Below are positions 1 to 64,000 of a DNA stretch of 64,000 nt, one piece after another. The notes under the pieces were generated by a model. That model saw only the letters and a list, made by a program, of their open reading frames with translations. It made no database searches and had not been told where the DNA came from. Each line of letters opens with the position of its first letter. The first letter of the stretch is position 1. The position numbers were made by a program, and so were the translations under genes. Source of the DNA: Paramacrobiotus metropolitanus (Eukaryota; Tardigrada; Eutardigrada; Parachela; Macrobiotidae); contig NW_026570261.1 of assembly GCF_019649055.1 (NCBI RefSeq), positions 930,001 to 994,000 on the forward strand, read 5' to 3'.

Positions 1-49
1 GGTAGGTTGATTTGCCGCAGTTTTCACAGGCTGCTTTTTATACAGCAAA

Positions 50-480
50 TTTTCATGGCTGCGGAAGTAGAGCAATAATCGGTTAAAGTATCGTCTTCCA
101 AGAATTGGTTAGCATTATGCAGACTTGTTTTCCCCGCCGGTAACGTGTCCTGGGGAGATGCCGTTGTCGAAAAACAACCATTGTTGGCGTCTGAAAAATA
201 GCTTTATCGCAGCGTGATTTAGCAGTTGTGTTTATTGGGTTTGTCGGCTTGGTGCTTTTATTGTCTACTGTGGTATGTGTTTATTTGCTTAGCAGCTACC
301 TGGAGCGTGTATATTATAATACGTCCAACTTTAAGTGCTCGAAGGCAGCGCGACAGCCTCCGGTCAACCACACAAGCCGCGCCGACAGCTTAAATCCGCC
401 GGGCATTTTATCTTCCATAATTTAGGTTTGATGGATTTGCTGTCGTTGAAGCGTTATTCGCCGAAGCCGAGCATTTGGCA
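50..480 (+). repeat. Spacer repeat copy R1 (+)
   Basis: One of four ~450 bp copies (R1 +, R2 -, R3 +, R4 -) that can be aligned by eye over their whole length. Shared landmarks are GGCTGCGGAA near the start, a GCCGCCGGTA..GTGT block, GCCGTT..AACAACCATT, and a CTCCGGTTAA(C)CACACAA block. R2 and R4 sit directly upstream of + strand 12-Cys genes and R3 upstream of the - strand 12-Cys gene. R1 therefore predicts a - strand 12-Cys gene just left of the window. These are upstream regions of gene copies rather than a transposon: they have no terminal repeats or target duplications. Confidence 0.75.
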
Positions 481-691
481 TTTCTTGTATGGATATATTA
501 ACATTCTATAGTATTCTGTTATGATTTCTTGTTATTACGATTCTCTAACAAGTGCAAAGGGAAACTAAGGAAAGAATAGCAAAGCCCTAGAAAAGCCGTT
601 ACTTGCGGATAATGGTCAGCTAAAGCATAATCTTCAGAAAGCGTGCAAGAGAGGCCGTTTATGTGGAAAGAGACTTGTTTCCAAAAAACGC

Positions 692-762
692 GCCACAGGC
701 GGGAATCGAACCCGCGACAGCTGCGTCTATAGCCGAACGACTAACCACTGCACTACTGCGGC
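692..762 (-). tRNA. tRNA-like gene 1, isotype unassigned
   Basis: A 71 nt sequence with a 7 bp acceptor stem (GCCGCAG/CTGTGGC, one G:U pair), an A-box (TAGTGCAGTGGTTAG), a perfect 5+7+5 T-arm carrying the B-box GGTTCGATTCC, and a T6 pol III terminator within 10 nt downstream. The anticodon arm is poor: with standard numbering the loop is TATAGAC, lacks U33, and would read UAG. It may be a decayed tRNA or a tRNA-derived element. It is absent from the duplicated spacer at 5.9-6.6 kb, so it is a later arrival. Confidence 0.5.
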
Positions 763-1374
763 AAGCATCCTTTATCATACAAATCTCCTCACACTGTAGT
801 GTAAGCGCCTTTCAAGCGCACACTTTATTCGCACACGAGGAGGAAAACTAATTTCTTCAACTTTTTTGTGGAATGGTGTCTCAGTGTGACCTTTCAATGG
901 AACAGAATGGCTCGAAGGGTGGCAGATGAGAAGACATGAGCCCGGTTTCGGAAATCAAACATATTATAGGGAACGCCATGTTCTAGCGATACTGGAAACT
1001 GGCTCTGGATGCATGATGGGCGTTTTCAGAGAATGAGATGTCGAAAAAACGACAGGACAACAAAACAAAGCAAATGCGTAATTAAATAGTTTTGGTATTT
1101 TGTGCATGGTTATGTTGTATACAGCCATTTATTTTGGACATCTCAATAGCACCACGTTTTGTCTTAGGGGAAAAATTCAAAGCTGTGCTAATTAAAACTG
1201 GTTTTAGATGAAGTATTTTATTAAAAAAACTGAATTAAATTATTCTTGAACGTCTTCAGCTCATACTGGCGATTTTGCCAACACAACGAGTAGCAAAAAA
1301 CATATACTGATATTACAAATTCACTGACTTGTTTGACACAGACCATAGAGCAAATTCATAACATGTATGCGACG
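763..1374. other. Gene-less spacer, partly duplicated
   Basis: I see no gene. From about 1020 the sequence (GAATGAGATGTCGAAAAAAC..GACAACA) aligns with about 6020-6140 (AACGAGATATCTGAAAAATA..GACAACA). The two spacers between the divergent 12-Cys genes are thus copies of one another. Confidence 0.5.
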
Positions 1375-1835
1375 TTATTGTGCCATGCATTTACATAAAA
1401 TGTTAAGCGCCATCGGCAACCGCTCCATCAACCCAAAATAATGGACAGTTGATCATTAAAAAGTCCCGGGTGCTAAATTCCTTCGTCGCTGTTTGTGTGC
1501 TTCGACGCGCTGCAGCCGTGCCCTAAACCTGTGACCTCAATATAATATGCAGGCTGTCTGCTCCTAAGCAAATAAGCACATAAAGGAATAGACAATAAAA
1601 GTGCCAAAGCGACAGACCAGCAAACACGATTATGCTGCGTTTGGGTTGCTTTGCAGACGCTGACAATGGTTGTTGTTGAACGGCACCAACCTATAACACA
1701 CTAACAGTGGCGAAAACAACCCTGGATAATGCAAAACAGTTCTCGGAAGCCGACACTTCAGCACGGTTATTGCTCGGTCAACTTCGCCAACGGCTTTACT
1801 TCCGCGGCCATAAATATAAGCCCCATATAAGCTGC
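1375..1835 (-). repeat. Spacer repeat copy R2 (-)
   Basis: Inverted relative to R1 and R3. It runs up to the TATA region of the 12-Cys gene at 1946 and aligns best with R4, which holds the same place upstream of the gene at 7139. Confidence 0.75.
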
Positions 1836-1863
1836 TTTTGCATGAATTTGGCAAGTCAGTCTA
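1809..1863 (+). promoter_or_regulatory. Core promoter of the 1946 gene
   Basis: TATA-like CATAAATATAAG and CATATAAG lie about 25-45 nt before the initiator-like AAGTCAGTCT, which recurs as AAGTCAGTCT before the paralogue at 7139. The spacing suits a pol II TATA/Inr promoter. This is an inference from conservation between two copies. Confidence 0.55.
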
Positions 1864-1945
1864 CTGTTTGTCAGCGCTCAATTAACTGCATTGATATTCA
1901 GCCTGTTTAAAGTTTAAACGTTTAAATAACACACGGGAGACCAAT

Positions 1946-2158
1946 ATGCGCGTCATTCTCATCGCTTTTCTGCTGGTGGCCGCCATGGGCAGCGGCGTCA
2001 TGGGTGACTGTGCCGCCACCTGCCTCGCCTGCCTGACCAAACCCAACCGCATCGAATGTATAACCTGCGCCTGTACTCCGTTCGCCTGCGCGAATATCTG
2101 CGCTTCGTGTGACACACGCAATCCTGTCTGCAGAACCTGCCCTAATTGTCAAGGCTAG
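1946..2158 (+). CDS. Secreted 12-cysteine peptide, copy 1
   Basis: This 70 aa single-exon protein is not a family I can name. Residues 1-20 form a signal peptide (MRVILIAFLLVAAMGSGVMG), so it should be secreted. The mature ~50 residues carry 12 Cys spaced C-x3-C-x2-C-x8-C-x2-C-x-C-x4-C-x3-C-x2-C-x6-C-x2-C-x2-C, which suits six disulphides. The ATG is chosen because its context (CCAATATGCGCGT) is conserved at the paralogues at 4378 and 7139. It is about 80% identical to the 7139 copy and shares the cysteine frame, but not the loops, with those at 4127 and 39470. It has its own TATA/Inr promoter and lies downstream of repeat R2. The role is unknown; an extracellular structural or defence peptide would fit the architecture. 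Confidence 0.85.
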   Translation: MRVILIAFLLVAAMGSGVMGDCAATCLACLTKPNRIECITCACTPFACANICASCDTRNPVCRTCPNCQG

Positions 2159-4126
2159 CAGTGGGCGTCGTTGGCTGATTCCGCGATCCAGTGGACGCTT
2201 GCTTATTAACGCTTCTAACGATAAATTAATGATGTGCTAGGGAATTGTTGCAACATCAATCAACGGCGCAGCAGGAATCGCCTAGCCGGCTTTTACTTTT
2301 GCTTCTCTTAACGCAGCAACCAGCCGTAGAATACTTCGCTTTATCGCCGTTTGCCGCATAACCATGCGTGATGATTTCTGTGCCTTAGATTATAAAAAAA
2401 ATCCCAAAAAGTTTTGTGATTTTCTGTTTCCTCACATATACAAAAATATAGATTCCACAAGCATTCAAAGGTCAGAACAATTACTATATTATGTGTAGTC
2501 CGAAGTGAATGCTTATTATGCTGCTGCTGACTATTCACTGACCGCACACAGACACTATATTCTTCATGTTCAGTAGATACTCCAAATCGTGCGCTAATGA
2601 AAACACCATAAAGAGTGACTTCTCCGCCTTTCCGGCAAACGTGGAAAAAATTGCCGGAAAGGCGGAGAAGCTGTCCGTGCACCAGAAAATTAAGCTTTGA
2701 AAGTCAGAAAATCGTGCTACGCGAGTCGAAGCGCTTGTACAGCGTACCGCATGTACAGTATTGCCAATAGTCTGCACAACGATTACAAGGCAGTTCCGTT
2801 TCGTCTGTCAATATGTCTGTCAATAAGTTAAAGGAATCGGCAAAAAGCTGTATAATACATCGGGAGAAAGCCGCTTCACGTGTTCTCGTTTCCGACAGTT
2901 AAGCCTTGAGGATCAATGAGAATCCATCTGAAAAAGCTCAGAGCGAGTTGGGAACTGTCCCTCCCGTCATCTCTATCCTTGTACTGAGGATTCTATAAGG
3001 GTGCGAAGAAAATACAACATGAAAGCAGCAGCACGAGTAATTACGGTATTTATGTAAAAAATAAAGTGTCGCGCGTAGTTGTCTCGTTGCCCCGCTTCAG
3101 GTTTTTAGATTCGCTGTGAATGTCGAGATCCTGTAAACAAAACCGTGTCAGTTTTGTTAATCGCTCTTTTGGTTCGTGTATTTCTTAACGTTCCCGCGTA
3201 GCGCAGGCACAGTGACGCAAAACCTGGACTCTCGAAAATGGACGAATTATTGCCTAACGCCTGTTGTTTACTCGCATATGGCGAACCGAACGCAAGGTTA
3301 TCACTCGGCGCTCTTTATTGCTTTTTCATCTGAACTATGTAACAGCTGAATTTGTTCACTGCACTTGAGGAAGGCATTTGTTTTGCAGATCCCGTTGAAG
3401 AAACTTGAGTGTGCACTATTCTACCTGCGTGAAAATGCTGCAGATCGAGTTTATATTACCAGTTGCAGCGCATAGCCATATCTACGACTACGAGTACTTA
3501 CATGAACCGATGAAGCACTGATTCAGTACGACACTACATACAGCGCCCCAAAGGAGCACTGTCAACGGGGTCGAATTGTCCAAAAACAGCGAGACAAATA
3601 CTTTAATAGGCAATAGCTATCAAAATAACACCAGGTGCAAACTCGGATACATTACGGCACAATCGAAATAATTTGAAGACTGAAAAAGCAACCAAAAATC
3701 TCCTTCCATCATGGGTGAAGAATTAACTGAACAACGAACCCCACATGTTCGACTGTGACAGTTACTGTGGTTAATGTGACTGTGAAATGAGGACCGGGTA
3801 TCGTACATGCAGTAAAATTATTAGGATGGTCACCATGTTATGGTAAGTGACTGCATAATCGGCAATGAACTGCAACTTGGCTATGATTAACAGTTTGGCG
3901 AACAAGAAAGCCGTGCTAAGAAACACATTTATTTTCTGCAGAATGCAATTAGGAACATAAAACAGGAAAAGCAGAAACATGGAATGATTATATGGTCTGT
4001 AAAAATAAGTATCTGCTACATTAAGGGACGAGGCATACCGTGCAAACTCCGAGCAATAACACATTGGCATTATTATAAGCAATTTAGGGACATTGGAAAA
4101 ACACTCTATCAGCGGAAACCGGGATC
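2159..4126. other. Intergenic, no gene seen
   Basis: AT-rich spacer between convergent 12-Cys genes. Apart from the perfect hairpin at 2619-2670 I see no coding exon, repeat family or RNA gene. The longer open frames here have no family features and no paralogue elsewhere in the window. Confidence 0.4.
2619..2670. repeat. Perfect 20 bp hairpin
   Basis: CTTCTCCGCCTTTCCGGCAA at 2619-2638 is exactly inverted at 2651-2670, with a 12 nt A-rich loop. The GC-rich arms stand out from the AT-rich surroundings. The function is unknown; it could be a fold-back element core, a small hairpin RNA or the scar of an excision. Confidence 0.8.
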
Positions 4127-4378
4127 TCACTTGCCGCTCTGACAAATGGCGCAGTTCTGGCACAGGGGAAGCGTCGGGCTGCATCCACTGCATACCTGGC
4201 CGCAGATGATGGCGCCGCCTGGACCCGAGAGAATGCTAGGACAATCGCATTGTTCGCATAGCGCTGGGCCTCCTGGGACAAGGCAGAACAGATTCCGGCA
4301 GACATCCGCACAGTTCTGCTGCGCCATGCCACTGTGGACGGCGGCCATCAGCAGTGCAGCGACGAGAAGGACGCGCAT
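4127..4378 (-). CDS. Secreted 12-cysteine peptide, copy 2
   Basis: An 83 aa protein. The start is the ATG at 4378, in the conserved TGTCCAATATGCGCGT context; the reading frame remains open upstream only through a TTG. The signal peptide is MRVLLVAALLMAAVHSGMAQ. The mature part has 12 Cys spaced C-x3-C-x4-C-x8-C-x2-C-x-C-x12-C-x3-C-x2-C-x6-C-x2-C-x2-C, ending in CQSGK. The loops are longer than in copies 1 and 3 and closer to the 39470 gene (shared CLVPG motif). It is divergent to the 7139 gene across a ~2.7 kb spacer that now contains a solo LTR about 130 nt upstream of its ATG, so its distal promoter has been displaced by ~0.9 kb. Confidence 0.85.
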   Translation of the reverse strand: MRVLLVAALLMAAVHSGMAQQNCADVCRNLFCLVPGGPALCEQCDCPSILSGPGGAIICGQVCSGCSPTLPLCQNCAICQSGK

Positions 4379-4430
4379 ATTGGACAGGAAACGGTTAAAC
4401 AAAGAGCTAGATTTAGACAGTTGAAAGTTG

Positions 4431-4480
4431 CGAACACTGACAGATTAATATGCCTAACGTATGCACAAGCTCATTATATA
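4431..4480 (-). promoter_or_regulatory. Core promoter of the 4378 gene
   Basis: Read on the - strand, GGTATATAATGAGC lies about 30 nt before CTGTCAGTGTTCG, like the TATA/Inr pairs of copies 1 and 3. It lies proximal to the LTR insertion and so is intact. Confidence 0.5.
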
Positions 4481-4504
4481 CCGCATCTTTTTATGGCTGC
4501 GGAA

Positions 4505-5442
4505 TGACGTGAATGAAAGACCTGACACAATGAAGTGGGTTCTGTATCCACTAGTCCGACCACGTCCAGTCGGATAGAGCGACTCTGTCTCAAACTGTTA
4601 CGGTAGATGGTAGAAGATTACGTTGATCTGGTATGAAGTAGGAAAGGAAAAGAAGAAGAGGTCCGGGTCCTGCAAACACGAGAAATACACACACGACGGA
4701 GAAGTATACGTTACCTGTCCGACGCTAGATGTTAGCAGAAGCGATAAGAGAAATATCCATCAACCTGGCGATACAGGGCATGAAGATCGAAGAAGAGACC
4801 GAAAGGTCACGGGATGCAAGTGGGATCAAGTGGGTAACCTGTTACGTCACGAGACTATCCGAAGATGATAATGCACGTCGACGAGATAGAGGAATGACCC
4901 CTGACAATAGGTGAAAGGTCACCCAGAGGTCAGTTTGAACAGCCTCACTTGGAAAGAGAAGACCAGAGCAAAAGCCTGAAGTTAATCAGATCGAGTAACA
5001 AGACTCTACTTTTGTTGGGATTACAACTCTTGACATTACAATGGGCGACGAGCGCCTTATATAGCCCTGGGCACCGCAAGTGCTGGCTCTTCGTACGCGC
5101 AGGTACGGGTCTGAGAACAATAGGGATATAAACTCTAGCCAATAGAAGACATCTAAGAACACGTGGACTAATCACGCCGCTGCATCTCTACACGTGGACT
5201 AATGAGAACAAGAGGTCAGCTAGTACACTAGAACAATAGGTTGAGCTCGTTGACCGAAGCGCGGTCAAGTCGAAATGGCAAGTCGCGGTCAAAGTTCTCT
5301 GCTGGGGATTTCTAAGAAGTCGAAGTGGAGACTCGGGGTCAGGACTCGCGTAGAAGTTGTAGTAAAGCCTAAGCCTTAGTGGTAGGGGTAGAAGTAGTAG
5401 AGTAGTACGATGTGGACGGGGCTGGTACGCCCGTACACGTCA
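4505..5442. mobile_element. Solo LTR (fossil) in 12-Cys gene promoter
   Basis: A 938 bp insertion starting TGACGTG and ending CACGTCA (TG..CA with a 7 bp terminal inverted repeat), flanked by a 4 bp target duplication GGAA at 4501-4504 and 5443-5446. The unoccupied paralogous sites in R1 and R2 read GGCTGCGGAAGTA and GGCCGCGGAAGTA, which is exactly the filled site with one GGAA and no insert. This supports both borders. The ends, size, lack of internal coding sequence and 4 bp duplication suit a solo LTR of an LTR retrotransposon (gypsy-like duplication length). Family is otherwise unassigned. It is younger than the spacer duplication. Confidence 0.75.
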
Positions 5443-5446
5443 GGAA

Positions 5447-5870
5447 GTAATGCCCTGCCGCAGTTGGCCGAACAATAACCGGATTGAAGTGTCCGCTCCC
5501 AAGAATTGTTTGGCATTTATCCAGGGTTGTTTTGGCCGCCGGTAGTGTGTTATGGAGAAGCGCCGTTCAACAACAACCATTGTCAGCGGTTGCAAAACAG
5601 CCGGAGCGCATTGTTATAGCCTTGTTTACTGGTTCTGGCGCCTTGGCGCTTTTGTTGCCGAATGTGTTTATTAGCTTAGCAGTTGCCTGGAACGTGAATA
5701 TCGTAATATTTTGTCAACAATTTTAAGCGGGACAGACTCCGGTTAACCGCACAATTCGCAACGAGGCCATTAATCCGCCGCGGCCGGACATTTCATCGAC
5801 CATGATTTTAGTTTAATACAGTTGTTTTCGTTAGAGCGCTCTTCTCCGAGACCGAGCTGTGGGTCAATGT
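5447..5870 (+). repeat. Spacer repeat copy R3 (+)
   Basis: Direct counterpart of R1. It was cut from its proximal part (4480-4500) by the LTR. It is the distal upstream region of the - strand gene at 4378. Confidence 0.75.
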
Positions 5871-6594
5871 GTTTGTGCAACGCACTACTCATTGCAGCAT
5901 TATATGGTTCTCTAATAAGTGGTAAAAGTCACACTGAGACGTCGCTCCGCAAAACGGTTACGGAAGCTAATTTTCCGTTGCAAAGGAAGTACGCCTTTTG
6001 AACAGGCTGATCCTCAGAAAACGAGATATCTGAAAAATAACACAAGACAACATAAAATCACAAAAAGACGCGAAATCTAAAACGTGTTATTATTATTAGC
6101 ATGTTACACAGAGCCATTTTAATACAGGCATCAGTGCCGCATTACGATAAGGCGCATTTTTAAGTAACACTTTTTGTGAAAAAATTTAAAGCAGCGTTAA
6201 TTTTGAATGGTTGTTTTTATGTCACATACGTTCCACCAAAGAACAGGACTGAATTACTCTTGAAGGTCTCCAGCAGACACTGGCGAATAAGAACATGTTC
6301 GGAAATATCTCGTGTAGTTCGGTTAGTAATATTAAAAATTCAACTAATATCTACAGCTAAAACATTTTCCATGCCTCGTACACAAAGAGGATTTTCATTT
6401 CCCGAACTGTAGCTTAACCATCGGTTGCATCCGTTCCCGTGGTACGGGAAGCTGTGATGCCTTGTAATGCCACAGGGCATCTGCTTACTAGCAGTGGAAG
6501 TTGCTTGTTTGAGTCTCAGACCTCATGCCTCAGACCTCAGTCCAAGCTGTCATAATGCCTATTAACAAAAAGTTTTATGCAGTGTTTACAGTAC
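5871..6594. other. Gene-less spacer, copy of 490-1374
   Basis: Aligns in patches with 490-560 (GGTTCTCTAATAAGTG against GATTCTCTAACAAGTG) and 1020-1200. It lacks the tRNA-like gene present in the first block. I see no coding sequence. Confidence 0.45.
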
Positions 6595-7030
6595 AATTTT
6601 AAATGCCATCGGCAACAGCTTCCTCAAACCGAAATAATGGTCGCTAAAAATTTAAATGCCCGACAGCTAAAATCTGTCTCTCTTCGCGATTTGTGTGCTT
6701 AACCGGAGCCTTTCGCGCTCCAGTCGAGCAGTAAAACATTTGCCAAAATATTATAATATCCAGGATGCCAGCTCCTAGCAAATAAACACATAATGGAATA
6801 CCAGTACCAATAAAAACGCCCGGGCGACCGACCAGCAAATACGATTATGCAGCGTTATAGTTGTTTTGCAGCCAATAGCAGGGTTGCTGTTGAACGGCAC
6901 CAACCCATAACACACTACCGGCGGCCAAAATAACTCTGGATTGTTCTTGGAAGCGGACACTTTTAACACGCTTATTGTTCAGCCAATCCCGCCAAAAGCT
7001 CGTTTTCCGCAGCCAATAAAATATGTCATA
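6595..7030 (-). repeat. Spacer repeat copy R4 (-)
   Basis: Inverted relative to R3 and immediately upstream of the + strand 12-Cys gene at 7139. It is the counterpart of R2. Confidence 0.75.
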
Positions 7031-7073
7031 TATAACCTGCTTTAATATACATGAATTTAAGAAGTCAGTCTGC
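7027..7073 (+). promoter_or_regulatory. Core promoter of the 7139 gene
   Basis: CATATATAACCTGC at 7027-7040, followed by AAGTCAGTCTGC at 7062-7073. The latter is shared with the copy 1 promoter (AAGTCAGTCT). Confidence 0.55.
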
Positions 7074-7138
7074 TTTGTTTTATCCCGTCCCGTGAGTTCT
7101 GTAATCGTTGTGACTGTTTTAAACGTACTCTGTCCAAT

Positions 7139-7354
7139 ATGCGCGTTCTCCTCATCGTTGCACTGCTGCTGACCGCCGTTGGCAGCGGTGTCTTGGCCCG
7201 TGACTGTGCTGCCACCTGCGTTGCCTGCCTGACCAAACCCAACCGTATCGAATGTGTAACATGCGCCTGTACTCCGCAGGCCTGCGCGATCATCTGCAAT
7301 ACGTGCGATAGACGGAATCCTGTCTGCAGAACCTGCGCCAACTGCCAAGGTTAG
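7139..7354 (+). CDS. Secreted 12-cysteine peptide, copy 3
   Basis: A 71 aa protein, the closest relative of copy 1. Most differences lie in the signal peptide and in the fourth loop. The signal peptide is MRVLLIVALLLTAVGSGVLA. Cys spacing is identical to copy 1 (C-x3-C-x2-C-x8-C-x2-C-x-C-x4-C-x3-C-x2-C-x6-C-x2-C-x2-C), with the invariant stretch CLTKPNRIEC between cysteines 3 and 4 and NPVCRTC near the end. It has the conserved start context TGTCCAATATGCGCG. It is divergent to copy 2. Preservation of all 12 cysteines and of the loop between them while flanking DNA has drifted suggests purifying selection. Confidence 0.87.
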   Translation: MRVLLIVALLLTAVGSGVLARDCAATCVACLTKPNRIECVTCACTPQACAIICNTCDRRNPVCRTCANCQG

Positions 7355-7595
7355 CAGTGAACGCCGTTGTCTAATTGTGCTGTCCCGTCAACCTTTATAA
7401 TTTTGTATTGTGCAAAGTAGCTTCCGTACAGAGTTGCAAACGGACCAAAACGGTTCTCGCACGCAAGCGTTACATTTACTTATACAGAATATGAAGCTAG
7501 AAATATTAATAAGCCACAGTATAAATTAACGGCCGTTCACCGTTCTTAGTCACTAGGTATTGCTAAAGCGATTTAACGCAATATTGTATCGACAG

Positions 7596-7907
7596 GTTCC
7601 GGTCATGTTGAGGTCGATGAGTCTTCGGCGTTGGTGGTGAAGAGAGATACAGCAACGGAACTGGAATTAAGAGCAGCATTTAAGCTATTCGACATAGACG
7701 GTAACGGCGTCATTATTACATCTGCTCTTGGAAGCCTTCTTCGCGCTCTGGGATATGACAACATTACCGAGGAGGAACTGAGTGAAATCGATACCGATGG
7801 CAGTGGCACCATTGATATCGACGGTAAGCAGTAATATTAAGCAACGCCTTGCAAATTTATAACAAACTCAATTTACAGAGTTTCTGGCATTCATGACCGC
7901 TGGCTGA
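7596..7907 (+). pseudogene. Troponin C/calmodulin C-lobe fragment
   Basis: Two exons, 7596-7823 and 7879-7907, joined by a GT..AG intron of 55 nt in phase 1. Together they read as the C-terminal EF-hand pair of a troponin C-like protein: ELRAAFKLFDIDGNG, then TDGSGTIDIDEFLAFMTAG and a stop, like the GGD/MTGG ends of invertebrate troponin C. There is no start codon in the first exon and no N-terminal lobe is visible upstream, where only the 12-Cys gene lies. The first loop has Ala where the final acidic ligand (Glu at loop position 12) is expected, and about four residues are missing from the helix entering the last EF-hand. I read this as a partial gene duplicate, probably not functional. A gene with a distant 5' exon cannot be excluded. 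Confidence 0.6.
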
Positions 7908-9284
7908 AAGACGACTTCCTTGTAAATAACCTAAATGGATTGGGTAAACGATCATCTGTTACGCAAAATAAACCCGCGCTGGTGGTGCTTTGTTGCGTAC
8001 ACTACATCATTCTATAGATCCATATACTGCTATTTAACTTTAACCTGCTGAAGGAGACGACCTTGCGAAATCGTGGGATTGTCATCCAATAACACACATC
8101 CTTACATGTTCTGATCCCTGTATAAGTCACTCCAAATCAAATTAAACTTTTATGCCGTCAGATTTCCGTGTTAACTAATTTACGATCTCGCCGTCACATG
8201 GACGCATCACGCAGGTATACCTCAAGGCTGTCTTAAAATCGAAAACATTAACGACCACTCTTTTTAAATGGATGGTGAAAAATGTTTCAGAATCTTTCTT
8301 ATTGTTACTTTAAATCTGATAAACAGTGGAGGGGCAAACATCGTATGCAGGGTATTAGGGTCAATAATAGTGTGTAGTTGCATAACAAAACAGCATCCAC
8401 CTGGGTTTTGCATTGTCGCAGTTGTTTTGTTCAGGAAAAAGCCGTTGCGCTTCTAACTGGCGCTGTACACGACGCATTAAGTAATCACATTATCTAAATT
8501 CGGTGAATACTGCCCGCCAGTTATGCTGGCTCACTTAGAAAGGGCTTTAGTACATTCGTTAATGTCCAGCTGTGGCGCGAAAATACTAAGCAATTTACCT
8601 TACATCATTGTTTCGGTTAATTGCAGCACCCTATCGGCGCCACAGCTCCAGGCCTTCTTCCAGTTCCAGTTCCTGAAATTCTGGTTTTGTTTCCTGCATA
8701 AGAGACACAATGCCTGGTCTTTCGAACAGACAAATCACTACCTAATATGTATCTACGGTAAATGAAGAAAATATTTTCAGGTCGTTAGATACATATATCT
8801 ATAATGGAAATTATCTTTATTAAGGAAACGGTGGTCTGAACTCTAAGCCGTCGGTTTAGGTTGTCGTGCGGCGTACAGCGCCTGTTAAAGCGGACATCGA
8901 TAGTTTGTACCACGTACAAGTGATTATGTTGCATAAATATCCGGTTGTCCAGAAAGGCGAATCGGCTCCCTACAGTTTACTTATCGTTAATGCTAGTAGG
9001 GACACGAATAACCAGGCCATTAATATACGAAATACCATATATATTTTATATATTCATTTTCATTTGGGCATGCAAGAGAAACTACAATACAGATATAACA
9101 ACTCTTTTACTTAAAAAACACAATGAAATTTACGTAGAAACTGGAAAACAGCATACTGGCTAGACTCGTGCAAGTAAAGTAAAGCCCTGATACATCGACC
9201 GAAACGATGCACTGCAGTTGTAGTATGCATTCACAATAATAAGATAATACAGACAAAACACGAGGAAATTCTGCCGGAAAAAAC
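7908..9284. other. Intergenic, no gene seen
   Basis: AT-rich sequence without coding signal, repeats shared with other parts of the window, or RNA genes that I can recognise. Confidence 0.4.
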
Positions 9285-9545
9285 GGCGCTCGCTTTCCTG
9301 TCTGACAGTGTGGGCAGGTATTGCATTGAGTACTGGCGCTGCAAGTTTTGCAGGTGACTGAGTACAACTCAGTGATGACGCCTTCATCGCCACCGGAAGA
9401 AAGGCAGCGCACTGGCACTGTGCGCAACCGAGGGAGTGGTTGGGACCTTGCACAGGTTACACAATTCTGCATCATGCTGTGGCGGCAGTGCACTCGTGTG
9501 CCCGAGACATCTCAGATATTATGCCCGCAATGTATGCAAGACACA
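9285..9545 (-). pseudogene. Decayed 12-cysteine peptide copy
   Basis: On the - strand, segments in different frames match the copy 2 type. These are an N-terminal CNLCKVP piece like CRNLFCLVPG, and a C-terminal CKTCSASTQCNTCPHCQTGK like CSGCSPTLPLCQNCAICQSGK. The signal peptide is not recoverable and the frame is interrupted more than once. It lies on the same strand as copy 2, consistent with a tandem array. Confidence 0.6.
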
Positions 9546-10209
9546 GACTGGAAGATACTGTAATTCGCTGAACGGACAAGACAGCAGTAAATTGTTAAAC
9601 ACAACTACCACATCCCTGCCGCGCCCAGTTATGGCACTTGTGTGAAACAATTCTGTCGCTTTGACTAGTAAACTCCAGAATTTCCATTTAAAATTTTGCT
9701 CGATAGTTCTTGGTCTGCAGTACTTTTCATAAGTTCCTACGCAGGCAGCTAAAGCAAACTGAACTAATGCTACGTATTTCCCAATGGCTGCACGTGCGGC
9801 AACGGCTGTAGCAATACAAATTACTAATTTCTCGATCTTCATTAAACAGTATTTTAAAAATGGCGGCTTTGCCTATCGACAGTGCTGGAGTTTTCATGGA
9901 AATGTATAATCAAACAGGTATTAACACTACTGTAGAGGATCTTCTCCAAAGTTCCATATCTGTTTAATATTTCTTACTGTACGATCTGTTAGAATCGAGA
10001 ATATGGCAGACTGAAGAATACACGTGAAAGAAAACAACAAAAAATTTACTCCAGTTCCGAGCTGGATTTTGCGATGGCACCGCCGCCGCCACGCCTCGTC
10101 CCTTTAGTAACTGCCAGCTGAACAGGAAAAGCAAATAAGAATCCCCAGCAGCCGAAACACTGGTGCTTATCATACACGTCAGGAAGTACAGGAGTCGTCC
10201 CATCCCCTG
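9546..10209. other. Intergenic, no gene seen
   Basis: No exon, repeat or RNA gene recognised. Confidence 0.4.
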
Positions 10210-10584
10210 CTAAAGAGCTGGTCGAACACGCAGCTGTTCATTTTCGCTATTGCAGTTGACCCCAAAAACCGGCCGTATGCCAAACACGCTGATCTGATTT
10301 CCGCACCCAGTGAAAGGTAAATTAGGCGGAGGTGGAACCAAATTTCCTGCAAACATATTCCGCACAGCTCCCGCAATATCATCACATCTACCTTAATATC
10401 ATTCCACAAACACACACCACTTTTTTATTCAAGAGACAGTTTAAGAAACTGAAGGAACCAACGCGGTTGTCTTACCGTTAATGAATCCCGGACTTATATT
10501 CGCCCCAGTCGCATCCAGTCTCCCGGCGGGACCGGCGTGAACGGTAGCTACTAAAATGGCAACAAGTACGATCAGTTTCCACAT
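10210..10584 (-). CDS. Small secreted protein, two exons
   Basis: Predicted as join(10584-10476, 10346-10210), 81 aa. Exon 1 starts at ATG 10584 and encodes a clear signal peptide (MWKLIVLVAILVATVHA), then GPAGRLDATGANISPGFING, ending at donor GTAAGA in phase 1. A TTTGCAG acceptor at 10347 opens exon 2 in the matching phase: NLVPPPPNLPFTGCGNQIS, then FGIRPVFGVNCNSENEQL and a TAG. The mature peptide is proline-rich with two cysteines and one Asn-Ile-Ser glycosylation site. I do not recognise the family. Because each exon alone is short it is easily missed; the evidence is the signal peptide, matching splice phases and an uninterrupted join. Confidence 0.6.
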
Positions 10585-11267
10585 GGTGATGTGATATCTG
10601 GTCCAGTGTTGTGCAAACGATATTGCCACCTGTATAATATAAATACAGTAGCGGACGTTTTAGCGGCGCACTTGTTTTCTTATTTCAAAGCCGTAGCGAC
10701 ACCATCTGCAAAATAGCTGCGGGCTGCTTGTGCTAGCTTAGTACGAGTGTAACAAAAGGTGTTTTTCGAAGACCACTGCAATACTCGGTGACTGTGAGGC
10801 CAAAACACCGAGCGATTTATCGTACAGTGTATGTTTCTGTTGTGAATACGATATGTACGGAAGATATCAGAGACTCCAAGCGTATTTCCACTCGGGAAAT
10901 CATTATTTTGATTTATGTTTAAGCGTAGCATCCCGCCCACGTGGCTCAAAATCGCACACGAGAAGACAGCTAAGCGTTACCAAAGATTTTTTATCGGTGC
11001 GGCTAAATAGAAATAACACAATCATATTCCGTAAGGGAAAACCATACATACGGTAGGTACTATGCGCAAGAACGGAGGAAAGCGCAGGTGTTAGGAAAAA
11101 TCTATCGAATAAAAAACGAAGCACTAGGTGTGCTAGGAGCAGCCGCGAAAGGCAGGGTCAGTTTTTGTTTTGGGGAATGGCTCAAATCAGCGGAATGAGC
11201 ACAGAACTGTCAGAACATACAAATAAATGCCACCGGCCTTGACACGCAGAGTGGAGAGTGTAGTGCA
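10585..11267. other. Intergenic, no gene seen
   Basis: Upstream of the small secreted gene, TATTTATATTATAC (- strand, about 10630-10645) could be its TATA element. Nothing else recognised. Confidence 0.35.
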
Positions 11268-11704
11268 TTAAGGCTTCGCATGTCCACTCGAGACTGGATG
11301 AACTTTTTGAACGTGATTCAAAAAATCTCGGTACTGTTTCTGGCAAAGATCATTTAGAGCTGAATAATATGTCAGATGCATTTTCACCGAGCTCTGGGGA
11401 CCGGGTTCGGAAAGCATGATTCGGCCACGTTGGCAAACGGTCACGATGGACGCCTGTGATTCGCTGTATGTTGGGTCATCATGAACCACTGTTTCTTCTG
11501 CTTCGAGCACATACCTGTGGCAGTTGATAACGAATTGTCGGCAATAAAGTGATACATCGCCTCTAATGTACAGAATGGTTGACTTGGTTTGGTTCAGTGG
11601 TGTTTGCGAAAAGTGAACTTCTACATTTGCACAGGTGACAACTAAGTGAGCACCTAGTGGACACGGTAAATAATTTTCGATCCATGTTTTTACGGGAATC
11701 ACCG
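11268..11704 (-). pseudogene. Orphan C-terminal exon of the LRR-protein family
   Basis: 145 codons open from a TTTCAG acceptor at 11705 to a stop at 11268. They align with the last ~145 residues of the gene at 12505-14414: TWIENYLPCPLGA against TWIARHLVCPLGA, then SQTPLNQTKSTILYIRGD against SQSPLNATKSTILHIRGD, then VCQRGRI. The frame continues through LTYYSALNDLCQKQYRDFLN, a tail that is out of frame in the 12505 gene. No LRR exons or signal peptide are visible upstream (11705-12500), so it is a partial copy in opposite orientation. It could still be the 3' exon of an unrecognised gene. Confidence 0.6.
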
Positions 11705-12504
11705 CTGAAATCGCTGTCCGTGTGATGCTGTCTAATACTGGATTTGCAAAAATGTGTAATCGTGCACTTAAACAACGGTCGATTGTACATGTATAAGTAT
11801 CGTAATAAGTTGCTGCTAAGTGTGGCTGCTAGTTGCATGTGTGGACACAAGTGAAAAGGTACATCAGACAACTGATTTATCAAGAAATCAGTTGAACAAA
11901 AAATTATCGAGCTTGGAGAGTTGCTAATAGGCTATTCAAAGGCCCTCGCTGATCCATGAAACAAGTCCCGGAGCAAGCAAAGCGCCAAGTAGTCAGAATG
12001 GAGTCATATGCTCAAAACTTTCAGAATGCGAACGGTCCAGCATTTAGGCCCAGTAAATTAATTAGTCTTACTAATCATATTGTGTTAGCGGTTGCATGCT
12101 GCATGCTGACATCAATAAGCCTTCAGCCGGAAAACAACGGAAACCCGATCACTATCGCTTGCGCTTCGTTCCTGCAGATTTAATGATACTACTAGTCAAC
12201 ACGCTTTATCGCTGATGTCAGATATTTGGTTGTATTATGTTCTTATTCCGGTTGTTTGCCAACTGCAGGAATTCTAAAGAGAATATCTGGGCTTTACGTA
12301 ATCTGTGTTTTATCAATTTCTGCATAACACAGCATTTTTGAGCTTATACGTGAATTTGGATTGCCTCTAATTTCGTGAACAAGCTTTTGTGAACAAGAGA
12401 AATTTCACCAGGGTACATACACAAATCGACGCTGCTGAGAAAAAAAAGATCTCGGGTTATTCGACATCTGTATGTCTTACAGCTACACCGCTTCGTAATT
12501 TACC
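11705..12504. other. Intergenic, no gene seen
   Basis: Lies between the orphan exon and the LRR gene. No coding exon of the LRR type is found on either strand. Confidence 0.35.
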
Positions 12505-14414
12505 ATGACCGTCATGCTCCTGGTCATGCCCCGTCGTTTCCAGCTATGCTTCGTGGTGTGGTGCTTAATGGCTGCTGGATATTTCGGTCAGCATTGCAAG
12601 AAAGTTTATAGCCGTTATATCTGCACTTGCAATTCAACCGCGTTTCTTGATTATTCTCGCGCGGTAAACTTCGACCAGATTCCCGACGAAGTGATGGACT
12701 TATCCTTTACTTCCGCTCAACAGGGCATTTGGCCCTATAATCGAGGGGATCTTTTGCATTGTAATATCCTGCGGCACGAGCACACGAGCATTCCGTTCAC
12801 TAGAAGCTTGACAAAACTTTATCTAACTGGATTTACTGGAGAGCGCCATCAACGACCGTCATTCAAACAATTTGTAAAGAACGTGCAAAGTGTCATCGAG
12901 TCCCTCACCATAAATTTTTGCAAAATCGGATATCTGGATTCGCATTTCTTCGGAAACTTCAGGAAACTGGTCTACATTGATTTGTCGAAGAACGACATTT
13001 ATGATGTATCCATTGACACTTTCCAGAATATGGAGTTGACTAGTTCGAGTGGTTGGTTGGACCTCAGTGAAAACGCTTTGCAGGAAGTTGATTTCCGGGT
13101 ATTCGAATCACTCGAATCTTGGATGGTAACATTCCCCAGCAGTAAATCTTAGTAGTAGTTGTAAATGTTTTCTACGACTAAATAAAAAAATATCGGCTTT
13201 CTTTTAGGATGGACTAGATCTTGACAAACAGTATCCTAAATTGCGCAAGTTATATCTCAGTGGCTCCAACTTTGAATTAGCAGCATTGAAGCAAGTTTTT
13301 CTTGTTGAGAACGATAGTTCGTCGATGCCAGTTGAAATTTTGCAATCATCGCCGCAACTCCAAGGGTTGGCTCTTCAGGAAAATAAATTGTGCGACACCG
13401 ACGATTGCTCCTGCTGCGAAACCCAAAGGTTTCTGAATTTGCTCGTCAATACATCAGCCAATCAAACGGAATTCGACTTTGATTGTGGTTTGCAGACATG
13501 TGGCCGTGGAGTAAATCACCGGTCCCAGATGCACCTACCACCGTTGCATCTTTCTTGTGAGTACGGAAGAGGTCACTAAATTTAAATCAGTTCCACCCAG
13601 TAATAAATGATCATTTAAAAATTAAGCTTAAGTACAAGATGATTTCAAGTTAGCAGAACTTTTCGTAAGTATTTGAGGTCCGAAGTGTACTCAACCTGAT
13701 CCGCTTGATATCCAGTGTGAGAAAGAAATAATCTCGTTATCACACTCCAATTTGGAAGCAACAGATGCTCTACTGATCCTTTTCGCCAGCGATTTCTCTG
13801 TGCGCTGCTACACGGTGTTTCACGACATTTATCACAAAACACTGGAACTGGGCAACGTCTCGCAACCAGCACCGGGCTCTTCATCTGCCGTAACGCTCTA
13901 TTCTCGTGATAACCGGCAGTCCGTGTGGGGACCAGACCCTGACGCTATAAACCCACGAAAGGTCATTGTTGACACCGATATCAGTCCACAATGTGACAAC
14001 ATCCGTGTGAAATTTTTGCAATTTGTCCGCAATGACATTTTAACCGACGAAATCGACACCACCGTGTCTTCTGCAGCACCGGCAATAATTTCCATTCAAA
14101 CCTGGATTGCACGTCATTTGGTGTGCCCGCTTGGCGCTCCGTTACATGTTAATTGCACGGCGGGAATGGTTAGTTTCTCTCAAAGTCCACTCAACGCCAC
14201 GAAATCAACGATTCTGCACATTCGAGGCGACGCATCGCTGCGTTGCAGAGAATTCGTGATTCAGTGTCACGAATATTTGATGAACGCGCAGGGGACTGCG
14301 GTGCAGTTTGATGCAGAATACTGTCGGTTACAAGACGCAGTTGTCGCAACGTGTCAACGTGGTCACATTTCCTGTCCGAACCGAATCGACGAAACTCTGC
14401 TAAGACGCAGCTGA
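12505..14414 (+). CDS. Secreted leucine-rich-repeat protein
   Basis: Predicted as join(12505-13125, 13208-13556, 13678-14414), 568 aa. The start ATG is followed by a hydrophobic signal region ending near AAGYFG, then a Cys-rich cap (CKKVYSRYICTC). LRR-type units follow: LTINFCKIGYLDSHFFG, LVYIDLSKNDIYDVSIDTF, WLDLSENALQEVDFRVFES, LRKLYLSGSNF, LQGLALQENKL. A CDTDDCSCCE stretch closes the LRR region. Residues from ~330 form a long C-terminal module I cannot name, with paired cysteines (CPLGAPLHVNC; LRCREFVIQC). Donors GTAACA and GTGAGT and the acceptors fit in phases 0 and 1. There is no transmembrane segment. The last ~14 residues differ from the paralogue at 11268; the paralogous tail (LTYYSAPNNPCQAKY..) continues at 14404-14514 in another frame, suggesting a recent frameshift that trimmed the C-terminus. 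Confidence 0.7.
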
Positions 14415-14514
14415 CGTACTATTCTGCTCCCAACAATCCGTGCCAAGCAAAATACCGAGTCTTCCTCAATCACATTCAGATGGTTCAGCTAAATTTAGCG
14501 CTCGCTGGTGCAGA

Positions 14515-15370
14515 CTGACGAAACGCAGATCCATGACGATGACGAAGAGAACTTATGCTTTTTCAATTTGGCCGAAATGTGTTGGTCAACAAACACTACT
14601 CCACTTCACTATGCCTGGCTGTTGTGCATATACAAACAATATTTTTAAAAGCTAGCTGTTAAATGCAAAATTACGCTTCTCGCACAAGTTGCAAAACTTT
14701 AGACTGCAGTGCATCAGAGTACTTGTACTGATAAGTGATGAAGAACGGAGAAAATTCCACAGCGGTCAGGTTGATTACAGGTTATACGAGTACGTTATTT
14801 TGGCTTCTATCAACAAATGTGTTCCTGCTGAATGAAGCCAAAACATAATGAAAACATGACAGAAGTATGATCAAAGCATTGTGGAAGCGCTAATAAATAA
14901 ACAAACGTGACCAGTTGAGGCAATTTTTTGACGAAACAACTGTGGCCGGCAACAAACTTCCTTGCCATCCTCGGCCAAAATGTCCGGGTGACATTTTTGC
15001 TGTGTTCGCCCTGTCATTATACCGAAAACTGTTACCATTTGTCCAAATGATTGCCGTCAAAGACTTATAACCTGTATGGGATCATTGGTCTTCATGTCAA
15101 TCCATACGTAAACATGAAAAATTTTTAGATGTCCGAAACAGTGCTACTGTTTCGTATTATACGTACTTCATGCCGTATAGTGAAAGAGACAAAACGCACT
15201 TTTAAAGGTTAGAGACGAAAACAGAAAATTTGAGCTTCCGTCAGTAATCTACGTTTCCCATATTGCGCCGACACTGTATCAGTGATCTAGGTAATATGAT
15301 CTAGAATGTTGAAAACAAAACAAGATGGGAAACCGCGCAGTTAAAAATCCAGATGACCTTAATGACCGCT
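14515..15370. other. 3' flank shared by A1 and A2 units
   Basis: No gene. 14790-15060 aligns in patches with 26150-26560 (AATGAAGCCAAAACATAATGAAAAC against AATGAAACCAAAACATGATGAAAAC when gapped), and 15250-15370 aligns with the sequence before the A2 and A3 stop codons. These are downstream parts of the segmental duplication that spread subfamily A. Confidence 0.5.
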
Positions 15371-18300
15371 TCAAGCGGTTGGATGAAATGGCAATTCCTT
15401 GCATGCATTTAACAAATGTGTTTGGAATCGACTAAGGCGCAACGTTTCGAAGTCCCGCAGATCCGCTGTTGCCCAGTAATTGTCACGCAAAACATTTCCG
15501 TCGAAGGCATGTCTGCAAACAAGAAAAGTAACCGTAATGTTGCAGTTCTCGGTTTTAGTGGAACGTGGCCAGACTTATTCACTTCTGCAGGAATTGTCGG
15601 AAATGCTGCCATCCTTCTGGATAAGCCACTACGTCCGCCATCGCGATCCAATTTTGACGAATTTTCTCGATAATGGTCTCCACGGAAGGTAAATTCTCTT
15701 CTACCAGTGCCATGAAGTAACGCAGAATATCTTCGTCATGCAGACCGTTAGTGTCGTGGAAGCGCATGAAGGACAGTGTCACCGAGATATCTTCTGAATG
15801 CCACGGTTCAAAAGGCTCAAGAAAATCCCGAGGGCAACTGCAGAAAATATCTAAAATACTGTAGTTGCAGACCAACAGTTGCCGGCAATAGGGCGCTAGA
15901 ATCGGCAGATGAAATAAATTACGTTCCATGGAAAAACGACCACAAAATAGTTCTGACGGTGCAACGGAGTTTTTGATGATGATTGTGGGTAACTCGATCT
16001 TTTTCAATCGGAAAAGCGCCGCCATACCGTCCAACTCATCGTGAACGTCATCGCCGCGTCGCCCTAGATTTAGCAGCGCCAGCGTCCGCGTGGAATGCTT
16101 GACGCTGTGATCAATGAGGCCGCTATAATAATATTCCTCGGTTTCCGGCAAGCCTGCCGGATGATGTCGTATGGTCTGGAAGTCGACTATCACCAACGTC
16201 GAGTTAGAGGCGTCTATTGTTGTCTTCCACACGTAACACACTCTGCAAATTTCTGTAAGGTTTATTTGAAAATCTATAAAGAAATCTCACTTTCTACCGC
16301 CAAGCCGAAACTTGAAGAAAAAATTCCTGCCGATTTAAGGCTGAATCTCCATACTATAGAATATAGGATAGTCATAAGAATTACAGTTAAAATCTATCAC
16401 TTCTTCTACTGGAAACCTATATCACTACAGCATAGCTGCATTGGCATATGATGTGGAAGAGGTGTATAGGTATACTCTAGGTGTTATGGGAAATTTGATA
16501 GGTATGGACCTTATGGCCCACTGGCTATAAGTATATGATTATAAGTATGTATTAAGTACAGAGTACATTTACAGAGTAAATCGCTACGTTTGACAATGAC
16601 GCAAGGCGAGTCCCATTGTTCTAGACGTATAAGACTGATATACCTCTGTAAGTAGCACTACCTACGACAACATTTTCCAAATTGTAGTCAACGAGTAATA
16701 AAGGTATACAAAGCAGCAAGTAAATGGAAAATAAGTTCAAATGCTGAGGATATACCCAGAGATGCCGTGTCAGCCTTTATTTTGTGACTTTCTTACCTTC
16801 TCACTAGAGCGCGAGAACGGCAGTCGAGCTGCAAAAGTACTTCCGGCAAGATGGTGATGCCAACCTTTCCTGGCATGTACGTAATCTTGTCTGCGAATTG
16901 TCAGGCTTTGTTAACAGCCAACAACTATAACGATAGCAATAAATACTTAAAGCATGCTACATACTGTACCTATATGTTTAGTAGCGCTGGTTAGCGCTCG
17001 CTCGTGCTCGCTGCTAAGTTTTTACCTTCCACTAAGGAACGTTAAATTCGGATAGAAATTGGCTGTTGTATAACCGAAAAACACCATTCTACCCTGGTAT
17101 CACAGCAAAGCGATTTCCACGTATTTGCCAAAATTTAGAATTGTTCGCTAGCAGCCTAGAACGTCATGGCGAGCACGGCAGGAGTGCTAATCACCGAGGC
17201 GCGTTCGGAGGTCTGTACATCTAGGAAGCCGCCATGCCGAGCGCAAACTTACTGGACTAACCTGAAATAGTGAATTGGTCGACGGTTTGATGGAGAGCAG
17301 CCTGCTCGCAGGTAGGTCGGCAACAATAACTGGCTTTTGTATACTCCGTTGAAAGGTTTCGGCATGAACATGGCGCAAACCACGTTCCGGTAAGCTCAGC
17401 TAAAGTCTGCGGAGACGGGAAGCCGAAACCATTCTGTGCTACCGCTATAAAGGCAAACAGTAAGAAAAGATCATTGCATTGTAGCGCAGTATATGCAAGT
17501 AATGCAACTGAAGTACATTCCTTCGCGGACTCTGGCTACGATTTTCCGATAGACCGAATAGAAAGAAGTATGTCCATGCTAATTTGTTGCGTTCCAGTTA
17601 CCTAGCATGTAGACATTCCAGCGCGCTTCCAATTCACGTTCGGTGTAACTGTAATAACGCACGAGATTCTCCGCGGCAGTTACCAGTCTCCGTTCGCAAT
17701 CTGCTGAGAAGGGACAGTGTCCCGATAGTCCATCCTTATACATTCTCCACTGATTAATTCCCAGGAACAGCCACACCATCCTATCGTCTACCAGCTTCAC
17801 GAAAAACCGATGCGATTCCCAACCGTATAACGAGTATCCGGCAGAGCTAAAGACCAACTGAACAAATCGCAGCATCTCGTACTCGCTAATTTTCCGAATG
17901 AACCGATTATGTTCCGATCGAAAAGTCAGTTTGATGATGGGTATTTCGTGTAGCCGTCCCCACAACGACGGCTGCTCAGTTGGTAGTTCCTCAACAATTT
18001 GCCTCCGATGTACTACATGTTGCGGTGCGGGTTCCCCGGTATCCTTATTCCGAACGACGTAGAGCAGTGCCACCCTGTCAAACAATAATCCAGGACGGAG
18101 AATGTATGGTCCGTTATAAGTCTTACGCACAGCAACGTGGACGAGGCTTATATTATCGATCTGTGGTTCGCAGAAGTGATGCTGCCATACATATTGCGAA
18201 TGGATCCAGCAGGGTGCCAGCTCTGCACAGTCAAAATCCACAAATATGTTATCACCGTCAATATCCTGAATGTACGCCAGCATCCACACATCGTCACCGC

Positions 18301-18376
18301 GATTAATCAACACCGTGTTGCCCAGATTGGCCTGGCGGTTATCAGTATTCCTCTTTCCATGCGAGAAGTAATCCAT
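15371..18376 (-). CDS. Tudor-like/F-box protein A1
   Basis: Predicted as join(18376-17602, 17444-17262, 16890-16797, 16242-15583, 15512-15371), 617 aa, all borders GT..AG and all phases consistent. Exon 1 (258 aa) has an SH3-barrel/Tudor-like segment (about residues 18-68: LGNTVLINRGDD, YIQDIDGD, FVDFD, CWIHSQYVW). Exon 2 is a 61-residue Cys-rich insert (TWFAPCSCRN..YCCRPTCEQ). Exon 3 plus the start of exon 4 spell an F-box (LPEVLLQLDCRSRALVRR/VCYVWKTTID). The rest of exon 4 and exon 5 form a conserved C-terminal module ending DNYWATADLRDFETLRLSR. F-box proteins recruit substrates to SCF ubiquitin ligases through Skp1; that role is inferred from the motif alone. The substrate, and whether the Tudor-like part binds methylated residues, are unknown. 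Confidence 0.8.
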
Positions 18377-18493
18377 AATTCCGTTTAGAGATCCTGATTT
18401 GGTGGGTCATTCGCTGATGTATAGTTTTTATAAAATTATACACCGTCTCAGAAATTAGCGGTACTTAAAATATCGTAACTGCCATCGAGTGCA

Positions 18494-18543
18494 GTTGGCA
18501 CTGCAGAACTGATCCGCCAATGCGGAGCGGCTGCGCTAAACAG
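18494..18543. promoter_or_regulatory. Shared upstream motif, A1
   Basis: On the + strand GGCACTGCAGAACTGATCC, then GCCAATGCGGAGCGGCTGCG. It is repeated about 100-220 nt upstream of the ATG of A1, A2, A3 and A5 and, displaced, of A4. It contains an inverted CCAAT box in gene direction. It may be a promoter element or part of a 5' UTR exon. Confidence 0.5.
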
Positions 18544-19015
18544 GACGGTAGCTGACATACCGGAACCGACCGGAGTATTTTCCTATTGGCAAACAGAGTG
18601 CAATTTTAACTGATGAAGATAATCAACAGCCGTCAGCCACTGTCTATGTTAACGTGACAGAAGTGTCCTTGATGGCGGTTTCCTAGATTTGTTTTTATAC
18701 AAATAAATCCTGCATCCATATCCCATGGGTCCGGTTTAAAAAAGAATTGGGATTTGATCGTGCACCCTTTCTCTAGTACCTGTTGACTGTTACTGAGTGA
18801 ATTTTACATGACCTTTGCTTTGCTGCGTTTCAGTTGTAGCTCACCCGCATTCTTGCCACGGTCCGAATATGCCCTGCTTAACAGAGTGCAAAGATATGGG
18901 ATAGAGAATCTGCAACACAATATACTGTAAATAAAGCCTTGTTATTAGAATGTGCTACCTAAATGCTGAATCTGATTGCTTACAAACTGCGGGATTATGG
19001 TGAGGATAAGATTAT
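18544..19015. other. Intergenic, no gene seen
   Basis: Spacer between A1 upstream region and the 3' end of the kinase gene. Confidence 0.35.
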
Positions 19016-20484
19016 TTAATTTTGTTTCCTCAAATCTTTGTAGCAAACGTAACTGGAGATTATCAAGAACCAAAACCCGGGACTGGACAATAATGTCTCA
19101 AAATCACCAAGAATTAGGATACAAAGCCATAACAGCATTACCCAGCCAAAGATCGATATGTCTCCCAAAGTTCGACGTCGAGGAGGAGCCGTCGGAGGAT
19201 AATCGATTTTCCTCACCAGCTCTTCCGCAGATATTCTGCTATCGCTCTCTCGATGTAGACACCGCCGGATCCAGTACGCCAAGCAATACGGCACTTTTTT
19301 ATTCACGAACGGCACATAACCATCGATTATCGGGGTACTATAAAGGGTGGGTGGGGTTTTCTCAACATTTTTTATTTCGCCATCTCTTTCTAATTGCTTT
19401 TTCGGGACTGGTTGACAGCATGCGGCCATTTCCAAAACGATGCAGCCCAAACTCCAGATATCAGTCTTCCTTCCGGGAGTTTCCGTTGGAAGTTCTGCAA
19501 ATTTCCTTAACATTTCGGGTGACATGTAGCGATCGGTGCCGAGTAAATGGGTTACATCAGCAGAACGTGTAGCGCTCTCTTGCATCTGGACAGAATCATC
19601 TAAATCACCGATCAAAAGCCTTTCCGTTGAGTAGGGCAAAATATGCACAAGAATATTTGCAGGTTTCAAATCTCCATGGATAATGCCATTCCGGTGTAGA
19701 AATTCTAATCCTCTTGTAATATCTTTTACGTAGTGTGGAATTTTTCCATAATTGTTCAGGAACGATCCACTTTCCTGGCCTTCTTCAGGAGACCAGTAAG
19801 GTCACCTGAAAAGCAGGCACCTAGTTTTTGTGCTATGAGTTTCTGCCAGATACACGGACTACACGGTGTATAGTCATAAAGTAGCTTTTCGTGATGGCGA
19901 TTAAAAGTGCTGTTGTTTTTTTTTTTGCTGTTTCTAAATATACGACTAGGTTACTTGTCAATCTAAGTGGGTTTCTTTAATTTATCTGTTTTCATCTAGG
20001 ATTACTTTTTTAGTTTCCTTAAAAGGTGCGCAATTATTACAATCATCCCATTCCATGTTATCTTCTTCCAAATGTTGTTGGAATGCCGCGATAGGTGAAC
20101 AGATATCACTCTGTGCAAGCTACTGGATCAATAAATAAAATACAAATATCAATGAGCTTACTTGAATAATAATCAATGACCAGGCCGACATATATTCCGC
20201 CCGATGATCTGACAATATCTGCACTGTAATACGCTACCAGATTATAATGTTTTATGTCTATGATGGCGCATAGTCTCGTTTCGATTTTCTTCGAATCATC
20301 AGGTTTCGACGGGTCGGCACAGTTTAAGGGCCGAATATTCGCGTTCAATGCGCTCAAAACCGATCGTGGCCGCTCTGTGTACAACACCAGAAGATCCCTT
20401 TCCAATAAACTCCTCTTTTTTATAGTCCCATTGCTTGCCGATAGTTGTTGTTGTGTTGATTTTACGTGACCAAAAATTGCCCAT
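19016..20484 (-). pseudogene. Membrane-anchored protein-kinase-like gene, broken
   Basis: Two exons, 20484-20162 and 19805-19016, with a matching phase-1 intron. Start MGNFWSRK fits N-myristoylation (Gly2, Ser6). Then come a glycine loop GKGSSGVV, the VAIK-type EYSALKLC, HRNGIIHGDLKPANILV (HGD for HRD), IGDLDDS (DLD where DFG is usual), GTDRYMSPEML, and DIWSLGCIVLEM. The C-terminus has two hydrophobic spans (WVMLLWLCILIL; FWFLIISSYVC). Two single-base frame changes separate conserved blocks, one after ALKLC near 20310 and one after GLLKKARK near 19770, so as written it cannot give a full kinase. Either it is a young pseudogene (the C-lobe is open over ~260 codons) or the assembly has two base errors. 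The nearest general type is STE/NEK-like Ser/Thr kinases. Confidence 0.7.
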
Positions 20485-21055
20485 TCAAATGAAAGTGTGG
20501 AAGTAAGACGAGCAAAACAGTAAATACTGCCAGAGTGGCTTCAAATCGTGTTTATGTTATTATCGCACGCTAACGCACACTAATTGTGAGAGTCCTTAGA
20601 ACTGCAACACTCAGCTTTGCAGAATGAGTAATCAAGAACGAAGCAACGTAGAGCTCACTGGCGACAGAAATACTTACGTTACGGGGCGATCAGTGATCAC
20701 AATATCTATAAGCCTATTTCAGATTGCACGTGTTTTTCACTTTCGTTCAGTAGACCGTACGCCGTAACATAGGCCGCACGTCGGCGGACCGGAAACACTT
20801 CAGATATTACTTCAGATGCTTTACAGCTGCAGTGACGTACACTAACACTGAAATATCAGCCAGAAAAATTCAAAAATATTGTGCCACTGATTCTCACGAA
20901 TATGCACGGTAAATCATCATAAATTGGTATAAATTCCAAGACGAAAATTATAATTACTCCTTCTATGCCACAAAATTTTTAAAATTATAACCCTGCCAGT
21001 ATTACCTGCAGTTACTCCAACAGTCCTGATATTCCACAATAAATTTGTTATAATA

Positions 21056-22147
21056 ATGGCCCATTCGTTCAATAAATTTTTACAAACTATCATCGCCGTG
21101 GATGAGTTCGAACCTGAAGAGATCGCCCTTTTTCTGGCGTTCCACGACCAAGAAAAATCCGAGCAAAAGGCTTCCAGAAAGAAATTCGCTCTTCAAGACA
21201 TCTCTGATCAGCAGTGTGTCGACTGGTTTAGATTCCAACGCGAGGATATCGAATTATTGCGCAAGGAGCTGCTCATCCCGGATGTGGTGCGTACTGAATC
21301 CGGGTCGATTTGCGAAGGAACTGAAGCTCTGTGCATTCTTCTCCGTCGACTAGCATATCCGTGTCGCTATACAGATCTGACAATAATCTTCCATAGATCC
21401 ATAACGGAACTTTGTATGGCCTGCCACTGGGTTATTGAGCATATCTATTGCCACTTCATTCATCTCTTGAATACCTTGGATTTGTGTTGGCTTACACGAG
21501 ATGATTTGCAGGGCTTTGCTGATGCAGCCCTTGCCAAGGGGGCGCCCCTGGATAACGTTTGGGGCTATATCGATGGCACTGTGCGACCAATTTGCAGGCC
21601 TTCCGAGGGGCAGCGTGTAGTCTGGAATGCACACTATCGCCTGCACAGCATGATTTTCCAGTCTGTCGTTGCTACAAATGGCATGATCGTGAATTTAGAC
21701 GGTCCGTGGCCAGGAAGAAGACATGATGCAGGAATTCTCGCTGATAGTGGCCTAATAGATAAACTCCGAGAAAAAATGGTGGAAATTGGGAAAAAGTTTA
21801 TTTTATACGGAGATCCTGCTTATCCATCAAACGAATACATTGAGGCACAATTTCGAAGACGCATGGCGCCACTTCCGGAGGATCAAGAGCAGTTCAACGA
21901 AGGTATGAGCAGGTGCAGGATATGTGTAGAATGGGGATTTAACAAAATTGTGCAGTATTTTGCTTTTGTCGATTTCTCAAAGAATTTGAAAGTGCTGATG
22001 CAGCCAGTGGGCAAATTTTTTTTGGTAGCTGCAATTCTAACAAACTGCCACACTGCTCTCTATGGAAGTCAAACGGGAATTTATTTTGGAGTCGATCCTC
22101 CTTCTTTAAAAGAATATCTGAGGAATGTTAGGATTAATGAAGATTAA
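21056..22147 (+). CDS. Harbinger-type DDE transposase
   Basis: A 363 aa open frame from ATG 21056 to TAA with no interruption. The catalytic triad is visible in the family order: first Asp in WGYIDGTVRPICRP, second Asp in LYGDPAYP, and Glu in VEWGFNKIVQYFAF, with the family motif PGRRHDAGIL between. The N-terminal ~130 residues carry the helical region usual in HARBI1-like proteins. In this superfamily the transposase needs a Myb-like partner for nuclear entry and DNA binding. The partner in this element is broken, so movement would depend on a copy elsewhere. Integrity of the frame agrees with the perfect terminal repeats. Confidence 0.9.
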   Translation: MAHSFNKFLQTIIAVDEFEPEEIALFLAFHDQEKSEQKASRKKFALQDISDQQCVDWFRFQREDIELLRKELLIPDVVRTESGSICEGTEALCILLRRLAYPCRYTDLTIIFHRSITELCMACHWVIEHIYCHFIHLLNTLDLCWLTRDDLQGFADAALAKGAPLDNVWGYIDGTVRPICRPSEGQRVVWNAHYRLHSMIFQSVVATNGMIVNLDGPWPGRRHDAGILADSGLIDKLREKMVEIGKKFILYGDPAYPSNEYIEAQFRRRMAPLPEDQEQFNEGMSRCRICVEWGFNKIVQYFAFVDFSKNLKVLMQPVGKFFLVAAILTNCHTALYGSQTGIYFGVDPPSLKEYLRNVRINED

Positions 22148-22420
22148 TGAAAAATGGAAATAAACTTGTGCCGTTCTTGTTATTTACCCGTACAGAAAGC
22201 AAACATGTAGTGCAAAACACAACCACACAGCGGTACGACAAACACACACCGATACTAAATAATGAGATTCCAGGAACAAAATCTACAAATCACGAACCGG
22301 AAATGGGAAAGTTTTCTGAATAGAACCCATACCAAAAAAATCTCAAAAATTACAAAATTTGCGGCAGTATTTAGGAAAAAATACAAACATTTGACCGCTT
22401 TTCGCAGACATTTTGCCCAT

Positions 22421-23316
22421 TCAATGTCTCTCCGTGAAGCGAGTTACCATCTGCGCCATCATGCGATTGTTCTCGTACAGCGCTTCCCGATCTTTTAATG
22501 ACTGGTCCAGTTTTCGCGATTCCAGATCAAGCCGTTTTTCTTCGAGTCAAAGTTTTTCGCGTTCGATGTCTAGCTTGGCCTCCTCCAGTTTACGATCAGC
22601 CAACTTTTCATCCCGCTTATCGGTGAAATATCCCGCAGCAGCTGCTTGCCAGGATCCTTTTCGTTCTTTGTTGGGTTTTGATTCTTTTGCCTTCTGAGTC
22701 AGGTTGACAGCCGCGTTGAATTCATCGTCGGTGTTAGGTTCTTCCTCCGGTACTTGCTCCACTGTAAAATATTTATGTCGCTACTTATGTTTTCTGTTTA
22801 GTTGAAATTCCTCCTGGTTAATTATGAAACAGTCAACATTTTACTCACGCTGCTTTCGCTTTTTCCGGCTGTTTTTGGCTGCACACATAAGTTTCGGCTC
22901 ATGACGGTCTCTTTTGTGATCTGCTTCAGTTTTCTCCTTTTCCTGGGACCTTGCGTGCTCTTTTTCCAATTGACAGATTTCCAGGAGAAGGATTTCTTTT
23001 TCAGTAAAATTCCCGTCTTCAGAATCTCACGTTAGCTTTTCCCAGTTCGGATTGTCTTTTTTGAACTTGGCAATCATCGTCGCGACATGATCTCGTATTG
23101 CCCGTGGAGTATGCAGTCCACACCATCTTTCTTGCATTCTTCATAAATGTTTTCCCACATTTTGCCTCTTTTGTTTGTCTGGATGCTGTATCCTGCGTGG
23201 AAGCGGTAAGACCGAAGAACTCCACACTCTTCGTCGTGCGTCCAAACATGCCTTTTGCGCTTCTCTGGGTTCTTCTCTTGTGAAGTCCCTTGCGGTGCTT
23301 CCGGTTCCACAGACAT
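22421..23316 (-). pseudogene. Harbinger Myb-like accessory gene, broken
   Basis: Exon 1 is 23316-22849 and exon 2 is 22761-22421, with GTGAGT..ACAG borders and matching phase. The N-terminal half has the trihelix/Myb-like pattern (KRHVWTHDEEC, then QTNKRGKMWENIYEECKK, then a RAIRDHVATMIAKF block). The C-terminal half is a charged coiled coil (KLADRKLEEAKLDIEREK, then LESRKLDQSLKDREALYENN) that in this family contacts the transposase. There is one frame change (near 23115, before the RAIRDHV block) and two in-frame TGA codons, near 23035 and 22545. As written the protein would be truncated. Confidence 0.75.
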
Positions 23317-23716
23317 ATTTGGGTTCCACAATGGTTATCGTCTCAGTAAATTAAACAACAATGGAATAGCTGATAATTCGGGATTTGGACAAATTTGCAT
23401 GGAATAATTACTGAGCGCATAAAAATTTTATGAAGTGTCGAAATGCTAATAAAATTTTCTTTTGTTGAATCGAGTGGGCAAAACGATGGTTATAGGAAAA
23501 ATGAACCATGGGCCTAATAAACGCACATGCCATAGGTATTCAGCATATGCCGTTATAGAGATCCGGCGTAGGGCGGATAGTTTTTACGCGTCACAGCATG
23601 ACGCTAGGTTACAGCTGCTAACGTCGCGAACGGACGTAAAACAACCCGGAACCGAAGGTTCCACATGGAACCGAAGCCGAACTCAACACAAACCGTGCAA
23701 TCTGAAATAGGCTATA

Positions 23717-24467
23717 GTATAATGCAGTACTGCTACAACATGTGCTACACCACGTGCACATGGTGTAGCATGTGGAAGGTGGCCGCTCGGCAGTCGGCAC
23801 GATTGACGAACTGAGCAGAAAATTGTTAATGATGAATCATCTTTACAGTACAAGTACAGATAGGCACTGCGATGTACAACAGATACACAATAATTTTATA
23901 CGAGTTGTGTGCTACAATACTTTAATTTCCAAAGCGCGATAACAATATCAGGAGCTAGCTCCGGTTAGTACAAAACAACCTTCTCGACGGTACCGTCACC
24001 GTCACGGTACCTATAAGTCTATAACAAAAGTGGTATTTCCACGTTGAAATTGCTAAAGAAATGTTTTGCTTTAAAAGCTCATGGCGCGATTACTCGAGTT
24101 ATTACTTGTACTACGTACAATTCTAAAACAGCTTAGCATTTCTATTAGTCTGTACTCAGTAGCCATCGAAGTAATAAAACCCACAAACGCGGGCGCACCA
24201 CTTTACAGTCGAAATTTTAAGCGTTGTTCTGAATATATTGAAAATATACTGCCGAGCTGTGCCTTTTACAAAGTAGCATTACTCTATGTACTAAAATAAG
24301 CAGATCGGCTGAGCGAATAATATAACTCAGCATTAGAATATTCAGGCGAAATTTAAAAACTGGAAAAATAGACTGAATACGGAATGTAAGCGACCATGGC
24401 ACGGAGGCACAAACGGTTTGGATAACGTTCAACGCATAAAGTTGCGAATGCCAACGTTCCTTTCACT
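23717..24467. other. Intergenic with a hairpin
   Basis: No gene. TGCTACACCA at 23743-23752 is inverted at 23761-23770 around CGTGCACA; this is a short palindrome that includes an E-box CACGTG. A second small palindrome, GGTACCGTC..ACGGTACC, lies at about 23989-24011. Confidence 0.4.
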
Positions 24468-24828
24468 TTATGTTGATTGGGCTTGTTCAATGTAGTCCAA
24501 GAATTCTTTGTATTTTTTCTGGCAGTCGTTGTTCGGCGGTGAGTAACATGCCAGACACATTTTCACGGAGTTTTCCGGATCGGATACGGAAGTCGGAAAG
24601 TACAGTTCGTCCGCGTTGACAAGCAGCTACGATGGACTCTTGAGACTCGCTATACTGTATATTCCGTCATTCTGAATGACCACTCCATCTGTTTGAACGA
24701 GATGTGTGTGGCATTTGATGAGCACTTTCCCTTTTGTACAGTTGACAAATAAAGGAGCACCAAGAGGACAGGGTAAGTGACTATCGATACACGATGGAAG
24801 GGGGATAGCCGGCGGAAATGTACGTTGA
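24468..24828 (-). pseudogene. Decayed C-terminal copy of the LRR-protein family
   Basis: From a CTTGCAG acceptor at 24829, the text HLPCPLGAPLFVNCTKGKV matches HLVCPLGAPLHVNCTAGMV of the 12505 gene. Later CYSPPNNDCQKKYKEFLD matches its displaced tail (YYSAPNNPCQAKYRVFLN), and a block in a second frame gives ESQESIVAACQRGRTVLSD. A stretch of about 30 residues between them is missing and the frame changes more than once. It lies downstream of A2, as the intact LRR gene lies downstream of A1, so the pair was probably duplicated together. Confidence 0.7.
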
Positions 24829-24994
24829 CTGCAAGAAGTTTACTTTTGTTTCCCATTCTATTTAAAACGCATGGCTGTTTGAGCGGTTTTAAGTGCTGAT
24901 GTTTGAGCGCTTTTAACTTTTCTTTTAACGCGATTCGCCATAAAATTGGTCAGTGATGTTTGTTTCTGAAATAGCGGACAAAACAACATGGGAT

Positions 24995-26930
24995 TTACAA
25001 CATGTTAGAATTGTTTAGCGTGTACTGTGTCATTACGATTAATCGTTAATTTCGTGGCACGAAACGTGTCAGTGTTCGTAAACGCACTTTTCGATCCAAA
25101 TAGCCATGTACATAAATACTGCTCAAGAATATTATATTAATCACTGTATATGCTTTAAGAAGATGGTTCAGTGCGTATTGGAAAGGACTGTACAGAAAAC
25201 GCTCGTTGTATTACCACGCATGATTTTTGAATGAACATGCAACAAAAACAAACAGTTTGGCCGGCTTGCGGGCGTTCAAAGGAATAAATTTTGGCCTAAA
25301 TCCTTCATGGACTTTACCGCATCTAAAATGAATCCATTCAGAGCGAAATTAGGTACAGAAGCGCTGGCAACAGCATCAACGGTACCTCCGTCATCGCTGG
25401 CCGTTTCGGGAACTGATTCTTCAGTACTGTCCTCTGTAAATGCACTGCATTACGTCAGCTTGCTTCACAACATTACGATTCTTGCACTGATAAGGAACCA
25501 TTGCTATTATTACGCCTTACCAGAAGACACGCTCTCATCCCGGCGTTGCCGCTCAAGAGCTGGCGCGAGTGATACTGACCGTTAGAAGCGCAAGACACAC
25601 AACCAAGTTCCACATTTCCATAACGTATTCGCGTGACACGGCTGGAGAAACGAAAAATGCAAAGTTCGACTGTAAGCTTTGATCATGTAAAGATTCAACT
25701 GAAACCGCGTAGTGTGTACTTTAGCGCGTTTTTATGGCGGCAGTTGTTGTCATGCGGAAAAATCCGGTTTGAAGCCGCATGTACAAGCTTGTCCGGTAAT
25801 TTCCTACGTAAAGGTACAGCTAGCGCGAAATTTGCGCTTAAAACGATGGCCACGTCACTACGCTTTATCTGATCTGCCTAAATCCGCTCCGCAGTTAGAT
25901 TGTCCATTACCACACGGACCGCTTTTAGCCACCTTTCGCCAGGCAGTTACTGTTATTCTCATTGAATTATATGGCATGTACCAAGCCACCAGCCAGCGAA
26001 ATGCAAGTTACGTGTTTAAACAGTGTGGCGTGGCGCGCCGTAGTGTGAATTTAGGCATAACACGCAAATCTGTGTAGTTCGCTGTATTGATTCGTCAGAA
26101 ATTACCGGACAAGCTTGTACGGTCTATTGATTAACATTATCATATTATGTAGTCGGTTTGATTTATTTATTCTTAGTAATCTCACCAACAGTGGAATGAA
26201 ACCAAAACATGATGAAAACCCGATAAACATATGATCAGTGCATGATCCAGGCGTTGTTGACCATACAAATGTAACCGGTAACAATATTAAGGAAATGATT
26301 CGCTATATGGTACCAAACTGGTGTAAATGAACAAAAACCGTTCGCTTTCTCGCATCTCCTAACACTTTTTTACATTTATTTCCGATAAACGTGCTCAGTC
26401 ATGCTGCGTTCATGGTAAGCTGGTCACAACAGAAAGCCACAACTTGATGATCCTCCTCGGCAACCGCTTTATGATCCTCCTCGGCAACCCCGGACATGTT
26501 TCCCGTGTTCCCCTGCCACCATGCCCAAAAACGGTAACTGCCATGTATTCATATAGTGTAGAATCGTAGTTTATTGTATCATACTGGTGACGGAATGTGA
26601 TGAATTGAAACTAGAGGAACACCAAAAACAGGCGAAAGTTGCTAAGAAGATTACAACAAAAGTCACAAAAGGAACGTAACAAAAGTACAGGAAACACGCC
26701 AACTAAATATGCAGCAACCCTTCGGGGAAGGGGTGACACGAAGGTTAGACGAAAAAGGGAAAATGTTAACTTCGCATCAGTTATCTAGGTGTTATATCCT
26801 TCGACATATGTATTCAGGTCTGTCATAGTGCGCAGACACCACATTTTGCTCATGTCGAAAAAAAAACAAGTTTAGGATAAGTTGATAGCCACAGAGTTAA
26901 CGATGATTCGGATGACCTTGACCGATCACG
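24995..26930. repeat. Duplicated 3' flank of the A2 unit
   Basis: 24995-25385 aligns with 34325-34700 (shared GATTAATCGTT, TTCGTGGCACGAA, ACCGCATCTAAAATGAATCC), and 26562-26930 aligns with 34720-35099 (AACACCAAAAACAGGCGAAA). The middle part, 25386-26561, is absent from the A3 unit. However 26121-26560 has a match beside A1, so A3 probably lost it. A MITE lies inside. No gene seen. Confidence 0.6.
25784..26117. mobile_element. MITE, mariner-like ends
   Basis: A 334 bp unit with perfect 20 bp inverted ends (CAAGCTTGTCCGGTAATTTC) flanked by TA on both sides, as for Tc1/mariner-type insertions. There is no open frame of note. The assignment to mariner rests on the TA flank and is tentative. Confidence 0.65.
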
Positions 26931-29912
26931 TCAAAATGCTCTTGGGTTGAATGGCAGTTCCTTGCACGCATTTAATAAATGCATTTGGAATCTACTAAAG
27001 CGCAACTTCTCAAAGTCCCACAGGTCCGCTGCTGCCCAGTAATTGTCACGCAAAAGGTTTTCGTCGAACGTATGCCTGCGAAACGAGAAAACAGACGTGT
27101 TGCATTTCTCAGCTTTGATAGAACGTCCTCTAAAATGATGACAAGGAGCAGAATGTGGCCGTCGCTTACATTTGCAAGAACTGCCGGAAATGCTGCCAAC
27201 CTTCTGGATAATTCACTGTTTCCGTCATCACACTGAACTGCTGGCGAATTTTCTCGGTAATGGATTCCACTGGAGGCAAATTCTCTTCTACCACTGTCAT
27301 AACATAACGAAGGATATCATCATCCAGATCGTTAGCTTCGTCGAACCAAAGGATCGGCAGCGTAACCGAAATCTTTTCTCGATGCCACGGTACAAAACGA
27401 TCCAAATAATGCTGAAGGCAATCGCAGAAAATTTCTTTGATACGATAGTTGCAGACCAGCAGCTGTTGGCAATAGGGTGCTAAAATCGGCAGGTTAATCA
27501 TATAATGATCCACAGGAAAGTGGTAACAATGTAGTTCAGACGGTGCAACGCAGTTTTTAATGATAATTTTGGGTATCTCGATCGTTTTCAGTTCGAAGAG
27601 AGATGCCATAACGTTGAGCTCAACGAAAGTATTATCGCCGCGTCGACCCACATTCAACAGCGCCAACGTCCGCGTGGACTGCTCAACGCTGTGATCGATC
27701 AGGCAAGCAAAATAATATTCTTCCGTTTCCCGCAAGCCTGACGGATACTTTCGTATGGTCTGGAAATCGATGATCACCAACGCCGAGTCGGAGGCGTCTA
27801 TTATTGCCTTCCACACGTGACACACCCTAGAGTACAAATGCCGTCAGTCTATTACAAGATTTACAACATAATCCTACTTTTTCGCTGAAAGCAGAAAACT
27901 AGAACAAACTGCATCATAGTACTTTTCAGATTGAGGCTGATTCCACATACTCGTGTTGTAAACAATTTATAGAATACGGTGTGCAGTATCACCATACGAT
28001 AGGGCATAGATTAGAGTACAGTATATAAGCAAAAAATATATTGGGTAAATTACTATCTGTGACAATTGCCGCACGGCGATTTGCGATTGCAGATCTATTA
28101 AGTCATAGGTAGCGTTACCTGTCACACAGCCTCGTCCAAATTATAGTCAACAATTACTAAATTTTAAATACGTAGAAGAAATCAAATAAATTTTGTTTCA
28201 AACTTTGCGTTGATGACTTGGTGTATGGGAATGTAATCACAAATGTCGTGCTTCCCTCTATTTTTATTTTTTCTGACTTTTTTACCTTTTAGCCACAGCG
28301 CGAGAACAGCAGTCCAGTTGCAACAGTACTTCCGGCAAGATGGTAATGGCAACCTTTCCTGGCATGTGCGTCATGTCGCCTGTAGATTTTGACAGAAATC
28401 GCTGACAGCCAGCAACCACAGCGATAATGTGTATGCGATAGCAGTAATTACTTAAAGCCCTACATATATGTTAGCGGCGATACGTTCGCCGTTCAGTTTT
28501 CCGCATTTACCAGCTAAGAAAAATTCAGTATCTACATCCAGCAAGCCGCTGGATAGTGCGCAGAATTACCAAATTAACCTGAACGAGTGAACTGGCCAAC
28601 GTTTGGATGGAGAGCTCCAATCTGCTCGCAGGTAGGCCGGCTACAATAATCGGCTTTTGGAAGTCCCGTAGAAATATTTCGGCATGAACATGGTGCAAAC
28701 CATGTTCTCGTAATCGCGTCCAAAGTATGCCAACACGGGAAACCGAAGCCATTCCGTGCTGCTGCTATAAAGGCAAACAGTAGGAAAACAAAAACATTAT
28801 TGTAACGTTATACGTACACATATGCAACTGCAGTACTTCGATTGCAATTTTCCGGTACTTGGACTATGTAAGTGCTCAGTCAACGATATTGGTATACACT
28901 GTACAGCCTTTACAGAGCACATAAAAAATGAATAGGAATAGAATTATAACGCGGGGATGCGACGTGTATTGTAGAGGACTACTAACTTAGATCGGACGTT
29001 TTATGTAATTAAGCCCCCTGTTTCAGTTGTAGAACTCTGATGAATTACAGGTATTTCTAGTAGATATGCCGCGTGCCCTTAAATGCGTCAATTATAAAAA
29101 TATTACTGTGAATGCTAACTTGTCGCGCTTCCGTTACCTAGCATATAGGCATTCCAGCACGCTTCCACTTCGCGTTCGGGGTACCTATAATAACGCGCGA
29201 GATTCTCCGCGGCCGTTAACAGCCTCTGTTCGCACTCTGCCGAGAACTGACAGCTTTCCTCTAGTCCATTCCTGTACAGTCTCCACTGATCAAGCCCCAC
29301 AAAGAGCCAGAAAATCCTATCGTCTTCCAGCTTCACGAAGAACCGATGCCATGTCCATCCGTATAACGAATATCCGGCGGCGCTGAAAACCAACTGAACA
29401 AATCTCAGCATCTCGTAGTCGTTCACTTTCCGTATGAAGTGAATAAATTCCGATCGAACAGTTAGTTTGATAATGGGTATTTCGTGCATTCGTCCCCATA
29501 ACGAAAGCTGCTCAGCCGGCAGATGCTCAATAATTTGCCATAGGTGTACTACGTATCGGGTCTCTGATTCCCCAGTCTCCTCTGTTAGAACGGCATAAAG
29601 CAGTTTCATCCTGTCAAATAATGTTCCACGACGGAGAATATATGGTCCGTTATCAGTCTTCCGCACAGCAACATGGACAGTGCTTGTGTTACCGGCTTGT
29701 GGCTCGCAGAAGAGATGCTGCCATACATATTGCGAATGGATCCAACAAGGTGCCAGCTCTACACAGTCAAAATCTACGTACACGTTATCCCCGTCAATAT
29801 CCTGAATGTACGCCAGCATCCACACATCATCACCGCGATTAATCAGCACTGTGTTGCCCAGATTGGCCTGGCGGTTATCAGTATTCCTCTTTCCATGCCA
29901 GAAGTAATCCAT
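26931..29912 (-). CDS. Tudor-like/F-box protein A2
   Basis: Predicted as join(29912-29138, 28764-28579, 28379-28286, 27826-27170, 27075-26931), 618 aa and uninterrupted. Start is the ATG of MDYFWHGKRN; the four codons upstream open only with TTG. Tudor-like segment at residues ~18-68 (LINRGDDVWMLAYIQDIDGD). Exon 2 gives the Cys motif TWFAPCSCRN..YCSRPTCEQ. F-box ILPEVLLQLDCCSRAVAKR/VCHVWKAIID is split by the phase-2 intron after the Arg codon. The C-terminal module has TRTLALLNVGRRGD, LPILAPYCQQLLVCNY, WQHFRQFLQ, and DNYWAAADLWDFEKLRFSR. Very close to A1 and A3, so a recent duplicate. Confidence 0.82.
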
Positions 29913-30080
29913 AATTCCGTTCAATGTTATTGCTATACTGCGTTTTTTTTCTGGCGTATAGTTTTATCACTGGCCCCTTCGGGTAAAGTCACAAGGGGAT
30001 CAGTCAAAAACAATTTTTTTCTGTTTATTTCAACATTTATAAATTAGCGGTATAGACCAGTAACAGCCATTGCGTGCAGT

Positions 30081-30130
30081 GTGCACTGCAGACTGAATCC
30101 ACCAATCGAGAATGGCTGCGCTAAACCGAA
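30081..30130. promoter_or_regulatory. Shared upstream motif, A2
   Basis: GTGCACTGCAGACTGAATCC, then ACCAATCGAGAATGGCTGCG, at the same distance from the A2 start as in A1 and A3. It is the most diverged A-gene copy. Confidence 0.45.
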
Positions 30131-30781
30131 AAGGAACTAAACCGGAACGCGGCGTGAGTACTGGGCACCGTTGATGGAGTGGATAAGCTTATATGGATTT
30201 TTTCTGGTATAGTTTAAGCTGTTCTGTTTACTTCGTATCTTTGTTATAGGAATGCCTTTTGCAGTTTGTTTCATAAATGTTTCCTAAATTTGTTTTACTG
30301 CATTTTAGCCGGGATTCTTATGCCCTTTTCAAATGTTCAAAGCATCGTTACAGAAGGTGTACCGAAGTCGTTTAAATAAACTGGTGGTGACGTTTTAGAA
30401 TTTGGACTCAATGTATCCCTAAAAAATCTATAAAAATACAATTGTGTAAGTGCAATACAGTTGGCTAAGTTGCGCAAGAGTCTACGTTCAATCGAAATTT
30501 TAATTTTAAGCGTAAATAATCGTTGTTGCTTTAAGTTAGCAAATATTAGTGTACAAAATTGTTTTCTTCTTTTCCAACAGAGTCAGTTCTTAAAACGCGT
30601 TAACAGAAGCAAAGCTTGCACACCATATGCGACGCCATTGAAAGTTGATTATTGGTCACATACCCGAATCAACGAAAAGGAATATAGCTTCCTCTGAGCA
30701 GTGAGGTATCGCTTTCGATTAACATACAAGAAAGGACGGAGACACCGAAGGGATTTTTCCACATCTCGCTTGGTGTCTGCT
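30131..30781. other. Intergenic, no gene seen
   Basis: Spacer between the A2 upstream region and the B1 stop codon; no exon or repeat recognised. Confidence 0.35.
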
Positions 30782-33304
30782 TCAGTCTTTGTAGTAAGCG
30801 TCCAGTACGGCGCAGGTCAGCCGGTTCAACGATGACACGTCCAGTTGCCGTAAGTCGACTTGATCCCAGTATTGTGGGCTGCCATCGGCGCAAAAGCTGT
30901 TGAACCTGAGGAAGATGCAGCTATTACCTTCAGTCAAACTATTACTACATATATTGTCTGTGAACATTTGCATGAAAAGAGTAACTCACATGCTCCCTGT
31001 AGCTCATAACTAACTGTCTAACGGTGTGAATTTTCCATAACTGCTCAGGCCTGAGTACGTAATCGTCTTATTCTGAATATAACCATGCAGTTTTCGGTGC
31101 GAAATCAACTACCTGGTGCGCGATTTAACAAAGCGTCTGTTGTTACAAAGAAAAGGAAGTCTACAAGACAACTTAAAAGAAGCAAATCTCCAGATATCAT
31201 GTGCAGACGCGTCAAGCGATAAGTAGTGGCCTGACTTACATCCGGATGAAGCAGCCAATCCCCGCCCACTGATCGGAATAATCGAACGTCCGTACCCAGC
31301 GCGAATGTATTGTTGTGACCTTCTCCAACACGCGCTGCGTAACGGCCGGACAACTGTCGTTGAGCCCTGCTAAGAAGCGCCGAGAATGCTCTGCGGCTGT
31401 GTCCGTGCAGCGGAAGCGCAGCAACGGAGCAACAACAATATCCAGCCGTCCTCCACCGATATTCCACAGAAAGGCCTCTTCGTCTCGTGGCCACACCACT
31501 CCGGTATGGTAGGCGTGGAAGCTGATCTGACAGGAGGCGGTGTAGTTGATCAGCCACAGCTCGACACACGCCGACATCCATCCACGCGCGGCCGACGACA
31601 GCGCCTGGCATTCGTAGTTCCGACCAGTTCGATCGTTAGCCCGCAGCTCCAGAAACGGCAGGCCAACGAACGACGGATCCTCGTTGCCGTTTTTGGCGAT
31701 GAGCAGTGGCAGGCGTAGACCTTTCTTTCTCACTGTACCGCCGAAAAGCTGCATTCGTAAAGCGAACTCGTCACTGCGGTAGCCGCGCTGTTGAACGAAA
31801 GAGCGCTCTTCAGGTGTTCTTTCGTCAACCAAAGCCACTGCTCGCGTGTTCGCCGAAATGCTGCCTTCCAGCAATAAGGAGAATGTATATGCTTCGTTAG
31901 CGCAAAATGCCATAGTAACCAACCGACCCCAAGGATCACTTTCGGGCAGCGGGCTGATGACGAAAATCACGTGACGTCTGCTGGCTGGTTCACGCTCCAC
32001 CAGTCTCCAAAGTGCACATACGCTGCAAACGATTATCAACGGAGAATCAGATTACAAATTGGAGAAATACTGAATTTCCGTCACAGTTTACCAAAAAAGT
32101 CAAACAAGTGATCATAGGATAACTTGTTGAACCGGTGATTGGCTTGGAGCGTTAGCCTCTCGTCAGTCGTCTTGGGTTCTTTTATATAATCTTATGTATT
32201 TTAATGTCGGTGCTTGTTGGTTGATATGATTCTATGACTTACTGGCTGATCCTAAACTTAGTAAGTATATCCAGATCCCACAAAACGCACTGAAGAACAT
32301 CAGCAGACAGATGAGTGATGCCCATCTCTTCGCTTTCTGCAAGAACATCAGTGTTATCAATGGAAGGTGTCACGTTAGCCGTTGAAACTGTCGCTGCTAC
32401 TTCACCAACCATCAGGGACTTCACCAACCATCCAACCATCCGTTGGACATTTCGCAACCGTCAAGCTGACTCGCAGCTGGAGATCCAGTGGCTGTTGCTC
32501 GGAAAGGTACTGCTGACATGCTTCCTTCAAAAAGCTCACGGTCCAGAACATACTACGCCCAGCGGCGTCCGCGTGTATTTCAGCACAGATGAACGTCACC
32601 GTGTCGACTGCCGCTCGCACAAACGTCCGAACACTAAACACATGATGTTCGCCCGTCTGATAATGCTCCCCCGTGCAGCGAAAAGAGAACCCATCCAAAC
32701 CGAACGTAAATTTTTTGAATCGACAACTAGCACTGCAGGGGCGGCTCCCCTGATCCAGCGCTAATTGGCATGTCTCAGCAAGGAACTTTGGCATAAACTT
32801 TACGTGGCGCAAGCGATACGGCTGGCCGAAATCGACGATATGCTTCCGGTAGACGAGCCCGTGAGCCCTTGCGAAAAAGCTCGGCTTGCCATCCACGGAT
32901 GGCAGCTGTGAAATGAGATGTCGCACCGGCACGATGCGGCGGTCGAGTGAATTATCCAGGTAGACGGCGCAGAACATGCAGCGCAAATCCTCGATGATCG
33001 TGGCGCACCGGAAACTCAGCGACCCCCGTACTTCGTCTCGCAGCGCCACATACGCAGGAAACCCGGGCAATTTCAGTAGATCAAGATCGCCGATAAAGTG
33101 ATGCGGCCAGAGATGCTTAGCATGGATCCACTGTGCACTGACTGTGCCGGCATCGAAGTCAACGAAGAAACGGTCGCCCTCAATATCCTGAACGTATCCC
33201 AACCACCACTGGCCGTTGTCGCGCTGCACCACCACCGTATTCCCGTAGTTGATTTCCGGCGTACCCGAATGCAGCTCTCGAAAGTAACGTAATGTGGCCG
33301 GCAT
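30782..33304 (-). CDS. Tudor-like/F-box protein B1
   Basis: Predicted as join(33304-32425, 32336-32243, 32022-31240, 30905-30782), 626 aa. Exon 1 (293 aa) opens MPATLRYFRELHSG and carries the Tudor-like segment (NYGNTVVVQRDNGQWWLGY, QDIEGDRFFVDFD, SAQWIHAKHLWPHHF). The 94 nt exon 2 gives the F-box HLSADVLQCVLWDLDILTK..ISH/VCALWRLV, with the same length and intron phase as exon 3 of subfamily A. Exon 3 is the C-terminal module (LPLLIAKNGNEDPSFVG, SACVELWLINYTAS) and exon 4 ends QLDVSSLNRLTCAVLDAYY. The exon 1 donor is chosen among repeated GTTGGTGAAG motifs because it alone keeps phase 1. The small Cys-rich exon of subfamily A is absent. Confidence 0.8.
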
Positions 33305-35099
33305 GTTGGTTGGGGAGCTGCTTTAGTCCGAAGTGTGGGGTGTTCACTGAATTTCTCCCAGCCTGCGACACAACTTACGGTGTTTATCTTGACGGTCCGT
33401 AGCAGCACAATATAGTAAGCTCTCGTCTCCGAGCTAAAACTGCGAAGATAAAAATGAAGCATGAATAAATTTAATTTTAACTGCAGCGAAATCATAGCGC
33501 AAATCTTACGATTCAGGACTTAAGATCAGTGCATAACGATTCTCCAGCTTCTCATCATCGCATGTGTGACAGTCCACTTGAGAAAAGCCCAGAGTGGCTG
33601 GAGGAAAAAACGGGACAAGAACGCGAACTAATGGCGAAATCTTTATTGAGCAAAACCCAAACCAGCGCGTGCATTGAATGATCCTTCAATAATGAATGAA
33701 TGCAACGATCGGTGTGACCGATGTCGAAATGGGGGTGCTCTTTGGACTGGGCGAGGCCACGCCGCCGTTGAGCTGTGATTGGACGATAGGGCGATGGGAC
33801 GAGGTAGAATGGCCAGTCCAGCTCTCGAGTGCAAGCAGAAATGACGAAACTTCTCACGTAAGCCGAGAGCCATGCGACGCTAACACATGATAAGGCTTTC
33901 CTATCAGCAACACTCACAAGGTCGGCTGACTTCATGTACAGTACAGTAAAACCTCATCGTACATACACCCCTAGACAAGACAAGACAACTTTATTCCCCC
34001 AGATTTCTTCTGGCAGGGGCACACCATGCGTTGTGCCGTATGATTAGGCGTAAACAATCATAAGAGCTTTTGCATAACAGGCACTGAAGATGTCAAGGAA
34101 ATAGTAATAAACATAGCAAGTTAGAGATGTAAAAACCTTATGTAAAAATTAAACAAAGGTGGGTTTATGGATTCGGCTGCATTTTAGTTATACAGTGTAC
34201 AATTTAACGCAACCGTAATTATCCTCCAAGCCTGGGGTTGCTAATAATGTACTGTTTGGCAATCAATGATTGCGATGAAGTACCGATATTTAACTTAACT
34301 GACTTCCGCTGGACAGATTTTCACAGCTTGTTAGAATTGCTTAGTGTGTGCTGTGTTATTATGATTAATCGTTCAATTCGTGGCACGAATCGTGTTGGTG
34401 TTCGTAAAGGCACTTTTCGATCAAATTACCTATGTACATAAATATTGCTCAGCAATATAGAGTAGTAATTATGTGTCTAAAAAGTTCGTCCCAGTGGGCA
34501 TTAGAAGTATTTGTGACGAAAACGCTTGTTGCATTATTAAAGTTTCTGAATCTGAACACAAAACTGAAAACAAACACGTTGACCAGCTTGCGCGAGCTCA
34601 TAGGGCTAAATGTTTGTTGGCTCAAATCTTTTATTGATTTTACCGCATCTAAAATGAATCCTTTCAAACTGAAGCTAGGTGGAGAAGGGCTGGCAAGTAC
34701 CTACGTGTATCCGTACAGAGTACATTGTATCGTACTGGTCAGGGAAACTACTTCGTTAATGGAAACAGAGGAATTATACCTAGAGAACACCAAAAACAGG
34801 CGAAATTTGCTGAGAAGACAATGACAATATTCAAAAATAGGAACGTAACAGGAGTGTAGGACACACGTCATCTCAATATATGCAGAAACCTTTTGGCCAA
34901 GGGCTGGCACGAAAGTTAGAGAAAACGTGAAGAGGTTAGCTTGCATCAATAATTTAGGAGTGATATCCTTCGACGTATGTAATTAGGTCTGTCATAGTAC
35001 GCCGACACCACACCTTACTCGTGTCGAGATACAAAAGTTCAGGATAAGTTGATATAACCACAGAATTAACGATAATCCGGATGACCTTAACCGATCATT
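33305..35099. other. Intergenic: B1 upstream and A3 3' flank
   Basis: No gene. From 34325 onward it is the duplicated 3' flank described at 24995-26930. At about 33970-34030 lies a likely non-LTR tail (separate entry). Confidence 0.45.
33973..34035 (-). mobile_element. Possible LINE/SINE 3' tail
   Basis: On the - strand GGGGGAATAAAGTTGTCTTG, then TCTTG repeats. A poly(A)-signal-like AATAAA followed by a short tandem repeat tail is typical of non-LTR elements. No reverse-transcriptase exon lies beside it, so only a 3' remnant would remain. Confidence 0.35.
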
Positions 35100-36989
35100 T
35101 CAAGGGGCTCTTGAACTGAATGGCAGTTCCTTGCATGCATGTAACAAATGCATTTGGAATCGAGTAAAGCGTAACGTCTCGAAGTCCCGCAGATCCGCTA
35201 CTGCCCAGTAATTGCTCCGCAAAAGGTTTTCGTCGCACGTATGCCTGCAAAACGAGAAAATTTTTCATTTCTCAGCTTTAACAGAGCGTCCACTACAAAG
35301 ATGACATGGAACAGACTGTGGCAGTCGCTTACATCTGCAGAAATTGGCGAAAATGCTGCCAACCTTCTGGATAATTCACTGTTTCCGTTATCACACTGAA
35401 CAGCTGGCGAATTTTCTCGGTAATGGGTTCGACTGGAGGCAAATTCTCTTCTACCACTGCCATAACATAACGAAGAATATCATCTTCCTTCAGACCGTTA
35501 GCGCCATGGAAGTGCATAATCGGCAGGGTAACCGAGATTTTTTCTCGATGCCACAGTTCAAAACGACCCACATACCGCCGCGGACAACCGCAGAAAATGC
35601 CCACAATACTGTAGTTGCAGACTACCAGCTGCCGGCAATAAGGTGCCAGAATCGGCAGATGAAGTAAAGTATGATCCACAGGGAAGCGATGATATATTTC
35701 TAACGATACAACACAGTTCTTGATTATGATGGTGCGTAACTCAATGTGTTTCAACTGGAAAAGTGAGGCCAGAACACTGAGCTCATCGGAGACATTATCG
35801 CCGCGTCGACCCAAATTCAATAGCGCCAACGTCCTTGTGGACTGCTGAACGCTGTGATCAATCAGGCAACTGTAATAATATTCCTCGGTTTCCCGTACAC
35901 CTGGCGGATATTGTCGTATGGTCTGGATGTCAGCTATCACCAGCGCCGAGTCAGAGGCGTCGATTATTACCTTCCATACGTGACACACCCTACGAGTACC
36001 CCGTATTTATTATAAAAAGTGTTATGAATCATACTTTAGAAGATCGAAGAAAACAAGAAATTCAACGCAAGGTTTACATTGCCTTTCCAGTAAGTATAAG
36101 GCGGATTCCCCATATTCAGACACAGGGAGCACTGTCTACTATATATACATATTTAGAGCGTTTTCAGAATGTTTTCAAGGAATAATAAGCAACGAGCACA
36201 CAAAGCAAGTAAATTCTATAATAAGTTTGTGTGTGCGAATATACCTATGCAGAGTCACACCATTTTTCTGACTCTCTTACCGTTTTAGTAGAGCGCAAGA
36301 ACGGCAGTCGAGCTGCAACAGTATTTCCGGCAAGAAGGCAATTGCAACCATTCCTGGCATGTACGTCGTGTTGTCTATAAATTTTGTCAAAAATCGCACA
36401 AAGCCAGTAACCACTGCGATAATGTATAGCGATAGCAATATCAATTACTTCAAACGTCTAAATTTACATTTGCTTGCACTGAAAAACTCGCTGTAAATTT
36501 TTTTCTGACGCATGGAATTCTGGCGATACGCGTCTGGCGGTATCACAGCAAGGCGTTTTTCGCGGATTTACCAGCAGGTTTGTGAGAGGCGGGAACGCTG
36601 GCAATCGCCCGGACGCGTTCGAAGGTACGAAGCTCTTATCTACATCCAGAGAGCCACAGAATTGCGGAACTAACCTGAGCAAGTGAACGGGCAAATGTTC
36701 GGATGGAGAACAGTCTGCTCGCAGGTCGGCCGGCAACAGTAAACGGCTTTTGCACGCTCCGTGGAAACATTTCGACATGGACATCGTGCAAACCATATTC
36801 TGGTAAGCTTGTCCAAGGTGTGCCAACAAGGGAAACCGAAACCATTCTGCGCTAAGGCTGTAAAGGCAAAAACTTTGAAAAACGTATCAGTGTAAACTGT
36901 ACTAGTAATATCAGATGTCTAACTGAAGCTTTTGCACTCTGACTACGGTACTTGGATTTATGAGTACTAAGGCAAACAAATGATTAGTG

Positions 36990-37170
36990 CCTATAAGGCC
37001 TTGTCCCGAATCCGAAGCGAATCTCGCTATGGTGCGGCTGCTCAACCGCACGAGGTGGCTGTATGCATTGGCCACGCCTACAGATACGGTACGTGAAGCC
37101 ACCTCGCGAGTTGGAGTTGCTGTATCGCAACGAGATTCGCTTTATATTCGGGACGAGACCTAAGCTTAAC
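36990..37170. repeat. Fold-back element in A3 intron 1
   Basis: Imperfect arms of about 75 nt: TCCCGAATCCGAAGCGAATC on the left pairs with GATTCGCTTTATATTCGGGA on the right, continuing inward through CGCACGAGGTGGCT / AGCCACCTCGCG. The loop is about 30-40 nt. No clear target duplication. It could be a small MITE or a long hairpin RNA. It is not present in intron 1 of A1 or A2. Confidence 0.6.
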
Positions 37171-37249
37171 GTGATACAGATATATGTACGGTATGATACG
37201 TAGACAGTTCGCACAGTGCGCTAAAATCTTAAGAAGATTTAATAAAGCA

Positions 37250-37320
37250 GCCGGTGTAGATTAGTGGTAAGACGGACGGCTACAGACGCAGCTGGCACGG
37301 GTTCGAGTCCCGTCATCGGC
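37250..37320 (+). tRNA. tRNA-like gene 2, isotype unassigned
   Basis: 71 nt: acceptor stem GCCGGTG/CATCGGC (one G:U), A-box TAGATTAGTGGTAAG, perfect T-arm ACGGG/CCCGT with B-box GGTTCGAGTCC. It is the same length as tRNA-like gene 1, with an almost identical anticodon region (CGGCTACAGACGCAGCTG), which again lacks U33 and would read CAG. Only short T runs (TTT, TTT) follow. It lies inside A3 intron 1 on the opposite strand. Confidence 0.5.
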
Positions 37321-38404
37321 AGATTTCTATTTCTTCAGTATCTTCGGTAAATTCAGAAATTAATATTTAAATTTCATTTATAAAATCAGCAGTGTTCTCC
37401 TGTCGCAGGCGTCCGCCCTTCTAAGAGGCACAGCATTAGGCACTTGCTCGATTTAGTTACCTAGGATGTAGGCATTCCAGCGCGCCTCCAGTTCGCGTCC
37501 GTTGTAACTGTAATAGCGCACGAGATTCTCCGCTGCCGTTAACAGTCTCCGTTCACAATTTGCTGAGAAAAGACTATTTCCTGGCAGTCCCTCCCTGTAC
37601 ATTCGCCAACTAATAATCACCAGGAACAGCCACACCATTCTGTCGTTTTCCAGTTTCACGAAAAATCGATGCCATCCCAATCGTACAACGAGTATCCGGC
37701 AGCGCTAAAGACCAATTGAACAAATCGTAGCATCTCGAAATCGTTAATTTTCCCAATGAAGCCGATATATTCCGACAGAATTGTCAGTTTGATAATGGGT
37801 ACTTTGTGCAGTCGTCCCCATAACGATGGCTGCGCAGCCGGCAGATTCTCAATAATCTGCCATCGGTGTACAACGTGTCGGGTTTCCGGTTCCCCGGTCT
37901 CCTCTGTCAGAACGGCATAGAGCAATTCCATCCTGTCAGATAATCTTCCAGGACGGAGAATATATGGTCCGTTATAAGTCTGACGCACAGCAACGTGGAC
38001 GATGCTTGTTTTATCGAACTGCGGCTCGTAGTGGTGATGCTGCCACACAAATTGCGAATGAATCCAACAAGGGGCCAGTTCGGCACAGTCAAAATCCACG
38101 TATACCTTGTCGCCATCAATATCCTGAATGTACGCCAGCATCCACACAGCATCGCCGCGGTTAATCAGCACTGTGTTGCCCAGATTGGCCTGAAGGTTAT
38201 CCGTATTCCTCTTTCCATGCGAGAAATAATCCATGCTTTTGTCTATTGCTACTGATTTCCCTGACATATAGTTTTTATGAACTTCACTTGCAAACTCGTG
38301 GAGCAAAATAAGATTGGGACTAGTTTAAATACAATTGCATCCTGTTCGGTAAAGCAACGTTTGAGAAATTAGAGGTACGTAAAGTATAGTAACTGCCATC
38401 GCTT

Positions 38405-38455
38405 GCAGGTTGCACTGCAGATTTGATCCACCAATGGGGAGCGGTTGCACTAACA
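38405..38455. promoter_or_regulatory. Shared upstream motif, A3
   Basis: GCAGGTTGCACTGCAGATTT, then GATCCACCAATGGGGAGCGG, about 170-220 nt upstream of the A3 ATG. This is the best-conserved copy together with that at 47205. Confidence 0.55.
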
Positions 38456-39469
38456 GGACGGCAGCTGGCATACTGGAACCGACCGGAGTCTGTCCCTGTT
38501 GGCACCCAGCAGAGCGCAATTTTAACAGATGGAGATAATCAAAAGTCGCCAGCCATTGTGCCTGCGCTAACGTTACAGAAGCGGCCTTTGATGTTGTTTA
38601 TATTTATACAATTAAATCCTAGATTCATAAGCCCATTGGGTTCGGTTTACAACAGAATCAGAATTAGAACGTGCACCCTTTCACCTGTACCCGTTAGTGA
38701 TGGACATGCGTTCTCAAATGTCAAAAAGTGGTATCTGCATTGCAGTCGCCGCAGCCAAACCCGAGGTGTTTTATGTTAGACGAAGTTGGCGAACTGTTCC
38801 AACCGGCTAAGCCTAATCTCACGGAAAGCCGGTAGCAGCGCTTAATGCGCTGCCATCGCCTATGATCCCCGAAAGGTGACGCTTGAAACGGAAGTCAACA
38901 ACGACTGAAGCTCGTCAGTGGCGTTTTGTATTGCACTGTATCATGATACCGCACAGGTTACATATTTGGATGTCGAGAAATACGAGTAAGGTTGATTGTA
39001 ACTTCCTTGTGCTACGGTAGGTATCCTATAATAAAGGAAAAGGCCTCTTTTTTAGCCACACGAAACAGATAAAGTACGTTAGGAAAAAATCGAGTGTTTG
39101 AGACCAACATTAGTGGAACGATTTTTCACTTTTCACCTTTGTTTTCGTACCACCAAAGTATTGTCCATAATCGTGGTAACAGGACATATACGAGAAGGCA
39201 TAAAGTAATTTGACAGAATTAACGCAGTCTTGCTCTTTTCAGAAGTTAGATTTGTAGAAGCGAGACCATAACTTCCCGTTTTTTTATTAATGCTGCGAAA
39301 CCAGCACAGAGCAGCTTATTTGCATGCTGTATGATGATATCACACATTAGACGAATAGATACATAATACAAGTACTGGGTTGGGAATGCACTATTATCCT
39401 TAATTGCATGAGAAACCCGAACTAAACATTTTCCGCGGTAATAAAGGATGCAATAGATAATTCTGCGCT
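38456..39469. other. Intergenic, no gene seen
   Basis: Lies between the divergent A3 upstream region and the end of the 39470 gene. No exon or repeat recognised. Confidence 0.35.
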
Positions 39470-39739
39470 CTACTTTCCTAAGCAAAGCGGGCACGTGCTG
39501 CACAGAGCATTTTGTGGATTGCACGGACTGCAAACATGTAAGCAAACGGCATCTTGACCGCCGGTAGAAGGAGCGCCACACTGGCATAACGGACAAAGCG
39601 GGCTCCCAGGCACAAGACACCCGGTTCCTCCACAAACACCGGCACAGCCCGGATAGCCGATATCGGCGAGCGCGCTGCGGTTGCAGGCGACCAGCAGCAG
39701 CGCAGCGAGCAGAAGTGCATCCATTTTGCTTGTAAACAT
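39470..39739 (-). CDS. Secreted 12-cysteine peptide, copy 5
   Basis: An 89 aa single-exon protein. ATG 39739 is followed by MFTSK and a second ATG; the signal peptide is MDALLLAALLLVACNRSALA. The mature part has 12 Cys: C-x3-C-x4-C-x7-C-x2-C-x-C-x11-C-x3-C-x2-C-x6-C-x2-C-x2-C, the same frame as the 4378 gene (shared CLVPG) with other loops. It is isolated from the 1-10 kb cluster and embedded in the F-box array. A decayed copy lies 0.5 kb upstream and another at 54.2 kb, so a second small cluster exists. TATATAAT lies about 95 nt upstream of the ATG. Confidence 0.85.
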   Translation of the reverse strand: MFTSKMDALLLAALLLVACNRSALADIGYPGCAGVCGGTGCLVPGSPLCPLCQCGAPSTGGQDAVCLHVCSPCNPQNALCSTCPLCLGK

Positions 39740-39832
39740 CTAGGTTACCGGTTACAACGGTACAAGAACAGAATGCAGTGACGATTAGGGAAAATATTCG
39801 AAAAGAAGTGAACACGTCGTACTTGCTAGAAT

Positions 39833-39880
39833 TATTATATAGCCCGACTGAAACCGCCCAAGGCCAGGCGTCACCGAGAT
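39833..39880 (-). promoter_or_regulatory. TATA plus conserved upstream box, copy 5
   Basis: In gene direction, CTCGGTGACGCCTGGCCTTG, then GGCGGTTTCAGT, then TATATAAT. The same box recurs at 40533-40568 and 54823-54857, each time upstream of a decayed copy of this gene. Confidence 0.55.
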
Positions 39881-40250
39881 TTCTCAAGCAGAAAAATCGA
39901 TTTTCCCAGGGGTACTGATTACTGAATATGGACAAAGTTGTTTGTTTCTCTGCTTACTGAGAGCGAACACGATTGTGACAAGTGGCATTTTCCGGCAGAT
40001 AGACGACCGCCGCGTGCGCACTTGCAGTAGCCAAGCACTGTCAAACTTGGCTTACTTATGTGACTTACGTGAGTTATGTCTTGATCTCGTTCATTTCATA
40101 ACACAAAAGAAATAACTGATTTCTTGTTTACAATTCTCGAAGACGCTAGCGAAAGAAACCTTATGAGTAACACAACAATGTTTAAGCCGACAAGCCTGGG
40201 GCGGCTGATACTGATTGGCACGTTTCACGGAAAAAAGTGTTTATTAGATC

Positions 40251-40345
40251 GAGCCTGTCTGTCACCGCGCAAACGCCGGTACGGCCCGAACAGCCGACGC
40301 TGGGCAGCACGGTACGTTTGCCGTTGACCAGCAGTAGTTCAAATC
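40251..40345 (-). pseudogene. Truncated copy of the 39470 gene
   Basis: In the - direction CTGCTGGTC, then GGCTGTTCGGGC..TACCGGCGTTTG, matches the end of the signal peptide and start of the mature part of copy 5 (CTGCTGGTCGCC..GGCTATCCGGGCTGTGCCGGTGTTTG). The remainder is lost. The conserved upstream box lies at 40533-40568. Confidence 0.5.
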
Positions 40346-40532
40346 AATCAAACTGTAACAATACATTACAGGAAGATGGCGAACGGATGATGGACTGGAT
40401 TGCACTAGTAGAGCGTCGTACGCCTTGGTATCGAATTATACGACGTTAAAATGCGCCTGGAATGACACTACGGCCGATCTGCAAACGTTACGGCTTTACC
40501 TGAGGACTAATGTAAATTCCCAGTTGGGGATA

Positions 40533-40568
40533 AACCGAAACCGCCTAGGGTCACGCGCCACCGAGAAT
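40533..40568 (-). promoter_or_regulatory. Conserved upstream box, second copy
   Basis: AACCGAAACCGCCTAGGGTC, then ACGCGCCACCGAGAAT on the + strand. It is nearly identical to that before copy 5, although the gene it served is broken. Confidence 0.5.
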
Positions 40569-40846
40569 TTTTTCTGACGTTTCGTAAATGAATGTTTCTG
40601 AAAGGCAGAGTAGCTTTAAATTTCCTTTGGGTACTCCCTACTGTCATATGCAGAAAATTTCGATCTTTATTCATGTTTACACCGCGACATTACAGTCATG
40701 ACTCGTATCACTACGGCTTACACTGCACAATCAAGAATTAAAAAAACAACCGAAATCACTATTATCAACAAATTTATTCTTGCCCGGTAAAGTTCCCAAA
40801 ACGGCAGCCGCATTGCCTTTAATAATTGCAAGGCTTATACGCTGTT

Positions 40847-41458
40847 TTAAAAAAGCGGTGGACCTAGCTTCGCCGGATCTTTCCTTAATTTTACGCCCGA
40901 AAAGCTGACCATCTCTTTGGCTCCTTCGCCGAGCACTCCGAGGGTTTCCACGGCAAAAGGATAGAACCAATACTGGTCGCCCAGAAGCCTGTAATTGTAT
41001 CGTTTCCGGTTTTCTGCTTGGTGTGCCGCTGCTCCCGCTGCCTTTGCTGACCGTTTAACGTAAGACTGTGCTAACGTGTCCGCAAAGGTGGCGTCCCATA
41101 CAAGCTGCTTTCCTTCTCGCACTGGCACCAAAGTCAATCCGTCCGGGCGCTTTCCGTTGTCTCTGAATATACCGTTCGGTTCCAACTCACACGGAATACC
41201 CGCTGCTACGCACCCCCGCTCCAGTATGCTGTTCAACTCCAGATGTTGGCTCCATCTGCCTTTGCTGTACAGGCAGGACAGTCCATGGTGGCCATCAGGA
41301 GTTACTTGAAAGCCACATTCTGCACATTGATGCGGGGCCACTACTGGCAGAAAGGTGTCTGCAAGACTGCAACTAACAAACACGATTGTGCATTGTGGGA
41401 TTTTCCGAGAGGCAATCACCCGCCGCGCGCGTATGACAGTAAACAGACTATCTGTCAC
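40847..41458 (-). mobile_element. Mobile-element protein fragment (HGLSC/RPDG/WDAT type)
   Basis: About 200 open codons. The conserved part runs from CAECGFQVTPDGHHGLSC (a CxxC..H..C zinc-like motif) through LEPNGIFRDNGKRPDGLTLV, LVWDATFADTLAQSY and YWFYPFAVETLGVLG. I recognise this from recollection as a domain near the C-terminus of reverse-transcriptase proteins of animal retroelements. The PD..D pattern (RPDG..VWDAT) recalls a PD-(D/E)xK nuclease fold. No reverse transcriptase is visible on either side, so this is a remnant. Family name not assigned. Confidence 0.5.
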
Positions 41459-41930
41459 TTATTACACTTGACTGACGATCTCAATATTATCTGGACTATT
41501 CGGACTATTCCTTCAAATTATCCCAGCATTCGCGGAAAGGAGGGAGTATCGACTTTTTTCTACCAAGACGTCGAGAATGCAAACGCTGTTTTTTGTCGGA
41601 ACTCAGGAAAAAATTAGTACAATCATGGCAAGACTTTAGGCGTAAAGCCGTTTTGTTTTTCTCAGGTACGTAATTGGCTGGGCGGGGAAAGAAAAAATAA
41701 AATATTACCGTGGACTCGGAATGAGTCCAGGACGGAGACCCAGACTGACAGGATCCCGTGTAGTGAGCAGTGTTGTATACTACGAGCTATGCGGAAACGC
41801 AAGACACCCGACAATCAACTGCACACTTTTATATCCCATTCATATGTCACTACAGATGCTCCCGCAGCATTCTGCTGCGGGGCCAAAAGTATAGCAAGTT
41901 ACTCAGACGACGATGGCTAGCAACTGAAGA
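41459..41930. other. Intergenic, no gene seen
   Basis: Between the mobile-element fragment and the hairpin/repeat block; possibly part of the same element. Confidence 0.3.
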
Positions 41931-42077
41931 ATCTACCAGATTGAAGATCTGGTAGATGAAGAAAATTAACATCAAAATACAGCAAAACAACTCAGCACCC
42001 GCACCAGTGCGGGTGTACGGGGAGGCCACTCCTCCTCACAATAGGATAAGAAATGTAAGGGCGGGACGCCCCGCCCT
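41931..42077. repeat. Cluster of three perfect short hairpins
   Basis: ATCTACCAGAT/ATCTGGTAGAT (41931-41957), ACCCGCAC/GTGCGGGT (about 41997-42014) and AGGGCGGG/CCCGCCCT (42058-42077). All are perfect, with loops of 2-5 nt. The last belongs to the end of the dispersed repeat that follows. Confidence 0.7.
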
Positions 42078-42301
42078 CCTGAGTAGCTATTCGCTGTTTC
42101 TGGGGATTTCCACCCCGCACATTGCTGCGCTGTTTTGACGGACCTGCAGCACAGTTGCACTGGCTGCAGAATCCTTCCTCGTTAGTCTGGTTGAAGTTGC
42201 TGCGCCACGGTGCGCATTAGATTCGGCAATAAAGCCTCATCCGGGTTCACCGCTGTTCGCTGTCGAGGATACGCGTGGCGCCCATACGGCCCCGCGTTAT
42301 A
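42054..42301 (-). repeat. Dispersed repeat, copy 1 (248 bp)
   Basis: About 95% identical to 63274-63518 in inverted orientation. Both start TATAACGCGGGGCCGTATG and end in a GC hairpin followed by CTTACA; the flanks are unrelated. Small indels put the copies in different frames, so it is not evidently coding. No inverted ends or target duplication seen. It could be the 5' part of the element whose 3' remnant lies at 40847-41458. Confidence 0.8.
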
Positions 42302-42774
42302 GAAAGTTCAAACTGTCGAAAATGCGTTTGGTTTAATAATTGTAAGCTCAAATAATTCTGCATCTGCTTCTGGTGCAGTGGTGCGATGCGAGCTTGTAGT
42401 GCGGTGCGTTTCACGTAAATTAAAACTTAAATTCCTTTTGTGCAGCCTGTTTCTTCGACAAAGCTTGTTGGTGCCTGATTATTATTCTACTGGATCCTGA
42501 AAAGCGTTAAAATTTATCTCAACATTTCCATGCTTATATTAGATTGAATTTTTATCAGTCACAGTACCATTTATTATTCCCTTTGATTTCTAACACCGAA
42601 AGAGATCAAATGCACTGTCCAAGGATAAGCCTTCAGATAAATCGAAATTGAAATCGTAGCAGAAATCCAGGTGTTAAAACCATCGATATAATCTGAAGGA
42701 AATATTACTGTCAGAGCGGCATCCGCTCTCTACAGGATCGTTCGATAGAATATTTCATTAGATTTGCATGCTTT
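42302..42774. other. A-unit 3' flank
   Basis: 42425-42610 aligns with 50245-50410 and 55010-55100 (shared TTGAATTTTTATCAGT, ACACCGAA blocks), the downstream flanks of A4, A5 and A6. No gene. Confidence 0.5.
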
Positions 42775-42844
42775 GCCGATAGCCTAGTGGTGCCTCTCTC
42801 GGCCTTAGAGTATGGAGGTTGTGGGTTCGATTCCCTCAATCGGC
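42775..42844 (+). tRNA. tRNA-like gene 3, degenerate
   Basis: 70 nt: acceptor GCCGAT/ATCGGC, A-box TAGCCTAGTGGTGCC, B-box GGTTCGATTCC with one mismatch in the T stem, T6 terminator 3 nt downstream. The loop CTTAGAG has U33 and would read UAG (Leu), but the anticodon stem has mismatches and there is no long variable arm as expected for tRNA-Leu. Probably a tRNA pseudogene or tRNA-derived element. Confidence 0.4.
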
Positions 42845-43018
42845 AGATTTTTTGCGAGTGTCGTGCGAGCCTAGCCCAGCCCTTTCATTACAGTTAGCTA
42901 AATGATGCCGACGTCATTCGTAAACCCTGATCGTTATATCAAACTTTTTAAACAGGAACGCTTCTTTGCATACGTATTTAAACAGTGAACAAAAATTCTT
43001 TAACCTTAGCGGACCACT

Positions 43019-45759
43019 TCAAAAATTTGCAGAAAACGGCAGCTCCTCGAAGGTGATCAGTAAATGCTTCAAGAAACGACTTAGACGCAACGTTTTGAAG
43101 TCCCGCAGATCTGACGTAGCCCAGTAGCTGCCCGGCGAAACGTCATCATCGAACATATGCCTGCAGAAAGATAAAAACATGGTAATGTGGTTTGCGTCAG
43201 ATTTCTGGGAGTTACTAGAAAATCAACAAAGCAACCGCTGTTAGAGTTACTTTTGCAGGAAGTCCCGGAAATGCTGCCATCCTCCAGGGTAATCCACTTT
43301 TTGCGTCATCACACGGAACTTTTCGCGAAGCTTCTCAGTAAATATTTCCATGCGAGGTAAATTCTCTTCTACCAGTGCCATGAAATGACGAAAAATGGTA
43401 TCACTATCACGGCCATCGGAGCAGTCGAAACGCATGCTGGGTACCGAGATCGACAGATCGTCGAAATCTGGAAGCCGGCACCGTCGAGAGCAGATGCAGG
43501 TGATGTCTATGACGCTGTAGTTGCAGACCAGCAGTTGCCGGCAATACGGCATCAGAACTGGCAGATTGTACAAAAACTTTTCCCCGTCAAAGTCGCCGCA
43601 AAACATTTCGAAGGGGACAAGGCAGTCTTTAACGATGATTGTGGGCATTTTGGTCTTTTTCAGATCCAGCAACGAGGCCAGGATACCGAACGAATAGTGC
43701 ATAACATGATCGCCACGACGACCGAAATTGAGCAGCGCCAACGTCCGTGTGGACGGTTGCACGCTGCGATCAACCAGATAACTACAATAATAGTTTTCCG
43801 TATCCCGCCAACGTGGTGGATATTGTCGCATGGTGTGAAAATCGATTATCACTAATGCCGAGTCGGAGCAAGTGTCAATCACTGCCTTCCACAGGTGGCA
43901 TACTCTGCAAATACCGTCGGTTTATATGAAAACTTACGAGGAGTACTTCTTACTAGACTACTAGTGCAAAGGGGAATACGAAAGCAGAGAGAAGTAAAGA
44001 TCTGAATGGGATGATCTACTGTAAATGGATTGGGCGACGGTATTGAGACGGTAGATGGCACCGCCCTACAGATACCAAATTTATGTACAAGAACGTGAAC
44101 AGCTTAGGCTCGCTTAGATACTTTTTTACATTGTTCTGTGGTATTGTGTAGTTACGTGATTTGTACTCAGTACAAATCACAGTATACATTGGCATGGAAA
44201 ACGTTTACGGAGTAATGGCTGTAGAAAAATTCCAAAAAGTTTAAACGCATTTTGGAGTATCAAAATGTTACTGTGAAGTGTGAACCGTTCTTATCATAAT
44301 TTTGCATGGAAATGCGCATAATCATAAAGATCGCTCGTACACCGATCCACGTTCTAGCTTTTTTTCAGAGTTTGAAATGCACTATGTACCGGGTAATTTC
44401 CCATAATGGTGGGTAGGTAGTGGTACTGTACTTGCAATGGTAAGAAAATAAACGCAAAATTTTAGCAATGTTATATAGCTACCATTTTGCTTATGTGTAT
44501 GTTAAATTTAAAGATACAGTCTTGTCGGCATGAATCTTGCTGTCCACATGGCATGAGAACAAGATTTTTCCGGCTTTCTTACCGTTTAACTACAGCGCGA
44601 GAACGACATTCGAGCTGCAACAGTACTTCCGGCAAGACGGTAATGGCAACATTTCCTGGCATGTACGTCGTGTTGCCTGCAAAGTACGAGACATCACTTA
44701 AATCATGCGGTAACAGGATGGAAAACAAAGTGTTGGTTGGCTGCCTGGGAGTGGCTGGGACTTACAAACGGTGTTCACATGCTTCGTCGAAATCCCTCGG
44801 AACGGGCAAGGTTCCAACCATTCTCTGGCAAGCCCGGGCAAAGTAAACCACCCGCACGGAAAGCCAAAGCCGTTTCGCACTAGGCCTGTAAGGCAATTAT
44901 CAGGGGAAAAATAAGTGCGTCAATGGGCTTGTATTTACGCCTTAAATTCGTAGTCTACATGCAAACTTGTTGTCTTGCTACCGGTTCATGGGTCACCTAG
45001 GATGTATGCATTCCAACCGGCTTCCAGTTCGTTTTCGCTGCAACCATAAAACTGGACGAGGTTCTCCGCGGCTGTTAACAATCTGCGTTCGCAGTCTCCA
45101 GTGAAGAGGATGTCTTTTCCGTACCAATACCGTTTCCAGTGATCGAGCCCCAGGAACAACAACATCATCCTATCGTTGTCCATCTTCACGAAAACGCGCT
45201 CACATCCCACGTTGTACAGGGAATATCCAGCAGCACCAAAGACCAACTGAACAAATCTCAGCATCTCAAAGTTAGTAATTTTTCTGATGTACTTGACATA
45301 TTCCGATTGTATAGTCAGTTTGAGAATGGGTATCTCGTGGAGCAGTCCACACAACGATGGCTCCTTAGTCGGCAGAGGATCAACAATTTGCCACCGATGT
45401 AGAAGGTGCGGGGTTTCGGGTTCACCGGTTCCTTTTGTTAGAGCGGCATAATACACATTCAGTTGTCTGTCTAATAATTGTCCAGGACGAAATATGTACG
45501 GGCCGTTCCGGGTGCCCCGCACTGCAACGTGAACGCTGCCCGTGCTGCCTAGCGGCAAATAGTGGTGGTGCAGCCACACATATTGCGAATGGATCCAGCA
45601 AGGTGCCAGTTCCTCACAGTCAAAATCCACGAATACGCTATCGCCGTCAATATCCTGAATGTACGCCAGCATCCACACATCATCGCCGCGATTAACCAGC
45701 ACGGTGTTGCCTAAGTTAGCCAAGCGATTACTACGTTTCCCACATGAAAAGAAATCCAT
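43019..45759 (-). CDS. Tudor-like/F-box protein A4
   Basis: Predicted as join(45759-44997, 44885-44766, 44676-44583, 43904-43251, 43160-43019), 590 aa, uninterrupted. Start MDFFSCGKRSN. Tudor-like segment LVNRGDDVWMLAYIQDIDGD. F-box VLPEVLLQLECRSRAVVKR/VCHLWKAVID. C-terminal exon ends SYWATSDLRDFKTLRLSR. Exon 2 is only 120 nt: an earlier donor (GTAAGT at 44765) removes the CxC..YCCRPTCEQ part kept in A1-A3, yet keeps the phase. It pairs with A5 and A6 (shared MDFFSCGKR start, LRDF/LRNF tail and 3' flank) rather than with A1-A3. A P-type element lies about 180 nt upstream of its ATG, pushing the shared motif to 47205. Confidence 0.82.
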
Positions 45760-45937
45760 AATTCTGTTTTGGCCCGTAAGTCCAATTCGTGTAGTGTTAA
45801 TCAATCATACGAATAATATGATGGTAAACTCGTGGAGAAAAATGGCAAGAGAAAACATACGTATTTTAAGTGCAGCTGCGAATACTTGGCATGCAACTCA
45901 GCAAGTGCACCATTTAGAAAAATTAAGAAGCATTACC

Positions 45938-47161
45938 GTAGTGCATATGAAGCCCAGTATTACATACTTGTCTAAGTGCGGACAGAGCCATAAAACAATT
46001 AACCATGTGCGGGACCAGTGGTCGTGGCCTACCGCTTTGAACATGGAACAGCCGCTTCGTAAGTAAATAGAAGCCGACGAATCAGCAACCTGTTACCTTG
46101 CACAAGTGTAACAATGGTAACATTTGTCTGTAACAGCGGCATATTAGGGAAACTGTTACTGGTCGATACTAGCGTGTGCACATGCCATTAATAAAACCGT
46201 AACGACGAGTCGGTATTCAATATACATATACTCGTATATCTGTACTGGACTTGATACTGCGGCTCCACATTTCCTGGGGCTCCGGTAACCTTTATGGTGA
46301 AGTTCAGCAGGTGGCAAACGGGAAGGTACTGCCGTCTCCTTCAAGATGTTTTTCCCTTTAGGAGAATCGCTGTGGTTTTGGTGTACAAAATCTTCTTCCG
46401 TGAAATGATTACGACACACAATATCATGCTTTGATGGGAGACGCAAGTTACCGCAAAACTGGATCCATAAATTGCGAGTAGGGTAACCTTCTTTAGGAAC
46501 ATGATGAAACGATAACTTTGGCGACTGCCCAACTTCCAGCGACTGTTTCTTTGTTCTCGTACCTTGTTCGCTTGGACAGTTCAGCACAAAACACTTCGTC
46601 ACCATGTTTAACGTCACCACCACAAAAAATGAAATCAATCAAAATTTTGCATGGCTGTTATGACCCGATATATTAATAAACTGCATACAACATAAAATTA
46701 TTTCGTTGCTAGCTTTTAATTGCAGTGTAATGGCAAAACCGATTTCATGAACAAATGCATGGTAATGATGGCAGTCATAGACACGTAATCACTTTTGTGA
46801 CCCAGTAGCTATAGCATACGAGAATGTGCTATTATTGTAGTTACAATACCACCAGACAGAGATTAGAATCGTCTGCTCAGTATTGTTCACTTAAATGCTA
46901 CCAGTGGACATATAATATACATAACAGTGACCAGCAGACGCAAGATGGAGGTAGCTGCCGCCTGCCACTCACGTTACTGTCTTTCCTATTTTAGCTCTGA
47001 ATGCATTGAACGGAGCTGACTAAGTAAACAAGCAAACGGTACGGCGGCGAGGAAGCGGTCAAAGGGCCAGTCCCGCACATATTCTTGGTCTGTTCCCTTT
47101 CAAATACCTCTACTGTCCACACTTAGACAAGTATGTAATACGAGGCTTCATATGCACTACG
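45938..47161. mobile_element. P-type DNA transposon, non-autonomous
   Basis: 1.2 kb with inverted ends of 48 bp or more (45938-45985 and 47113-47160; start GTAGTGCATATGAAGCC), the similarity continuing inward with gaps to ~100 bp. Flanked by a perfect 8 bp target duplication GCATTACC at 45930-45937 and 47162-47169. An 8 bp duplication and a THAP-domain frame inside together indicate the P-element superfamily. The transposase catalytic part is absent, so the element is internally deleted. It splits the A4 upstream region. Confidence 0.8.
46156..46605 (-). CDS. THAP-domain frame of the P-type element
   Basis: 149 codons from the ATG of MVTKCFVLNC. It has the C2CH zinc finger of THAP domains (CFVLNC..VCRNHF), the conserved Trp in NLWIQFCGN, Phe and Pro anchors (FHHVPKEG), HFTEEDF and the closing AVPSRLP motif. 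THAP domains bind the subterminal sequences of P elements and, in host proteins, promoters. Beyond residue ~105 there is no recognisable domain, as expected if the rest of a P transposase was deleted. A host THAP gene captured between the inverted ends is less likely. Confidence 0.75.
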   Translation of the reverse strand: MVTKCFVLNCPSEQGTRTKKQSLEVGQSPKLSFHHVPKEGYPTRNLWIQFCGNLRLPSKHDIVCRNHFTEEDFVHQNHSDSPKGKNILKETAVPSRLPPAELHHKGYRSPRKCGAAVSSPVQIYEYMYIEYRLVVTVLLMACAHASIDQ

Positions 47162-47204
47162 GCATTACCGGTATAGTGCACAGTATTTGAGTTTGCAGTG
47201 CAGT

Positions 47205-47260
47205 GCAATGCAGTGCAGAATGGATCCACTAATGGGGAGCGGCTTCACTGAATCGGGCGA
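47205..47260. promoter_or_regulatory. Shared upstream motif between A4 and B2
   Basis: GCAGTGCAGAATGGATCCAC, then TAATGGGGAGCGGCTTCACT. It belonged to A4 before the P-type element moved it 1.2 kb away; it is now 255 nt upstream of the divergent B2 gene. Confidence 0.55.
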
Positions 47261-47514
47261 ATGCGGCTGATCAGTGCAAATCCATTAAAGTGGCCCTGAG
47301 CTGGCTTAGCGCAGTATGCCACGATACGACTATTCGTCGCAGTACAAGTAATACTGACTATAACATTATTAAGGCTATGTACAAGTATTAAGCTTATTCA
47401 TTTTCAGTTTCACAGTTTGAGATAAATACCTGCAGTGAGTTCTGCTCATTGGGCAGTGAGTGAAATTCAGTTAATAAAATAACTCATACACTGAATTACT
47501 AACAAGTCTCCAAC

Positions 47515-50024
47515 ATGCCGGCCACATTACGTTACTTTCAAGAGTTGCGCTCGGGTTCACCCGAAATCAACTACGGAAACACGGTACTGGTGCAACGCGA
47601 CACCGGCGTTTACTGGCTGGGATACGTGCAGGATATTGAGGGCGACAACTTTTTCGTTGACTTCGATGCCAACACAGTCAGTGCACAGTGGATCAATTCT
47701 AAGCAGCTGTGGCCGCATCATTTTATCGGCGTTCTCAATCGATTAAAATTGCCTGGATTATCCGCATATGTGGCGCTGCGAGATGAAGTCGGTGGGCCGC
47801 TAATTTTCCGGTCCGCCATGATAATCGAAGATTTGCACTGTATGTTTTGCGCCGTCTACCTGGATAATTCACCCGAACGCCGAATCGTGCCGGTACGGCA
47901 GCTTACGGCACGACTGCCGTCCGTGGACGGTGAGCCGAGCTTCTTCGGAAGGGTTAACGGGCTCGTCTACCGGAAGCATATCGTCGATTTCGGCCGGCCG
48001 CACATGTTACGTCATGTAAAGTTTATGCCCGAGTTCCTGGCTGAGACATGTCAGTTATCGCTGGCTCCTGGTAGCCGTGCGTCTGGTGTCCATTGTCGAT
48101 TTAAAATGATTGGGCTCGGAGCTGTTAAATCTTTTTTCCAGTGTACGGAAGAAGAGCATTCTGATCCGTGTGAGCAGCATGAGTTTAGTGTTCGGGTGTT
48201 CGTCAGAGCGTCTATCGTCACGGTGACGTTCATCTGTTTTGAAGTGCACGCGGACGCCGCCGGGCGAAGTATGTTCTGGACTGTGGACACTTTGAAGGAT
48301 GCATGCCAACGGTACCTCTACAAGCAACAAACCCGGGAGTCCCAGTTGATTGTTAATTTGGCGGTGACGGGTTGCTCGACGGTTGCTCCATTCCAGCACG
48401 GTTAGTGTAGTCGTCTAGGGTCGGTCTGACTTCGGAAGTCAATCTAGTTACCGCGTTGTGCCTTCGTGTACCGTTTCTGTAGCTGTGGCCAGTGGCCACT
48501 GCGAACAGCCACTTCGTGCGGCAGATCAGCCACACCTAAGCTAGACTCGCTTGGAATTTGAGACACATCCTAGCAAAAGAGACAGTACAAAAATAAACTG
48601 CGACAGATTAATTTCCCACTGATAAGTGGTAACGATAGTGGTATTGCAGAGAATGAAGAATTGCGCATAACTGATCTGCCGGTGGCTGTTCTTGGGTGTG
48701 TTTTGCGGGATCTGGATGTCCTTACACAGTCACGGATCAGCCAGTAAGTGACGGAAATTGATTTACTAATTAGCGCTTTTCGTTTGAACATTGCGCACTT
48801 TTATCACCAAAATTTGTGAGTTACGACGGCTATACGGCTTTGCTTTATACAGCCCGACGTACTTCAAAGAAGGTGCTTAAGCCTTATAGAAGTGAACTGC
48901 AGAAGATCAAAGTTAATTAACTGCGACGTTAGAGACAAACTTGTTGCACTTAATATCCGGTAATCTCTGACGAAAACCATTTTTTATCGAGCGATTTTGT
49001 AATCTGGATCTCCGCTACTTATCGTTCCCAGGGTGTGTGCATTGTGGAGACTTGTGCTGCATGAACCGGTCAAGAACCGTCACGTGATCCTCATCCTCCG
49101 TCCGCTGCCCGTAAGGGATTCGTGGGATAGTTGGATCACGATGGCTTTATGCGCCAACGAAGTATACAAATTCTCCATGATGCTGGAAGGTAGCATTACC
49201 CAGAACACGCGCGTCGTGGCGTTAGTGGACGAAAGAACCCTTGAAGAGCGTGCCGTCCTTAGAGCACACTCCTGCAGTAATGCCGAATTCGTATGGCAAA
49301 TGCAGAGTATCGTCGATGTACTGAAAAGGAAAGCCCTACGCTTGCCACTGCTCATCGCCAACAACGGCAACGAACACTCAGCAGTCATCGGCATCCCGTT
49401 CCTGCACCTGCGTGCCAATGATCGCACGTGTAAGAACTACGAATGCCGGACGCTGTCATCCGCAAGTGGATGGATGTCGGCGTGTGAAGAGCTGTGGCTG
49501 ATTAACTACACCGCCTCCGGTGGGACCGGCTCCCAGCATTTACTGCAGTGGCTCTATCCTACAGGACAGTTGTGGCCGGACGAGGAGAGGGCGTTCATGT
49601 GCGACACCGATGAGGAGCGGCTGCATGTGGTTATTCCTTGGCTGCGTTTCGGAAGCACGGAACCAGCCGCAGAGCAGTGCCGACGCTTCTTGGCCGCGGT
49701 TAACGACGGTTCCCCGGCCGTTACACAGCGGGTTTGGGAAAAGGTCACGGCGATCCATGGGCGTTGGGTGCGGACGTTGGCCTACCCAGAACAGTGGACC
49801 GGAATTCATCGCTTCATCCGGATGTAAGTAAAGCCTCGGCATGGCGCGCCAGAATAGGTTACTGCAATGGTTGGGTTAGACAGCGGTTCGTGTTGATTAG
49901 GTTCAACAGTTTTCCAGCCGACAACAGCCCGCAGATCTGGGATCAAATCGATTTGCGGTACATGGACCTGTCATGGTTGAACAAGTTGACCTTTGCCGCA
50001 CTGGACGCCTATTACAAAGATTAG
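47515..50024 (+). CDS. Tudor-like/F-box protein B2
   Basis: Predicted as join(47515-48400, 48650-48743, 49032-49823, 49901-50024), 631 aa, uninterrupted. Exon 1 MPATLRYFQELRSG, Tudor-like NYGNTVLVQRDTGVYWLGY, QDIEGDNFFVDFD. Exon 2 is again 94 nt and gives LPVAVLGCVLRDLDVLTQS..ISQ, joined to VCALWRLVLHEP: an F-box. Exon 3 is the C-terminal module (ALVDERTLEERAV, LPLLIANNGNE, SACEELWLINYTAS, HRFIRM). Exon 4 runs FNSFPADNSPQIWDQIDLRY, then TFAALDAYYKD. Exons correspond one to one with B1, with B2 in opposite orientation. It is divergent to A4. Confidence 0.82.
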
Positions 50025-50682
50025 CGCAGGCACAAAATGTGCAGTGTAAAGATACGAACTGCTGCAGCTCTGCTTTTCTTGTCTTTTTTGTTTTTCGGTA
50101 ATGCACTTGTAATTCGGACCAAGCGTCCGCTGTAGTGAAATTCTGAGCCCTAACTGATTCTTAGGCATGGAAATGAGTAATGCGCAGGAGGGACCTGTAG
50201 TGCAGTAGGTGTTTGGAGTAGTATGGTGTCGTCGTACTTTTTTGTTGCAGTCTGTTCCTCTGACGAAGCTTATCGGTGCCAGTTATTCCCACTTGATCCT
50301 TTCAATTACCGTCAAAATTCATTTAAGTATAGATTTTAATGAATTTTTATAATGCAGTTTAATACTCGCACTTACTGTTTAACATTTCACTTAACACCGA
50401 ATGCACGAAATGTAAACATGTAGGAAACAAAATGTACAAACTGCCAAAGAATAGGCACTTACATAGGTAAATTAAAATTGCTAACGTCTTATCAGAAGTC
50501 TACTCTGTTGGTATGATAAGTCCTTTGAAATAATCATATTGCTACCAGTAAAATTATTCAGACACTATCGGTACTTCAGCTTCCCAGTACACCTTGCTCG
50601 TGATCTAAAACGTTCAGTAACCAGAAACGTTTTACACTGCATACACAGTAAACGATAATCCCAATAGCCTTGGTGGATCTCC
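50025..50682. other. Intergenic between convergent B2 and A5
   Basis: No gene. 50245-50410 is the A-type 3' flank shared with A4 and A6. Confidence 0.45.
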
Positions 50683-53534
50683 TCAGTGATTCGCAGAAAA
50701 CGGCAGTTCCTTGCATACATTCAGCAAGTGCATAAGGTAACGGCTGAGACGCAAGGTCTCAAAGTTCCGCAGATCGGCTGTTGCCCAGTAATTGTCATGC
50801 AAACCTTGTTCGTCAAACACGTGCCTACAAAAACATGTAAATATTGAAATACGGTTGACGTCAGATCTAATAGACCAGCTTCTAAATAATCAACATAGCA
50901 GGCAGTTGCTGTGAGAGTTACTTTTGCAAGAAGTCCCGGAAATGCTGCCATCCTGCAGGGTAGTCCACTTTTTGCGTCACCTCGCTAAACTTGTGGCGAA
51001 GTTTGTCGGTAAATTGTTCCACGGGAGGTAGATGATCTTCTACCACTGCCATGAAATACCGAAAAATCTCATCCTTATCCAAACCGTCACAGCGATGGAA
51101 ACGCATGACAGACAGGGTAATGGTAGGCAGCGTAATGGGAAGACCATCTGAACTGCCCCTTCCACGATACCGCCAACGGCAGCCACAGAGACTGTTTTCG
51201 ATACTGTAGTTAATGACCAACAGCTGGCGGCAATATGGCGTTAGAGCTGGTATATGGAACAAATATTTGTCATGGACAAAGTCGCCGCAAAATATTTCGA
51301 TCGGGACAAGGCAGTTTTTAATAATGATTGTGGGTATCTTGATCTTTTTCAGATTGAGCAGTGAGGCCGTAATACCGAACGAAGTTTGTGTATCGTCGCC
51401 GCGTCGACCGAAACTGAGCAGCGCCAGCGTCCGCGTAGACGGCTGCACGTTGCGATCTATCAGACAACTGTAATAGTAGTCTTCCGTGTCCAGCCAACCT
51501 GGCGGATATTTTCGCATGGTCTGGAAGTCCATGATTACTAATGTCGAGTCTGAGGTGTCGATCACTGTCTTCCATAGGTGGCACACTCTGCAAAAACCGC
51601 GAATTTATTTACAGAGACTTAAGATGGATGCATGTACATGTGCAAAATGTAAGGCTTAGTAAACCTATAAAATTTTGGTATGAAAAAAATGGTCGAAGTC
51701 GTAGATACACCAATTCACACGTCTACCGACTTTCTTACCGTTTTGCTGCAGCGCGAGAACGACAGTCAAGCTGCAGCAGTACTTCCGGCATGATGGTAAT
51801 GGCAACATTTCTTGGCATGTTCGTGAGGTTGTCTGCAAATTTCAAGACCAGTGCGGTTAGGCCTTCATTACTCGTAATGATGAATGTGCGTGTACCATCC
51901 AGTTTGTTAGAGTAGACAATTGACATTAAGATCTCCACCTTTTACAAGCATCGCCGTTCCAAAAATAGCAAAGAGATTTCCAGTATGTTGAAAAAATTTT
52001 CGCAAACAAGCATCGACTTTTTTAGAGCAGCAAAAGCCAAAGTTTTAAGGGTATGTGCCGAAATTACAGATTTGTAGTACTTTAATAGCCTTGTCGGACG
52101 GGGAAATATAATAACGAAAACACTAGGCTTCGCAACCGTCAGTGCGCGTTCGAACGCGCACGCCCTACTACCTGCGCGAGATACCATGGACAGAATCCCG
52201 AGCTGAACTAACCTATCAGAGTGGACCGGCATACATCCGGGTTGAGAACGGCCTGCAACCTGGTGGGCTGGCTCCAACGAATGGCGCTGGTATGTTCTGT
52301 GCAAATCCCTGGGATCGGGTGAGGTTTAAAACACTTCCTGGTAAGCGCGTCCGCAGTTTCCCAACACGGCCACCCTAAACCATTCCGTGCTGCTTCTGCA
52401 AGGCAGAGCGTAAAGAAATATTATACAAGCACATATCTGTGCATACGTAAAGATTTCTGAACAATTGGTCAGTTTAACTAATCATTACGAACAGTTGGTC
52501 ACTGCGACAAGGAACGGACAGCGAATCAATTTTATTTTTTAGACGTATTTACTTGGCTGGGCGTCAAGAGTTCCATAAATACTTCAGTTAACCAATCCAA
52601 CAGCATGAAAAAATACAAAGCGAATACAAAAGGAAATTTTCTTTCTGACATACATGAATAACATTATGACGTTATCATTCCGGCGCGCTGCTGTAATGGT
52701 CATACATTAATAACTCACCCTTGTCCTGTTACGTTGTTAGAACATAGATACAGTACCTAGCATGTATGCATTCCAGCCGGCTTCCAGTTCGCTTTCGCTG
52801 CAACTATAAAACAGCACGAGGTTCTCCGCGGCTGTTAGCAATCTGCGTTTGCAATCTCCTAAGAGGAAAATGTTTTCCGACTGCATTGAGTATCTGCTCT
52901 TTTGCCACTGAGTAGTTCCCAGGAACAACCACATCATCTTGTCTTGTTCCACCTTCACGAAAAATCTATCATTTTCCATCCAGACCTCTGAATACCCAGC
53001 AGCGCTAAAGACCAACTGAACAAATCTCCGAATCTCATAGTCGGTAATTTTGTGGATTAAATGGATGTATTCCGATTGGATTGTCAGTTTTATTATGGGT
53101 ATTTCGTGCAGTCGTCCCCACAACGACGGCTGCTCAGTCGGCAGTTCATCCACAATTTGCCACCTATGTATAACGAGCTGGGTTTCGGGTTCCCCGGTCT
53201 CCCCGGTCAGAGCGGCATAGTACATATTGTACTCTCTGTCCAACAGTTTTCCAGGACGTAACGTGTATGGTCCGTTCTGGGAACTCCGCACAGCAACGTG
53301 GACGTTGGTCACGATGATCGGTCTGCCTAGCAGCTCATAGTGGTGATGCTGCCACACATATTGCGAATGGATCCAGCCAGGTTCCAGCTCTGCACAGTCG
53401 AAATCCACGTACACGTTATCGCCGTCAATATCCTGAATGTACGCCAGCATCCACACATCGTCACCGCGATTAATCAGCACTGTGTTGCCTAAGTTTGCCA
53501 AATTATTACGCTTCCCACAAGAGAAAAAATCCAT
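50683..53534 (-). CDS. Tudor-like/F-box protein A5
   Basis: Predicted as join(53534-52757, 52395-52213, 51832-51739, 51587-50922, 50824-50683), 620 aa, uninterrupted. Start MDFFSCGKRNN; the frame upstream opens only with GTG. Tudor-like LINRGDDVWMLAYIQDIDGD; F-box IMPEVLLQLDCRSRAAAKR, joined to VCHLWKTVID; C-terminal TRTLALLSFGRRGDD, WQHFRDFLQ, DNYWATADLRNFETLRLSR. Exon 2 keeps its length (183 nt) but its cysteines are largely replaced (KCFKPHPIPGICTEHTS..WSQPTR), so this exon evolves much faster than the F-box and tail. Confidence 0.82.
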
Positions 53535-53747
53535 AATTCTTTTCACTTTTGGCCCGGACGTCCACTTTGTGTAAAGTAGTGTTTGTCCATGATACGAGAG
53601 TACAGGTACAATGATAGCTCATTTGGAGAAAAATGGGGATATTTCAAATGCATTTGCTAATACCGGTATCTGGCCTGCAAACTGCACCAAATAGAAAAAG
53701 AAAAACTTTTCAAGAATAAAAGGGTATAGCAACTGCCACCTAGTGCT

Positions 53748-53800
53748 GGTTGCAACGCAAAATGGATCCACCAATTGGCAGCAGCTTGACTGAATCCGGT
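53748..53800. promoter_or_regulatory. Shared upstream motif, A5
   Basis: GGTTGCAACGCAAAATGGAT, then CCACCAATTGGCAGCAGCTT, about 215 nt upstream of the A5 ATG. Confidence 0.45.
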
Positions 53801-54108
53801 TGCAGCCTGCAGCAGCTAAGCTATGCATACAATCTAGGAATAGAACGCTTGAAAATGTTGCCAGCACCCTACAGCTTGTTTCTCGTTAGAAACTGCCTCA
53901 GTGTTCCGAAATTTTTGAGCGGCCTGCCCACCTGCGTAGTTATGCACATCTTTGAAAGGATAAGACGACATGCTTTGGACGGGTGTGGATTAATTTGAAA
54001 TTGCAAAAATTACTGAAGAACAATTGAGCTCATACATCTCTTCCAGTACGGCGTGGGGGTTTTGGAACACGACGATAGAGGCGTTAGCTGTTTGTGCCCT
54101 TTTCCAAG

Positions 54109-54310
54109 TAAAGCGGGCAAGTGCTGCATGGAGAATTCTGCGGATTGCACGGACTGCAAACAAGTAAGCTCACAGTATCTTGAGCGGCGCTGGGAGAGGG
54201 AGCGGAATAAAGGCACAATGAACAAAGCGGGCTCCCAGGCACAAGACATCCGGCTGCTCCGCAAATGCCGGCTCAGCCCGAATAGCCGGCATTGGCCAGC
54301 ATGACACTCT
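54109..54310 (-). pseudogene. Decayed copy of the 39470 12-Cys gene
   Basis: Reads almost in one frame as the mature part of copy 5: CGAAGCLVPGSPLCSLC, then QDTVSLLVCSPCNPQNSPCSTCP. At least one in-frame stop is present, several cysteines are lost and the signal peptide is unrecognisable. The conserved upstream box survives at 54823-54857, separated by an extra ~0.3 kb. Confidence 0.7.
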
Positions 54311-54349
54311 TGCAAGTTTGACGTTACCAGCAGCCGCACAGCAAACAAA

Positions 54350-55319
54350 TATTAAATCGAATAGCTTGTTTGTTTGTTTGTTTAATGGACGATCAGGTAT
54401 AACCTGCACGAGGTCGTAGACTACTCATAATAGAAAAACTTTCGCAGTAGCGAAAGTCTTACGCAAAGAGAAACCACAAAAGTAAACAGTATAGTTCACA
54501 GTAAACAACAATGATCTTTATGAATAAAACGTTTCGTCCACTTTAAATCCGTCCATTATACAGCAAGGAGAGCTGCATCGAAGCGGCTAACGTGTATGTA
54601 CGCTTCCTTCGGGAGCACAATTTCGTTCCAAAGACTGGCCATGAGGACAAAGCATTAAAGAAAGCCGACGCACGGATGAAATTGACTAATTTGCAGCACT
54701 AGAAAACTAGCTAGGTTAGTTTGTTATACTACAACTTAGCATCGAGCATCTTAGCATCTATAGTACATCGAGTTATACAAAGTAGGTTTAAAGGGCTCTA
54801 CAATTCGTTAGACGCAAAAACACTGAAACCGCCTAAGGTCACGCGCTATCGAGAACTCTTTTTAATGCATTCCAAATAATGTGAAGTGGCTCCGAATTTT
54901 TTTCTGCTCGTAACACTGCAGAAAATGAAACTTTGTGATTAAAACAGCATTGTCAATGCATCAGCTCTTTTGGCCGTTGAAAATGTTTACATGATCTTAT
55001 TCAGTTAATCAGCGTTTCAATGCTAAGAATTTATTGAATTTTTATCAGTGCCACTAAGTGCCGTTTAACAATTTGACCTGATCTTGAATACCGAAAGGGA
55101 TGTAATGTGTTTATTCTGTACGTAATACACTCGAAGAATACACCTTAAAAAAATCGAAATTGTGAGTGTAGCAAAAATTCATCACTTATACCCTTTGCGG
55201 CAATCTTATTACCGTTATTTAGTTCAGTTACGCCGGCACTAGATCAGTTTAGGATGTTCACACAGTAAACGGTTAATCTCGATAACCTTGAAGTACTTCC
55301 TCAGACTTCCTCAGTAATT
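54350..55319. other. Intergenic with TTTG tract and conserved box
   Basis: A (TTTG)4 tract at about 54365-54384, a small TTTCGCAG/AGCGAAAG palindrome near 54440, the 12-Cys upstream box at 54823-54857 (ACTGAAACCGCCTAAGGTC), and A-type 3' flank from about 55010. No gene. Confidence 0.45.
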
Positions 55320-57250
55320 TTAGGAAAACGGCAATTCCTCGTATGCATTCAGTAAATGCATAAGGTAGCGACTTAGACGCAGCGTCCCGCAGATCCGCAT
55401 TTGCCCAGTAATTATCGTGCAACTTTTCATCAAACATGTGCCTACAAGACGCAAAAAAATGGTATTGTGGGTAGCGTCATTGTTTAATAGAGCAGCTTCT
55501 ACGACATTACTTTTGCAGGAAGTTCCGGAAATACTGCCACCCGTCAGGGTAATTCACGCTCTGCGCCATCACTCGGAACTTTCGGCAAAGTTTCTCGGTA
55601 AATGGTTCCACGGGAGGTAAATTATTTTCTACCATCTCCATGAATAACGAAATATGTTTGTGTTATCCAAGCCGTCAGCGCAACGGAAACACATTACAGT
55701 CAGCGTGATTGGGAGAGAGTCTGGACGGCCCGCTCCAGGATACCGGTCCGGGCAGCCGCAGAGAATGTCTTCAATGCTGTAGTTGCAGACCAACAGCTGC
55801 CGGCAGTATGGCATTAGAACAGGTATATTGAACAAATAACCCTCCTGAGCAGCGTCGCCACAAAAAAATTCGAACGGGGCAAGGCAGTTTTTAGTGATTA
55901 TTGTGGGAATTTTGATCTTTTTCACATTGAGCAGCAAGGCCATAATACTGCACGAACGGTCTATATCATCGCCGCGTCGACCGAAATTGAGCAGCGCCAG
56001 CGTCCGCGTCGAGGACTGCACGCAGCGATCAATTAAACAAGTGTAAATGTAGTCTTCCGTATCCGGGAAACCTGGCGGATATTTTCGCATAGTCTGAAAT
56101 CGATGATCACTAGTGTCGAGTCGGAGAAGGCGTCAATCACTCCCTTCCACAAGTGGCACACTCTACAAAAACCGTCGGTTTGTTAGAAAACTTATGGTGG
56201 ATACTGTAGTTTCTGTTTTGGTACTAAGTTTGTACTTGTACTACGATACTTATTAAAGGTTAGCTCGCCAGTGCAAAGCAGAACATTCAGACATCGAGGA
56301 ATAATGTTTACAAACAAGGTGCACATAGGATAATTCTACATGTATAAAGCTATGGTTTGGACAGTATTACAAACCGTAAACTGATATCGCATAAACCTGT
56401 GATATTACCGATCTCTAGATGTTGCAGAAGTCAACCCAACATAACATACGTAAACAGCAACCCATTAAACCACGCCGTTCACGGCACAAGACCACTGTAG
56501 TTGCCAAGTAGGCATACACTGCTGGACAATTAGCTACTGGCGGAAGGGTCACGTGCAAAGCGACCACAGCGCGAAAAGTAATACTTTAGCCATTAAATTA
56601 CGAATATGATACCTAGTCATACGTCATGTAAATCTTGTCTTAGGTAATAACGTTTTCCCGTCTCCTTACCGCTTCATTACAGTGCGAGAGCAACATTCGA
56701 GCTGTAGTAGTATTTCCGGCAAGACGCTAATGGCGACATTTTCTGGCATGTTGGTCGTTTTGCCTGCAAATTTTGGGAGGTATCGTTCCAGTTATGCGGC
56801 AAAGGAATTATATATTACTGTATTCGTAATGTTTCACTCGTAATGCAAAGTCTAATTTTAGTTTTCTCAACGTCATAAGCGACCCGCAATTTCGAAAAGA
56901 TCCGTTGATTTTTGAACAGAAATCTCGTGAAACGCATCGACCCTTATGGCGTAATGACCCGCTGGAACGTTCTGGTGTATTGGAAACCGAGAAGCCGCAA
57001 GATGGCGCACAGAATGTTTGAACTAACCTAACCGGGTTAATCGACCTGGTTCCGGATGGAGAACAGCTTGGGGGTTCGCGGTCAACGTCATACAACTGGC
57101 GTTCACATGTTTTGTGGAAGTCTTTTGTGGACCGGCACTCCGTTGCTAAGCAAAATATGTGCGGCAGCACTACCACAAAATCATCGTATGTGCTTGCAGG
57201 AAGATACAACTTCCCTGTCAGAAATTTTAAGCCTTAGGTTAATGTTTAGC
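55320..57250 (-). pseudogene. Tudor-like/F-box gene A6, decayed
   Basis: Recognisable parts: a remnant of exon 2 ending at 57028, exon 3 (56763-56670, again 94 nt, F-box VLPEILLQLECCSRTVMKR), exon 4 (56162-55511) and exon 5 (55441-55320). Exon 4 is 652 nt, not a multiple of three relative to its relatives, with frame changes near its start (IIDF/QTMRKYP, about 56092) and near NTNIFRY (about 55645). Exon 5 has an 8 nt deletion after DLRD (about 55385). Exon 1 with the Tudor-like domain is not found upstream. Nearest relative A5. Splice sites of exon 3 remain intact. Confidence 0.8.
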
Positions 57251-59179
57251 TGCTAGCATTTCATAATTATAAACTTCAGTGGTTACAGATTACAACTGTA
57301 CACACGCGTTCGCTAGCGTGGAAGTTGAGTAAGCGTATTCTCATTAGTTTAGTATGTAGCTACATTTTTCGTCTAACCAGTCAACGCAGGACGGTCGATA
57401 TAACCCTTGACCCGATTGTTGTGCTATTCGCCGGACCGCTTGCCTGAATTTTGGTTCTTGCAGAGAATGAATGCCAAATGTTTTGCAGAGATACGGGAAG
57501 AGATGCTCCTAGAATCTCTGGCGTAACCGCGGTTTCCTGGGACGTTACAGATAGCTTATTGCGTATGGATGATGGGCGCTGACTGACTTCTCCTCAAAGG
57601 TACGCATTAGATTTTGATGAGCAATTTTAGCAGCTTGTAGCGATTCTGTACGACAAAAAATTATCGCTGAAATTTATTTCCAAACCAACCATCCTGGAAA
57701 TGGAAGTAAATTAGAAAATGAAATAACAATCAAAGCTAAATCAATTAAAATGAAAACTTGCTTTGTTTGTAACCTGGTTTCCGATTCATTGTCGTCAAAA
57801 ATTTGCAGATCAAGACTGTATCAAATTCCGGAAAAATCCTAGCTATTTTGTAGAGTAGTATTTACCGGCACATTGTATCTTGAGTCTTGACCGAGACGCA
57901 CGGATGCGCGTAGTCAACTGACAAAACCCCGCGAACGCTATAATTATACTTTTCGAAAAGTTTTCATACTGCTATATACCACTCCAGCCATTAATAGGTA
58001 TTTAGCCCAATGGAATAAATTGCGCTGTCTGTTTGTACTACAAAGTACAAAGTTTAACGTTATTACAGCACTCTTCAAGAAATAATAATCAAGCAGAACG
58101 ATGCAAAACACACGTGCCAAAAAGGAGCAAACATAACAGAAAGTCAGACATCACTTAGTCAGTAATGAACGAGGTCAGACGTTACTAAGAGGAAAATGAT
58201 ATAGTAAATAAAAAGCGATTGACGAAAACAGCATTGAAAAAAATAAAGGTCACTTCTTTACAGTGGTAACTTGAGTGCGGTCAGGAATTATGACCAACTG
58301 AAAAGGGGAACTGTACGCCTTATTAAATTCCAGTTTCGCGGAATCTGTATGAGATTTTTGGAAATTTGATTGAGACGTCTGCGCCATTTGGGCGCAGGTT
58401 TTCGTATCTTTCAACGTTATCTCAAAGCCGGCCACTAACGTTTTCCGCCGGGTCCTAAGCTTCAAGTGCCAGAACGTCCTGTGCAGTTGGATTTGTGCCT
58501 TCCTGCCTTATTACTGGACATTACACAGCTTTTCATGGTCCCCACGCTATCATTGGATTCTATCATATTTTCTATCGTTCATGGGGAAGGAAAAGATTCC
58601 CTCAGCCATCGCCAACTATTTTCAACTCGATTTGTATATGCCCTTGTAGGCGAGTCCCCAAAATTTTCCGAATGATTAACTGTCAGGTTGTCGTTACACT
58701 CGACAGTACGCATGCCAGCGGTCACTCGTTACATTGTCCATTATCATTATACCACTTGGGCTTGTAAGACCGGGAGCAAGTCGGTAGCGGATTTTGCCTG
58801 CAGCTCTCACAGTGGCCTGTTCGATTCCCACGCTTCCGGCAGTTCTTATAATATGTAGAATAATATGGACGTACGACCACATCGACTGAGAATTTCCGTC
58901 CTGGTTATTCGGGTTGTACACTGGAACAACCTTAATCGAAATGGGCATTCGTGACCTCATGGCAATTCCCCGCAGCTTCCGGAGTTAGTCAGAAATTCGT
59001 TTTTGCCGGCTTGACAAATTAGATTAATTACGTGGGCGGCTCAGTGAATATGCAATTTCCGGATACCTGATTTTCAATAAACGGAACAGTAATATCAAGT
59101 TTGATCCGATGTCCAGCATGTTTGTCGCTTCCCAGCTCCTTTCTCTCCATTTCATTCTCTTTTGCTTCCTTAAGAGCTT
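57251..59179. other. No gene seen
   Basis: Where A6 exon 1 would be expected (about 57.4-58.3 kb) there is no Tudor-like match on either strand. Several unrelated open frames of 60-90 codons have no family features. Confidence 0.4.
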
Positions 59180-61650
59180 CAGTCAGTGTCCTGAAATCTT
59201 TCAAACTCATGACCTTCCTCGTTACTGCATCCTGGATTCCCATTTCCCATTACGAATACATTAATGAGTCTTTCTCTTGCTCTTCTTCTGAAAACTTCAT
59301 GCCGCTCCGGCACTACGGAACAGCGCTGGTTTAGTCTGTTGTAGAAAGCATGCAGTACCGCGCCTACTCCGGTCGGCGAAGCATTTGCGGCCAGGATAAG
59401 CGGAAGGCTGGGATCGAGATGCGTCAGGTATGTGGCGCTTAACAGCGTTTCCTTCAGCTCTTCAAAACGCTGCTGGCATAGTGCGTCCCAGTTCCACTCG
59501 CGTTCCTTCTTCAGCAGATCGTAGAAGATACCGCATCGGTCCGACAGATTCGGTATGAATTGTGCGTAGTGGTTCATCATGCCCAGAAATGAGCGGATCT
59601 GGCCGATGTTCTGCGGTGCGGGCTCTTGATGATTACTTCCGTTTTGCTGGACGCGATATGACGACCGTCTTTGTCAATAATGAAGCCCAGGTATTCGACC
59701 GACTCGACATTGAACTGGCACTTTGACATCTTCACAGTAAAACCATACGCATCCAGCCGCTCTAGTACACCGTCCAGGTTGCGGTTGTGTTCCGTTTCGT
59801 TCTTCCCCTACACAATTTTGTCGTCGAAGAAGACTGCGTAACCGGAACATCCCTGAAAGACAATTTCCATCTTCTGTTGAAAGATGGACGGCGCTGATGC
59901 GACCCCGAAAGGCAGGCGATTGTACTGGGAAAGGCCCTTGTGCGTATTGATTACCACAAGGCGACGGCTTTCTTCGTCCAACGGGATCTGCATTTAAGCG
60001 TCTTTAAGGTCAATCTTGGAGGATCTGGTGCCGCCATTCAGTGCAACAAAAAGCTCGTCTGGATGCGGCAGTGGATACCGGTGGAGGCCAATGCGTCATT
60101 GAGACCTGTGCTCAGGTCAGCGGAGGTGCGCACATCACCGGTGACCTTCTTTAGCACGGACAGGATAGGAGCTGCCCATACGGCGTGATCGACCGGACTG
60201 ATGACGCCAAGCGACTGTAGGCGCTCTAGCTCCTTCTCGACGGCCTTACGTAGGGCACACGGGACTGTCCGGGCTTTGCAGAAACGCGGCCGAGCGTCCA
60301 TTTTAAGGTACAAGTGCGCCTCAAAGTCCTTGCAGCAACCGAGGTTCGTCGCGAAACACATTCGCGTGTCGCTCCAGTAAAGCCGTCACTTCCGGTGATG
60401 CCGCCGGCACGGTGACCGCGTTGACCTGCAGAATCCCGAGTGTTTCCAGAGACATCTGGTGCATGCCGAGGTTGTGGAACCAGTCCCTGCCCAAAATGTT
60501 GCAGCCGCGGTCGGATACCAGTGCTAGCAGTGCACGCAGTCATCTAGCAGCTCCGCCCGCGCACCGCACTTCCACCAGCGTCGATCCCTGCAACGGAATA
60601 CTGTGGCCAGTGAAGCTGCGCACGGTTATGGCCGTGGCCTCCAGTGGTGGTGATCCGATGGCAGCCCATGTCTCCGCGCTGACAATGGTCACGGGTGACC
60701 CAGTGTCGAACTCCAACGTGGCTCTGTGTCCGTCGATCGATAGCGGCACCAAGAACGACCCGGAGAGTCTGTGCTGTGGACGTGTGCAGTACGTCGAAGG
60801 ATTCCTCCACGTAGTTAGTGCGTCGCTGCGGGATGGTTGGCTTGGTATCCCCGGCCGAGCGGCACACTTTCGCCAGGTGACATTCCTTGCCGCACTTTCG
60901 ACAAACGGTGCTAAGATGTGGGCACTCTGCGCGAACGTGGCCTCCACCACAACCTGCACATCCGCCATTCCGCACCGCCGGTTTACTGTTTTGCTGTCGG
61001 CGGTCCTCCCTCCGGAACGGTTTTCTGCCTTGCTGGAGTGGCCTGGCGGTGGTGGTCTGCTTCACGTACTCGTGCGCCAGGTTATTGTTGCACTTTGCCT
61101 CCTGTTGGCCCGTCTCAAACTTCCGCGCCGTGTTCAGAGTCTTGTCAAACTAGTCCAGTTCCTGAGACATCAGGTGACGGCGCGTAGTGTCACTTTCTAC
61201 CCCCGTCACAAACACGGAACTGAGTAGGTCGTCCAGGATGGTCGCCGGGAAGTTGCACGTGATTGTGCGGTCGCGCAAGGTGTTCGCGAATTCCACCAGC
61301 GACTGGCCCGGTTTCTGACGGGACACCCAGAAGTTTGCCCACTCCGTTATTTTGTATGTATAACGGGTGTATGCCATGTCGAGCTTTGCCAGGAGTTCGT
61401 CCTGCGTCAGTTCTTGCGGCTCTTGCGGGCGACACATGGAGATCAGGACCTTAAAAGCCTTCGTCTCCAGCGAGTCTATGAGTAACTCGCGATGTTTGAC
61501 GCTGGGAACGTCCATCAGCTTGATGTAGTTCTTATATCTGACCTTCCAGCTGGTCCAGTCCATGATATCAGGGTCAAAACTTGGTAATCCCATGTTGGAC
61601 GTTCTGGAAAGGGAGGGCAGCAGCCGCTGATGCCGTGGATGTGTTCGTAT
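59180..61650 (-). mobile_element. Gypsy-type LTR retroelement, broken fossil
   Basis: On the - strand, in the order expected of Ty3/gypsy elements: a gag-like block (about 61600-61150), a zinc knuckle (CRKCGKECHLAKVC, about 61000), an aspartic protease motif (FDTGSPVTIV, about 60730), and reverse transcriptase with the FDDK active-site variant (about 59820), running toward the start of RNase H. Integrase is not found and no flanking LTR pair is recognised. It is broken, with several breaks and a truncated 3' end. Old enough to have lost its ends, but the protein motifs are still readable. It lies between A6 and B3. Confidence 0.8.
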
Positions 61651-63273
61651 CAGGCATTATGAGTTCTTAGGAATACAACAATTCACTCGAATCTTCACGC
61701 CACTGTAAAGTCTTTAATACCACTTCTCGCTAGCGCGCTGCATTGACTGATCTTACAGTCATAACAAAACAACAACAACAATCCGTTGCCATGGCCTATA
61801 CCACAAATAGTTGTACTTGTATTAGCAGCCCAAGAGCTGCACTTTAGCAGACTTTACTACAACATAGCATCTGCGTACGTACATAGACTGCGCCAGCTGC
61901 TAGGTCGTGGAATTTCTGGGGCCTGATTTCGCACAGAAATCCTAGCTGCAAGACAAACCATATTCGCTGATTCTCTAAAACCAGTGTGCAACTTTTACCT
62001 GGTTTCATAACTGCGCAGTATGTTGTACCAGGGGAAAACACAACGCCGGAAGAGGACCGATGTACCGTTGACTCGAAACTAGTCGCCCTCGTTCATTAAC
62101 TCATCTGCGCCTAGTTTAAAAGCTTTAATTTGAGAGCCCCCTCTCCAATAGCACCTCTTCTGCGGTATAAGCCTCCTTCCGGGCCCAGTTGAAAATGTAT
62201 AAACCAAGGCCTTCTAATTCGGAAATTACGATAGGGTAACATCTGCCCTCCTGTAGCGGTGTCAAAGTAAGAGGGTCAGCGTACGTGATGTTAAATGGTT
62301 CTGGTGATTTGTAACTGTTAAGTCTACCATTTAATTCTGTTAACGCACATCCTTTAAAATCCCCATACTGATAATGAAACTGTATCGTCAGCTTCTTATA
62401 AATTTTACAACGATATTTGCGATAAATAGCTTTGCTACATTGGATTACGTGTTTGGCAACTCCAAAAACTGTTCAATATTACAGTTTTGGCGTCTGCTTA
62501 AAGCGGAAACCTTTGGCCGGCAGCTACGTAACGAACTGACCAGAAAGTTTCAATAACCCTGGGATGGCTTTCAACGTGTATCTGGATGAGCGGCACCTTT
62601 AAAATAGAGTAGAACGCGCTACTGGAACTTTCATGTTATGTATTATTAAATCACAACCACAATGGTGCTGCGTCTATATTGTATAAGTGCTAGGTCAGTG
62701 CATAATTACTCGTACTAAACTAATAAATGGATTTGCGTTGCACTTTTAAACTAAAAGTCCTTTTAAAATTAAGTCCCTTTAAAATTTCTTAAATCATAGA
62801 AACGACTAATTTACGACTAATCAGAGAAACGATATTATTACTACTAGTAATTACAATAATTTATGTAAGTACTACTCTGTACAGACTACAGCGGTTGCAG
62901 TGAAGAATGGATCGGCTCATTGGGGAAAGCTACGTCACAGGGCGGACAAATAATATGCTGTCAATTGGAATTTGTTGACGTTATCGCAAAAAAAATGCAA
63001 CAGCTACTGGAAGAAAAGTGCTTATAGTTATTCCGTATATAATGAATCCTAATACCGGCATTTTAATTATGGATTCCATTGGAAAGCCCGAAGGAATAAT
63101 ATTTATACCTTGTCTAAACTCTTTCCCAAATCCATGCAAGTAAGTTGACTGGAACACCGATTTGGAACTTCCATCCCCCTGATGGAAAATTAATCACATC
63201 TCTGACACTCCATTTTGCTTGAACAAGCAGTGATTAATTAGCCCACTATTTAGTGGTTTTACGAACAACGTCT
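61651..63273. other. Intergenic, mostly featureless
   Basis: An uninterrupted - strand stretch of about 115 codons without a start (about 62480-62127; includes LTLTPLQEGRCYPIV and LGLYIFNWARKEAYT) could be an exon of an unknown gene, but it has no confirmed borders or paralogue. At 62889-62930 there is a copy of the A-gene upstream motif. Confidence 0.35.
62889..62930. promoter_or_regulatory. Shared upstream motif, orphan copy
   Basis: GCGGTTGCAGTGAAGAATGG, then ATCGGCTCATTGGGGA. In A4/B2 this motif lies between an A gene on the left and a B gene on the right. Here it lies between A6 (exon 1 lost) and B3, so it marks where the A6 start once was. Confidence 0.4.
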
Positions 63274-63518
63274 TATAACGCGGGGCCGTATGAGCGCCAC
63301 GCGCATCCTCGACAGCGAAACTGCGGGGAACCCGGATGAGGCTTTATTGCCGAATCTAATGCGCACCGTGGCGCAACAACACCAGACTAACGAGGAAGGA
63401 TTCTGCAGCCAGTGCAACTGTGCTGCAGATCCGTCAAAACAGCGCAGAAATGTGCGGGGTGGAAATCCCCAGAAACAGCGAATAGCTACTCAGGAGGGCG
63501 GAGCGTCCCGCCCTTACA
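63274..63518 (+). repeat. Dispersed repeat, copy 2 (245 bp)
   Basis: Inverted copy of 42054-42301 with the same ends (TATAACGCGG.. to ..CCCTTACA). It lies 290 nt upstream of the B3 start. The left flank differs from that of copy 1, which fixes the border to within 1-2 nt. Confidence 0.8.
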
Positions 63519-63805
63519 GTCTTCATCGCCAAAAACTGAAAATATTTTCCCGTTGGTTTGGTTTCATTATTATCCCGGCTTAAGTTTACTTTATCCCGGC
63601 TTTTCGTAAACTTTATTACTTAGAGTTCGTCGCGGTAAGAAGTGAAGTTGATCTTACTTCTCTTTATACTTTTGGTATGCCCTATCATTTCTGCTACATT
63701 AAAGTAGAGTAAGTAGAGTCGGAACCGTCGAAATAAACAGTACACCATCTGATTGAGTGGAATGGAATACACCTTTACGGGTCTTTCTGTCAATCATTCA
63801 CCAAC

Positions 63806-64000
63806 ATGCTGACCACCTTACGCTACTTTCGAGAATGGCACTCCGAGAAGTCCGTAGTTAACTTTGGAAACACGGTGCTGGTGCACCGCGACAACGGTCA
63901 ATGGTGGATGGGATATGTTCAGGATATTGACGGCGATCGGTTCTTCGTTGACTTCGACGCTACCACGATCAGTGCGCAGTGGATACATTGTAAAGAGCTG
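63806..64000 (+). CDS. Tudor-like/F-box protein B3, 5' end only
   Basis: The first 65 codons, cut by the window edge. MLTTLRYFREWHSEKSVVNF, then GNTVLVHRDNGQWWMGY, QDIDGDRFFVDFD and SAQWIHCKEL. This matches exon 1 of B1 and B2 throughout, including the CAACATG start context. Orientation and the divergent placement relative to A6 repeat the A4/B2 arrangement. The F-box and C-terminal exons should lie to the right of the window. Confidence 0.85.
   Translation, partial: MLTTLRYFREWHSEKSVVNFGNTVLVHRDNGQWWMGYVQDIDGDRFFVDFDATTISAQWIHCKEL

Follow-up and report, generated by a model that had tools for sequence, protein, structure and literature searches.

The 64,000-nt stretch of Paramacrobiotus metropolitanus DNA analyzed here (the window) contains, at positions 15,371–64,000, an array of related genes, raising the question of whether a Tudor-like module and an F-box are joined in a single protein family and, if so, what such proteins might do. 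Using exons of the two subfamilies, A and B, as tblastn queries, we identified nine homologous copies by their N- and/or C-terminal modules. Both modules are present in five A and two B copies; a sixth A copy has just the C-terminal module, and a third B copy is represented by its start, cut at 64,000. Searches at E ≤ 0.1 with the six spliced proteins detected no further copies within the window, confirming the nine-copy array proposed in the first-pass annotation. Its tally of copy states was likewise borne out by the gene models and tblastn: six intact copies (four A and two B), one A copy with a broken frame in exon 1, one decayed A copy, and one B copy cut by the window (Table 1). The coding sequence runs uninterrupted from the ATG to the stop codon in A1, A2, A4, and A5 (617, 618, 590, and 620 aa, respectively; five exons) and in B1 and B2 (617 and 622 aa; four exons), in agreement with the difference in exon number between the subfamilies noted previously. 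A3 has lost a single base relative to its paralogs, and its other four exons are open. In A6, the F-box exon and the C-terminal exons remain, though with broken frames; no Tudor exon was found for this copy by tblastn in the window or with the spliced-protein queries at E ≤ 0.1.

Table 1. Positions of the array genes and their exons in the window
Feature	Position	Strand	Basis
A1 exon 1 (predicted Tudor-like barrels and third alpha/beta region)	17602..18376	-	gene model; structure model made on the A2 copy
A1 exon 2 (A-specific, Cys-containing linker)	17262..17444	-	gene model
A1 exon 3 (94 nt, first part of predicted F-box)	16797..16890	-	gene model
A1 exon 4 (predicted F-box end VC..W and C-terminal module)	15583..16242	-	tblastn, gene model
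A1 exon 5 (C-terminal end, stop)	15371..15512	-	gene model
A2 exon 1	29138..29912	-	gene model
A2 exon 2	28579..28764	-	gene model
A2 exon 3 (F-box, 94 nt)	28286..28379	-	gene model
A2 exon 4	27170..27826	-	gene model
A2 exon 5	26931..27075	-	gene model
B1 gene: exons 33304-32425, 32336-32243 (F-box, 94 nt), 32022-31240, 30878-30782	30782..33304	-	gene model
A3 exon 1, frame break near 37,675	37461..38234	-	tblastn, A-locus alignment
A3 exons 2-5: 36857-36675, 36374-36281 (F-box, 94 nt), 35989-35333, 35244-35100, all open	35100..36857	-	
A4 gene: exons 45759-44997, 44885-44766, 44676-44583 (F-box, 94 nt), 43904-43251, 43160-43019	43019..45759	-	
B2 gene: exons 47515-48400, 48650-48743 (F-box, 94 nt), 49032-49823, 49928-50024	47515..50024	+	
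A5 gene: exons 53534-52757, 52395-52213, 51832-51739 (F-box, 94 nt), 51587-50922, 50824-50683	50683..53534	-	
A6, decayed: match to the F-box exon at 56758-56669, C-terminal exons with broken frames at 56164-55314	55314..56758	-	
B3: first 65 codons (first Tudor-like barrel), truncated at the end of the window	63806..64000	+	tblastn

The window holds other features as well. A small Cys-rich protein family is interspersed at four places identified by tblastn [1946–2152 (+), 4130–4378 (−), 7139–7348 (+), and 39482–39661 (−)]; the copy at 4130–4378 opens with a signal peptide-like stretch, and 54099–54300 is related to 39473–39671 at the DNA level (79.7%). An LRR ORF (LRR_8, E = 2.9e-8), together with a downstream module related to two further stretches, accounts for 12499–13152 (+), 14088–14387 (+), 11418–11699 (−), and 24657–24806 (−). 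A fragment of a protein kinase domain (Pkinase, E = 2.9e-27) lies between A1 and A2 [19016–19801 (−)], and a transposase ORF, presumably Harbinger-like (DDE_Tnp_4, E = 1.2e-21), is located at 20954–22147 (+). A THAP domain ORF (E = 1.4e-12) lies between A4 and B2 [46156–46638 (−)], and pieces of an LTR retroelement in separate ORFs, namely, a PNMA-like gag (below the cut-off), an aspartyl protease, and the RNase H-like domain of reverse transcriptase, lie between A6 and B3 [59179–61656 (−)]. The first intron of A3 contains a tRNA-Leu(CAG) gene on the opposite strand [37250–37321 (+)]. The segments 42054–42301 and 63274–63518 form an inverted repeat, 94.8% identical across 249 columns, that may be a recent mobile element.

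When the A loci with both modules, five in number, were aligned, five conserved blocks emerged, with GT and AG at their boundaries, and all 22 introns of the six intact gene models are of the GT..AG type. Intron phases are 1,1,2,2 in A and 1,2,2 in B. The extra exon of A (exon 2) separates the Tudor exon from the F-box exon and is flanked by two phase-1 introns, and the F-box exon is 94 nt long in all seven copies measured (A1–A5, B1, and B2). The acceptor of the last exon in B is pyrimidine poor, yet it occupies the same place and phase in B1 and B2. Conserved frames and splice sites define the predicted gene structure, all copies are homologous, and the single shared architecture with conserved phases suggested initially is upheld; the start codons of the models are predicted, and a further upstream exon may exist. 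The A and B proteins are 22.5–24.4% identical over the spliced length, so this architecture appears to be old and retained.

The segment that follows the first intron(s) was compared with Pfam as 34-residue spliced pieces, taken without gaps by exon position from seven copies. PF00646 matched six of the seven (best E = 1.2e-4) and PF12937 five of the seven, with no unrelated family listed; the profile search with these two families that had been suggested as a check thus recovered the F-box. Four full-length proteins were scanned (A1, A5, B1, and B2). A5 matched PF00646 (E = 0.0028) and PF12937 (E = 0.064), and B2 matched PF12937 (E = 0.015) and PF00646 (E = 0.016) in the homologous position; each of these matches is below its curated cut-off. 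A1 and B1 produced no Pfam match, neither F-box nor Agenet, and none of the four passed a gathering cut-off. The F-box profile had no match among PDB sequences. In the Pfam register, position 8 is taken by A5 residue 334 and position 1 by B2 residue 302; Val330-Ala331 of A5 occupy positions 4 and 5, as does the Leu-Pro pair of B2, and VC falls at positions 27 and 28 in both. The A motif LPEVLLQL, originally read as the start of the F-box, begins five residues late and is not the F-box Leu-Pro, a site that is LP in B2, LS in B1, and VA or VG in the five A copies; the F-box claim itself remains supported. Two helix leucines and VC..W are invariant among the seven aligned copies. Identification of the segment as a putative F-box is supported by these profile matches.

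For the N-terminal region, the exon-1 ORF of B1 matched Agenet (E = 0.0036, below the Pfam cut-off), a match absent from the scan of full-length B1. Agenet was found in two of the eight exon-1 rows, and weak matches to Tudor_4 and Tudor_FRX1 in a few copies, along with unrelated families at similar E values (DUF5641, 0.031; Phage_sheath_1C, 0.053; Herpes_gE_N, 0.11); the exon-1 profile had no matches among PDB sequences. AF2 modeling of A2 exon 1 from an eight-row alignment yielded two barrels followed by an alpha/beta region, at low confidence (mean pLDDT of 53; ten-residue means of 52–72 over residues 21–140). A Foldseek search with this model returned 778 matches at E ≤ 10. All eight at E ≤ 0.001 are N-terminal structures of FMRP or FXR, albeit with low TM-scores (0.24–0.33 by query and 0.30–0.50 by target), followed, within the best 50 of the 778, by SETDB1, SGF29, 53BP1, and further structures of the Tudor or KOW type. 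The structure prediction that had been recommended thus produced two barrels and a Tudor-led list of folds, at the low pLDDT given above.

A profile of FMRP (sequence of 4qvz) and FXR1 was used for sequence comparison. The first barrel matched it with E = 4.4e-4 over 31 columns, and none of 100 column shuffles was as good, versus 41 of 100 for the second barrel and 99 of 100 for the third region compared with KH0. For the whole exon-1 profile, the hhalign probability was below 3% (E = 0.015–0.018), and one of 200 shuffles was as good; homology with FMRP over the full exon 1 was rejected, the signal coming from barrel 1 alone. From the shuffles and the model, the first Tudor-like barrel is supported by sequence, the tandem pair is suggested by the low-confidence model, and KH0 is not supported; the SH3-barrel/Tudor-like N-terminus claimed at the outset is retained to that extent. 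The residue aligned with FMRP F32 is invariant in all eight rows. F32 is reported to be one of two residues whose change affects partner binding by the tandem Agenet domain of FMRP and to be important for its binding of FUS and other proteins (PMC5430443). The array proteins thus resemble the FMRP/FXR N-terminal tandem Tudor (Agenet) module in the two modeled barrels, the best fold matches, and the first-barrel sequence similarity but differ in that no sequence match was detectable for barrel 2 or KH0 and in the presence of an F-box in place of KH domains, with no KH1 or KH2 match in the Pfam scan of the four spliced proteins.

The C-terminal modules of A and B are homologous (tblastn E = 6.7e-4, with conserved columns). 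No Pfam family was found in six of the seven copies, and the isolated match in the seventh, TetR_C_27 (E = 0.0055; 0.02 at full length), was rejected as a single-copy chance match. The module profile had a single match among PDB sequences (E = 1.7). An LRR nature, suggested by the residue pattern, was set aside, being without Pfam support and with a structure model (pLDDT of 36) too poor to use.

The intact genes of the array are under purifying selection. Whole-CDS dN/dS was 0.34, 0.26, 0.34, 0.30, 0.37, and 0.35 for the six pairs among A1, A2, A4, and A5 and 0.33 for the B pair; A3 was excluded from the dN/dS and pN/pS counts. Per-exon dN/dS was below 1 in 32 of 34 comparisons, the other two (exon 5) yielding no value, with exon 2 laxer (0.33–0.74). 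In three pairs, no 40-codon window had pN clearly above pS, and two windows had them about equal. Whole-CDS dS was 0.49–1.06 among the A pairs and 0.65 for the B pair, and A2 and A3 share duplicated DNA past the last exon (80.6% over 1,246 columns). Duplication and loss thus gave rise to the array, although the measured copies are not recent. The description “rapidly duplicating” is therefore weakly supported and is not upheld as worded. In the phylogenetic tree, the A/B split is fully supported, and the order inside A is mostly unresolved.

Several alternative readings bear on these results. The Tudor exon and the F-box exons could belong to separate transcripts or to side-by-side genes, with a Met common to A1–A5 near the start of the F-box exon as a potential start codon; B2, however, lacks this Met, the phase-1 donor lies at an identical place in A1–A5, where readthrough stops occur at four different distances, and A and B, only about 24% identical, have retained one order of modules, making this arrangement highly improbable. 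We consider it unlikely, to a lesser degree, that these are F-box-derived proteins acting outside SCF, with a degenerate F-box that has little or no affinity for SKP1, and serving as Tudor scaffolds or adaptors. The missing Leu-Pro pair of the A-type F-boxes and the full-length matches, which were below the Pfam cut-off in two proteins and lacking in the other two of the four, would fit such a role, whereas the invariant helix leucines and VC..W, the LP kept in B2, and the dN/dS of the F-box exon (0.29–0.79 in seven pairs, though of just 31–32 codons each) argue against it.

A third alternative concerns the N-terminal arm, which might be a generic SH3-like barrel for protein contacts, devoid of reader function, with FMRP merely being the nearest fold. 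We regard this as a possibility to be taken seriously, if a doubtful one: the weak model with its low TM-scores, the other Tudor and KOW structures next in the Foldseek ranking, and the failure of barrel 2 and the third region to find sequence support speak for it, and the profile match of the first barrel to FMRP/FXR1 and the invariant aromatic residues speak against it.

F-box families frequently expand in single lineages, and their substrates usually remain unknown. As in the F-box superfamily (PF00646/PF12937), members of which are SCF substrate receptors, the array proteins have a 34-residue segment that matches in register, with a long divergent C-terminal module behind it, and the genes are tandemly duplicated, with decayed copies; unlike in that superfamily, the full-length scores are sub-threshold, LP is lost in A, and the F-box is central, with a Tudor-like arm ahead. 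We know of no named family that combines a Tudor-type reader with an F-box. By titles and abstract starts, no description of a Tudor–F-box family was found in the literature among the matches listed, which does not prove its absence. No relatives of the array proteins were found in viral contigs or prokaryote genomes, as expected for a eukaryotic gene. The Caenorhabditis F-box-FTH and F-box-FBA2 expansions are lineage-restricted F-box sets in which the F-box is similarly followed by a divergent module of about 300 residues, but in those sets dN/dS is reported to peak at the C-terminus, with no such peak in the three pairs scanned by window here; “Tudor” is absent from the main text of that paper (PMC8665587). 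The array proteins had no Pfam match to the FTH or FBA2 domain at a maximum E of 10, a setting at which HMMER filters drop most matches above about 0.1. An F-box ligase–FXR link is described in a study in which FXR1 is degraded by SCF-Fbxo4, FXR1 there being the substrate (PMC5688124).

Taken together, the array is probably a tandem birth-and-death family of F-box proteins that would act as SCF substrate receptors with a Tudor arm. This is in partial agreement with the first-pass annotation, of which the architecture, the F-box, and the Tudor/SH3 barrel were supported, but not the A-type F-box start or the rapid duplication. The predicted product of an intact gene (590–622 residues) would consist of N-terminal Tudor/Agenet-like barrels, modeled as a pair with an FMRP/FXR-like fold, followed by an uncharacterized alpha/beta region, an F-box in the center whose coding sequence is interrupted by a phase-2 intron, and, at the C-terminus, a long module. 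The F-box is proposed to dock on SKP1 of the SCF (SKP1-CUL1-RBX1) ubiquitin ligase, and a partner bound by the Tudor arm and/or the C-terminal module would be presented for ubiquitination; by analogy with FMRP, such partners could be methylated or RG-rich proteins belonging to ribonucleoprotein or chromatin complexes. Transcription, SKP1 binding, the ligand class, and degradation are what we infer here. A bolder version, which we put forward as speculation and judge decidedly unlikely, is that an FMRP-type N-terminal module (tandem Tudor and KH0-like) was captured by an F-box scaffold, giving rise to multigene ligases that degrade RG-rich or methylated ribonucleoprotein or chromatin proteins, for example, in genome or antiviral defense. 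For the probable family of SCF receptors, a Tudor-type reader ahead of the F-box would provide a testable class of substrates, namely, RG-rich or methylated proteins.
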